Shown: positions 1-46,225 of the stretch, one piece after another | Layout of the letters: each line of letters starts with the position of its first letter | Numbering within the stretch: position 1 is the stretch's first letter | DNA from: Alcanivorax sp. DSM 26293 | GTDB taxonomy: Bacteria; Pseudomonadota; Gammaproteobacteria; Pseudomonadales; Alcanivoracaceae | Assembly (NCBI RefSeq): GCF_900107995.1 | Contig: NZ_FNUM01000013.1 | Coordinates: 1 to 46,225, forward strand | Length of the DNA stretch: 46,225 bases | Direction of reading: 5' to 3' | Program-made: the position numbers and the translations under genes | Notes under the pieces: generated by a model | Told to the model about the DNA's origin: nothing | The model's database searches: none | Seen by the model: the letters and a program-made list of their open reading frames with translations, nothing else

Positions 1-331
1 AGGCAAACCGACAGCCATTCGCTGCGATAACGGGCCCGAGTTCATCAGCCACGATTTCGTCGGTTGGGCTCAGAAGCGGGAGATTCGCATAGAGTATATT
101 CAGCCCGGAAAGCCGCAGCAGAATGCCTATATCGAGCGTGCAAACCGGACAATCCGTTACAGCTGGCTTAGCAAACACCTGTTCGACAGCCTGGAGGAAG
201 TTCAGGATTATGCGACCAAGTGGTTATGGTTTTACAATCACCGTCGACCCCACAAAGCCAATGGCGGCAAGCCGCCACTGATGGCTGCGTAAGCTCTACT
301 TTTGGGCGATGCTAAAAATGGGGTGATTACC
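1..331 (+). mobile_element. IS3-family insertion sequence, 3' part (left copy)
   Basis: This is the end of an IS3-family element: the C-terminal transposase coding region plus a ~39-bp non-coding tail. The right boundary at 331 is set by comparison with the inverted copy at 46131-46225. The two are identical over 95 bp and diverge immediately after ...TGATTACC. The terminal sequence read inward is GGTAATCACCCCATTTTT. The left end lies outside the window, so the left inverted repeat and target duplication cannot be seen. Confidence 0.9.
2..292 (+). CDS. IS3-family transposase (OrfB/InsF type), C-terminal part
   Basis: Open from the window edge to TAA at 290-292 (96 codons visible). The rve-type integrase core is recognisable: the second catalytic Asp in CDNGPEF and the catalytic Glu in the QQNAYIERANR segment, followed by the usual FYNHRRPHKA tail. 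This is the D-(35)-E half of the DDE catalytic domain; the N-terminal HTH and first Asp lie outside the window. The residue after ERxN differs slightly from the common ERFNR form, but the key acidic residues are present. Its 3' end points into the window. Confidence 0.9.
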   Translation, partial: GKPTAIRCDNGPEFISHDFVGWAQKREIRIEYIQPGKPQQNAYIERANRTIRYSWLSKHLFDSLEEVQDYATKWLWFYNHRRPHKANGGKPPLMAA

Positions 332-901
332 CTCAAAGACGTAACGTCTTCTCGAACATCGCGACTCAGATTCATTCTTTTCTTTATATCTGGGGTTATT
401 GTAATTTCGAATAGCTTCAAGATTTACCCGGATTCACTCCCTCTTCTCAATATGCCCATGGAACCTGAGCAAGATTTTATATTTATTGGGGTCCTGGGGC
501 TTTGTAACGTATATACGCTATTTTCTTACTGTGTTTCGTATTTCAATGATTATCTTCGATGGAGGCTCTCTAAGTCGGTTGCTAGATATGAAATCTCAAG
601 ATCTGAATTGACTCGGCTCTCTAGTAAGTGTGATTCCCTGATAAGCACCTTTTCTCGTGATATGGATTCTTATGGTGTCCATGACCATGAATTGGTGGAA
701 GTAGAGCGCTGGAAAAACGCAATACTCTCTGAAAAGCCCCAGCGTGCCTTCATCACTATCCAAGGAAAATTTCTCGGCTTTGTTCATTTAATTCGATTTA
801 CCGTGCTTGAACTCATTGCCCCTGTGATTGTTGCTCTTCTGGCAGTGTTCTCAAGCATAGATGAGTCGGTAGGTGTTTTAGCGGGAGTTCTAGCTTTCTG
901 A
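302..901 (+). CDS. Hypothetical membrane protein, 5' end replaced by the IS
   Basis: An open frame of 199 codons. Only codons 1-10 (from a TTG at 302) lie in IS DNA; the rest is flanking DNA. Hydrophobic stretches occur at about residues 22-40, 60-82 and 160-198, so it is probably an inner-membrane protein with three or more helices and a polar middle (about 88-155). I do not recognise the family. Because the frame starts inside the IS terminus with no visible Shine-Dalgarno, the true 5' part was probably lost on IS insertion. It is best read as a 5'-truncated remnant, possibly expressed from an IS-internal start. The first internal ATG in host DNA is codon 51. Confidence 0.5.
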   Translation: MGDAKNGVITLKDVTSSRTSRLRFILFFISGVIVISNSFKIYPDSLPLLNMPMEPEQDFIFIGVLGLCNVYTLFSYCVSYFNDYLRWRLSKSVARYEISRSELTRLSSKCDSLISTFSRDMDSYGVHDHELVEVERWKNAILSEKPQRAFITIQGKFLGFVHLIRFTVLELIAPVIVALLAVFSSIDESVGVLAGVLAF

Positions 902-947
902 TTCTCAGATAAATGTGGTCACTATATGGCGATCAGTAGGCAACCAC

Positions 948-985
948 AAAAAAAGGGTTAGAGATGGCTCTCTAACCCTTTTTTC
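948..985 (-). terminator. Bidirectional Rho-independent terminator
   Basis: A perfect GC-containing stem (AGGGTTAGAGA with its complement) has a 4-base TGGC loop. It is flanked by an A-run on one side and a T-run on the other. It lies just downstream of the minus-strand tRNA-Met and downstream of the plus-strand membrane-protein frame, so it can serve both. Confidence 0.85.
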
Positions 986-991
986 TTTATC

Positions 992-1068
992 TGGTAGCAA
1001 GGGGCGGACTTGAACCGCCGACCCCAGCATTATGAGTGCTGTGCTCTAACCAGCTGAGCTACCTTGCC
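992..1068 (-). tRNA. tRNA-Met (anticodon CAT), elongator type
   Basis: The 77-nt cloverleaf can be folded by eye. The acceptor stem is GGCAAGG with CCTTGCT (G1-U72 wobble), with discriminator A and an encoded CCA. The D-arm is AGCTCAGCTGGTTAGAGCAC, the anticodon loop is CTCATAA, and the T-arm contains GGTTCAAGTCC. The overall sequence closely follows the E. coli elongator tRNA-Met pattern. A tRNA-Ile2 (modified CAT) is less likely because it follows a different body sequence. Confidence 0.9.
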
Positions 1069-1189
1069 ATTTGAGGCCGCGAATTTTCCGCGAGGGAGGG
1101 GTGGGTGTCAAGCGCTGGGTGCGTGTGTGGGCAATGTTTGATCAGTTGTTGGCAGGGGAAGGGAATTTCTGCCATAGTTGCAGGTCAAA

Positions 1190-1204
1190 TGAAAATGATT
1201 CTTA
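1190..1204 (+). promoter_or_regulatory. Candidate Fur box upstream of iscR
   Basis: TGAAAATGATTCTTA fits the 7-1-7 Fur consensus TGATAAT-G-ATTATCA at 12 of 15 positions. It ends about 19 bp upstream of the iscR -35 hexamer. This suggests iron-dependent input in addition to IscR autoregulation. Short AT-rich matches of this kind can occur by chance. Confidence 0.45.
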
Positions 1205-1218
1205 ATTGTAAGCCATTA

Positions 1219-1251
1219 ATACTTGACCAAAACGCTCAGGATTACTACGCT
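1219..1251 (+). promoter_or_regulatory. iscR promoter with IscR type-1 operator
   Basis: A -35 TTGACC (1223-1228) and a -10-like TACGCT (1246-1251) are 17 bp apart. The 25 bases from 1219 to 1243 match the E. coli type-1 IscR consensus (ATASYYGACTRWWWYAGTCRRSTAT) at all but a handful of positions, and the operator overlaps the -35 and spacer. This is the classic arrangement for repression of iscR by [2Fe-2S]-IscR. Confidence 0.75.
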
Positions 1252-1283
1252 TCACGTCAAATACACGCAATAAGGGTGTGGAT

Positions 1284-1748
1284 ATGCGCTTGACTACAAA
1301 AGGTCGCTACGCGGTGACGGCGATGCTGGATCTGGCATTGCATGCGGCCACGGGCCCGGTATCGCTGGCGGATATTTCCGATCGCCAGGGCATATCCATT
1401 TCCTATCTGGAGCAGTTGTTCGCCAAGTTGCGCCGTAGTGGCCTGGTGAACAGCGTGCGTGGGCCGGGTGGGGGCTATCAGCTCAGCCGGCCCAGCGAGG
1501 ATATTGATGTGGCTGCAGTGATTGCGGCGGTGGATGAATCCGTGGATGCCACTCGCTGTGGCGGTCACGGGGATTGTCAGGAGGGCGACACCTGCCTGAC
1601 CCATCACCTGTGGTGCGATCTTTCCGACCAGATTCAGGCGTTCCTCAGTGGCATTTCCCTGGGGGAGCTGGTGGCTCGCCAGGAAGTGAAGCAGGTGGCT
1701 CAGCGCCAGGACCGTCAGCACCAGCGCCTGCCCGTCAGTAGCCTGTAA
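1284..1748 (+). CDS. iscR: Fe-S cluster-responsive transcriptional regulator IscR
   Basis: Rrf2-family regulator of 154 aa that senses Fe-S status and represses Fe-S biogenesis genes when it carries a [2Fe-2S] cluster. The N-terminal winged helix begins [16 protein letters not shown], near-identical to E. coli IscR. The cluster ligands C92, C98, C104 and H107 are all present (RCGGHGDC...TCLTHH). The ATG at 1284 is chosen because it gives the family N-terminus; an in-frame GTG six bases upstream would add two residues. An IscR operator overlaps its own promoter, and a second lies at the sufB promoter. A cysteine desulfurase gene follows 135 bp downstream, without iscU, iscA, hscBA or fdx. Confidence 0.97.
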
Positions 1749-1828
1749 GCGATTTCTACACCCTCACCGTTATCCCGTTGCGGCGGGGGGTCTTTGCCCG
1801 GACGCAACGCTGACGGTGTGGATTCAGG

Positions 1829-1834
1829 TATAAT
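1829..1834 (+). promoter_or_regulatory. Possible -10 element of the cysteine desulfurase gene
   Basis: A perfect TATAAT lies 49 bp upstream of the chosen ATG at 1884, in the gap after iscR. No convincing -35 hexamer is seen at 16-18 bp, so promoter strength is uncertain. It suggests the desulfurase can be transcribed apart from iscR. Confidence 0.4.
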
Positions 1835-1883
1835 TTCGTCTCCGTTGCTTCGCCAACTCCCAATCGTTACAAGCCAAGTCGCC

Positions 1884-3035
1884 ATGAGCCAAGCTGTCTA
1901 TCTCGACTATGCGGCAACGACCCCGGTAGACCCGGCGGTGGTTGATGTGATGGTCCGTCATCTCGGTCCCGAAGGGACCTTCGCCAACCCGGCCTCCCGC
2001 AGCCACCTGTATGGCTGGCTGGCGGAGGAAGCGGTGGAATCTTCCCGCCGTCAGGTGGCTGACCTGCTGCAGGCGGACCCGCGGGAGATCGTCTGGACCA
2101 GCGGTGCCACCGAGGCCAACAATCTGGCCATCAAGGGCGTGATCGAAGCCCGAGGGGGTGGCCATGTGATTACCAGTGCCACGGAACACAAGGCGGTGCT
2201 GGATGCCTGTGGCTGGCTGGAAAAGCAGGGCCACCCGGTGACCTACCTGAAACCGGCTGCGGATGGTCGCATTGATCCGCAGAGTGTGGCCGAGGCGTTG
2301 CGTGAGGACACTGTGCTGGTGAGCATCATGCACGCCAATAACGAGACCGGGGTGATCAACGATATCGCCGCTATCGGCGCCCTGTGCCGCGAAAACGGCG
2401 TGTTGTTCCATACCGATGCGGCCCAGAGTGTGGGTAAGCTGGATCTGGATGTGCAGGCCCTGCAGGTGGATCTGTTGTCCGTGTGTGCCCACAAGATTTA
2501 TGGGCCCAAAGGGATTGGTGCCCTCTATGTGCGCCGTGCGCCGGATGTGAAGGTGGCCGCCCAGATTCATGGCGGTGGCCATGAGCGGGGCATGCGCTCC
2601 GGCACCCTGGCCACCCATCAAATCGTCGGTATGGGCGAAGCGGTTGCCCTGGCAGCCCGTTTGCGGGACGAGGAAGGTCCCCGTATTGCCGGGCTGCGTG
2701 ATCGTTTGTGGCAGGGCATCAGTCAGCTGGACGGTGTGAGCCTCAATGGTGAGGGGGCGCCGCGCTTGCCGGGGCACCTCAATGTGGCCTTTGCCGATGT
2801 GGATGGCGAAATGCTGCTTACCGCCATGAATCAGGCGGCGGTGTCTTCCGGTTCCGCCTGCACGTCCGCGTCCCTGGAGCCGTCCTATGTGCTCAAGGCC
2901 ATGGGCGTGCCGGATGCACTGGCCCACGGCTCCATTCGCTTCTCCGTGGGGCGCTTTACCTCGGAGGCGGATATCGACCGGGTGATCGACAATGTGAGCC
3001 AGGTGATCCCGCGATTGAGAAAGGCGGCGGGTTAA
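1884..3035 (+). CDS. iscS: Cysteine desulfurase, IscS/NifS type with short C-terminus
   Basis: PLP enzyme (383 aa) that removes sulfur from cysteine as a protein persulfide for Fe-S and thio-cofactor synthesis. Key residues match group I desulfurases: H102 (ATEHK), D178 and Q181 for PLP contact, the Schiff-base K204 in [12 protein letters not shown], and the persulfide C326 in [17 protein letters not shown]. The start at 1884 gives the family N-terminus ([16 protein letters not shown]). The open frame extends 90 nt upstream but without similarity. The protein ends at PRLRKAAG, about 20 residues before the end of E. coli IscS, which carries the IscU-contact tail. That fits the absence of iscU nearby. 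Confidence 0.9.
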
Positions 3036-3130
3036 TCCTAACCGGCGGCGGGTTTTATCCCCCGAGCGGTTTTCTGCACGGCAGTACCTCCCTGCTATGG
3101 TGAATACACACCTGAATGGGAGGGGGTTCT

Positions 3131-3697
3131 ATGCACGGCGTCATTATTTCCAACCTGAAAAAATACGTGGAAGAAAAACTGGGCGAGGACGCCTGGGATA
3201 GTCTGCGCGACAAGGCCGGGCTGACCGGCAAGGCCTTTATTCCTATCAGCATGTACCCGGACAGCGATCTGGATGATCTGTTGGCGGCGGCGGTGGAAAT
3301 CACCGGGCAAGGCCGTGATGACATTCTCAAGGATTTCGGTGCCTGGGTGATCCCGCCATTGATGAAAATGTACCGTTCCTTTATCCCCGAGGATTGGGAT
3401 GCGGTGACCTTTCTGAAAAATATCGAAGAGCGGATTCACGAGCGGGTGGTGCGCATGAAAGATGCCAGTGCCAAGCCGCCCCATATCAACGTGTCAGAAA
3501 TTTCCCCGGGTCTGCTGGAGGTGGAGTATCAGTCCCATCGGGATATGAGCTATCTGGCACTGGGCTGTGTGTATGGCGTGGCCGATTATTATGGGCAAAA
3601 GGCGACGCTGATGGAGGAGAGGCGGGTGGTGGGTACCCACAGGACCTTCATCATGCGGATCTCCGCCGGGGAGCAGACCCAGCGGGATGCGGTCTGA
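3131..3697 (+). CDS. H-NOX (haem NO/O2-binding) domain protein, copy 1
   Basis: Stand-alone haem-NO-binding protein of 188 aa, the full length of one H-NOX domain. The family landmarks are present: the MHGVI N-terminus, the proximal haem-ligand histidine H103 in EERIHERVVRMKD followed by AKPP, and the YxSxR haem-propionate motif as Y133-Q-S135-H-R137. The ATG at 3131 is preceded by a strong Shine-Dalgarno (GGAGGGG, 3118-3125). H-NOX proteins usually sense NO and regulate a histidine kinase or cyclic-di-GMP enzyme. No such partner is adjacent; the neighbours are a paralogue and Fe-S assembly genes. It is cytosolic, with no signal peptide. Confidence 0.88.
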   Translation: MHGVIISNLKKYVEEKLGEDAWDSLRDKAGLTGKAFIPISMYPDSDLDDLLAAAVEITGQGRDDILKDFGAWVIPPLMKMYRSFIPEDWDAVTFLKNIEERIHERVVRMKDASAKPPHINVSEISPGLLEVEYQSHRDMSYLALGCVYGVADYYGQKATLMEERRVVGTHRTFIMRISAGEQTQRDAV

Positions 3698-4019
3698 ACG
3701 GCGCTGAAGCTAAAGACAGCGTTAACCCATTATCCGTTGGCACCTTGCTCGCAAGGCGAAGGGCAGACCGCTGGCACCGCGCCAGACCAATCCCCTTCGC
3801 GTTGCGGGCAACGCGCCAACGGTCCTTTCTTGCCTCGCCCTGATGCGTTCCCGCCAGGGGATGAATCGCGCAAAAACCGAAAAATGTGACCGCCTATGTC
3901 ACCCGGCGTCCAGTCGCCTGTTGATCCCGGCGCCAGTGGTGGCGCCGGTCGGTTGGACGGTCGTGCCGGCGGCACAGCTCTTGCTGTGTTAACGGAAGAG
4001 CCGGCTCGGGAGCAATGAC
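3698..4019 (+). other. Intergenic region between the two H-NOX genes
   Basis: The 322-bp gap holds no convincing gene. A perfect 8-bp stem, CCGGCGCC (3927-3934) with GGCGCCGG (3941-3948) and a 6-base loop, has no T-run, so it is not a standard terminator. The region is long for an operon gap, so copy 2 may have its own promoter. I could not pick out clear -35/-10 hexamers. Confidence 0.4.
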
Positions 4020-4583
4020 ATGCATGGCGTGATCGTGACCAATTTCAAGCGGTATCTGGATGAATTCATCGGCATCGAAGCCTGGAAGGAGGTGGTCTCC
4101 ACCGCCGGGTTGCAGGGCAAGACCTACCTGCCGGTGGCACTGTATCCGGATGAGGAAATGGAGGCGCTGCTGCGGGCGGCGGAATCTGCCACCGGCCTGC
4201 GCCGGGATGATCTGCTGGCGGATTTCGGCGAGTGGGTGATCGGGCCGCTGATTGACATGTACCAGGCCATGATTCCTGCGGGCTGGGACGCCATGACCTT
4301 CCTGCTCAACATGCAGCAAATCCACGAGCGGATTCTGCGACTCAAGGACCCGGCGGCGACGGCGCCGAAGATCCAGGTGCACAAGCGCGGCGACGATACC
4401 CTGGAGATCCACTACCTCTCCCAGCGCAATATGGCGGCGATGATTCATGGCTCGGTGAAAGGGGTGGCCGCCTATTTCAATGAAACGGCCAGCTTGCTCG
4501 GCTCGGAGGCGGGAGAGGGCGGCGAACAGCGGTTTGTGTTCCACATTCAGCCAAACAAGACCCAGGCCCGGGAAGCGGTATAG
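4020..4583 (+). CDS. H-NOX (haem NO/O2-binding) domain protein, copy 2
   Basis: A 187-aa paralogue of the preceding gene, colinear along its whole length (MHGVIVTNFKRYLDE...; LPVALYPDEEMEALL...). The proximal histidine is H102 (QIHERILRLKD) and the haem motif YxSxR is Y132-L-S134-Q-R136, so both copies look haem-competent. The start at 4020 has GGGAG just upstream. It ends 29 bp from the convergent sufE stop. Tandem duplication followed by divergence is likely; the copies are clearly similar but not near-identical, so the duplication is not recent. Distal-pocket differences could give different ligand preferences. Confidence 0.88.
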   Translation: MHGVIVTNFKRYLDEFIGIEAWKEVVSTAGLQGKTYLPVALYPDEEMEALLRAAESATGLRRDDLLADFGEWVIGPLIDMYQAMIPAGWDAMTFLLNMQQIHERILRLKDPAATAPKIQVHKRGDDTLEIHYLSQRNMAAMIHGSVKGVAAYFNETASLLGSEAGEGGEQRFVFHIQPNKTQAREAV

Positions 4584-4612
4584 CGTTTGGCTGGCAAGGG
4601 CCTCGTAGCGGG

Positions 4613-5059
4613 TCAGGCTGTCAGGGACTGGGCCTGTTGTTTGATCTTGCCGACCATGGCACGCAGGCCGTTGCCGCGGGTGGGGCTCAGGTGGTTGAGC
4701 AGATCAATGCGGTCGAAGAAGGCGTCCATGTCGTAATCGTGAATCGCCCGGGGGGATTGGCGGTTCAGGGCGGACAGCACGATGGCGGCCAGGCCCTTGA
4801 CGATCAGGGCGTCGGAATCCACCGCCAGATAAAGGGTGTCCGCGTCGCTGTCGTAATCGGTTTCCAGCCACACCTGGCTCTGGCAGCCGCGCACGAATCG
4901 GTCTTCGGTTTTCAGTTCATCAGGCAGTTCGGGCAGCTGCTTGCCCAGGTCGATGATGTAGCGATAGCGCTCTTCCCAGTCATCCAGGAATTCCAGGTCT
5001 TCACTGATGTCCTCGGCGGTAATGTCTTTGCCCAGGGTGATGCTGTGGATATCGAACAC
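4613..5059 (-). CDS. sufE: Sulfur acceptor protein SufE
   Basis: SufE (148 aa) accepts persulfide sulfur from SufS and passes it to SufB for cluster assembly. The acceptor cysteine is C59 in RFVRGCQSQVWL, and the preceding DWEERYRYIIDLGKQLPELP block is typical of the family. I choose the GTG at 5059, which gives FDIHSITLGKDIT. A longer reading from a TTG at 5101 would run into an inverted repeat and is unlikely. GGAG lies about 10 bases upstream of the GTG. It is the last gene of the suf operon, separated from sufT by a long hairpin that may attenuate transcription or stabilise upstream mRNA. Confidence 0.93.
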   Translation of the reverse strand: MFDIHSITLGKDITAEDISEDLEFLDDWEERYRYIIDLGKQLPELPDELKTEDRFVRGCQSQVWLETDYDSDADTLYLAVDSDALIVKGLAAIVLSALNRQSPRAIHDYDMDAFFDRIDLLNHLSPTRGNGLRAMVGKIKQQAQSLTA

Positions 5060-5080
5060 GTCGCTTGCACTCCAGAGATA

Positions 5081-5156
5081 GCTGCAAGCTACAAGCCCCA
5101 AGTCTCAAGCTAAACCCGGGGTTCCCCCTTGTAGCTTGAAGCTTGTGGCTTGCAGC
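5081..5156. repeat. Long inverted repeat between sufT and sufE
   Basis: The arms are GCTGCAAGCTACAAGC (5081-5096) and GCTTGTGGCTTGCAGC (5141-5156), complementary with one G-U-type mismatch. Inner CAAG/CTTG stretches extend the pairing. The AGCTTG/CAAGCT-rich composition is that of dispersed intergenic palindromes common in related genomes. In the suf mRNA it would form a large hairpin. Confidence 0.75.
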
Positions 5157-5158
5157 TT

Positions 5159-5704
5159 TTAAAACATTCCCAGCTCGAGCTGAGCCTCTTCACTCATCAT
5201 ATCGCGGCTCCAGGGCGGGTCGAACACCAGGGCCACTTCCACCTTGTCCACGTTGGGCACCTTGCCCAGCCGGTCTTCCACATCGCCTACCAGTACCGGA
5301 CCCATGCCGCAGTTGGGGGCGGTCAGTGTCATGCGCACCTGCACCACGTTCTGGTCATCGCGCCGGATCACATCACAGCCATAGACCAGGCCCAGCTCCT
5401 TGATGCTGACCGGAATTTCCGGGTCGAAGATGGTCTGCAGGGTGCTGTCCAGATCGTCCTGGCGCACGCTGCCGTCCTCGTTGGCGGGGGCGAAGTCCAG
5501 CTTCAGGGGTTCCTGGCCGATGGCGTCAGCATCGGTGCCGTCGATGCGCGCCATATTGCCATTGATGGTCACCGTGTAGGTGCCACCCAGGGCCTGGCGC
5601 AGATTGACGAAGCTGTTCTTGGGGATGGTGATGCGGGTGCCGTCCGGCACCTTGCGGGCCGGCACGTCACGCTGAACGACGACGGTTCTCTGTTCTTGCG
5701 CCAA
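5159..5704 (-). CDS. sufT: SufT, MIP18/DUF59-family Fe-S assembly factor
   Basis: 181 aa with an N-terminal SufT-specific region and a C-terminal DUF59/MIP18 domain (about 98-165) containing the conserved cysteine in LTAPNCGMGPVL. SufT helps Fe-S protein maturation in organisms using SUF. The TTG at 5704 is preferred: GAGG lies six bases upstream, it comes two bases after the sufA stop, and an upstream extension would only read antisense-like sequence inside sufA. The domain core IFDPEIPVSIKELGLVYG is intact. Confidence 0.9.
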   Translation of the reverse strand: MAQEQRTVVVQRDVPARKVPDGTRITIPKNSFVNLRQALGGTYTVTINGNMARIDGTDADAIGQEPLKLDFAPANEDGSVRQDDLDSTLQTIFDPEIPVSIKELGLVYGCDVIRRDDQNVVQVRMTLTAPNCGMGPVLVGDVEDRLGKVPNVDKVEVALVFDPPWSRDMMSEEAQLELGMF

Positions 5705-5705
5705 T

Positions 5706-6065
5706 TCAGACCTCGTCCACGGTGAAGCTTTCGCCACAACCGCATTCGCCGGTGGCATTGGGGTTGCGGAACTTGAACAGGCTGTTGACGCCCTCGGTGA
5801 CGTAATCAATGACCAGGCCATTGAGCATGGGCAGCCATTTCTCCGGCACGTAAAGGTTCACGCCGTCGATCTCGAACAGCTTGTCGCCGTCTGTGGGTTC
5901 TTCCACAAAGTCCAGGGTGTACATGAACCCGGAGCAGCCGGATTCGTCCAGATCCAGACGGATGCCGCTGGCACTGGCGCGCTGGATTTCCCGCAGGGCC
6001 TGTTTGTTGGCTGCCTCGGTCAGGTGAAGGGTGACCTGGCCGGGTTGGAATGTCTGAACTGTCAT
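5706..6065 (-). CDS. sufA: A-type Fe-S carrier protein (SufA/IscA family)
   Basis: 119-aa HesB-like carrier that receives clusters from the SUF scaffold and hands them to apo-proteins. The three cluster-binding cysteines are C44 (ESGCSGF) and C108/C110 (GECGCGESF). The start at 6065 follows AGGTAGG at Shine-Dalgarno distance. It lies between sufS and sufT; a 26-bp-arm palindrome separates it from sufS. Sequence alone does not firmly distinguish SufA from ErpA, but operon position favours SufA. Confidence 0.9.
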   Translation of the reverse strand: MTVQTFQPGQVTLHLTEAANKQALREIQRASASGIRLDLDESGCSGFMYTLDFVEEPTDGDKLFEIDGVNLYVPEKWLPMLNGLVIDYVTEGVNSLFKFRNPNATGECGCGESFTVDEV

Positions 6066-6096
6066 GAAATTACCTACCTTGCATTAGCGCATGGTT

Positions 6097-6170
6097 CGTA
6101 GGAGCGTCGCTGGCGGCGCGATGACTTGCGATCAGCGCTGGCTTATCGCGCCGCCAGCGACGCTCCTACG
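6097..6170. repeat. REP-like palindrome (TAGGAGCG type) between sufS and sufA
   Basis: Two perfectly complementary 26-nt arms (6097-6122 and 6145-6170) begin CGTAGGAGCGTCGCTGGC and flank a 22-nt loop. The outer GTAGGAGC/GCTCCTAC core is the hallmark of dispersed REP-like elements mobilised by RAYT transposases. In mRNA it would form a very stable hairpin between sufS and sufA. Confidence 0.85.
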
Positions 6171-6214
6171 GAAAGGTTTTCCGTGTTGCGTGCCGCCTGT
6201 TGCGTCTGGCGTTA

Positions 6215-7429
6215 TCAGAGAAAGGTCTTCACCTTCTCCAGCGCCTCGAACAGGCGATCCACCTCGTCAAGGGTATTATAAATCGAGAATGACGCCCTGA
6301 CTGTGCCAGGAATGCCGAGCGTGTCCATCAGCGGCATGGTGCAGTGATGGCCGGTACGTACCGCCACCCCTTGCTTGTCCAGCAGCATGCCCACGTCCGC
6401 CGGGTGAGCGCCTTCCAGCAGGAAGGACAGCACACTGACCTTATTGGCGGCGGTACCAATGATTTTCAAGCCGTCGAAAGCCTCTGCCTGTTTGGTGGCG
6501 TGAACCAAAAGGGCGTCTTCATGGGCTTGCAGTGCCTCCCGGTTCTGCTGATTGAACCAGTCGATGGCGGCGGCCAGGCCGATAGCCCCGGCAATATTGG
6601 GGGTGCCGGCTTCGAATTTGTAGGGCAGCTGGTTCCAGGTGCTCTTTTCGAAACTCACCGTTTCGATCATTTCGCCGCCGGTCTGATAGGGCGGCATGGC
6701 TTCCAGCAGCTCGCGGCGGCCGTAGAGTACACCGATGCCGGTGGGGCCGAACAACTTGTGGCCGGAGAAGGCGTAGAAATCCACATCCAGGGCCTGCACA
6801 TCCACCGGAAAGTGGCTGACTGCCTGGGCGCCGTCGATCACGGTAATCGCACCGGCCTCACGGGCCTTGGCGACCATCTCCTGCACCGGATTCAGGGTGC
6901 CCAGGGCATTGCTGGCATGGCCGATGGCCAGGATTCGGGTGCGCTCGCTGAGCAGCTGGTCAAAAGCCTCCATGTCCAGGCTGCAATCCTCGCGCAGCGG
7001 GATCACTTTCAAGGTGGCGCCGGTGGCCAGGCAGGCCTGTTGCCATGGCACGATATTGGCGTGGTGTTCGCTGGTGCTGATCAGCACTTCGTCGCCAGGC
7101 TGCAGGCGCTCACGGCCGATGCAATGGGCGACGATGTTGATGGACTCGGTGGTGCCCTTGGTCCACAGGATCTCTTCGCGGCTGGCGTTCAGGAAGCGGG
7201 CCACGGTTTCCCGGGCACCCTCGAACTGGCCGGTGGCCAGATCACTGAGATGGTGGGCGCCCCGGTGCACATTGGAGTTCACCGTGCGGTAGTACTGCTC
7301 CAGCACATTCAGCACCGCGGCCGGTTTCTGGGTGGTGGCACCGTTATCCAGATACACCAGCGGCTTGCCGTTAACCTGTTGATCCAGGATCGGGAACTGC
7401 GCGCGAAGGGCTGCCACATCAAACGTCAT
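6215..7429 (-). CDS. sufS: Cysteine desulfurase SufS
   Basis: 404-aa group II cysteine desulfurase, the sulfur donor of the SUF pathway together with SufE. Motifs: H122 (TSEHHAN), D199 and Q202 (VIDGAQAVSH), PLP lysine K225 in FSGHKLFGPTG, and active-site C363 in RTGHHCTMP. The ATG at 7429 shares one base with the sufD stop (TAATG), which indicates translational coupling. The frame extends further upstream inside sufD, but the family N-terminus (MTFDVAALRAQFPILDQ) fixes the start. With the IscS-like enzyme at 1884 this gives two desulfurases in one locus. Confidence 0.97.
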   Translation of the reverse strand: MTFDVAALRAQFPILDQQVNGKPLVYLDNGATTQKPAAVLNVLEQYYRTVNSNVHRGAHHLSDLATGQFEGARETVARFLNASREEILWTKGTTESINIVAHCIGRERLQPGDEVLISTSEHHANIVPWQQACLATGATLKVIPLREDCSLDMEAFDQLLSERTRILAIGHASNALGTLNPVQEMVAKAREAGAITVIDGAQAVSHFPVDVQALDVDFYAFSGHKLFGPTGIGVLYGRRELLEAMPPYQTGGEMIETVSFEKSTWNQLPYKFEAGTPNIAGAIGLAAAIDWFNQQNREALQAHEDALLVHATKQAEAFDGLKIIGTAANKVSVLSFLLEGAHPADVGMLLDKQGVAVRTGHHCTMPLMDTLGIPGTVRASFSIYNTLDEVDRLFEALEKVKTFL

Positions 7430-8655
7430 TACGCGGCGTCTCCGGCCGGGTTGGCATGGGTCAGTTCTGCTTCCAGCCAGGGCTGGGCCCACTCGGTCAC
7501 GGCCCCATGGGGCAGGGCCATCAGCAATTCGTTAACGAAGCCCAGGCTCAGCATGCGTTTGGCTTCGGCAGCGGGGATGCCGCGGGATTGCAGGTAGAAC
7601 TGCTGACCGGCATCCAGCTGCCCGACGGTGGTGCCGTGGGCACACTTCACGTCGTCATTGTAGATTTCCAGCTCCGGCTTGGTGTTGATTTCGGCACCGG
7701 GGTTGAGCAACAGGTTCTTGTTGGACAGCTCCGCATTGGTACCGCTGGCGCCCGGGTGAATATGGATGCGGCCATTGAAGACCGCCTTGCCGCTTTCACC
7801 GGCCAGGCCCTTGAAGTTTTGATCGGACTGGCAATTGGGCACCGCGTGCTCCACGCACAGCTGGTTGTCCACGTGGCTCTTGTCGCGGACCACGAAGATG
7901 CCTTTCATATTCAGCTCGGCGCCGCTCTTGCTGACCAGGGCGCGCACGTCGTTGCGGCGCAGGCGGTTGCCGGTCATCAGCTGGTAGCTGTCCACCTTGC
8001 TGACGCCCTGCTGGTCAATGATCAGGGTGCCGATGTGCAGGGTGCTGGCCTGCTCACCCTGCAAGCGGTAGTGAGTGAGCTGGGCGTTGTCGGCGGTGAT
8101 CAGGGCAGTGACCGCATTGGTCAGGGCCTGGCCTTCCGCGTGATAATGCTCAATGACGGTAGCTTCGGCGCCGCTGTTGAGTTTGACGATCACGCGGGGA
8201 TTGCAGTGTGCCGGCGCGTCACTGGCACTCTGGATCTGCACGTGGATCGGCTGCTCGATACGGGTATTGGCGGCCACTTCCAGTACCACCGGCTGGCCGC
8301 AGACGGCGCCGTTATAGGTGGCAAAGGGGGTCTGCAGGCCGTTTACCGCGGGAGCGTCATGATGGAGATTGACGCCGGCGGGCAGGGTGCTGCCCTGCAG
8401 CTGGCCATTGTTGATGGTGACCACAAACTCGCTCAGTGCCGGCAGGGGCTGGCGGATCTCGCCATTGGCAACCGCGTTCAGGTGACCGTCGGCCAGGGCC
8501 TGCAACGAGGTGTACTTCCAGCGCTCGGTCTTGCGTTCCGGGAAGCTGGCAGCCTCCAGGTCGGTCAGCGCATCGCCGTCACTGCCGTGGCGGCGGGCGT
8601 TGGCCAGGGCCTGGGTTTTCAGGTCAATGGCGAGGTCGCTTGCAGAGAGACTCAT
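7429..8655 (-). CDS. sufD: Fe-S assembly scaffold protein SufD
   Basis: 408-aa partner of SufB in the SufBC2D scaffold, needed for iron acquisition into nascent clusters. The C-terminal SufBD beta-helix core is recognisable (ELSNKNLLLNPGAEINTKPE, DVKCAHGTTVGQLD, FYLQSRGIPAAEAKRMLSLGF), including the conserved histidine in CAHG. The N-terminal half is divergent, as usual for SufD. It starts in a 4-base ATGA overlap with sufC and overlaps sufS by one base, so sufC-D-S form a translationally coupled block. Confidence 0.95.
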   Translation of the reverse strand: MSLSASDLAIDLKTQALANARRHGSDGDALTDLEAASFPERKTERWKYTSLQALADGHLNAVANGEIRQPLPALSEFVVTINNGQLQGSTLPAGVNLHHDAPAVNGLQTPFATYNGAVCGQPVVLEVAANTRIEQPIHVQIQSASDAPAHCNPRVIVKLNSGAEATVIEHYHAEGQALTNAVTALITADNAQLTHYRLQGEQASTLHIGTLIIDQQGVSKVDSYQLMTGNRLRRNDVRALVSKSGAELNMKGIFVVRDKSHVDNQLCVEHAVPNCQSDQNFKGLAGESGKAVFNGRIHIHPGASGTNAELSNKNLLLNPGAEINTKPELEIYNDDVKCAHGTTVGQLDAGQQFYLQSRGIPAAEAKRMLSLGFVNELLMALPHGAVTEWAQPWLEAELTHANPAGDAA

Positions 8656-9407
8656 GCGGACTCCTCTTCTCCTGTGAGCCAGCCGTAGCCTTTCTTCTCC
8701 AGCTCCAGGGCCAGTTCCTTGCCGCCAGACTTGATGATCTGGCCGTTGGACAGCACGTGCACAAAGTCCGGCACGATGTAGTCCAGCAGACGCTGATAGT
8801 GGGTGACCAGCACGATGCCGCGCTCCGGGCTGCGCAGGGAGTTAACGCCCTTGGCCACGGTCTGCAGGGCGTCGATGTCCAGGCCGGAGTCGGTTTCGTC
8901 GAGCAGCGCCAGTTTCGGCTCCATCAGCAGCATCTGCATGATTTCGTTGCGCTTTTTCTCACCACCGGAGAAGCCTTCGTTGACGCCACGCTTGAGGAAG
9001 CTGGCGTCCAGGTTCACCTGTTTGCAAGCCGCACGGGCCTGGCGGAGCAGGGTGACCGAGTCCCACTCTTCCTTGCCCTGGGCACCGCGCACGGATTCCA
9101 GTGCCGCCTTGAGGAATTCCATGTTGGAGACACCGGGGATTTCCACCGGGTACTGGAAAGCCAGGAACAGACCCGCCTGGGCGCGCTCTTCCGGTTCCAG
9201 GTCCGCCAGGCTCTTGCCTTCAAACAGGGCTTCACCACCGGTGATTTCGTAGTTGTCACGGCCGGCCAGCACATTGGCCAGGGTGGATTTGCCGGAGCCA
9301 TTGGGGCCCATGATGGCGTGGACTTCACCCGGGTTCACGGTCAGGTTGAGGCCCTTGAGAATCGGCTTGTCCGCTACGGTGGCGTGCAGATCACGAATTT
9401 CCAGCAT
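8652..9407 (-). CDS. sufC: SUF ATPase SufC
   Basis: 251-aa ABC-type ATPase of the SufBCD scaffold. It has a Walker A GPNGSGKST (about 34-42), the signature FSGGEKKRNEIMQM (146 on, the SufC-specific form), and Walker B LALLDETDSGLDID (166 on). It hydrolyses ATP to drive conformational change in SufBD. A TAGGAGC-type palindrome separates it from sufB upstream, and it overlaps sufD by four bases. Confidence 0.97.
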   Translation of the reverse strand: MLEIRDLHATVADKPILKGLNLTVNPGEVHAIMGPNGSGKSTLANVLAGRDNYEITGGEALFEGKSLADLEPEERAQAGLFLAFQYPVEIPGVSNMEFLKAALESVRGAQGKEEWDSVTLLRQARAACKQVNLDASFLKRGVNEGFSGGEKKRNEIMQMLLMEPKLALLDETDSGLDIDALQTVAKGVNSLRSPERGIVLVTHYQRLLDYIVPDFVHVLSNGQIIKSGGKELALELEKKGYGWLTGEEESA

Positions 9408-9461
9408 GTTTTGATGCGCCTTTCGGTTGGGCTGGGTTCCAGCCCCGGTTAATCAGGGTGT

Positions 9462-9526
9462 TGTAGGAGCCATGCGTGCATGGTGAAGGGGTTGCGATGG
9501 TTCGCCATGCGAGCATGGCTCCTACA
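9462..9526. repeat. REP-like palindrome between sufB and sufC
   Basis: The arms TGTAGGAGCCATGC (9462-9475) and GCATGGCTCCTACA (9513-9526) are perfectly complementary, with further GCATGG/CCATGC pairing inside. It shares the TAGGAGC core with the element at 6097-6170 but differs in its inner arms, so both look like members of one REP-like family. It sits in the 141-bp sufB-sufC gap. Confidence 0.8.
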
Positions 9527-9548
9527 GTGTCATTGTCAGGGAAGGGGT

Positions 9549-10988
9549 TTAGCCCACGGCCCCTTCCAGGCTCACTTCCAGCAACTTGCCCGCTTCCACG
9601 GCGAACTCCATGGGCAGTTCCTTGAACACCTCTTTACAGAAGCCGTTCACGATCATGGAGACCGCTTTTTCCGGGTCGATACCGCGCTGGCGGCACAGGA
9701 ACATCTGGTCGTCACTCACCTTGGAGGTGGTGGCCTCGTGCTCAATGGTGGCCGAGGGGTTTTTCGACTCGATGTACGGGAAGGTGTGCGCGCCGCAGGT
9801 GTCGCCCAGCAACAGGGAGTCGCACTGGGTGAAGTTGCGGGCGTTTTCCGCCCGGGGGCTGATCCGCACCAGGCCGCGGTAGCTGTTGCTGCTGCGACCG
9901 GCGGAGATGCCCTTGGAAATAATGGTGCTCTTGGTGTTCTTGCCCAGATGGATCATCTTGGTGCCGGTGTCCGCCTGCTGCATGTGGCGGGTCAGGGCCA
10001 CGGAGTAGAATTCACCGATGCTGTTGTCGCCACGCAGGATCACGGACGGATACTTCCAGGTGATGGCGGAGCCGGTCTCTACCTGGGTCCAGCTGATCTT
10101 GCTGTTTTCGTGGGCCACGCCGCGCTTGGTGACGAAGTTGTAGATGCCACCCTTGCCGTTTTCGTCGCCCGGGTACCAGTTCTGCACCGTGGAGTACTTG
10201 ATCTCCGCGCCGGGCAGGGCCACCAGCTCCACCACGGCCGCGTGCAGCTGGTTTTCGTCCCGCTGGGGCGCGGTGCAGCCTTCCAGGTAGCTCACGTAGC
10301 TGCCTTCATCGGCGATGATCAGGGTGCGTTCGAACTGGCCGGTGTTGGCCTCGTTGATTCGGAAGTAGGTGGACAGCTCCATGGGGCAACGTACGCCCTT
10401 GGGGATGTAGACGAAGGAGCCATCGGAAAACACGGCGCTGTTCAGGGCGGCATAGAAGTTATCGCCCTGGGGCACCACGGAACCCAGGTATTTCTGGATC
10501 AGTTCCGGGTGGTTCTGGATGGCCTCGGAAATGGAGCAGAAAATCACGCCCGCTTCCCACAGCTTCTCTTTGAAGGTGGTGAATACGGAGGAGGAGTCGA
10601 ACACCACATCCACGGCAACGCCGGCGAGCATTTCCTGCTCGTGCAGGGGAATGCCCAGTTTTTCATAGGTGGCCAGCAATTCCGGGTCCACCTCGTCCAG
10701 ACTCTTCGGGGCGTCATCCAGGCTCTTGGGCTTGGAGTAGTAGGACACCTTGTTGAAGTCGATAGGGTCGTGGTGCAGATGGGCCCAGCCCGGGGAGGGC
10801 ATTTCCTGCCACTTGCGGTAGCTGTCCAGGCGCCATTCGAGCATCCATTCCGGCTCTTCCTTCTTGGCGGACAGGAAACGGATGACTTCCTCGCTCAGCC
10901 CCGGGGGCAGGGTTTCGGTGTCCACCGTGGTGGTGAAACCGGCCTCGTAGTTGGAGCGGATCAGTTTGTCCAGTTCAGCTTGGCTCAT
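9549..10988 (-). CDS. sufB: Fe-S assembly scaffold protein SufB
   Basis: 479-aa core scaffold on which the cluster is built. Strongly conserved blocks include the [20 protein letters not shown] segment, [40 protein letters not shown] and the C-terminal [17 protein letters not shown]. The start at 10988 gives the family N-terminus ([18 protein letters not shown]). It is the first gene of the minus-strand suf operon, with a TATAAT promoter and an IscR type-1 site 21-49 bp upstream, so it should be repressed by holo-IscR and derepressed under Fe-S stress. Confidence 0.97.
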
Positions 10989-11008
10989 AGGTCAGGGCCT
11001 GATGTTGA

Positions 11009-11059
11009 ATACCAGAGTAATTTAGTCAGGTATTATACGCCATTCGTGAGCGCTGTCGA
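11009..11059 (-). promoter_or_regulatory. suf operon promoter with IscR type-1 operator
   Basis: On the minus strand, -35 TCGACA (11054-11059), a 16-bp spacer and a perfect -10 TATAAT (11032-11037) are followed by a 25-bp block at 11009-11033. That block matches the type-1 IscR consensus at about 23 of 25 positions (ATACCTGACTAAAT...CTGGTAT). It begins within the -10 and covers the predicted start site, a repressing position. No other operator was recognised in the 309-bp sufB-ndk gap. Confidence 0.8.
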
Positions 11060-11162
11060 CCACTGGCCGGGGAGAAAGGGGCTTTCGGCCGGCTCCCGGT
11101 GGTGGCAGGGCGGCAGGCCCGTGGCGGGGGCGGCAACGGTATCATAATTCACCCTGCTTGCG

Positions 11163-11168
11163 TATAAT
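11163..11168 (+). promoter_or_regulatory. Probable -10 element of the ndk promoter
   Basis: TATAAT in the context GCGTATAATCC lies 130 bp upstream of ndk on the plus strand. No good -35 hexamer was recognised, so confidence is moderate. The divergent suf promoter lies about 100 bp to the left. Confidence 0.45.
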
Positions 11169-11297
11169 CCGCCGGTTCCAAAGGGGTGGCAGTGGTCTTT
11201 GCGTCCGCAAGGTGCCGGATTGCCCCTTCTCTGCCTGGGGGAGCTTGTTTTGGGTTCCCGGGGACCATTTAACGTAAATTCTGGAGTGAACTGACTG

Positions 11298-11729
11298 ATG
11301 GCTGTTGAGCGCACCCTCTCTATCATCAAGCCTGATGCCGTGGCCAAGAACGTAATTGGCGACATCGTATCCCGTTTCGAGAAGGCTGATCTGAAAGTGG
11401 TTGCCATGAAAATGGTACACCTGAGCGACGAACAGGCCGGTGGTTTCTACGCCGAGCACAAGGAACGCCCCTTCTTCAAGGATCTGGTGTCCTTCATGAC
11501 CAGCGGTCCGGTGATCGTGCAGGTTCTGGAAGGCGAAGACGCCGTGACCAAGAACCGTGACCTGATGGGTGCTACCAACCCCAAGGATGCGGAAGCCGGA
11601 ACCATCCGTGCCGATTTCGCTCAGACCATTGACGAGAACGCGGTACACGGCTCTGACTCCACCGAGTCTGCTGCCCGTGAAGTGGCTTACTTCTTCGCTG
11701 ACGAAGAACTCTGCCCGCGCACCCGCTAA
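11298..11729 (+). CDS. ndk: Nucleoside diphosphate kinase
   Basis: 143-aa enzyme that transfers the terminal phosphate between nucleoside triphosphates and diphosphates through a phosphohistidine. The catalytic histidine is H117 in NAVHGSDS, and the N-terminal [12 protein letters not shown] block is canonical. GGAG at about 11282 precedes the ATG. It heads the conserved gammaproteobacterial run ndk-rlmN-pilF-rodZ-ispG-hisS-yfgM-bamB-der. A short GC stem (CCACGGCC...GGCCGTGG) follows the gene without a T-run. Confidence 0.98.
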
Positions 11730-11811
11730 GATAGCGAGTGAGCACCTCCAGCCACGGCCTCTGGCCGTGGTTGGCGTTTAAAGGAAACCCGGTTTCCTAC
11801 TGGAGAATGCA

Positions 11812-12957
11812 ATGACAACCCAACAGAAGGTCAATCTGCTCGGTCTTTCCCGTCCGCAAATGGAAGAATTCTTCCTGGCGATGGGCGAGAAGAAGTTTCG
11901 TGCCCAGCAGGTACTCAAATGGATCCACCACCATCAGGCGGATTCCTTCGAGCAAATGACCGATGTGGGCAAGGCATTGCGCCAGAAACTGTCCGAGGTG
12001 GCGGAAATCCGTGGCCCGGAGGTCGCCCATGAGAGCATCAGCCGCGATGGCACCCGCAAATGGGTGTTCGAACTGAGCGGTGGTGGTTCTGTGGAGACCG
12101 TTTTTATTCCTGATGGTCGCCGTGGCACCTTGTGTGTGTCGTCCCAGGTGGGCTGTGCCGTGGATTGCAGCTTCTGCTCCACGGGCAAGCAGGGTTTCCA
12201 GCGCGATATGACCAGCGCCGAGATCATCGGCCAGGTATGGCAGGCCAGCCGTGCCTTCGGTCCCCGTCGCAATCTCGGCGAACACCCCATCACCAATGTG
12301 GTGATGATGGGCATGGGCGAGCCCATGCTCAATTATGACAATGTGCTTACCGCCATGCGCATCATGAAAGATGACCTGGGTTACGGTATCGGCAAGAAGC
12401 GCATTACCCTGTCCACCTCCGGCCATATTCCGAGGATGGACCAGCTCAGCCAGGATCTGGATGTGTCGCTGGCAGTCAGCCTGCATGCACCCAATGACGA
12501 GCTGCGCAACGAATTGGTGCCGCTGAATCGCAAGTACCCGCTGAAAGAATTGATGGCGGCCTGCAAGCGTTACAGCGACAACATCACCCACCGTCACAAC
12601 ACCATTACCATGGAATATGTGATGCTGCGTGATGTGAATGACAAACCGGAACATGCCCGTCAGCTGGTCAAGCTGCTTAACGGTATTCCGGTGAAGGTCA
12701 ACCTGATCCCGTTCAATCCTTTTCCCCATGCCGGTTACGAACGGTCACGGAAAAGCGATATTCTGGAATTTCATAAGTACCTGAATGACAATGGATTGCT
12801 GACCACCGTAAGGACAACGCGCGGTGACGATATCGATGCCGCCTGTGGTCAGCTGGTGGGGCAGGTGCAAGATCGGACCCGGCGCAGTGAGCGCTGGAAG
12901 CAATCCATTTTTCATCGCTCCGAACAAACCGATAACAACACAGCGCAAGCGCAATGA
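11812..12957 (+). CDS. rlmN: Dual-specificity 23S rRNA/tRNA C2-methyladenosine methyltransferase RlmN
   Basis: 381-aa radical-SAM enzyme that methylates A2503 of 23S rRNA and A37 of some tRNAs. The radical-SAM [4Fe-4S] ligands are C115, C119 and C122 (CAVDCSFC), and the substrate-linked cysteine near the C-terminus is in [11 protein letters not shown]. Family blocks such as [16 protein letters not shown] and ISLSTSG-like sequence are clear. Its stop overlaps the pilF start in ATGA. As an Fe-S enzyme it depends on the assembly system encoded just upstream. Confidence 0.97.
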
Positions 12958-13736
12958 GACGTTTTTTTCGGGTTTTTCCAGGTCTGCTGATCGCAGGCCT
13001 GTTGGCCACCGGGTGTGTAACGGTGGAATCGGGGCAACGGGAAGTCAATCTGGATGATGCGGTGAGCAGCCGCGTGGCGGCCGGGCTGCAGTACCTGCAG
13101 CAAGGCGATCCTGCCGAGGCCCGTCGTCATTTCTCCCGGGCTCTTGAGCATAAAGATGACAGCGCCGTGGCGCACAATGCCATGGCTCTGCTCTACAAAT
13201 ACGAGAATGACCCGGAGCGGGAAGAATTCCACTACAAAAAAGCTTTGCGGGCAGATCGTGATTACGCGCCGGCGCTGAACAACTACGGCACCATGCTTTA
13301 CAGCCGGGGCGCTTATCAGGAAGCGCTGGAAAAGTTCAAGCGCGCCGCGAACGACCCGTCCTACCAGGGCCGCGGCAGTGCCTGGTCGAATATAGGCCGC
13401 TGTTACCGCCAGCTCGGTAATGACGAGGCGGCACAAAAGGCGTTTGTGAAAGCCATTCGCCTCGACCCCCGGGCCGTGATGCCGAATCTGGAACTGGCGG
13501 AGCTGTATTTCCGGCAGGACCGTATGCGTCTGGGTTGGGATTATTACCAGCAGTATCTGCAGCGCAGTGGCCGCCAGAGTGCCCGGTCACTATGGCTGGG
13601 CATTCGCCTTGCCAGCGATCTGGGGTACGCGGATCAGCAGTCCAGCTATGAGCTGGCACTGGAAAATATCTATCGTCGCTCAGCGGAATACCGCGAGTGG
13701 CAGAATTGGAAAGCCTCTCAGGAGAGCGGGAAATGA
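12954..13736 (+). CDS. pilF: Type IV pilus biogenesis/stability lipoprotein PilF (PilW)
   Basis: 260-aa TPR lipoprotein that acts as the pilotin for the PilQ secretin in the outer membrane. The N-terminus is a lipoprotein signal with lipobox LATGC (C21). It is followed by about six tetratricopeptide units (for example [38 protein letters not shown] and [19 protein letters not shown]). The gene lies between rlmN and rodZ, its conserved position, with ATGA overlaps on both sides. Confidence 0.93.
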
Positions 13737-14647
13737 GCGATAACATGGTCGTGCTACCGGGTGAACGTTGTCGCAAAGCCCGTGAGGCACTGGGCTGGAC
13801 CCCTGCCGAAGCGGCAAAGCGCATGCACCTTTCCCAGAGTTACCTGGTGGCTCTGGAGGCCGATGATTACGAGCGTCTGCCCGAAGCAACCTTCGTTAAA
13901 GGGTATCTGAAAAATTACGCCAAGCTGTTGGGACTGCCGGCGGATGAAATCGCCAACACCTTCCAGCAGATGGTGAACGATGATGCCTTCGACAAGCCGC
14001 TGGATCTGCCCAAGATGGCCCCGCCGCCGTCCGTGTGGCGCAAGCCGTTGCTGGCGGTGGTGGCGCTGCTGGTCGTGGTGGCGTTGTTGATCTGGCTGTG
14101 GCCGGAAGAGGAAGCGCTGGCGCCATTGTCCAACTCTGGCATGAATACACCGGAAGAGCGTGCGTCTGTTCCGGCCGATGAAGAGGTCGGCGGCGAAACT
14201 GGCCCTTTTTCCAGTGAGCAGGAGCCGGCCCCGGAGCAGGGCGCCGGTGACCCGCTCGCCCCTCAATCCCTTGACGATACCGCCAACGACGACCAGCCTG
14301 AAGAGGCCGGGGCTGCGGTAGACGGCGAAGGCGTAGAGAGTGCAGACAGTGCGGACCGAGTCGAAAGCAGCGACGAACCGGCCCCGAGCATGCTGGCCGA
14401 AAACGGCCTGGACCGCCTGTTGATGGCTTTCTCCGGCAACTGCTGGATCAGCGTCAAGGACGCCACCGGCCGCACCCTTCGCCAGGGTGAGCAGCAGGGC
14501 GGCACCTCTTTGCAGCTGGATGGCAAAGGGCCGTTCAGCCTGACCCTGGGTGATGCCGGTGCCGTTGATGAATTGATCCTCAACGGTGAGGTTGTCACCT
14601 TACCGACGAATTCCCCCGGTACAGTTGTGCGAGTCTCCATTCCCTGA
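13733..14647 (+). CDS. rodZ: Cytoskeleton protein RodZ
   Basis: 304-aa inner-membrane protein linking MreB to the cell-wall elongation machinery. An N-terminal Xre-like HTH (about 12-80; [23 protein letters not shown]) is followed by one transmembrane helix (about 105-123), an acidic, low-complexity periplasmic linker (about 125-225) and a C-terminal DUF4115 domain ([13 protein letters not shown] to the end). The ATG at 13733 overlaps the pilF stop. The linker is strikingly rich in Glu, Asp, Ala and Pro. Confidence 0.93.
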
Positions 14648-14667
14648 TTCGCGAGGGCAGAAACACC

Positions 14668-15786
14668 ATGGAACCGGAAGTCAAAATCCAGCGCCGCAAG
14701 ACCCGTCAGATCTTTGTTGGCAATGTCCCGGTGGGCGGCGATGCCCCCATCTCCGTGCAAAGCATGACCAACACCGAAACCTGCGATGTGGACGCCACGG
14801 TTGGCCAGATCCGTCGCTTGCAGGATGCCGGTGTGGATATCGTGCGGGTATCGGTGCCCAGCATGGAGGCTGCCGAGGCGTTCGGAAAAATTCGCCAGCA
14901 GGTGGATGTGCCGCTGGTGGCGGATATTCACTACGACTACAAGATTGCTCTGGCCGTGGCAGAACGGGGCGTGGATTGCCTGCGTATCAATCCGGGCAAC
15001 ATCGGGCGCGAGGACCGCATCAAGGCAGTGATTCAGTGCGCCAAGGACAAGGGATTGCCGATCCGTATCGGCGTCAACGCCGGCTCCCTGGAAAAGGAAT
15101 TGCAACGTAAATACGGCGAGCCCACGTCCGATGCCCTGGTGGAATCCGCCATGCGCCATGCGGACATTCTCGACCGCTATGATTTTCAGGACTTCAAGGT
15201 CAGTGTAAAGGCCTCCAATGTCTTCATGACCCTGCAGGCCTACCGCAAGTTGTCTGCCCAGCTGGAGCAGCCCCTGCACCTGGGTGTCACCGAAGCGGGG
15301 ACCTTCCGTTCCGGCACGGTGAAATCCGCCGTGGCGCTGGGCGCACTGCTCATGGAAGGCATCGGCGATACCATCCGCATTTCCCTGGCCGCCGACCCGG
15401 TGGAAGAAGTGCGGGTCGGTTTTGATATTCTGAAAAGTCTGAACCTGCGCAAGAAAGGCGTGAATATCATCGCCTGCCCCAGCTGTTCCCGGCAGAACTT
15501 CGACGTGATCAAGACCGTCAACGAGCTGGAAGCCCGCCTGGAAGACATCAATGAGTCCGTGGATCTGGCCGTCATTGGCTGCCTGGTGAATGGTCCCGGC
15601 GAAGCCCGGGAAGCGGATGTGGGTCTCACCGGCGGCACGCCCAACAACCTGTCCTATGAAGACGGCAAGAAAAGCCACCATGTGACCGCGGAGAATCTGG
15701 TCGATGAACTGGAGCGCATGGTGCGGGCCAAGGTGAAGAAACAGCGCGAAGACGAAGCCAAAGGCATTATTGCCAGAAGCGAATAA
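14668..15786 (+). CDS. ispG: 4-hydroxy-3-methylbut-2-enyl-diphosphate synthase (IspG/GcpE)
   Basis: 372-aa [4Fe-4S] enzyme of the non-mevalonate isoprenoid pathway. It has a TIM-barrel N-terminal domain and a C-terminal Fe-S domain with ligands C270, C273, C305 and E312 ([10 protein letters not shown] and [14 protein letters not shown]). Conserved blocks include [14 protein letters not shown] and LRINPGNIG. It lies 20 bp after rodZ, probably co-transcribed, and ends at a terminator-like hairpin before hisS. Confidence 0.98.
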
Positions 15787-15787
15787 C

Positions 15788-15823
15788 AAGTCGGACGTCG
15801 CGAGTCGGACGTCCGACTTTTTT
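15788..15823 (+). terminator. Terminator-like hairpin between ispG and hisS
   Basis: AAGTCGGAC (15788-15796) can pair with GTCCGACTT (15811-15819). An alternative small palindrome AGTCGGACGTCCGACT (15803-15818) competes with it, and either stem is followed by TTTTTT. It lies immediately before the hisS Shine-Dalgarno, so it may terminate or attenuate. Confidence 0.6.
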
Positions 15824-15837
15824 ACCAAGGACATTCA

Positions 15838-17106
15838 GTGAGCAAGAAGATTACCTCCATCCGCGGGATGAACGACATCCTGCCGGAACAGACCGGTCTT
15901 TGGCAGTGGCTGGAAGACCGGGTGCGCGGCGTGCTGGCCAGCTACGGCTATCAGGAAATCCGCATGCCGGTGGTCGAGCAGACCGACCTGTTCAAGCGCA
16001 GCATCGGTGAAGTCACCGATATCGTCGAAAAAGAAATGTACACCTTCGAGGACCGCAACGGCGACAGCCTGACCCTGCGTCCGGAAGGGACCGCCAGCTG
16101 CGTGCGTGCCTGCGAGCAGCATGGTCTGTTGTATAACCAGACCCAGCGCCTCTGGTATACCGGCCCCATGTTCCGCCACGAGCGCCCCCAGGCTGGCCGC
16201 TACCGCCAGTTTCACCAGATCGGTGTGGAAGTGTTCGGCATTAGCGGCCCGGATATCGACGCGGAAGTGATCCTGCTCACCGCCCGACTCTGGAAAGCCC
16301 TGGGTCTGGCGGACAAGGTCACCCTGGAGCTCAATTCCCTGGGCGACAGTGAGGACCGTGCCCGCTATCGCGATGCCCTGGTGGAGTACCTGAAAACCCA
16401 TTTCGACCGTCTGGATGAAGACTCCCAGAAGCGTCTGGAGCGCAGCCCCCTGCGCGTACTGGACAGCAAGGATCCGGGTACCCGCGAAGTGCTCCAGGAT
16501 GCGCCGCAGCTGGCGGAATACCTCAATGCCGATGCCCGCGAGCACTTTGACGGCCTGAAAGCCTTGCTGGATGCCAACGGCATTGCTTATAAAGTGAACC
16601 CCTATCTGGTGCGCGGTCTGGATTATTACGGCAAGACCGTGTTCGAGTGGACCACCGATGCGCTGGGCGCCCAGGGCACTGTGTGTGCCGGTGGCCGTTA
16701 CGATGGTCTGGTGGAACAACTGGGCGGCAAACCCACCCCCGGTGTAGGCTTTGCCATGGGAGTGGAACGGCTGATTCTGTTGATTGAGCAGGAAAAGCCG
16801 GAACTGTCTGCCCCTGTGGACGTCTATGTGATGGCCATGGGCGATGTGCTGGCACCGACCATGGCCCTGGCTGAACAGTTGCGCGATGCCTTGCCCGGTC
16901 GCGGCATCCAGCTGCATTGCGGCGGTGGAAGCTTCAAGAGCCAGATGAAAAAGGCGGACCGCAGCGGTGCCGCCGTCGCCCTGATCATGGGTGAAGATGA
17001 ATTGGCCAGCGGTGTGGTCACGGTAAAGCCGTTACGTGGGCAGGCCGAACAGAAACAGGTCGCCCAGGGCGATGTCACCAACGCGCTGATATCATTTCTG
17101 GAATAA
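15838..17106 (+). CDS. hisS: Histidyl-tRNA synthetase
   Basis: 422-aa class II aminoacyl-tRNA synthetase. Motif 2 is visible ([13 protein letters not shown]...[17 protein letters not shown]), as are the histidine-A motif ([15 protein letters not shown]) and motif 3 ([11 protein letters not shown]), then the C-terminal anticodon-binding domain (about 325-422). The start is GTG at 15838, supported by AAGGA eight bases upstream and by the family N-terminus [15 protein letters not shown]. Confidence 0.98.
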
Positions 17107-17283
17107 AACGATTTGCGGCAGGCGGCAAACGTCATGACGCGATCACACAGGAACAGCGACGGCGCTGATCGTGTCGCCGTGTAAAACGTGTTCCTCGCCG
17201 GCGTGAATGGCAATGCCGGCTAAACGCAATACCCAAGCGTCGGGAAGAATGCTTCCCGGCAATAAAAACGAAAGGAGAGCAGG

Positions 17284-17925
17284 GTGGTCGATTACATCCG
17301 CGACGAAGAAGAGCAGGTTGAACGCATCAAGGCCTGGTGGCAGGAAAACGGGACTGCGGCAGTCATCACCGTGGTGCTGGCGGTGGCGGCACTGATCGGC
17401 TGGCGCCAGTGGCAGGGCCACCAGGGTGAGCAGGCGGCCGAGGCTTCCACCGAATACCAGGTCATGCTGGAAGCCCTGTCTGCCAATCCCATGGACAAGG
17501 CGGTGATCAATGACAAGGCAGACCTGCTGATTGAGGATTTCGGCAGCAGTGCTTATGCGGATTATGCGCGTCTTGCCAAGGCCAGCCTGGCCGTACAGGA
17601 CGGCGATTACGATACGGCGGTGAGTTTGCTCCAGCCAGTGGCGGATGACGGTGCCACCGATGCGCTGAGTTACACCGCCAGCCTGCGTCTGGCGCGGGTG
17701 TTTCTGCAACAGCAGGCCTGGGACAAGGCCGATGCCGAGCTTTCCGGGCGTTTCCCGGACGCCTTCAATGGCATGGCGCTGGAGCTGAGAGGGGATCTGG
17801 CCAAGGCTCAGGGCGAGGCAGAGCAGGCCCGTGATCTGTATGCGCAGGCCCTGGATGTCCTGCAGGACGGTGGTGAAAAAGACCGTGTGCAGATGAAACT
17901 GGACGACTTGAAAAGCGCTTCCTGA
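17284..17925 (+). CDS. yfgM: YfgM family tetratricopeptide protein (SecYEG-associated)
   Basis: 213-aa single-pass inner-membrane protein. A short cytosolic segment (VDYIRDEEEQVERIKAWWQENG) precedes one transmembrane helix (about 24-40), and the rest is a periplasmic TPR-like domain. E. coli YfgM associates with the Sec translocon and PpiD and aids periplasmic hand-over. The start is GTG at 17284, after AAAGGAGAGC. The gene shares a TGATG junction with bamB, the usual neighbour. The 177-bp hisS-yfgM gap shows no feature I recognise. Confidence 0.9.
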   Translation: MVDYIRDEEEQVERIKAWWQENGTAAVITVVLAVAALIGWRQWQGHQGEQAAEASTEYQVMLEALSANPMDKAVINDKADLLIEDFGSSAYADYARLAKASLAVQDGDYDTAVSLLQPVADDGATDALSYTASLRLARVFLQQQAWDKADAELSGRFPDAFNGMALELRGDLAKAQGEAEQARDLYAQALDVLQDGGEKDRVQMKLDDLKSAS

Positions 17926-19064
17926 TGAAATTTCTTTTCCCCATCGTGCTGGCCGGCCTGGTGCTGGCCGGCTGTAGCTCCAACCCCAATGCCATTGAAC
18001 CCAATGACCTGCCGGACTTTGAGGCCACTTACAAGGTCAAGCGGCTCTGGAAAGAAGGTGTGGGTGACGGGGTGGAAGACAGCCAGTTGTCCCTGCGCCC
18101 GGCGGTGACCGAACAGCAGGTCTTTGCCGGCGATGTGTTCGGCAACGTCTATGCGGTCAGCCGTGATGAGGGCAAGCGCCAGTGGCGGGTGAAGACCGAA
18201 GACCGCATTGCCGGTGGTTTTTATGCCGGTTACGGCATGGTGCTCTACGGTACCCGTGAAGGCATGGCAGTGGCCCTGTCCATGGAAACCGGTGAGACCC
18301 TCTGGCGCACCCGGTTATCCGGTGAGGCCCTGGCCATCCCGACCAGCGATGGCAGCATTGCGGTTTTCCAGACCCAGGACGGCCATGTAAATGGCCTGGA
18401 TGCCGAGACCGGGGAACAGATCTGGGACTATGAAACCCCTGTGCCGACCCTGACATTGCGTGGCCTGGCGCAGCCTACCCTGGACAACGGCAAAGTCTAT
18501 GCCGGCTTCGCCAATGCCAAGCTGGCGGCGCTGGATCTGGAAAATGGCGTTCCCCTCTGGGAACAGCGTATTGCCGAGCCCACCGGGCGTTCCGAACTGG
18601 ATCGTCTGGTGGATGTGGACGGTAACCTGATCGTGGAAGGCGGCGGTGTGTTTGCGGTGACCTTCCAGGGCAAGGTCGCTGTGGTCGACCAGGAAAACGG
18701 TCGTCCGTACTGGGACAAGGAAATGTCCAGCGCCCAGACCATCAGCACCCGCAATGGCAGCCTGTTCGTGGCAGACGACAAGGGCGTGGTGCGCGCAGTG
18801 GATATGCGCAGTGGCAGCGTTCTGTGGAAGCAGGACAAGCTCTATGGTCGCCGTCTTACCGGGACCTCCGTGCAAGGCAACCACCTGGCGGTTGGCGATT
18901 TCGAGGGCTACCTGCACTGGCTGGATGTGGATGACGGCAGCCTCGTCGCCCGCAAACGCCATGATCGTGATGGCTTTGCCGGCACCGCGGTCAGCTACGA
19001 CGGTGTGCTCTACGTGCTCAGCTATGATGGCAAACTGGCCGCGTACCAACTGAAAGAACGTTAA
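17925..19064 (+). CDS. bamB: Outer-membrane beta-barrel assembly lipoprotein BamB
   Basis: 379-aa lipoprotein of the BAM complex that inserts outer-membrane proteins. The signal peptide has lipobox LVLAGC (C17). The body consists of repeated PQQ-like beta-propeller blades (AVSRDEGKRQWRV, ALSMETGETLWRT, GLDAETGEQIWDY, ALDLENGVPLWEQ, AVDMRSGSVLWKQ). It is translationally coupled to yfgM through TGATG. A strong stem-loop follows the stop codon. Confidence 0.96.
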   Translation: MKFLFPIVLAGLVLAGCSSNPNAIEPNDLPDFEATYKVKRLWKEGVGDGVEDSQLSLRPAVTEQQVFAGDVFGNVYAVSRDEGKRQWRVKTEDRIAGGFYAGYGMVLYGTREGMAVALSMETGETLWRTRLSGEALAIPTSDGSIAVFQTQDGHVNGLDAETGEQIWDYETPVPTLTLRGLAQPTLDNGKVYAGFANAKLAALDLENGVPLWEQRIAEPTGRSELDRLVDVDGNLIVEGGGVFAVTFQGKVAVVDQENGRPYWDKEMSSAQTISTRNGSLFVADDKGVVRAVDMRSGSVLWKQDKLYGRRLTGTSVQGNHLAVGDFEGYLHWLDVDDGSLVARKRHDRDGFAGTAVSYDGVLYVLSYDGKLAAYQLKER

Positions 19065-19069
19065 TCTTT

Positions 19070-19103
19070 ACAGAGGGAGCGGTGCAGTGGCCGCTCCCTC
19101 TGT
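19070..19103 (+). terminator. Stem-loop after bamB
   Basis: ACAGAGGGAGCGG pairs perfectly with CCGCTCCCTCTGT around an 8-base loop, 5 bp after the bamB stop. It is followed by a pyrimidine-rich tract (GCCTTCCCCTGTTTT) rather than a clean T-run, so termination is likely but not certain. Confidence 0.65.
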
Positions 19104-19192
19104 GCCTTCCCCTGTTTTCCTGATTTTCTTCTCTCCGCCTCTATCACCGAATTGCGTTACCATAGCGCCCAGACATCCTTGCAGAGACATCT

Positions 19193-20599
19193 ATGAAACC
19201 GGTCATCGCCCTGGTGGGGCGGCCCAATGTGGGCAAATCCACCCTGTTCAACCGACTTACCCGAACCCGTGACGCCCTGGTAGCGGATTACCCGGGCCTG
19301 ACCCGTGACCGCAAGTACGGTGACGGCAGACTGGGGGACTACCTGTACACCGTGGTGGACACCGGCGGTATCGGCGAGAACGATGATGGCATTGATGCGC
19401 CCATGACAGAGCAGTCATTGATGGCGGTGGGGGAGGCGGACCTGGTGTTGTTCCTGGTGGATGGCCGGGCCGGTCTGACCGCCGCCGATGAGCAGATCGC
19501 TATGGAGCTGCGCAAGCTGCCCAAGCCCACCTATCTGGTGGTGAACAAGACCGATGGCATCGACCCGGATACGGCCATGGCCGATTTCTACACCCTCGGC
19601 CTCAATGAGGTGTTGCCCATCGCAGCTGCCCATGGCCGGGGTGTGCGCAGCATGATCGAAACCGTGCTGGCGGCCTTTCCGGACCTGGAGCCCTATTACG
19701 ATGAACAGGGCGAACCGGTGGATACCAACGACGGCAGCATTCGTGTGGCCGTGCTGGGCCGACCCAATGTGGGCAAGTCCACCCTGATCAACCGCATGCT
19801 GGGGGAAGAGCGTGTGGTGGTCTTCGATCACGCCGGCACCACCCGGGATTCCATCGAGATCCCCTTCGAGCGCATGGACAAGGCCTATACCCTGATCGAT
19901 ACCGCCGGGGTAAGGCGCCGTGGCAAGGTCGCCGAAATGGTGGAAAAATTCTCCGTGATCAAGGCCCTGCAGGCGGTGGACGCGGCCCAGGTGGTGGTGC
20001 TGGTGATCGATGCCCGTGAAGGCATCACCGACCAGGATCTGCACCTGCTGGGTTATGTGCTTGATAGTGGCCGTGCCCTGATGATCGCCGTGAATAAATG
20101 GGATGGTCTGGATGCGGACCACAAGGAACGGGTGCGCGTGGAGCTGGGACGGCGCCTGGAATTCGCCCCCTGGGTAAAGATCAAGTTTATCTCCGCACTG
20201 CATGGCACCGGGGTGGGCGATCTGTGGGGCATGATCGAAAAAGCCTGGGATTCCGCCTTTATCAAGGTGGGTACCAACGAGATGACGCGGATCATGGAAA
20301 GCATTACCGCCGGCCATCCGCCGCCGCGTAATGGCCGCTTCCGTGCCAAGCTTCGTTATGCGCATCTGGGCGGCAACAATCCGCCCACCATCATCCTGCA
20401 CGGCAACCGTACCGAATCATTGCCGATCAGCTACAAGCGTTTTCTGGAGAACCGTTTCCGGGAAGCCTTGAAACTGGACGGCACGCCCATCCGGCTGGAA
20501 TTCAAATCCGGTTCCAATCCTTTTGAAGGGCGCAAGAACGTACTGACGGATCGCCAGGTGCACAAACGCAAGCGCATGATCAAGCGCTTCAAGAAGTAA
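19193..20599 (+). CDS. der: Ribosome-assembly GTPase Der (EngA)
   Basis: 468-aa tandem-GTPase protein required for 50S subunit maturation. Two P-loops GRPNVGKST occur at about 9-17 and 186-194, with G3 DTGG/DTAG and G4 NKTD/NKWD motifs for each domain, and a C-terminal KH-like domain ending in a basic tail ([11 protein letters not shown]). It is the last gene of the conserved ndk-to-der run. Confidence 0.98.
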
Positions 20600-20667
20600 C
20601 CCCGCAGCACGGGGGAGGGGGTCGCATCAAACGTCGGGGATCGTGGGGCAAACATTGGGGGCAAGGT

Positions 20668-22755
20668 TTGCTGGTGGTGGCCTGTGTGCAGAGCGTGCAG
20701 GCCATGGAGCCCATGATGCCACTGGCGGATGCCCCGGCCATGGTGCTGACCCCCGCCCGTCTCAGCCAGCCCCAGTCCGAGGCACCTGCCAGCGTCACGG
20801 TCATTGACCGTAATCTGATCGAAGCCAGCGGCGCCCGTGAGCTTTATGAAGTGCTGCGGCTGGTGCCGGGCATGTCAGCCGTCAAAGTGGATGGCAACGT
20901 GCCCACGGTGGCCTACCACGGCACCCAGGCCCGGGACTCACGCCGCATGCTGGTGCTGCTGGATGGCCGTAGCCAGTATCAGCCCGGCCTGGCACGGGTG
21001 AACTGGAATGACATGCCGGTGGACATCCGTGATGTGGAGCGCATCGAAGTCACCCGCGGGCCCGCCGCCGCCGCCTATGGTGCCAACGCCTTTACCGCGG
21101 TCATCAACATCATTACCCGCGATCCCCGTGATATCAGCAAACACACCCTGGCGATACAGGGCGGCAATAACGGCATCCGTGATGGCTATGCCTCCGCTGC
21201 CGGCCGCACGGACAGCGGTGCCTGGCGGGCGTCCCTGTCCCGGCGCGCCGATGAGGGTTACGACGAATCCTTTGAAGGCCGCGAGATCAACGACGCCAAG
21301 CGGATTGAAACCCTGAATGGGGAATGGGTTCATGAACTGGATGGCCAGAATACCCTGATCCTGCAGGCCGGCGGCAGTCAGAGCCGGCTGGAGCGCCAGC
21401 AGGAAGCGGGGGTGCAGGATCTCGGCAGCTACCAGCAGGACCCGGTGCAACAGGGCCAGCGCACCTTTGCCTCCGTGCAGTGGCAACACACCTTCAATCA
21501 GTCCCACCAGTTGCAAGTGACCAGCTATGGCCAGTACACCCGGGATGTGACCGATTTTTCCGTGTGCTACCGGGATCCGCTCACCGGCCAGTTCGGGCCG
21601 GGCGGGGGCGTGCTGTTTTCCCGGGAGCTGCGCGAGCTGTATCTGGAAAATGATCGGGATGTGGGGGCCACCTTTGCGGCGGCCCAGACGGATCCGGATT
21701 TCGCCAACCGCTACGCGACCTTGCAGGCAGCCAATGCACCTTTCTGTGCCGGCAGTGCGCTGGATATCGAGGAAGAACGCTATGACCTGGAAATCCAGGA
21801 TACCCTGCAGATGGGCGACCGGGTGCGGTTGGTCAGCGGCCTGAATTTGCGCCATGACCGGGTGAGCTCCGACAGCTATCTGTCCGGCACCTACGACAAC
21901 GTCAGCTACCGCGCTTTCGGTAACCTGGCGGTGGATCTGCTTCGTCCGCTGACCCTGAATCTGGGCGGCTATTGGGAGCGGGATCGCATTTCCGGGCAGC
22001 ATTTCAGCCCCCGACTGGGGCTGAACTGGCGAGCCGCGCCGGGCCACAGCTTCCGCTATGTATTTTCCAAGGCCCTGCGCACCCCGGATATTTATGAGGA
22101 CCAGGCGCGGACCAATATTCGGGCCCGCGAGCTGTCGCCGCCTTTTGCGGCCAATACGGAAGCCCTGCTGGGCTGGTCCCCGGCCAATTTCTTTATCACC
22201 CAGACCAGCCCTGGCACGCTCAAGCCGGAACGCATTCGCTCCTGGGAGCTGGGATACTATGGGCAGTTCTCCGGCCTGGAGCTGGATGTGCGCTATTTCC
22301 AGGAAGCACTCACCGACCTGCTCAGCCATGCCCTCAACCCCTTCGAGTTCGAGCCCAATAACGAAGGCCGTGTGGACCATCAGGGTTCCGAAGCCCAGTT
22401 GAGTTGGCGGCCGGGCGTGAACCATTTACTGAGACTGACCGGGGCCCACATCCATACCCGCGTCAACAAGAAGACAGAAGGGCGTCTGGCCGCCCGGGAT
22501 AGTGCCAGTGCCCTGTGGGCCTGGCAGTTGAGCGACAACTGGGGCCTGTCCAGCGCCTATTATCTCGCCAACGACTACAACGACAATGTGTTCGAGCGTG
22601 TGGACCTGCAGGTGCGTTTGCGGCATCGCGTAGGCGGCACGGAGCTGGAATGGAAAGGGGTCGTTCAGCATGCGCTGAACAAGCAGCCCGTGGTCTTCCA
22701 GGAAAACCGTTATCAGGAAGACCGTTTCTGGTTGGGACTGGCGGTGAGGATCTAG
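20668..22755 (+). CDS. TonB-dependent outer-membrane receptor
   Basis: About 695-710 aa: a TonB-box-like segment (AMVLTPARLSQ), a plug domain (ASVTVIDRNLIEASGA...VPGMSAVKVDG...LDGRSQYQ...DVERIEVTRGPAAAAYGANAFTAVINIITR) and a beta-barrel to RFWLGLAVRI. It probably imports, or senses, a scarce ligand; the substrate is unknown. Start-codon problem: the first conventional start is TTG at 20668, but codons upstream in frame from 20626 encode a textbook signal-peptide start (IKRRGSWGKHWGQGLLVV...QSVQA). These follow GGGGGAGGGG at ideal spacing, but begin at ATC. It lies in an operon with a periplasmic binding protein and a hybrid kinase, suggesting a ligand-sensing system. Confidence 0.88.
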   Translation: MLVVACVQSVQAMEPMMPLADAPAMVLTPARLSQPQSEAPASVTVIDRNLIEASGARELYEVLRLVPGMSAVKVDGNVPTVAYHGTQARDSRRMLVLLDGRSQYQPGLARVNWNDMPVDIRDVERIEVTRGPAAAAYGANAFTAVINIITRDPRDISKHTLAIQGGNNGIRDGYASAAGRTDSGAWRASLSRRADEGYDESFEGREINDAKRIETLNGEWVHELDGQNTLILQAGGSQSRLERQQEAGVQDLGSYQQDPVQQGQRTFASVQWQHTFNQSHQLQVTSYGQYTRDVTDFSVCYRDPLTGQFGPGGGVLFSRELRELYLENDRDVGATFAAAQTDPDFANRYATLQAANAPFCAGSALDIEEERYDLEIQDTLQMGDRVRLVSGLNLRHDRVSSDSYLSGTYDNVSYRAFGNLAVDLLRPLTLNLGGYWERDRISGQHFSPRLGLNWRAAPGHSFRYVFSKALRTPDIYEDQARTNIRARELSPPFAANTEALLGWSPANFFITQTSPGTLKPERIRSWELGYYGQFSGLELDVRYFQEALTDLLSHALNPFEFEPNNEGRVDHQGSEAQLSWRPGVNHLLRLTGAHIHTRVNKKTEGRLAARDSASALWAWQLSDNWGLSSAYYLANDYNDNVFERVDLQVRLRHRVGGTELEWKGVVQHALNKQPVVFQENRYQEDRFWLGLAVRI

Positions 22756-22757
22756 GG

Positions 22758-23611
22758 ATGAACAGGCAGGGACGCCTCATCCTGTTGGTGTGGCTGGCCT
22801 GGCTGGCCCCGTCCCTGTGTGCCCAGACCCTGTTGCCGATTCACGTTCTCGCCGATGAGGGTCCCTTCCGGGATAGTTTTATTCAGGCGCTGGACGCCGC
22901 AGCCATACCACCCCTGACCCGGGTGGCGGATCCGCAACAGGCAGAACTACTGATCGCCATCGGTGATCGACAGTTCCGTCGCGCCCAGAAACTGGACAAG
23001 CCCTTACTCGGTGTCTACGTGAGCCGCTCGGCAGTTGCCCTGGCTCAGCGCAAGCGTTGCCAGTGTCAGGGCATCTGGGCCGGGGTGGCGTTGCACGATC
23101 AGTTAGCCATGCTGGAAGTGATGATGCCCCTGGCCCGGCGGGTGGGAGTCATTGTCGGCCCGGAAAGTGCCTGGACCCCGGGCATGGTTCAGGATTATCA
23201 GGGGCGGCTGGGCCTCACCCTGTTGCCCGTGTCGTCGGTTGAAGTGTTGGGGGATCGGCTCCGGGAGCGGCTGGCCGACTTCGACGCCCTGTTACTGCCG
23301 GTGGATGGCCAGCTGTTCGGTCCCGATACGGCCAAGCTGATTCTGCTGACCAGCTACCGGTTGCGCCGGCCTGTGTTCGGTCCGGACCAGGCCTATGTCC
23401 AGGCGGGCAGTGTGGCCAGTCTGTATGCCAGTGGGGCGGATCTGGTGGCGGAGACGCTGGTGCATCTGCAGTTCTTTCACAGCAGCCGGCGGTTACGCCG
23501 CTCCGGCTTTGTTCATACCCCGACCATCGCCGTCAACGAACACGTGGCTAACAGCTTTGACATGGTTTTCCACGACATCGAATCCCTCCGTGACGCCATG
23601 GAGGCCTCTCC

Positions 23612-23615
<4 letters not shown>
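22758..23615 (+). CDS. Periplasmic ABC-type substrate-binding-like protein
   Basis: 285 aa with a cleavable signal peptide (MNRQGRLILLVWLAWLAPSLCA|Q). It shows alternating alpha/beta segments of the type found in the PF04392-like ABC_sub_bind group (LLIAIGDRQF, GVYVSRSA, RVGVIVGPES, FDALLLPVDGQLF, LASLYASGADLV-like). No permease or ATPase genes follow; instead the stop overlaps a hybrid histidine kinase start. It probably presents a ligand to the kinase sensor rather than serving transport. The ATG at 22758 comes two bases after the receptor stop. Confidence 0.75.
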
Positions 23616-25543
<1,928 letters not shown>

Positions 25544-26890
25544 CCTCGCCGTCCGCCAGGCGGGTGGTGAGCATATCGCCGGCCGCAATCTGCGCAACGG
25601 AACGCACCGCCTGTTCGCCCTTGAAGGTAATGCTGTAACCGCGTCCCAGGGTTTCCAGGGGGCTGGCGGTGTGCAGCCGTTTGCCCAGATTGCCCAACTG
25701 CAACTGTTGTTGCTGGATAAGACGCAGCAAGGGTTGGGGCAGACGTTTTTCCAGGGTCTGCAGCCGTTGCTGGCGGTCGGCCAGCAACCGTTGTGGAGAC
25801 TGCCGGACCAGTCGCTGTTGACTGGGCCGCAGGCGGCTCTGCAGCAGTGCCAGCCGTTGTTGCATGTGCCGCTGCAGGCGCCCCTGCAGTTCATCCAGTC
25901 GCTGGCTGCTCTGTTCCAGAGAGTGGCGCGGCGAGCGCAGGCGCTGGCTCAGGTGACGCAGCCGTTCCTGGGGCGCGCGCAGCTGCTGGGCCATCACCCA
26001 GCGCAGACGCCGGTGCAGGCCGCCCAGCCGTTGTGTGACCACCGACAGGTCCGGGCTCACCAGTTCGGCGGCGGCGGACGGGGTCGGTGCGCGCATATCC
26101 GCAGCAAAATCGGTCAGGCCGGTGTCGACCTCATGGCCCACGGCAGAGACGATGGGAATCGCGCAGGCGGCCACGGCCCGGGTCAGGGCCTCATCGTTGA
26201 AGGCCCACAGGTCTTCCAGGGAGCCACCACCGCGACCGATGATCAGCACGTCACATTCGTCCCGGCGAACCGCCAGATCCAGTGCCTGGCAAAGTTGGCC
26301 CGGGGCATCGTCCCCCTGAACCGCCGCCGGGTAGATCACTACCGGAATGGACGGACAGCGACGTTTGAGTACCTGCAGGATATCGCGGATGGCGGCGCCG
26401 CTGGGGGAGGTGATCACGCCGATCTGGCCAGGCCAGGCGGGCAGGGCGCGTTTGTGTTCCTGGGCGAAAAGGCCCTCCGCCTGCAGCTGGGCCTTCAGCG
26501 CCTCGAACTGGGCTTTCAGTGCCCCCTGTCCGGCGGGCTCCATGTGCTCCACCACGATCTGGAAGTTGCCGCGGGGCACGTAGAGGGTGACCTTGGCGCG
26601 CACCAGCACCTGCTGGCCATTCTGGGGATTAAAGTCGAGCAGCCGGTTGCGATTTCGAAACATGGCCCCATTAATCTGGGCACGCGAATCTTTCAGACTG
26701 AAATACCAGTGGCCGGAAGCCGGACGGGAAAAGTTGGACAGTTCTCCCTGCAGCCAGATGAGCGGAAAGGAGCCTTCCAGCAGGCCCTGGGCTTCCAGGT
26801 TCAGTCGGCTGATCGATAGCGGTTCGGCGCGGGATGAAAAGGTCATCACGGGAGGGTAGCGATTTTCCTCCGGCCTTGCCAGCGCTCTGA

Positions 26891-26920
26891 TTGTGTACCA
26901 CGGTGGGTTTGACGTATAAT
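26891..26920 (+). promoter_or_regulatory. Probable guaB promoter
   Basis: TTGTGT (26891-26896), an 18-bp spacer and a perfect TATAAT (26915-26920) predict a start near 26927. This gives a leader of about 400 nt before the guaB ATG at 27326. The divergent xseA start is only ~45 bp to the left. Confidence 0.55.
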
Positions 26921-26948
26921 CGCCCGCCTAATTTCCGGGGGTGGCCCA

Positions 26949-27214
26949 GGGAGTCTCTGGATAGCCCCTTGCGTACTCAGTCTTTCAGGCTGGCTCACAA
27001 TCTAGGCGCACTTTTGAAGGCAGGCTGGTTGCCTGTCGAGAAAGTGCAACAACGAGTGTGGGCCAGCCTGGAAGACCCGAAGGGCGAGGCCTGAAACGCA
27101 CATCTGCTGCGCTTTGGCTCTTGAAAAGGGAACCACCCTTCCCGTCGAGCCAAAGCACAACAGCTGCACGCTTCAGGCCACGCTGAGCACGCAAGGGGCT
27201 ATTCAGAGACTCCC
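26949..27214. repeat. Y-shaped 266-bp palindromic element in the guaB leader
   Basis: Terminal 26-nt arms (26949-26974 and 27189-27214; GGAGTCTCTGG...CCCCTTGCGT) are complementary except for one G-U pair. They enclose two more long hairpins. Arm A: CAGGCTGGC 26986-26994 with GCCAGCCTG 27062-27070, plus an inner GCACTTT/AAAGTGC stem. Arm B: GGCCTGAA 27088-27095 with TTCAGGCC 27172-27179, plus GCTTTGGCTC 27111-27120 with GAGCCAAAGC 27147-27156. It could be a MITE or a structured RNA. No family is recognised, and no clear target-site duplication is visible. Confidence 0.7.
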
Positions 27215-27216
27215 AC

Positions 27217-27292
27217 TGCCGCCTTAACCGGCGGCACCCGGTCCTCCTCCTTAACTCCGGGTGCGCCCGACAGAACCCCAATCAGCGGTTCT
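27217..27292 (+). other. Three consecutive small hairpins just upstream of guaB
   Basis: TGCCGCC/GGCGGCA (27217-27236), CACCCGG/CCGGGTG (27235-27263) and AGAACC/GGTTCT (27272-27292) follow directly after the Y-shaped element and stop about 30 nt before the guaB start. Together with that element, almost the whole ~400-nt leader is base-paired. Confidence 0.55.
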
Positions 27293-27325
27293 GGCCGGGA
27301 ACCCTCTCACTTCCTACGGTGCAAT

Positions 27326-28795
27326 ATGCTCAGAATCGTGCAAGAAGCATTGACGTTCGACGACGTTCTGCTTGTACCCGCCCATTCCAATGTGCTGCCC
27401 AAGGATGTGTCCCTGAAATCGAAACTGACCCGGGACATCGCCCTCAATATTCCGCTGGCGTCAGCAGCCATGGATACGGTCACCGAGCACCGCCTGGCTA
27501 TTACCATGGCTCAGGAAGGGGGCATCGGCATTCTCCATAAAAGCATGGAAATTGCCGACCAGGCCCGTAACGTGCGGATGGTAAAGAAATACGAATCCGG
27601 CGTTGTCAAAGATCCGATCACCGTCAGCCCGGACACCACCGTGGCCGAGCTGCTGCGCATCACCGAAGCCAACAAGATCTCCGGTGTGCCGGTCGTGGAA
27701 GGCGATCAGGTGGTGGGCATCGTGACCAGCCGTGACACCCGCTTCATCACCAATTACGACCAGTGCGTGAAAGACATCATGACCGGCAAGGACCGGCTGG
27801 TGACCGTGCAGGAAGGCGCCGGTGCAGATGAAGTCCAGGCGTTGCTGCACAAACACCGCATCGAAAAAGTGGTGGTGGTGAATGGCAGCGGTGAGCTGCG
27901 CGGCATGATTACCGTGAAAGACATCGAAAAAGCGGCCAAATACCCCAACGCCTGCAAGGACTCCCAGGGGCGCCTGCGGGTCGGTGCAGCCGTTGGCACC
28001 GGTGCCGGTACCGACGAGCGCGTTGCCGCCCTGGTAGAAGCCGGTGTGGACGTGATCGTGGTGGATACCGCCCACGGTCATTCCCAGGGCGTAATCGACC
28101 GGGTGGCCTGGGTGAAGAAGCACTTCCCCGAGGTGCAGGTGATCGGCGGCAACATTGCCACCGCCGCCGCCGCCAAGGATCTGGTTGCCGCCGGTGCGGA
28201 TGCCGTGAAAGTGGGCATCGGCCCGGGCTCCATCTGTACCACCCGTATCGTGGCCGGTATCGGCGTGCCGCAGATTACGGCCATCTCCGATGTGGCCGAA
28301 GCGCTGAAGGGCACCGATGTTCCCTTGATCGCTGACGGCGGCATCCGCTTCTCCGGTGACATTTCCAAGGCCGTTGCCGCCGGCGCCAGCGCCATCATGA
28401 TCGGCTCCCTGCTGGCCGGCACGGAAGAAGCGCCGGGGGATGTGGAACTGTTCCAGGGCAGCTACTACAAGGCATACCGTGGCATGGGTTCCATGGGCGC
28501 CATGTCCGGCTCCACCGGTTCTTCCGACCGCTACTTCCAGGATGCCGCCGCCGGTATCGAGAAGCTGGTGCCGGAAGGCATTGAAGGCCGGGTACCCTAC
28601 AAGGGCCCCATGAGCGCCATCGTTCACCAGCTGATGGGCGGCCTGCGTGCCTCCATGGGTTACACCGGCTGTGCCACCATCGAAGAGATGCGCACCAAGC
28701 CGGAATTCGTGAAAGTCACCAACGCGGGCATGAAGGAATCCCACGTGCACGATGTGACCATCACGAAAGAGGCGCCGAACTACCCGGTGGGCTGA
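27326..28795 (+). CDS. guaB: Inosine-5'-monophosphate dehydrogenase
   Basis: 489-aa enzyme converting IMP to XMP with NAD+, the first committed step to GMP. The TIM-barrel catalytic domain contains the nucleophile C304 in [11 protein letters not shown] tandem CBS (Bateman) insertion spans roughly residues 93-205. The flap motif and [12 protein letters not shown] block are present. It begins an operon with guaA 97 bp downstream. Its Shine-Dalgarno is weak, and it is preceded by an unusually long, structured leader. Confidence 0.98.
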
Positions 28796-28892
28796 AGTCC
28801 ATCACGCTTCGAGATGTTTTATTGATTCAGGGCCGGCGCTGCCGGCCCTTGTATTTACAGCCTGCCAGCCAGGCGCCAGCGGAAAGCGAGCC

Positions 28893-30464
28893 ATGAAAGA
28901 TATCCATGCCCAGCGCATCCTGATTCTGGACTTCGGTTCCCAATACACCCAGCTGATTGCCCGCCGGGTGCGGGAAATCGGCGTGTACTGCGAAATCCGG
29001 GCCTTCGACATGACCGCCGAGGAGATCCGCGAATTCGCGCCCAAGGGCATTATCCTGTCCGGTGGCCCGGAATCCGTCACCGCCGCAGAAACCCCCCGTG
29101 CCCCGGAAGCGGTGTTCGAGGCCGGAATCCCGGTGCTGGGCATCTGCTACGGCATGCAGACCATGGCCGAGCAACTGGGCGGCAAGGTGATTGCCGGTGA
29201 AAAGCATGAATTCGGCTACGCGCGCGTGGAAAAGGCGGAAAAGAATCGCCTGCTGGACGGCATTGTCGATCACGAAGAACAGGGCAAGGAATACCTGGAT
29301 GTGTGGATGAGCCACGGTGACCGTGTTGGCGAAATGCCGACCGGGTTCGTCACTACCGCCACCACCGGCAGCTGCCCCATCGCTGGCATGGCCAACGACG
29401 AAAAACGCTTCTATGGCATCCAGTTCCACCCGGAAGTGACTCACACCCTGCAGGGCGGTCGTCTGCTGGAACGCTTCGTGCGTGAACTGTGCGACTGTGA
29501 AGCCCTGTGGACCCCGAGCAACATCATCAACGATGCCATAGACACCATCCGCGAGCAGGTGGGCACCGATGAAGTGATCCTGGGCCTGTCCGGCGGGGTG
29601 GATTCCTCCGTGGTGGCGGCGCTGTTGCACAAGGCCATTGGCGACCAGCTCACCTGCGTGTTCGTGGACAACGGCCTGCTGCGTCACCAGGAAGGTGACC
29701 AGGTCATGGAAATGTTCGCCGACAACATGGGCGTGAAAGTGATCCGCGTGGACGCGGAAGACAACTTCCTGGGCAAGCTGGCCGGCGAAGCGGACCCGGA
29801 AAAGAAGCGCAAGATCATCGGTAACACCTTCATCGACATCTTCGACGAGGAAGCCGGCAAGCTGAAGAACGCCAACTGGCTGGCCCAGGGCACCATCTAC
29901 CCGGATGTGATCGAATCCGCCGCCAGCAAGACCGGTGGCGCCCATGTGATCAAGAGCCACCACAACGTGGGCGGCCTGCCGGAAGACATGAAGCTCAAGC
30001 TGGTGGAACCCCTGCGTGAACTGTTCAAGGACGAAGTGCGCAAGATTGGCCTGGAGCTGGGGCTGCCCTATGACATGGTCTACCGCCACCCCTTCCCGGG
30101 GCCGGGCCTGGGCGTGCGTATCCTGGGTGAAGTGAAAAAGGAATACGCCGACACCCTGCGCCTGGCTGACCATATCTTCATTGAAGAGCTGCGCGCTGCC
30201 GGCCTGTATCACAAGACCAGCCAGGCGTTTGCCGTGTTCCTGCCGGTCAAGTCCGTGGGCGTGGTGGGCGATGCCCGTCGCTACGAATACGTGGTGGCCC
30301 TGCGCGCGGTGGAAACCATCGACTTCATGACCGCTCGCTGGGCGCATCTGCCCTATGAGTTCCTGGAGCTGGTCTCCAGCCGGATTATCAACGAGATTCC
30401 CGGCATCAGCCGCGTCACCTACGACATCTCGTCCAAGCCACCGGCCACGATTGAGTGGGAATGA
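28893..30464 (+). CDS. guaA: GMP synthase (glutamine-hydrolysing)
   Basis: 523-aa bifunctional enzyme making GMP from XMP. The class I glutamine amidotransferase domain has nucleophile C85 (LGICYGMQ), H179 and E181. The ATP-pyrophosphatase has P-loop SGGVDSS (about 233-239), and the C-terminal dimerisation domain ends KPPATIEWE. The final codons GAG TGG GAA TGA lie in the island attachment site: after insertion the last two codons are supplied by island DNA, and the native ending GAG TAG now sits at the far junction (45299-45304). The protein sequence is therefore preserved. Confidence 0.98.
30451..30460 (+). repeat. attL: left attachment-site repeat in the guaA 3' end
   Basis: TTGAGTGGGA is repeated exactly at 45291-45300. 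Here it is followed by ATGA, which completes guaA. It lies 311 bp upstream of a P4-type integrase gene. The 3' end of guaA is a well-known target of such integrases. Confidence 0.85.
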
Positions 30465-30511
30465 TTCCCTGTCTGGCACTGACTGGCACTCAATAGCATA
30501 AAGTCCTACCT

Positions 30512-30537
30512 AAGCCCATGTAATCATGGGCTTTTTT
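30512..30537 (+). terminator. Rho-independent terminator at the island left end
   Basis: AAGCCCATG (30512-30520) pairs perfectly with CATGGGCTT (30525-30533) around TAAT and is followed by a T-rich tract. It lies 47 bp after the guaA stop in island DNA, so the island supplies guaA with a replacement terminator. Confidence 0.88.
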
Positions 30538-30540
30538 GTT

Positions 30541-30771
30541 TTTCTGTCTGGCATTGTCAGGCATCTTCTGGCCACCCCAAGCACATTTTTTTCATGGCAT
30601 TAATGTTGGTACTATCAGGCCTCAATGCCATGACAAGGCCTTGATACCATGCAGTGTTTTTTCTGGTTTCCATGGTATTGATTGGCCTTAACCGCCTGTT
30701 TATATTGGATTATTCGCCTTTTCCTCAGTGGTTTTCGAGCATGGTATCAAAACTGATGAAGAGCAGGACGA
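30541..30771 (+). other. Island left-end region with short repeats (likely integrase arm sites)
   Basis: No gene. Near-repeats of TGTCTGGCAyTG appear at about 30467 and 30545, and CATGGyAT-type motifs at about 30593, 30670 and 30740. TTTTTCATGGCATTA (30588-30602) has a counterpart, TTTTTCATGGTATTA, at 45219-45233 near the right end. Such paired end motifs suit recombinase or accessory-factor binding. Confidence 0.45.
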
Positions 30772-31974
30772 ATGCTGACCGATACCAAGCTGCGTAATCT
30801 CAAGCCCAGGGACCGACTCTACAAGGTGAATGACCGCGATGGACTCTATGTGGCCGTCACCAAGGCGGGATCCATCTCTTTTCGTTACAACTACTCCATC
30901 AACGGCAGGCAGGAAACCATCACCTTTGGCCGCTATGGCGTCGGTGGTATCACGTTGGCCGAAGCGCGCGAGCGGCTTCATGAAGCCAAGAAGATGGTGG
31001 CAGACGGCAAATCTCCTGCGAAAGAAAAGGCCCGTGACAAAGCGCGGGTAAAGGGCGCGGAAACGTTTGATGCGTGGGCTCAAAAATGGCTGCGCGGCTA
31101 CCAAATGGCTGACTCGACCCGAGATATGCGCCGCTCTGTTTACGAGCGTGAGCTCAAGCCAAAATTCGGTACCTGGAAGCTGGCAGAGATTACTCACGAG
31201 GACTTGCGGGCGCTGGTAGACGCTATTGTTGAGCGAGGGGCGCCGGCAACAGCTGTTCATGCACGTGAAATCGTGCTGCAGGTCTTTCGCTGGGCTATTG
31301 AGCGTGGCCAGAAGGTGGATAACCCCGCAAAGTTGGTACGCTCATCATCCATCGCAAAATTCGAGCCACGAGACCGAGCGCTAACGCCTGATGAGATCGG
31401 TTTGATGTACCAGTATTTGGAGCGGGTCGGTACAAGTCCGGCGTATCGGGCTGCGGCCAAGCTGCTTTTGCTGACGATGGTGCGTAAAAGCGAGCTGACG
31501 AATGCTACCTGGAGGGAGATCAACTTCAGCGAGGCTCTTTGGACAATCCCCAAAGAGCGAATGAAGCGGCGTAACCCGCACCTGGTGTTCCTGTCCCGGC
31601 AGGCACTGGATATTTTCATTGCGCTAAAGACCTTTGCGGGAGGCTCAGACTATGTGCTGCCGTCACGGTATGAGCCAGATACCCCGATGAGGGGGGCTAC
31701 GCTCAACAAGATTCTGACGATGACCTATGAGGCGGCGCAAAAAGATGGGAAGTCGCTTTCCAAGTTTGGACCGCATGATCTGCGTCGGACAGCCAGCACA
31801 CTGTTGCATGAGGCTGGTTACAACACCGACTGGATTGAAAAGAGCCTTGCGCATGAGCAGAAGGGGGTCAGAGCAATCTATAACAAGGCCGAGTACCGCG
31901 AACAGCGTACTGAAATGCTGCAGGACTGGGCGGATATGATTGATGAATGGACATTGCGCGAGCATAAAGGATAG
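30772..31974 (+). CDS. int: P4-type tyrosine integrase
   Basis: 400-aa site-specific recombinase: N-terminal DUF4102 arm-binding domain (about 1-90), SAM-like core-binding domain (about 95-185) and catalytic domain. Catalytic residues are R238 (TMVRKSELTNATW), H335-x-x-R338 (PHDLRRTAST), H361 (LAHEQ) and the nucleophile Y370 (AIYNKAEY). It reads away from guaA, into the island. Full-length and apparently functional. The next gene starts 26 bp downstream and may be co-transcribed. Confidence 0.95.
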   Translation: MLTDTKLRNLKPRDRLYKVNDRDGLYVAVTKAGSISFRYNYSINGRQETITFGRYGVGGITLAEARERLHEAKKMVADGKSPAKEKARDKARVKGAETFDAWAQKWLRGYQMADSTRDMRRSVYERELKPKFGTWKLAEITHEDLRALVDAIVERGAPATAVHAREIVLQVFRWAIERGQKVDNPAKLVRSSSIAKFEPRDRALTPDEIGLMYQYLERVGTSPAYRAAAKLLLLTMVRKSELTNATWREINFSEALWTIPKERMKRRNPHLVFLSRQALDIFIALKTFAGGSDYVLPSRYEPDTPMRGATLNKILTMTYEAAQKDGKSLSKFGPHDLRRTASTLLHEAGYNTDWIEKSLAHEQKGVRAIYNKAEYREQRTEMLQDWADMIDEWTLREHKG

Positions 31975-32000
31975 CAGCGTAAGCAGGTGGGGGCGATGGG

Positions 32001-34331
32001 ATGAGTGAGGAACGGAAGAAAGCGATTGTTTCCTTATTACAGGATATGGAGGCAATAGCTGCCCGAATGCGTGAGCTGATCGTCAATATGCCTCCGCATG
32101 ATTTGCTGGGCTATGTTTTCGCCCAAAGAATGATGAAAGCGATTGCAGAGCAAGGCGCCACCCAAGAGCAATGCGCAGTAGAAGCCCCATATGATCTGAC
32201 TGACGATTACCAGTTCTTGCTGGAGTATGTGCATGCGGTACTCGCGTCAGATGTCGAGCCCGCAGACATGGAATTTGACGAAGCCAAGTGTGCCGAGCTT
32301 TTTGAGATTAGCCGTGAACTGCGAGAGAAAGCCATGTTATTTGCCGTGGCTACGTCTGCGTCTACCAAAGACGGCATCTTTGGCCCTGATACTGCTGATA
32401 TCGAATTTCGTGCGAAGTCCACTTGGGTAATGATACGCGGGAATCGCTATCAAGTTTTGGAAGGGGAGTTTTACCGCTATGTCCTTGCGCCCCACGATGA
32501 TGTGCTGAATGAAGTGTACGGCGTTGCCGCTAGCGATATAGCGAAAGGCTTTCAAGCCATGGCCGATGCTACTCGCTCCGGGCATGCCAGTGCCGTTACG
32601 GAGGTTATGAAGCAGTATGAAGCGGCTCAGGCTTTCTCTGAGGAGCAAGGCAAGCCGTTGGAAGATGTCATGGGGCAATGGGGTGAGTCTAATGCAGAGC
32701 AGTTGAAAGCGGCTGGCTGGGCCATAGATGACATGCTTCGCGGCGGTGTTGCCAATGTAAGTCGTCACACTGAATTGCCGCCGATGTTGCTAGCGGACTT
32801 AGCGTACCAGCGTGGGGAAGAGGTCGAGTTCTTTGCTGCTGGCGAGTTTTCGGGAACCCCCTACCGAACGCTGCCTGTTCGAAAAAAGCCTCTGATCCAG
32901 CTTGGATCCGACTACTACGCCATCGATCCATGCTTTGCCCGAGATGCGGGGTATCGTGCTCTTCTCTATAACCTGCTTCAGCGAAAACCAGATTACAAAG
33001 AAGCCTTTAAAATTCGACAAAAAGAGATGAGTGAAGCTGCCTTTGCTGACATTTTATCCTCTCAGCTTCCTGGTGCCTTAGTTATTCAGGAAGTGTACTA
33101 CAAGGATCCGGTCAGTAAGCAGTGGGCTGAAAACGACACCCTCATCATGCTTGATGACGTACTATTTTTAGTTGAAGCCAAGGCCGGTGCGGCAGCTACA
33201 ATTGCATCGCCGGCGCTTGATTTTGGTCGACATGCTCAATCCGTTCAGGACTTGGTTGTTAAAGCTTACAAACAGTGTGAGCGATTCTTTAATTACCTGG
33301 ATTCGGCGGATGAAGTACCGCTTTATCACTTGGTTGATGGTAAATATGAAGAGTGTTGCCGTGTTCGACGTTCCGACTACCGTGTAATGGTGCCGGTCGG
33401 CCTGACAGTTGAGTCGTTCTCTCCATTTTCCGCTTACTGTAAGGAGCTTCCTCAAATTGAGCCGTTGCTAGGTAAGCATGCCTTCGTTTCGATGTCTGTC
33501 GATGACTTGTTTGTGCTCAAGCGGTTCCTGCCAACACCTGGCGAGTTCGCCCATTACATGGAGGTACGGCAAGCCGTCGCGGGGATGCGAGGGGCTCACC
33601 TCTTCGATGAATTTGACCATCTGGGTGCGTATCTTAAGAAAAACCGATTCGATCAGACGATTGCTGAGCAGCTGAAGGGCGGAGAGGTAAACATGCTTCT
33701 CATGGATAGGATGAGCGATATCGTCGACAGGAGCTTCGAGGGTGAGGATTGGGAAAGCGAGCCGCTTCCAACACAAGATTTCCCAGGCGAAGTGCTGAAG
33801 TTGCTTGGCGCGCTCGATTCTACCCGAGGGAGAGGGTGGCTTGCGGTGGAGAGCCACATTCGTGATCTAGGAGAGGATGCTCGTGGTAATCTTGCGAGCC
33901 TGCTTTCTGACCTTCGCCAAACCCTAGATCAACATCCTGCGCGCTATTTTCTCTTATTCGGGGATGGTAGGCCGCTTTTTGTGTGGCTTCAGCAGCATGG
34001 TAAGGAAATTGACTGGGTTAAGGCGGGGAACAAGGCCAGTGCCGCTGCTCTGGCCGCTGAGGCTTCCAGTCTCACCGGCGTCCTGGTAGAAGTTGGTGTT
34101 GATGGTGCTTATCAGCGTGCTGAGTCTTTCGCGGTACAAGTGCCAACTGGGCGAACGGAAGACAACTCGCATATCTATGAAGACGCTGCGCGAATGGCTC
34201 GCTCTGGGCGCTCTGTCAATTTTGACCGGCAACAAGGTGCTATCTCTGCGGTCGATAGTAAAAAGGTTGGCAGGAATGTCCCATGTCCCTGCGGAAGCGG
34301 CGTGAAGTACAAAAAGTGTCATGGCAGGTAG
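32001..34331 (+). CDS. SEC-C motif protein with PD-(D/E)xK-like core; possible defence gene
   Basis: 776-aa soluble protein. The extreme C-terminus is a SEC-C zinc motif (NVPCPCGSGVKYKKCHGR; C762, C764, C773, H774). Around 377-394, END...LFLVEAKAG has the spacing of a PD-(D/E)xK nuclease core (D379, E392, K394), with a strand before and a helix after. The N-terminal ~300 residues are largely helical and unrecognised. It lies 26 bp after int in the cargo position and starts after a GGTGGGGG Shine-Dalgarno. Base composition is visibly more AT-rich than the core genes. The nuclease and defence roles are inferences from motif and context. Confidence 0.65.
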   Translation: MSEERKKAIVSLLQDMEAIAARMRELIVNMPPHDLLGYVFAQRMMKAIAEQGATQEQCAVEAPYDLTDDYQFLLEYVHAVLASDVEPADMEFDEAKCAELFEISRELREKAMLFAVATSASTKDGIFGPDTADIEFRAKSTWVMIRGNRYQVLEGEFYRYVLAPHDDVLNEVYGVAASDIAKGFQAMADATRSGHASAVTEVMKQYEAAQAFSEEQGKPLEDVMGQWGESNAEQLKAAGWAIDDMLRGGVANVSRHTELPPMLLADLAYQRGEEVEFFAAGEFSGTPYRTLPVRKKPLIQLGSDYYAIDPCFARDAGYRALLYNLLQRKPDYKEAFKIRQKEMSEAAFADILSSQLPGALVIQEVYYKDPVSKQWAENDTLIMLDDVLFLVEAKAGAAATIASPALDFGRHAQSVQDLVVKAYKQCERFFNYLDSADEVPLYHLVDGKYEECCRVRRSDYRVMVPVGLTVESFSPFSAYCKELPQIEPLLGKHAFVSMSVDDLFVLKRFLPTPGEFAHYMEVRQAVAGMRGAHLFDEFDHLGAYLKKNRFDQTIAEQLKGGEVNMLLMDRMSDIVDRSFEGEDWESEPLPTQDFPGEVLKLLGALDSTRGRGWLAVESHIRDLGEDARGNLASLLSDLRQTLDQHPARYFLLFGDGRPLFVWLQQHGKEIDWVKAGNKASAAALAAEASSLTGVLVEVGVDGAYQRAESFAVQVPTGRTEDNSHIYEDAARMARSGRSVNFDRQQGAISAVDSKKVGRNVPCPCGSGVKYKKCHGR

Positions 34332-34358
34332 ACCAGAATATACGGATGTGCCACGTTA

Positions 34359-34375
34359 ATTTTAGCCGCTAAAAT
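34359..34375. promoter_or_regulatory. KorB-type operator (OB), copy 1
   Basis: ATTTTAGCCGCTAAAAT is a palindrome containing TTTAGCCGCTAAA, an exact match to the RK2 (IncP) KorB operator consensus TTTAGCSGCTAAA. It lies between the 3' ends of two convergent island genes. KorB operators can act at a distance, so position alone does not reveal the target. No korB gene occurs in the island. Confidence 0.7.
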
Positions 34376-34397
34376 TCCAGGTAATGTTCCCTTAGCT

Positions 34398-35387
34398 CTA
34401 TAAGATGAATTCCTTTGGGATGCTGGCTAGGGCTTTAGATACAGCTTGCCGTGTCATTGGCTGCGCTTTGCCATTTTGTACACGCTGCCCTATTTCGGTC
34501 TGGCTGAGCCCTGACTTTCTGAGAACCAGCATTTTTTTCTTGGTGTCCGATAGTTTAGCGTCCACCATCCGGCGGGCTAGGTGGCGCAGTTCAGCTTTAT
34601 CTGCGGGCTGTAAGGTGAGTCGCTGCATGAGTTGGTAGAAGAAGCTACCAATCAACTTGTCTCCCGACATTGTAAGAATCCTGGACCGATTAGCGCACTG
34701 CTGGTTCAGTCTGTCGAGCTCAATGTGAAATTGTGCGCTTGAGCGCTTTGCCTTCCTGTAAGCAAGGTTCCACTCGCCATTTAATAGCTTGGGCCTATGT
34801 TTAGAGCAATACTGGTGGCTGAGTGCGAGTTTGTTATGGTCTTCTAGTTCCACGTCATTGATACGCTGGTTTGCCACGGTGACCATGAAATCTGCGAATT
34901 CTGTGAGGCTTCCGCAGAGTTCGCAGAAACCGTGCTTTCGTTGGTCATTAAGGTTGACGCCTTTTGTAGACGTAGTTCTTTTTGGGCGTTTGAGGGAACA
35001 GTCCCAAACCAAGCCAATCAGGGATTCTAGTGTCGCAATAAAGCACTGGTCTGTGCGGGACTGTCTATCTGCCGTTTTGATGAACTGGCGTAGCAGCTGG
35101 CGCTGCATTCTCACCATGCCATCAAGTCCCACCATTCTGATGATTTCACTGAGCTTTACCCCCGTTCCTGCGCCTGGAAGATAACCAGAATAGCTTTCTG
35201 GGAGGGTTTGTATGTACTCATCGATGGGCTGATCCATCACATCTTTGATTAGCCTAATGATGGGGTAGCGTCGGGATGATACAGAGTATGGTTGCCAGCG
35301 TTCCTCAAATCGCTGGATGGCTTTTGAGACGCTAGGGGAGCAGCCTTCCCATATAATGATTTTCGGCGTGTTTTTCATGTCAACCAT
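34398..35387 (-). CDS. Unrecognised island protein with CxxC zinc-like motif and C-terminal HTH
   Basis: About 329 aa. A putative zinc-binding region, FCELCGSLTEF ... SHQYCSKHRP (about 155-205), is followed by a basic segment. The C-terminal helix-turn-helix has SGLSQTEIGQRV and TRQAVSKALASIP (about 285-325). It may be a DNA-binding regulator. It is divergent from the AlpA-repA unit, and its 5' end abuts an 89-bp leader that recurs upstream of trbJ, so control of both units is conceivable. The start is uncertain (ATG 35387, ATG 35378 or TTG 35396). I do not recognise the family. Confidence 0.55.
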   Translation of the reverse strand: MVDMKNTPKIIIWEGCSPSVSKAIQRFEERWQPYSVSSRRYPIIRLIKDVMDQPIDEYIQTLPESYSGYLPGAGTGVKLSEIIRMVGLDGMVRMQRQLLRQFIKTADRQSRTDQCFIATLESLIGLVWDCSLKRPKRTTSTKGVNLNDQRKHGFCELCGSLTEFADFMVTVANQRINDVELEDHNKLALSHQYCSKHRPKLLNGEWNLAYRKAKRSSAQFHIELDRLNQQCANRSRILTMSGDKLIGSFFYQLMQRLTLQPADKAELRHLARRMVDAKLSDTKKKMLVLRKSGLSQTEIGQRVQNGKAQPMTRQAVSKALASIPKEFIL

Positions 35388-35467
35388 TTTAGACAATAAA
35401 TGGGCTTATTCAAGCGGCATTGCTGGGCACCATAAAGCTCTCATAAGTAAGTGGAGGCAGAAGAATG
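35379..35467 (+). repeat. Duplicated promoter/leader, copy A (upstream of the AlpA-repA unit)
   Basis: Aligns without gaps over 89 bp with 38183-38271, with about 15 mismatches by eye. The copies share AATAAATGG, a perfect 23-bp core around GCATTGCTGGGCACCATA, and a GGAGGCAG Shine-Dalgarno leading to an ATG. It covers the whole divergent intergenic region between the minus-strand HTH gene and the AlpA gene. Confidence 0.8.
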
Positions 35468-35686
35468 CAAGCAATGGCCAGCAAGACGCTCATTAATAAA
35501 AAAACGCTCTTACAGATCATTCCGCTGTCGCCAAGAACAATTTTCAATATGGAACAGCGAGGCGAGTTCCCGCGTCGCATTGCTCTGACCAGCAGAAACG
35601 TTGCGTGGGATTTGGCCGAGGTCGAGGAATGGATTGAGGAACGCAAGTCTTCGGGCCTACAAGCTAGACGACCCGGCAGATCATAG
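35465..35686 (+). CDS. AlpA-family regulator/excisionase-like protein
   Basis: 73-aa MerR-like winged-helix protein of the AlpA type: TLINKKTLLQIIPLSPRTIFNMEQRGEFPRRIALTSRNVAWDLAEVEEWIEERK. AlpA proteins of P4-like elements activate integrase expression or act as excisionases. A strong Shine-Dalgarno (GGAGG, 35453-35457) sits seven bases upstream. It is 12 bp before repA and likely co-transcribed, an xis-rep arrangement also seen in SGI1-type islands. Confidence 0.85.
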   Translation: MQAMASKTLINKKTLLQIIPLSPRTIFNMEQRGEFPRRIALTSRNVAWDLAEVEEWIEERKSSGLQARRPGRS

Positions 35687-35698
35687 AGGGTTGATCTA

Positions 35699-36610
35699 AT
35701 GACCCTAATGCCGGATCGGAACCGGCAAGGCGACTTCTTTGTAGCCGATATACTGGACGTAGTCCCTAAAGATGACATGGCTAGCATGGAGCACCCGTTG
35801 TTCGCCTTGAAGGCCGGTGACAAGCGCATTCGTAATTACGAACGAAACGGTAACACTGCCACTGTGCTTCCTGGAGCAACTGGACGCGCGACTATCCACG
35901 ACAAAGATCTGTGGATCTATTGTATCAGCCAGGTGGTGGAAGCGAAGAATCGGGGTCGAGAAATCTCGCGTACAGTTCGCTTTGTCATGTATGACTTTCT
36001 GACCGTTACTAACCGGCCAACATCAGGCATCGGCTACCAGCGGGCTACAGACATGCTGCGTCGGCTCAGTGGTACGCGTATTGAAACCAATATAAAGACA
36101 AATGGCCGGTGCGAGCGGCGCGGCTTTGGGCTGGTCGATTCTTGGCGAGTCGTGGAAAAGTCACCAAATGATAACCGCATGGTTGCAGTGGAGGTGACGT
36201 TGCCTGACTGGTTGTTCCGGTCGGTCGAGGCCATGCAGGTGTTAACTTTGAGTCGCGATTACTTCCGGCTACGCAAGGCGCTTGATCGCCGTATCTATGA
36301 ATTGGCTCGTAAACACTGCGGAAACCAACCGCATTGGCGAGTGAGGTTAGTCACGCTCTTGGAGAAAAGCGGCAGCACAGCTTCACTCCGAGAGTTTCGC
36401 AGGGGCATCAAGGTCTTAGCCGAAAGCGGAGCCTTGCCCGGTTATCTCATGGCCTACGATGCCGAGCGAGACCTGGTAACGTTTTATGCCGATGGCCCCG
36501 AGGGCAAGCGGGCCGAGATCAATGACATACTGGATGGACGGCCCCATGCCCCGGTCATCGCTCACCAAGCCCAACACAAACGCAGGCAAGCAAAACGCAA
36601 GCGTGTGTGA
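35699..36610 (+). CDS. repA: Plasmid-type replication initiator protein A (RPA family)
   Basis: 303-aa initiator of the RPA family (PF10134-like). Recognisable blocks include FALKAGDKRIRNYERNG, LWIYCISQVVEAKNRG, MYDFLTVTNRPTSGIGYQRATDMLRRLSGT and DYFRLRKALDRRIYELARKHCG, with a basic C-terminus (KRRQAKRKRV). It should bind the iterons that begin within its own stop region (36603-36736). Its presence on an integrated island implies that the excised circle can replicate. Confidence 0.87.
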   Translation: MTLMPDRNRQGDFFVADILDVVPKDDMASMEHPLFALKAGDKRIRNYERNGNTATVLPGATGRATIHDKDLWIYCISQVVEAKNRGREISRTVRFVMYDFLTVTNRPTSGIGYQRATDMLRRLSGTRIETNIKTNGRCERRGFGLVDSWRVVEKSPNDNRMVAVEVTLPDWLFRSVEAMQVLTLSRDYFRLRKALDRRIYELARKHCGNQPHWRVRLVTLLEKSGSTASLREFRRGIKVLAESGALPGYLMAYDAERDLVTFYADGPEGKRAEINDILDGRPHAPVIAHQAQHKRRQAKRKRV

Positions 36611-36840
36611 AGGTACGTGTCTTTTGGTTCTTGTGGATAACCGGTCGGCCTGTGAATTGGCATGTACTTTCACACACGCTCACGCTGTGAATTGGCTTGT
36701 ACGATCACACACACCCACCTTCGTACTTTCACACACAAGCGCTTTTTGGAAACCTAGTAACGACAAGGGCTGTATGGGCGACTGCTGCACCGTAACGCGC
36801 GCGCGATTTAACTTAAATATATTCTTTAACGCTTGGCGGC
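36603..36840 (+). other. oriV: Origin of replication (iterons, DnaA box, AT-rich region)
   Basis: Two 28-bp direct repeats begin CTGTGAATTGGC and end GTAC..TCACACAC (36650-36677 and 36685-36712; 35-bp phase). A third partial repeat TCGTACTTTCACACAC (36721-36736) and an inverted copy GTGTGTGAAGGTACG (36603-36617) share the GTAC-N-TCACACAC core. TGTGGATAA at 36632-36640 is a perfect DnaA box on the minus strand (TTATCCACA). An AT-rich stretch at 36806-36835 (TTTAACTTAAATATATTC) could be the unwinding element. Confidence 0.8.
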
Positions 36841-36930
36841 CAGTTAATGGGATGCCGCGTATCGTCAACGTCCTTTGCACCCACCCTCCGCTCGTTCCTC
36901 GCTTCGCCTGGCCTGTGGCAGCCTGATAAT

Positions 36931-37142
36931 GCGCGGCCCAAGGCCGCAAAGGCTCTTTTTTCAGCGCCGTCGGCGCGGAGGTGTCGCTACCACATGGTGA
37001 TGGAGAAAGTGCAGGAGAAAGGATTGAAGGCCGTTTGAAGAAGGTTAATCGGTAAGAGGTGCTTTCGAGGCTGCTAAATCGGTAGCAGAGTTTGATATCA
37101 TAACCAGGGCAGAGGCTAGGTTTTCGGCTTCGGCCTGTTTCT
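36931..37142 (+). other. Non-coding region after oriV
   Basis: No convincing gene. GCGGCC-CAA-GGCCGC (36933-36947) followed by a T-run at 36955-36961 is terminator-like. A second GC palindrome (GCGCCGTCGGCGC) follows at about 36964. The rest up to the small minus-strand frame shows nothing I can assign. Confidence 0.4.
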
Positions 37143-37310
37143 TTATGCCTGTCTTGCGTCTCTCCGGGCTTTGCGCTGGCGAAGCTGGGCCTTGGCCCAT
37201 TCTCCGTCCTGCTTCATCTCGCGCCGCAGCGATTCTATCTCTGATGTGTTCAACGGATTGAGCTGCTTTGAGGCGTCCTGCTTCGCCTTGGGTGAGTATA
37301 TCAACGCCAT
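37143..37310 (-). CDS. Small hypothetical protein next to oriT
   Basis: 55 aa from an ATG at 37310 (MALIYSPKAKQDASKQLNPL...), preceded by AGGGG at Shine-Dalgarno distance; an upstream ATG at 37337 would add nine residues. It is strongly basic and helical at the C-terminus (LRQRKARRDARQA). It is transcribed away from oriT, the position of traK in RK2, but I see no clear similarity to TraK. It could be a small relaxosome accessory protein or a chance frame. Confidence 0.4.
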   Translation of the reverse strand: MALIYSPKAKQDASKQLNPLNTSEIESLRREMKQDGEWAKAQLRQRKARRDARQA

Positions 37311-37337
37311 AGCCAAACCCCTGTCTTCAGTATTCAT

Positions 37338-37582
37338 TCATCGACGTGCTATAGATGTAAATTTTGCGGACTTGGATGAATGCTGTTTTGTCGCTATCGG
37401 ACCGCTTTTTTGCCGCTTCCGTAAGCCTATATTTATCCGATTTCCCGCTGATAACGCTATTTTCTCGCTGTTATCCCGTGATTTTCCTTTAACTAAGCCT
37501 AGCAGCATCGAATAAGCGAGGAAATAGCGACCCTTGCTTGAGGCGTGCAACACTCAACCTTGGAGTAAAAGTGTTTTAAACA
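37338..37582. other. Non-coding region left of the oriT nic site
   Basis: No supported gene. It has short inverted and direct motifs (GTCGCTAT at 37389 and its complement ATAGCGAC at about 37525; CGCTGATAACG and CGCTGTTATCC near 37450-37475). It may contain relaxosome-protein binding sites beside the nic region. Confidence 0.35.
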
Positions 37583-37636
37583 AGGGCAGGACAGGTGAAG
37601 TAGGCCTACCGGGACAAGCCCGGTAACCTATTTCAC
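37583..37636 (-). other. oriT: IncP/RK2-type origin of transfer
   Basis: On the minus strand TACTTCACCTGTCCTGCCC differs from the RK2 nic region TACTTCACCTATCCTGCCC by one base. It is preceded by an inverted repeat (GTGAAAtAGG ... CCTActTCAC) with an inner hairpin TACCGGG/CCCGGTA. By analogy the nick falls between the complements of 37587 (G) and 37586 (C). The adjacent traJ gene reads away on the other side, as in RK2. Confidence 0.88.
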
Positions 37637-37710
37637 AATTCTTATTCGCAACAAGTGCTCAACGTGTCCTGCTCTGCGAGGCAAGCGGCTACCGCCGCAA
37701 AGGAAAAGAC

Positions 37711-38073
37711 ATGACTGCATCCGTTACGCGGAAGGGAACAACACCAATCAAAGTGTGGGTTCTGCCTGATGAAAAAGAAGCCATTACGCAGAAGGCAAAA
37801 GCCGCTGGTTTAAGTGCTTCGGCCTACCTGCGGAACGTGGGGATGGGTACGCCAGTGACGGGGGTTGCTGACCAGGAGGCTGTCTTGGATTTGGTGAAGA
37901 TCAATGCCGACCTTGGGCGACTTGGGGGGCTGCTGAAAATGTGGCTGACCAATGACGAGAAGCTAGACCTTGAGGGGTATGAACAGGCCGGCCTGGAGGC
38001 AGCTATTGTGGAAGCGATGCGAGAGATTAAGGCTTCCCAGGCCCTATTGTTTCAGAAGGCGTCCGAGCTGTGA
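37711..38073 (+). CDS. traJ: Relaxosome protein TraJ (IncP oriT-binding)
   Basis: 120 aa, matching RK2 TraJ along its length: RKGTTPIKVWVLPDEKEAI (RK2 RKGSPPIKVYCLPDERRAI), ASAYLRNVG, and INADLGRLGGLLKMWLTND (RK2 INGDLGRLGGLLKLWLTDD). TraJ is a ribbon-helix-helix protein that binds one arm of the oriT inverted repeat and recruits the TraI relaxase. The Shine-Dalgarno AAAGGA precedes the ATG. In RK2 traI follows directly; here no relaxase gene follows, so TraI must come from a helper. Confidence 0.92.
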   Translation: MTASVTRKGTTPIKVWVLPDEKEAITQKAKAAGLSASAYLRNVGMGTPVTGVADQEAVLDLVKINADLGRLGGLLKMWLTNDEKLDLEGYEQAGLEAAIVEAMREIKASQALLFQKASEL

Positions 38074-38182
38074 TTTTAGCGTCTGAGTCAGCCATGAGAA
38101 ATTGAGACTCGTTGATAGGCCCAGAAGTATGCTTGCCACGGAGCTCTGGTATTGCCGTGTCTAGTCCCTGGAGAAATATGGC

Positions 38183-38271
38183 GTCAACTATTTTGACCAA
38201 TAAATGGCCTTATTTATTCGGCATTGCTGGGCACCATAAAGCCTTCATTGGTAAATGGAGGCAGCATAATG
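38183..38271 (+). repeat. Duplicated promoter/leader, copy B (upstream of trbJ)
   Basis: Second copy of the 89-bp segment at 35379-35467. It includes a TTGACC -35-like hexamer (38193-38198), the AATAAATGG...TTATT partial dyad, the shared 23-bp core and the GGAGGCAG Shine-Dalgarno placing the ATG at 38269. This suggests common control of the replication and trb units. Confidence 0.8.
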
Positions 38272-39069
38272 GAAGCAAGGAACCCAAAGAGTTTGATAAA
38301 AATTTTAGCGGCTAAAACTGCTCTCACTCTGACTCTGATCAGCGGCAGTTTGTCGTCACCGGCCTTAGCCGGCATCCCTACCTTTGACGCTACCAACGTC
38401 ATTCAAACCACGATTAACGCCATGGAATCTGTTTCGCAGACCTTGCAGCAGATTGAGCAGTATCAGACGCAAATCCAGCAATACGAGAACCAACTGCAAA
38501 ACACCGCCGGGCCGGATGTCTATTTGTGGGATCAAGCCGAGGGAACTGTGGCCGATTTGCTTGGCGCAACGGATGCTCTGGAGCGCTACAAACAGCAGTT
38601 GGGCAGCCTTGATGAGTTCATGTCGGTTTATCAGGACGTGGATTATTACGGCAATTCTCCCTGTTTCACTGCTGAGGGCTGTTCAGAACAAGAACAGGCG
38701 ATGATGGCGCGTAACCGGGGCTTAGCCAGCCAGGGGCAGAAGCAAGCCAATGACGCAATGCTAAAAGGACTGGATCAGCAACAGGAGGCCTTGCGTAATG
38801 ACGCCCGCCGCCTGGAGAAGCTGCAGAGCAGTGCCCAGGGCGGCGATGGCCAAATGCAGGCATTGGGCTTCGCTAACCAGTTCGCCAGCCAGCAAGCGAA
38901 TCAGCTGCTGCAGATTCGTGGAATGCTCGCTGCCCAGCAAACGGCAATGGTGGCCCGGATGCAGGCAGAGGCCGACAGGGAAGCGCAAGAAACCACCGCT
39001 CGACATCACCTCTACGAAGGCATGACTACGCCGACAGACCGTTCAAAAAGCCAGGAGTTTAAACCATGA
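38269..39069 (+). CDS. trbJ: P-type conjugative transfer protein TrbJ
   Basis: 266-aa periplasmic VirB5-like component of the IncP mating-pair apparatus. A signal peptide (KILAAKTALTLTLISGSLSS, cleavage after PALA at residue 34) is followed by long Gln-rich helices (QTLQQIEQYQTQIQQYENQLQ; ALGFANQFASQQANQLLQI). The ATG at 38269 follows GGAGG by seven bases; an upstream TTG at 38224 is unlikely. A KorB-type operator lies inside the first codons (38303-38317). It is coupled to trbK by ATGA. Its last residues (TPTDRSKSQEFKP) resemble the tail of TrbK. Confidence 0.9.
   Translation: MEARNPKSLIKILAAKTALTLTLISGSLSSPALAGIPTFDATNVIQTTINAMESVSQTLQQIEQYQTQIQQYENQLQNTAGPDVYLWDQAEGTVADLLGATDALERYKQQLGSLDEFMSVYQDVDYYGNSPCFTAEGCSEQEQAMMARNRGLASQGQKQANDAMLKGLDQQQEALRNDARRLEKLQSSAQGGDGQMQALGFANQFASQQANQLLQIRGMLAAQQTAMVARMQAEADREAQETTARHHLYEGMTTPTDRSKSQEFKP
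38303..38317. promoter_or_regulatory. KorB-type operator (OB), copy 2, in the trbJ 5' end
   Basis: TTTTAGCGGCTAAAA contains TTTAGCGGCTAAA, an exact RK2 KorB operator. It lies 34 bp inside trbJ, about 100 bp downstream of the putative promoter, so bound KorB could block the trbJKL unit. Confidence 0.75.
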
Positions 39070-39215
39070 AGATTTTGCTGAATGTGGCCCTGTTGTGCTT
39101 GATGAGTCTGGTTTCGGGTTGTGGTGATGACAATGAGAACCAGAAGGAAAAGGACGTTTGGGAAGGTTTTTCTGACCCGGTTGATCGCTCAAAGAGCAAG
39201 GAGTTCCAGCCATGA
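39066..39215 (+). CDS. trbK: TrbK-like entry-exclusion lipoprotein
   Basis: 49-aa lipoprotein: a signal with lipobox LVSGC (C19), then a short charged tail (GDDNENQKEKDVWEGFSDPVDRS...). Position between trbJ and trbL, small size and lipid anchor match RK2 TrbK, which blocks entry of like plasmids. ATGA overlaps on both sides show translational coupling. The C-terminal DPVDRSKSKEFQP mirrors the TrbJ tail TPTDRSKSQEFKP; part of this DNA also encodes the next gene's Shine-Dalgarno (AAGGAGTTC). Confidence 0.8.
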   Translation: MKILLNVALLCLMSLVSGCGDDNENQKEKDVWEGFSDPVDRSKSKEFQP

Positions 39216-40468
39216 AAGCAATGCTCTCAAGGATGCTCATTGCAGGACCACCGTTACTCCTGTCTCAATCTGCCTTTGCTGCGGTTGAAAAAGAAGGGGT
39301 CCTTAACGAGGTTGCGGCAAGGTACCTGGAAGCCAGTGCCACCTGGGGAGGTGTTATTACCGGCTATGCGGAATGGTTGTTCTGGACGCTAGCCGTTATC
39401 TCGATGGTGTGGACGTTTGGTTTTATGGCCTTACGCCAAGCTGACCTTGGTGAGTTCTTCTCCGAATTTATTCGGTTCACGATCTTTACCGGGTTTTTCT
39501 ACTGGCTTTTGAGTAATGGCCCGGATATGGCAATGGCCATTATTCGATCACTCTCTATTGTCGGTGGGGAAGCATCAGGAATGGGGCGCAGCCTATCGCC
39601 TTCAACGCCGATTGATATTGCTTTCGACATCCTGGCGAAGGCCGGTAAAAGCTACGAGTGGAGTAGTCCCATCGACAACCTGTCCATCTTCTTGATTACC
39701 CTTGCCATTCTGGCGTGTCTGGCCGTGGTCGCGGCTAATGTCCTGTTGGCCATGCTCACCGCTTACATTCTGGCGTATGCCGGAATTTTCGTGCTTGGGT
39801 TTGGTGGTTCCAGATGGACCAGCGATATTGCGTTTAACTACTTTCGGGCAGTAATCGGTATTGGGTTAAAACTGATGGCGATGACCCTGATGATTGGCAT
39901 TGGCGTTTCCATCCTGGACGGTTACCACAATAGTCTTTCAGAGAATGCCACCATTACAGAACTGATGGTCGTTTTCGTTGTGTGCCTGGTGCTGGTGATC
40001 CTGATCAATACCGTTCCCAACGTGATTGCAGGTCTGATTCCTGGGGGAGGCTCCGCTGGTGCTGCGGGCAGCTCCTTCGGTGCGGGAACGCTTGTCGGTG
40101 CTGCGGTAGGCGCAGGTGCGATGTCTGCTGGTGGTGCGGGTCTTGCAGTCAAGGGGGCGGCGGCAACATCCAGGGGAGCGTCGGGAGGGGTTAGCGCGAT
40201 AAAGGCAGCGATGGCCACTGCACAGGCAGATCAAGCCAGACAAGCCCCAACTGTTGCCCCTGCGATGGGTGGCAAGCAATCCACCTTTTCCCAAAAGATG
40301 GGGCAGGGGGTTGGAACCGCTGTTAGCGCTGCTGGGCATCTGAGACAAGGCATAAGCCAGGTCAGATCTGAAAACCGGCAGGCAGCTATTTCTCAAACGG
40401 CAGGGGGCAAGGTGGCAGATGCCATCAAGGCCCAGTTTGAAGACAAGAAGCCCGAAGACGACGAGTAA
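39212..40468 (+). CDS. trbL: P-type conjugative transfer protein TrbL
   Basis: 418-aa polytopic inner-membrane VirB6-like channel component. It has a signal-like N-terminus, then several transmembrane helices (about 48-66, 84-103, 153-195, 207-233, 249-267). A Gly/Ala-rich and Gln-rich soluble tail (about 275-418; GGGSAGAAGSSFGAGTLVG...) ends in EDKKPEDDE, as in RK2 TrbL. No further trb genes follow; the unit ends at a stem-loop. Confidence 0.9.
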   Translation: MKAMLSRMLIAGPPLLLSQSAFAAVEKEGVLNEVAARYLEASATWGGVITGYAEWLFWTLAVISMVWTFGFMALRQADLGEFFSEFIRFTIFTGFFYWLLSNGPDMAMAIIRSLSIVGGEASGMGRSLSPSTPIDIAFDILAKAGKSYEWSSPIDNLSIFLITLAILACLAVVAANVLLAMLTAYILAYAGIFVLGFGGSRWTSDIAFNYFRAVIGIGLKLMAMTLMIGIGVSILDGYHNSLSENATITELMVVFVVCLVLVILINTVPNVIAGLIPGGGSAGAAGSSFGAGTLVGAAVGAGAMSAGGAGLAVKGAAATSRGASGGVSAIKAAMATAQADQARQAPTVAPAMGGKQSTFSQKMGQGVGTAVSAAGHLRQGISQVRSENRQAAISQTAGGKVADAIKAQFEDKKPEDDE

Positions 40469-40477
40469 GCAAGTGTG

Positions 40478-40502
40478 CCGACCGGCATGGCGCGCCGGTC
40501 GG
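40478..40502 (+). terminator. Stem-loop after trbL
   Basis: CCGACCGGC (40478-40486) pairs perfectly with GCCGGTCGG (40494-40502) around a 7-base loop, 9 bp after the trbL stop. There is no strong T-run. It probably ends or stabilises the trbJKL transcript. Confidence 0.6.
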
Positions 40503-40854
40503 AGCATTCCTAACCCACTTGTAGAGAGGCAAAGGGCTCGGCTGGAGGAATCCACCGAGTGATGCCTGCTATGAATGGCCATTAACCTAACCGGTGGATA
40601 GTAGGGGAGGGGGGGTAAGGCCTAGGCCAGAGATGATCACGAAGGTGGGTGCTAGTGGGTGCCGTGGGGAGTGTTGGTAGGCTTTTTTTAGCTGCTAAAA
40701 TTTGCCTGTACCCTATTTTCTTGAGTCATGTACCGGTCAGGATGGAGGAAGTTAAGCTGGACGATCTGATAAAGTTCTTCTGGGTAGGCCTGAAATGCTA
40801 GTTTTCTGAGTACAGGCCTGATTAGAGCGCAGTCGTAAGGTGGCATTAACAATA
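40503..40854 (+). other. Upstream region of the large NTPase gene
   Basis: Non-coding. It contains a KorB-like palindrome at 40686-40700 and G-rich sequence around 40600-40660 (GTGGGTGCTAGTGGGTGCCGTGGGG). I find no confident -35/-10 pair. Confidence 0.4.
40686..40700. promoter_or_regulatory. KorB-like operator (OB), copy 3
   Basis: TTTTAGCTGCTAAAA contains TTTAGCTGCTAAA: the RK2 KorB operator with T instead of G/C at the centre. It lies about 155 bp upstream of the NACHT-like gene, the usual place for KorB control. Confidence 0.6.
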
Positions 40855-43800
40855 ATGATCGAAAGAGCCTTCCAAGATATTCCTGATGGGGAAATTAGAG
40901 CTGCTGACCAGCAGTCGTTCTTAGTCGGCCTTGGTTGGGGGAGGGCCTCCACATGGGATGATTTGCTGCAATCAAAGCGTATAACGATAGTTTCTGAAGC
41001 TGGTTCTGGTAAGACCTACGAATGTCGTGCGCAGGCAGAGAGGCTGTGGGCTGCGGGTGAACCAGCTTTTTTTGTCGAATTGGCAGCTTTGGCGACCGAA
41101 GATCTTCGTGGGCTGCTAGATGCAGATGAGGAAGCTAGGTTGGATGAATGGTTTGCCTCGCAATTTGGGCTTGCGACATTTTTCTTGGATTCGATTGATG
41201 AGCTTAAATTAACACAAGGTTCGTTTGATCGTGCGCTCAAACGGCTTAAAAAGTGTGTCGGGAATCAACTTCACCGAGCGAGAATCATTATTACGACCCG
41301 GCCGATTCCTTTCGACGAACAGAGGGTCCGAAACGTACTGCCTGTTCCTGTTGTACCCTCTTCGGAATCTAATGAAGAGACATTTGCGAAAATTGCAATG
41401 TGTGAACACAAGGATCAGCTTGCTGATAAGAATAAGGATCAAGCTCCGGAATGGCGATCCGTTGCCTTGATGCCTTTGTCGGACGAACAGGTTATCCAAT
41501 TTTCTCAAAGTCAAGGCGTGACGGATCCTGATAGTCTTTTGGCTGATTTACGGCGCCGGAATGCTCAAGAGTTTGCTCGAAGACCCCAGGATTTAATTGA
41601 ATTGTGCGTTGACTGGCGTGAGCATAAGCGCATCCGAAGACATCGTGATCAGGTTGCTACGAATGTTCGGTTGAAGCTGCTGCCTAGCGACGAGAGACCT
41701 GAGCCCGCAGAATTATCAGTCGATAAGGCGATCGAAGGTGCTAGCCGTCTCGCTCTAGCAGTGCAAATGACTCGCCGTTTAACAATCCGTCATAATGCGG
41801 CATCTGACGATATTGATGCGGAAGCTGCTCTGGATCCAGCCACTATACTTTCTGATTGGCAGCCGAACGAACGAAAAGCGCTACTTGAGCGCCCGTTATT
41901 CGGCTTTGCGTCGTATGGGCGAGTGCGTTTTCATCACCGCTCTGTTGCTGAGTATCTGGCTGCACAGCGGTTAATAACTCTTCGAAGTGAAGGTATGCCG
42001 TTTAGAGCCCTCAAACGGCTTCTCTTCGCAGAGACTAGAGGCAAGACAATCGTTCGCCCCTCCAAGCGGCCAGTCGCGGGCTGGGTGGCTATGCATGAGG
42101 ATGGTGTATTTGAGCTCTTGAGGGATCATGAACCAGCAGTCCTCCTAGACGAAGGTGACCCCGAGTCCTTAACGCAAACGCAGCGAAATCAGGCGCTTCG
42201 TGCCTTCGCGGACCGCTATGGACCTGGTGGGTGGAGAGGGTTGCGGGTGCCTCACATCCAGGTCCACCGTTTTGCTACGAAAGAGCTGGCCGATGAAATC
42301 AACAGAATCTGGCACAGAGGTGTGGAAAACCCGGATGTACGTGAGGTCCTTGTCAGCCTCATTGAGGCAGGAGGCATCGAAGCTTGTGCGGATATTGCAT
42401 TCGATGCTGCTCAGGACAGTGCTGCACCTGTGATTGAGCGTATAGCCGCTATTGATGCGTTGGTTGCCCTCGATGACAAGAGGCTAACGCAGATTGCTAC
42501 CAGTATTGCTGATGCCGAAAAAACTTGGAATGAGGGAGAGGCGCGCGGTGCTGTATTGCGTCTTTTTCCAAAGTACATGTCGGTTGAGAGCCTCTGTCGT
42601 ACTCTCCAATGGATGAAACAAGAAACTCGGAGTGTAGGGGACCTTAGCTGGCAACTTCCAAGCATAGTAGCAGAGTCCCCCCTTGATCTGCCCGCTCTTG
42701 AAAGGCTTCGGGATGGCCTCGTGAGCCTGGTTTCAGAAGGACTTAAATGGCGAGCAGAGTGGCCGCATATTACGAGCGATAGGCCGTTCTTATGTGGAGT
42801 GCTTGCCGCAACATGTGAGCGGGGCCTCGATCTTAATCAAGATGACAGGTGGCTGCATGCCGGTGCGCTTGCTGTGCGAGTACATCATCGAGACCATGGG
42901 GACGATTCACCGATAAAATCCCTTCGTGAGCGCCTTGCCAATCTTAATGCAAACGATAATGCTCGCCTTTTCTGGGTTGAGGACGCTTTGCTTCTGTCGC
43001 TCCATGAATTCGAAGAACCTTGGCGACGACTCGCAGAAATTACAATTCATGATGGGCCGGTTCAGCTAAGAGCGGATCGAGATTTGCCATGGGTGAGTGA
43101 GGCACTTGGTGACTCGACACGCGAAGCAGATGATAGGGCCATGCTCTTAGAGGCGGCGATCCGTCTATCGCCCGACCGTGATACATGGAGAGAACATGTT
43201 GAGGGGCTGAAGTCTCTAATAGCGGATGTGCCTTTATTCGTGAATAGACTCGACGATTTATTGAAACCGTCAAGACACGAAAAAGAGCACCGCCGCTGGG
43301 AGAAAAGGCAGGCTTTACGAAAGAAGCAAGAGGAGAGAAAAAAAGCTAAGGGGCGCGCTAGCTGGGTTCAGTTTTGGCGGGAGATTGCTAATCAGCCTGA
43401 AAGCGCTTTTTCGTCTGAGCGCGGTTGGAACACGGCTTGGAACTTATGGAGAGCGATGCGCCACGTAGGTGATGACAGTAGATCGTCGGGCTGGAACCGC
43501 CGCTTCATTGAGGAGCAATTTAACTCCGAAACTGCGGATAGACTTCGCCGTATTCTGATGGCGGCCTGGCGCGATGACCTTCCAACGTTGTCAAGCGAAA
43601 GGCCGGAAGATCAGCGTAATACATACCTTGTACGCTGGCAGCTAGGTCTTGCTGCGATCTATGCCGAAGCAGAGGATTCCCTTTGGGCGACTAAGCTCAG
43701 CCATGCCGAGGCCCAGTTGGCGGCACGGTATGCTCCAATAGAGCTGAATGGTCTACCGCAATGGTTAGAGCCTCTCGGAATGGTGCATCCAACAGCCATA

Positions 43801-45156
43801 GATCAGACACTCGGAAATGAGTTGTCATGGGAGCTAAACCAAACACCGGCTACGCATGGCTATTCAGGTTTGCTTCAAGGGATCGACTATGCGCCCGAGA
43901 GTTTAGCTAGATTGTTTCTGCCAAGGTTAGAGTCTTGGCTTGAGGCAGGTGGTGATCAAAGCGATAGCGCCGATAGCGAGACCGGAATGGAGGAAAGAAT
44001 CCGGAAGGTCACGGGGTGTATTTTGAAACATGGCGATGATGCAGCAATTGAAAAGCTGCAAGATCGGGCACTCCAAAGACTGGAGCAACAATTACCTTTA
44101 GGGATGCGCCTTGTTTGGCTGTCGCTAGTCATGAGAATCAATCCTCAAGTGGGTGTCGATAAGCTAGCGGCTCAGCTTGAGGCAGTTGAGCCAGCTGAGC
44201 ACTCAGAAGCTGTGACATGCTTCGCCAATCTTTTTGGGGATCGTCTGGGTGAAATTATTAGCTTAAACGACGGGCGTTTCACTCCCCAGTTATTACTGCG
44301 GCTGCTTCGGCTAGCGTACCGCCATATTCGAATACAGGATGATGCATATCATGAAGGGTCCTATTCGCCGGATACTCGAGACGATGCTGAGCGAGCACGC
44401 AATAATATAGTGACGGCAATGTTTGACGCTAAGAGCGAAGAAGGGCTGGTCGCCAAGCTCGAGATGGCTGCAGATCCTTTGTTCGATCACTTTAAGGATC
44501 GCATTTTGGCTGTGGCAGAAGAGAATTGGGCGCAGGAGGTTGATGCTGGCGCGTTTGATGAGGCTCAAGCAGTGGCGCTTGATCAAAGCGGTGAAGCGCC
44601 AGCATCAACGAATGAAGCCATATTTGCGATTATGAAGGATCGGTTGTCTGACCTTGATGATCTTCTTTTGTGTGATGCTTCGCCACGGGAAGCCTGGGCG
44701 GGGATATTAGACGAAAAGGTTATGCGGCGAGAAATTGCTCGTGAGCTAAGGCATGCTTCTAATTCGATCTACACTGTGGATCAGGAGGCCGTGACAGCCG
44801 ACGAAAAGGAGACTGACATACGTTTGCGCTCTGTTAATTCAAAACATGAGGCTGTCATCGAGCTTAAACTTGGTGATCGACGTACATTCAAAGACTTACG
44901 AGATACAATTGAAAATCAGCTGGTTAGAAAATACATGGCAGCAGAGCATAGTAAGGCGGGGGTTTTGCTGGTGACCCTTGCAAAAGACCGTCACTGGAAA
45001 GTTGAAAACCGTTTTATCCAGGCAGATGAATTGTTGTCGCTATTGAAGGATGAGGCGGCAAGAGTTCAGGAGGCGTCGGGGGGAGAGGTTTTTATAGGCG
45101 TGCATCTTCTCGATTTGCGGCCTAGGTTGCCTGTTGAGTCTCAAGCTAAGTCCTGA
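40855..45156 (+). CDS. NACHT/STAND-like NTPase with C-terminal PD-(D/E)xK-like nuclease motif
   Basis: About 1433 aa. The N-terminal P-loop NTPase has Walker A VSEAGSGKT (46-54), Walker B FFLDSIDE (109-116) and a sensor-like ITTRP (about 146-150), typical of NACHT ATPases. A winged-helix-like segment with RVRFHHRSVAEYLAAQRL (about 360-375) is followed by a long helical region, probably repeats, with a basic coiled coil (about 800-845). Near the C-terminus D1321 (TDIRLRS), E1336-x-K1338 (AVIELKLG) and IENQLVRKYM fit a restriction-endonuclease-like fold. Bacterial NACHT proteins are antiphage sensors; here the predicted effector is DNA cleavage. GTG at 40840 is an alternative start. AT-rich, so recently acquired. 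Confidence 0.8.
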   Translation: MIERAFQDIPDGEIRAADQQSFLVGLGWGRASTWDDLLQSKRITIVSEAGSGKTYECRAQAERLWAAGEPAFFVELAALATEDLRGLLDADEEARLDEWFASQFGLATFFLDSIDELKLTQGSFDRALKRLKKCVGNQLHRARIIITTRPIPFDEQRVRNVLPVPVVPSSESNEETFAKIAMCEHKDQLADKNKDQAPEWRSVALMPLSDEQVIQFSQSQGVTDPDSLLADLRRRNAQEFARRPQDLIELCVDWREHKRIRRHRDQVATNVRLKLLPSDERPEPAELSVDKAIEGASRLALAVQMTRRLTIRHNAASDDIDAEAALDPATILSDWQPNERKALLERPLFGFASYGRVRFHHRSVAEYLAAQRLITLRSEGMPFRALKRLLFAETRGKTIVRPSKRPVAGWVAMHEDGVFELLRDHEPAVLLDEGDPESLTQTQRNQALRAFADRYGPGGWRGLRVPHIQVHRFATKELADEINRIWHRGVENPDVREVLVSLIEAGGIEACADIAFDAAQDSAAPVIERIAAIDALVALDDKRLTQIATSIADAEKTWNEGEARGAVLRLFPKYMSVESLCRTLQWMKQETRSVGDLSWQLPSIVAESPLDLPALERLRDGLVSLVSEGLKWRAEWPHITSDRPFLCGVLAATCERGLDLNQDDRWLHAGALAVRVHHRDHGDDSPIKSLRERLANLNANDNARLFWVEDALLLSLHEFEEPWRRLAEITIHDGPVQLRADRDLPWVSEALGDSTREADDRAMLLEAAIRLSPDRDTWREHVEGLKSLIADVPLFVNRLDDLLKPSRHEKEHRRWEKRQALRKKQEERKKAKGRASWVQFWREIANQPESAFSSERGWNTAWNLWRAMRHVGDDSRSSGWNRRFIEEQFNSETADRLRRILMAAWRDDLPTLSSERPEDQRNTYLVRWQLGLAAIYAEAEDSLWATKLSHAEAQLAARYAPIELNGLPQWLEPLGMVHPTAIDQTLGNELSWELNQTPATHGYSGLLQGIDYAPESLARLFLPRLESWLEAGGDQSDSADSETGMEERIRKVTGCILKHGDDAAIEKLQDRALQRLEQQLPLGMRLVWLSLVMRINPQVGVDKLAAQLEAVEPAEHSEAVTCFANLFGDRLGEIISLNDGRFTPQLLLRLLRLAYRHIRIQDDAYHEGSYSPDTRDDAERARNNIVTAMFDAKSEEGLVAKLEMAADPLFDHFKDRILAVAEENWAQEVDAGAFDEAQAVALDQSGEAPASTNEAIFAIMKDRLSDLDDLLLCDASPREAWAGILDEKVMRREIARELRHASNSIYTVDQEAVTADEKETDIRLRSVNSKHEAVIELKLGDRRTFKDLRDTIENQLVRKYMAAEHSKAGVLLVTLAKDRHWKVENRFIQADELLSLLKDEAARVQEASGGEVFIGVHLLDLRPRLPVESQAKS

Positions 45157-45290
45157 GCGGTATTGGAATCGTGGTGTTATGAACGCCGTTACTCAATCGG
45201 TAATTGCGCTGAATGGTATTTTTCATGGTATTAAATGCAGGCAGTCTTTTAAGTTGTTGAAATTAAACATTTAATTTAAATTGGTTATGT
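45157..45290 (+). other. Island right-end region
   Basis: AT-rich and gene-free (for example TTAAACATTTAATTTAAATTGG at about 45263). TTTTTCATGGTATTA (45219-45233) mirrors a left-end motif. Likely recombinase or host-factor binding sites. Confidence 0.4.
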
Positions 45291-45300
45291 TTGAGTGGGA
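45291..45300 (+). repeat. attR: right attachment-site repeat
   Basis: An exact copy of TTGAGTGGGA, here followed by GTAG. In the guaA reading frame this gives GAG TGG GAG TAG, the same Glu-Trp-Glu-stop as the current guaA end but with different codons, followed by a terminator. It marks where host DNA resumes after the island. Confidence 0.85.
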
Positions 45301-45357
45301 GTAGCCGGCAACGACGGGCACTCTCTGGTAACCGTCTGTCAATGACAGGCGTTCATT

Positions 45358-45390
45358 CAACCCGGCGCCATTGCCGGGTTGTTTGTTTTT
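45358..45390 (+). terminator. Displaced native guaA terminator
   Basis: CAACCCGGC (45358-45366) pairs with GCCGGGTTG (45373-45381) around GCCATT, followed by TTTGTTTTT. It starts 54 bp after the ancestral guaA stop codon reconstructed at attR, so it fits as the guaA terminator before island insertion. Confidence 0.85.
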
Positions 45391-45426
45391 GGACTTTGAT
45401 TAATTACCTGGAATTACCCGGTTTTT

Positions 45427-45621
45427 CTATTTGAACCTCAGTGCATCCACCAGCAAGCGAAACAGCGGGGATGATTGACGGCGACTCGGGTAATACAGGT
45501 AATAGCCGTCATAGGTGGTAAACCAGTCATTCAACAGACTGACCGGTTTTCCGCTGTGCAGTTCTTCTCTCACCATTGCGGTCGGCGCCCACGCTGGAAA
45601 AATGCCCCTGTTACAGAACGT
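45427..45621 (-). pseudogene. LysR-family regulator, C-terminal remnant
   Basis: The last ~64 codons of a LysR-type regulator: GIFPAWAPTAMVREELHSGKP..LLNDW..TYDGYYLYYPSRRQSSPLFRLLVDALRFK. This is the typical end of the effector-binding domain of the family. Upstream the frame meets a TGA at 45622-45624, and the adjacent DNA belongs to the cadR 3' region, so the N-terminal HTH and most of the effector domain are gone. A deletion appears to have joined it to cadR. Confidence 0.75.
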
Positions 45622-45646
45622 TCAGGAGAGTTTTTGGAACCGGGTG

Positions 45647-46057
45647 TCAGCCGCTCGAAACCGGAGTAGCCGACAAATTCCGCAATATGCCGCATTGCTC
45701 GACTGTCCGACGGTTTGAACAGCTGCGGCGCAGCATTCTCAGTTGCTCGTTCAGTTTGGTTAGTTCCTGGATACGCGCCTCCACCTGCTCGATATGCCTA
45801 TCCATCATCCGATTCACGTCATCACATTGTGCGCCGGGGGAACGGCTTAACCCCAATAATTGCCGGATCTCCGGCAAACTGAGATCCAGGCTGCGACAGT
45901 GCTTGATGAACAGTAATTGCTCAACGGCAACTTCATCGTACAGGCGAAAATTACCTTCACTGCGTTCTGCGGAGGCAATCAATTGTTCCTTTTCATAATG
46001 CCGGATGGTTTGCACGGAGCAGCCAGTCACTTTCGACAGTTCGCCGATTTTTATCAT
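45647..46057 (-). CDS. cadR: Cd(II)/Pb(II)-responsive MerR-family regulator CadR
   Basis: 136 aa: an N-terminal MerR winged helix (MIKIGELSKVTGCSVQTIRHYEKEQL), a long dimerisation helix, and the metal-binding cysteines C78 (GAQCDDVN), C113 (RSCSNRR) and C122 (EQCGILRNLS), the CadR/PbrR signature. It should activate a divergent metal-export promoter by untwisting an over-long spacer. That promoter is present at 46073-46103, but its target gene has been replaced by an IS. Full length by family comparison. Confidence 0.93.
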   Translation of the reverse strand: MIKIGELSKVTGCSVQTIRHYEKEQLIASAERSEGNFRLYDEVAVEQLLFIKHCRSLDLSLPEIRQLLGLSRSPGAQCDDVNRMMDRHIEQVEARIQELTKLNEQLRMLRRSCSNRRTVEQCGILRNLSATPVSSG

Positions 46058-46072
46058 CTCTCAATATTCCGA

Positions 46073-46103
46073 TTGACTCTATAGTTGTTATAGAGTTTAT
46101 AGT
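46073..46103 (+). promoter_or_regulatory. CadR-controlled MerR-type promoter
   Basis: -35 TTGACT (46073-46078) and -10 TATAGT (46098-46103) are separated by an over-long 19-bp spacer. A perfect dyad CTCTATA-GTTGT-TATAGAG (46077-46095) lies between them. This is the standard MerR-family operator layout, directed to the right, away from cadR and into the IS copy that begins 27 bp later. Confidence 0.85.
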
Positions 46104-46130
46104 GACCGTCTGTACATTCTCAAGGGCTTT

Positions 46131-46225
46131 GGTAATCACCCCATTTTTAGCATCGCCCAAAAGTAGAGCTTACGCAGCCATCAGTGGCGGCTTGCCGCCA
46201 TTGGCTTTGTGGGGTCGACGGTGAT
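46131..46225 (-). mobile_element. IS3-family insertion sequence, 3' end (right copy, inverted)
   Basis: 95 bp identical to the reverse complement of 237-331. The terminus starts GGTAATCACCCC at 46131, and the rest of the element continues beyond the window. Confidence 0.92.
46170..46225 (-). CDS. IS3-family transposase, last codons (right copy)
   Basis: The final ~18 codons, ending HRRPHKANGGKPPLMAA and TAA (46170-46172), are identical in sequence to the left copy. Only the extreme C-terminus is in the window. Confidence 0.85.
   Translation of the reverse strand, partial: HRRPHKANGGKPPLMAA

Follow-up and report, generated by a model that had tools for sequence, protein, structure and literature searches.

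Gene content and boundaries of the island

The window analyzed here is the whole 46,225-nt stretch of DNA from Alcanivorax sp. DSM 26293 (GCF_900107995.1, contig NZ_FNUM01000013.1, positions 1 to 46,225), and at the 3' end of its guaA gene lies an island bounded by two GAGTGGGA cores, at 30453 and 45293, with a spacing of 14,840 bp. The attL core (30453..30460, + strand) falls in the final guaA codons and the attR core is at 45293..45300 (+); the core sequence is the same as that printed for GIsul2 (PMC9376610). Within these boundaries, a tyrosine integrase (30772..31974, +; PF00589, PF13356, PF22022), 88% identical to that of L004, a GIsul2-type island of E. coli, is followed by a first cargo slot (32001..34331, +) encoding a 776-aa protein with a C-terminal SEC-C motif (PF02810). 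PADLOC matches to this protein span its last residues only, and a 76% relative occupies the same slot in the island L019. Next come a conserved 332-aa island protein (34398..35396, –) that has relatives in many islands and no match in Pfam, NCBIfam, PADLOC or PHROG, an AlpA-type regulator that is a candidate excisionase (35465..35686, +; PF05930), and RepA of the replication initiator protein A family (35699..36610, +; PF10134, 294 bits), after which a GTACTTTCACACAC-like repeat with a 14-bp unit, present as three direct copies, forms a candidate oriV (36664..36736, +). A 64-aa ORF (37143..37337, –) gave no match over the cut-off in profile scans; a small ORF that is similar, as judged by eye, adjoins the operator cluster of a second island in this genome.

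The transfer module consists of an RK2-like oriT that includes the nic region GTGTCCTGCTCTGCG (37594..37678, +; by alignment with IncP oriT), the NikA-like oriT-binding relaxosome protein TraJ (37711..38073, +; PF21983, and 121.8 bits against NF010451, under the cut-off of 134), the VirB5-like TrbJ (38272..39069, +; NF010452, 338 bits, above the NCBIfam cut-off), a TrbK-like 49-aa lipoprotein (39066..39215, +) and the VirB6-like TrbL (39212..40468, +; PF04610 and TIGR02783, 239 bits). The TrbK-like protein is a candidate entry-exclusion protein by its position and its LVSGC lipobox, and its ORF shares an ATGA overlap with each neighbor gene. In a quick TrbJ tree, from which L010, L011, L012, L028 and L071 were left out, the position of the window's TrbJ is unsure because it is a long branch beside a second long branch. 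The second cargo slot (40840..45156, +) encodes a 1438-aa HyoA-type NACHT antiphage protein (NF058534, 1570.5 bits against a cut-off of 1200), for which there was no match among solved structures and for which literature searches by the name HyoA found no paper.

The preliminary description of this DNA had listed an integrase, an AlpA-like gene, repA accompanied by iteron-like repeats, an oriT like that of RK2, traJ and trbJ-trbK-trbL, and all of these were confirmed by profile scans, alignment, and repeat and ORF reading. The SEC-C and HyoA-type cargo genes, and a relaxase-bearing second island elsewhere in the genome, were absent from it. It had also held that the island is devoid of a relaxase, a coupling protein, other trb genes and korB, which agrees with the lack of any relaxase, coupling-protein, KorB or additional Trb match among the ten island proteins scanned and of any tblastn match in the island to IncP traI, traG, trbB, trbE, trbG, trbI, korB or incC. 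The island belongs among the integrative and mobilizable elements, in the broad guaA/TrbJKL group that includes GIsul2, as it occupies the guaA 3' site with GAGTGGGA at both ends, has a related integrase and AlpA, and contains trbJ-trbK-trbL (trbK by position and lipobox) but lacks relaxase, coupling-protein and further MPF genes. It has an oriT-like sequence and KorB-operator sequences with no korB, and it encodes neither a relaxase nor a coupling protein nor a mating channel. It appears to be built to hitch-hike on IncP-type conjugative plasmids, and such islands were known before.

Transfer origin and source of the relaxase

A search of 72,556 plasmid records matched the oriT stretch in 320, of which 273 are typed as conjugative. 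The oriT pattern is found in 17 of 21 guaA islands that have no relaxase and in all 8 that have one, compared with 0 of 29 reversed controls. The preliminary description had stated that traI elsewhere in the same element would speak against its reading; the relaxase that we found is encoded by a different island, on contig 18 of the same genome. Judging from sequence, the relaxase of this sister island is a possible second source besides an IncP helper. We give slightly less than an even chance to the proposal that the usual supplier of relaxase is a sister island like that on contig 18, and not an IncP plasmid, in which case two islands and a plasmid must come together. The two islands of this genome are close in the relevant parts: TraJ is 78% identical to that of the second island (63% over 79 aa to that of IncP pBS228), oriT is 91% identical (≤81% to other loci and 75% to pBS228), and both have GTCCTG at nic where the aligned IncP references have ATCCTG. 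Most relaxase-less relatives having the oriT pattern, however, carry the IncP-like ATCCTG at nic, and the presence of two islands in one genome may be chance. Relaxases often work across small oriT differences, which also counts against this proposal.

KorB operators in the island and its genome

The KorB operators were the best lead of the preliminary description, which had counted three, and we find two exact palindromes and one that differs at the center base only. The palindrome used in the search has letters that we take to be those of the KorB operator. The first exact copy, TTTAGCCGCTAAA (34361..34373), lies 25 bp past the 3' end of the gene at 34398-35396, between converging genes; the second, TTTAGCGGCTAAA (38304..38316), lies within the signal-sequence codons of trbJ; and the third site (40687..40699), with its center base changed to T, lies between trbL and hyoA, 141 bp upstream of the latter, and a weak promoter-like match there shares bases with the right half of this palindrome. 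Only such near-exact palindromes were counted, because a scan of the window that allowed three mismatches gave 10 matches when 6.2 were expected. A fourth, probably vestigial operator that keeps its left half is found at the traJ stop (38075..38087), where IncP plasmids and relaxase-bearing islands have an intact operator before traI; downstream of it an ATG meets a stop after three codons.

This vestige, together with the IncP-like character of the transfer genes and operators, is what one would expect of a decayed IncP plasmid, an explanation that we consider highly improbable. Every gene listed above is open, RepA matches PF10134 whereas annotated IncP records name TrfA, and the same compact plan with matching att cores recurs in many species. 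We reject it on this recurrence and because tblastn with trbB, trbE, trbG, trbI, traG and korB found no IncP remnants inside the att boundaries.

Chance was rejected as the origin of the operators on the genome count given here and on the locus scan and att-boundary counts given below. In the 3.7-Mb genome, TTTAGCNGCTAAA occurs at 8 sites, all within the two islands, and a reversed-pattern control occurs at 0. Of 369 genomes in the class, 80 have at least one copy of the palindrome, so that one or two per genome mean little alone. For reference, over 50 kb of R751 the palindrome occurs 9 times, and two stretches of pBS228 have 8 copies. Reading of the operators by a host protein was likewise rejected, since the best KorB match in the genome (C17, 33%) adjoins ParA and looks like a chromosomal ParAB system; it carries other residues at the positions that we take to correspond to T211 and R240 of KorB.

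KorB operators across related islands

The scan covered 80 of the 264 relatives that were confirmed, those ranked highest by likeness to the entire TrbJ, a ranking that takes in the four residues lying over the trbJ operator. Among these, the palindrome is present in 58 of 59 non-redundant loci with no nearby mating-channel genes (defined as no trbB, trbE, trbG or trbI match in the fetched stretch, some loci being cut by contig ends), with 151 sites in total. The 119 permuted control palindromes gave a mean of 0.042 and a maximum of 1 in the same loci. The locus L028, a copy of L026, was left out of these counts, and the counts are not independent events because the sequences are related by descent. 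In 18 att-bounded islands, 44 palindromes lie inside the boundaries and 0 outside. The KorA operator (a 12-mer) occurs 0 times in 64 islands, and an IncP-like KorB is encoded in only 2 of 26 genomes, the Alcanivorax genome being among the 26. KorB operators without korB are a family-wide feature of these islands. This seems to be new, as no description of it was found in the literature on KorB, among the matches listed, and the word KorB has 0 occurrences in PMC5704250 and PMC9376610.

It is unlikely, in our estimation, that the operators are inert remnants of an IncP-derived transfer module with no role in the island. Two of their recurrent positions, within trbJ and between traJ and traI, are those of IncP plasmids and are thus inherited, one operator of the present island appears decayed, and neither the LAAK peptide nor the trbJ site survives at the loci L025 and L058. 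The remaining observations point the other way. The trbJ site is written in the rare synonymous codons TTA/GCT/AAA, used elsewhere in trbJ at 3%, 15% and 20%, and every one of the 57 genes that could be compared retains them. Three loci that lack the coding version have a site nonetheless, with a palindrome directly upstream of trbJ. Further sites occupy positions with no IncP equivalent: in the 30 listed loci (29 distinct, because L028 is included), 23 have a site near the int stop or within 460 bp of the 3' end of the 34398-type gene, and six have one about 200 bp after repC, and annotated IncP stretches contain no such genes. The flanks of exact sites have column identities that average 0.46 to 0.54; the core identity of 1.0 proves nothing, because the rows were chosen for an exact palindrome.

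Proposed mechanism

We propose a hypothetical mechanism in which the island depends on an IncP-type helper whose KorB loads on the island operators, and we regard this as the probable explanation of the whole. The integrase would excise the island, and RepA with its repeats would replicate the excised circle for a time. TraJ and a relaxase acting in trans, from the IncP helper or a sister island, would nick oriT, the coupling protein and mating channel of the helper would carry the strand, and TrbJ, TrbK and TrbL of the island would replace helper subunits. In a cell with an IncP-type helper, the KorB of the helper, a ParB protein and a global repressor in one, would load on the island operators, leading to use of the helper's partition machinery, to tuning of trbJKL and neighboring genes, or to both. 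Binding of the helper's KorB, deduced from the operators and by analogy, would parallel the use of IncC parABS by SGI1, for which there is a precedent in that mini-SGI1 is stabilized by parS mimics via the helper ParAB (PMC10954446). Counting against this explanation, the present genome has no IncP helper by our searches, as whole-genome profiles found neither VirB4 (PF03135) nor the KorB domain (PF08535) and the genome has no TrbE match. The inherited trbJ and traJ-traI positions, the losses at L025 and L058, and islands in which the trbJ site stands alone (e.g., L004, L032, L063) also weigh against it, as do the chance-level promoter matches given below.

A serious possibility, which we place below an even chance, is that the operators serve regulation only and that partition is uninvolved, with KorB dampening trbJKL, hyoA or other island genes, or excised copies titrating KorB and so derepressing the helper. 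KorB is reported to reach promoters by sliding over as much as 1.5 kb and to repress about 4- to 5-fold from a near or a 1.5-kb-distant operator (PMC11790492); the trbJ site is just within the leading gene of trbJKL, and hyoA begins a short way downstream of the 40687 site. In addition, the title of an RK2 paper cited in PMC10954446 states that OB3 is required for partition and that other KorB sites without OB3 form destabilizing complexes, which counts against partition use of the island operators. On the other hand, the genes on either side of the 34361 site converge, and promoter matches around the operators are about as frequent as chance predicts (6 against 4.5 expected; the promoter and terminator scan as a whole is near chance). 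KorA is reported to boost repression by KorB, chiefly from distant operators (PMC11790492), and yet its operator is missing from the islands. We think it quite improbable that the mechanism extends to a three-layer parasite, one that gave up its own relaxase for that of a sister island, moves through an IncP channel and, by its copies of the plasmid operators, is partitioned by KorB and IncC, displacing the plasmid in the manner of SGI1 and having its HyoA defense lowered in the presence of the helper.

The IncP dependence of these islands, relatives of which carry antibiotic, arsenic and defense-like genes, has so far been only a proposal. Family-wide KorB operators with no korB carry a signature of the helper itself, and they open that proposal to direct test with RP4 tools. 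They would further suggest that unlike satellites, SGI1 for IncC and the present islands for IncP, have each come to bind the ParB of their helper.

Comparison with known systems

An SGI1-like strategy toward an IncP-type helper had been put forward in the preliminary description, and it is plausible in view of the anatomy of the island and the family comparison. It is not new. The accompanying claim that no IncP counterpart had been described does not hold, as Guedon et al. 2017 (PMC5704250) proposed this for GIsul2 and its relatives, which are also treated by Zhang 2022 and, as cited in these two, by Harmer 2017. According to Guedon et al., these elements encode TrbJ, TrbK and TrbL, and a relaxase, a coupling protein and the remaining MPF subunits are missing from them; they are likely to exploit IncP helpers and, for retrotransfer, to remodel the mating channel (PMC5704250). 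Excision and integrase-dependent integration at guaA have been demonstrated for GIsul2 (PMC9376610), and a related guaA island was transferred to E. coli, its authors describing it as an ICE with relaxase genes and naming no helper in the excerpts available (PMC7775301).

The present island shares with GIsul2 and its relatives the guaA 3' site, GAGTGGGA, int (88% to L004), alpA, repA and trbJ-trbK-trbL, and the absence of relaxase and channel genes. It is not GIsul2 sensu stricto, as the CR2-sul2 unit, the ars operon and resG are absent (no sul2, CR2, resG or ars gene among the ten scanned proteins), and its RepA is of the PF10134 family whereas GIsul2 has a helicase RepA and RepC, queries for which (repAhel and repC) had no match in the window. 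Unlike GIsul2, it carries the HyoA-type NACHT and SEC-C genes, and unlike L004, in which traJ was not found and which has one KorB operator, it has traJ and three operators. With the IncP islands of Brucella suis and Burkholderia glumae (PMC5704250) it has in common the guaA site (that of the Brucella member) and IncP-type trbJ, trbL and TraJ, but the Burkholderia member and its relatives encode a MobP relaxase (PMC5704250) and the island here does not.

Like IncP-1 plasmids (R751, pBS228, RK2/RP4), the island has the oriT, TraJ, TrbJ, TrbL and KorB operators. It is not one of them, as korB, traI and the trb operon are not together on one replicon, the tblastn queries from traI to incC had no match in the island, and its RepA belongs to another named family. 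Like SGI1, it has no relaxase but its own replication gene and mating-pair proteins, and the sites for the helper's ParB, shown in SGI1, are here deduced from sequence. It is not SGI1, which has the trmE site, TraG, TraH and TraN, and an IncC helper, whereas the island here has guaA, trbJKL and, as proposed, an IncP-type helper.

Island structure and KorB operators in the Alcanivorax genome

The island occupies 14,840 bp between two GAGTGGGA cores at 30453 and 45293, the left one lying within the final codons of guaA, and its G+C content per kilobase is about 0.49 to 0.56, compared with 0.56 to 0.66 in the chromosome on the left except for the first kilobase (0.45). From left to right it encodes an integrase, a 776-residue SEC-C-motif protein, an uncharacterised reverse-strand gene, AlpA and a RepA of the PF10134 family, followed by three 14-bp repeats, a small reverse ORF, oriT, TraJ, TrbJ, TrbK, TrbL and a 1438-residue protein. 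The latter is cargo (40840-45156) and scores 1570 bits against the NCBIfam HyoA (NACHT antiphage) model, whose cut-off is 1200; our literature search found no paper that names HyoA. The reverse-strand gene at 34398-35396 represents a family that is conserved in the islands and has no known domain, with mid-protein cysteine pairs and, by eye, a helix-turn-helix-like end. In an E. coli guaA island (L003:4050-7873) the equivalent cargo slot is filled by two genes, one annotated as an ATP-dependent nuclease and the other with a UvrD-helicase domain, a pair that we take to recall Gabija. Past attR (45400-46057) the G+C content is still low (0.49), with an ORF that is MerR-like by eye, and this stretch is perhaps another acquired piece.

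The 13-bp palindrome TTTAGCNGCTAAA, which we take to be the operator of KorB, is found in the island at 34361, 38304 and 40687, so the three KorB-type operators of the preliminary description are all present. The whole 3.7-Mb genome contains eight copies, all within two islands, this one holding three of them and a second one, on contig 18 (L007:11407-18543 and L008:550-1656), five, and no copy of the reversed pattern, while R751 has nine (50 of 53.4 kb read) and pBS228 has eight over two stretches together. RP4 carries 12 palindromic 13-bp KorB operators (PMC10954446, in part). In this island the counterpart of the operator that separates traJ from traI in IncP has a damaged right half, and the ATG that follows it meets a stop after three codons, which points to loss of traI here, the other operators having stayed exact.

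KorB operators across the island family

Relatives were collected by a TrbJ-alignment scan of one genome per species (84,980 species), from which the best 80 of 264 confirmed loci were kept; the scan patterns omit the operator region and the ranking used the whole protein. Other trb mating-channel genes are present in the stretch in 20 of these 80 and absent from 60, one of which is a copy. At least one exact palindrome occurs in 58 of the remaining 59 loci without mating-channel genes (from the best 80 of 264), giving 151 sites in 1.04 Mb, and in the same loci 119 palindromes from permuted half-sites average 0.042 with a maximum of 1. The sole locus without a palindrome, L042, is a 6.4-kb contig beginning inside trbJ. 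In 56 of the 59 loci the matched trbJ start has a site no more than 60 bp away (exceptions L025, L042 and L058), 47 have a further site elsewhere, and neither korB nor traG was matched in any of them. Because 15 of the 20 mating-channel loci also show, by eye, a trbJ-proximal site (L009 to L012, four of these 15, being near-copies), this position is common to islands and IncP.

In the 18 islands with both att cores, 44 sites are inside (280 kb) and none outside (134 kb). The genomes of 25 hosts contain 91 sites, 69 of them in the island locus, and the other 22 are close to the reversed control (20 in the same genomes). A single palindrome is not notable in itself, since at least one is present in 80 of 369 genomes across the class. 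Pseudomonas yangonensis MY50 carries operators at two loci, each on its own contig (L047, L080), and P. jinjuensis has one operator-bearing locus together with a trb cluster without operator in the 20.7 kb examined (L039, L068).

Within trbJ the palindrome encodes Leu-Ala-Ala-Lys. This peptide is present in 57 of 63 trbJ genes examined, all 57 of which use TTA, GCT and AAA with a preceding T, while elsewhere in the same genes TTA accounts for 3% of Leu, GCT for 15% of Ala and AAA for 20% of Lys; given the relatedness of the genes, the 57 do not count as independent events. Three of the six genes without the peptide have the palindrome immediately 5' of trbJ (L031, L037, L051), two are siteless there (L025, L058) and L042 ends at a contig edge. 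The 34398-type gene has a second recurrent site no more than 460 bp from its 3' end in 23 of the 30 loci permitting the test (not in L020, L032, L043, L054, L069, L082 and L084), and this site frequently coincides with, or is close to, the int stop codon. A third lies about 200 bp 3' of repC in six of 30 listed islands (L020, L022, L053, L054, L064, L080). Since no such integrase and no repC are annotated in the IncP stretches examined, the positions near int/34398-type gene and repC are not simple inheritance from IncP. The 12-bp KorA operator, in the form we take it to have, occurs nowhere in 64 islands and seven times in the 20 mating-channel loci, with three and eight copies, respectively, of its 10-bp core.

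Transfer functions, helper and source of relaxase

Domain and profile scans and IncP queries found no relaxase, coupling protein, further Trb protein or KorB within the island, in agreement with the preliminary description. No helper is visible in the assembly, which has 22 contigs and completeness 100, because elsewhere in the genome there is no VirB4, no KorB-domain protein and no match to TrbE, and R751 KorB has a single match, to a ParB-like protein (33% identical) encoded beside a ParA. Proteins more than 50% identical to R751 KorB were found in two of 26 genomes (25 island hosts and the Alcanivorax genome), at 71% in the host of L031 and at 58% over a fragment in Marinobacter sp. F3R08, the host of L015. 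TrbE-like matches occur in 10 of the 26, all of them 24 to 40% identical except that of Marinobacter, which is IncP-like (83%). The Marinobacter contig with the KorB fragment also has an IncP-like oriT, with ORF lengths and order suggestive of traI and traJ. Judged from these sequences, Marinobacter sp. F3R08 may be a case of natural coexistence of a guaA island (L015) and an IncP helper (L096, L100-L102).

Among 72,556 plasmid records, 320 contain a match to the 161 bp at 37560-37720, and 273 of these 320 are assigned a conjugative type. Alignment with IncP and island sequences confirms an RK2-like oriT, as had been proposed, with the inverted repeat and nic region kept. The oriT pattern is present in 17 of 21 relaxase-less guaA islands (not in L021, L032, L033 and L063), in all eight relaxase-bearing ones and in none of 29 reversed sequences, and traJ was matched in 11 of the 21. 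The contig-18 island contains trbL, a small lipoprotein-like ORF, trbJ, a relaxase (PF03432; 39% to IncP TraI), traJ, oriT, an operator-flanked small ORF and repA (78% to the window's RepA), beyond which, by eye, come an alpA-like ORF and, next to rpoD, a different tyrosine integrase. Its TraJ is 78% identical to that of the window, compared with 63% over 79 residues for pBS228 TraJ, its oriT is 91% identical (other loci at most 81%), and both Alcanivorax islands have GTCCTG at nic (window 37666-37671) where the aligned IncP references have ATCCTG. Hence, relaxase supplied by this sister island, instead of by helper TraI, would be a real alternative. Scored as match or no match in the stretch, the relaxase switches between presence and absence 12 or more times on a quick TrbJ tree (82 rows), where the window TrbJ is a long branch of unsure placement.

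Comparison with known elements and proposed use of helper KorB

The preliminary description recognized no described IncP counterpart, and this has to be withdrawn. In the available text of Guedon et al. (2017; PMC5704250), GISul2 and its relatives have TrbJ, TrbK and TrbL but neither a relaxase nor a coupling protein nor any other MPF subunit, and an IncP helper with a mating channel reshaped to favour retrotransfer is already proposed for them. The strategy suggested in the preliminary description has thus been published before, as a proposal. The island is a new variant within this published group. Excision and integrase-dependent integration of GIsul2 were demonstrated by Zhang et al. (2022; PMC9376610, in part), and no experiment on its mobilisation by IncP plasmids was found among the titles listed in our literature search. 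For a 28.5-kb guaA island that carries trbJ, trbK and trbL, transfer to E. coli was reported at about 2.8e-7 per donor. The authors of that study assign relaxase genes to it and use the term ICE, with no helper named in the available text (PMC7775301). No transconjugants were obtained with GIflu-1, which is a guaA island carrying traJ, traI and trbJ (PMC13418153, in part). The family-wide KorB operators seem to be the unreported part; they were not found reported among the open-licence PubMed Central papers listed in our search on KorB.

The sequences make a strong case that the KorB palindromes are recognition sites, with partition, regulation and titration indistinguishable as roles for these predicted sites. 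KorB is the IncP ParB and also acts as a sliding-clamp repressor on promoters as far as 1.5 kb away, with repression of about 4- to 5-fold (PMC11790492, in part). Use in partition is argued against by a paper on RK2, according to whose title OB3 is required, and other KorB sites without OB3 form destabilizing complexes. In SGI1, sites that mimic IncC parS bind the helper ParB, and these mimics stabilise a mini-SGI1 via helper ParA and ParB and destabilise the helper (PMC10954446, in part). The simplest reading of the operators is that IncP satellites would use the KorB of their helper much as SGI1 uses the ParB of IncC plasmids.
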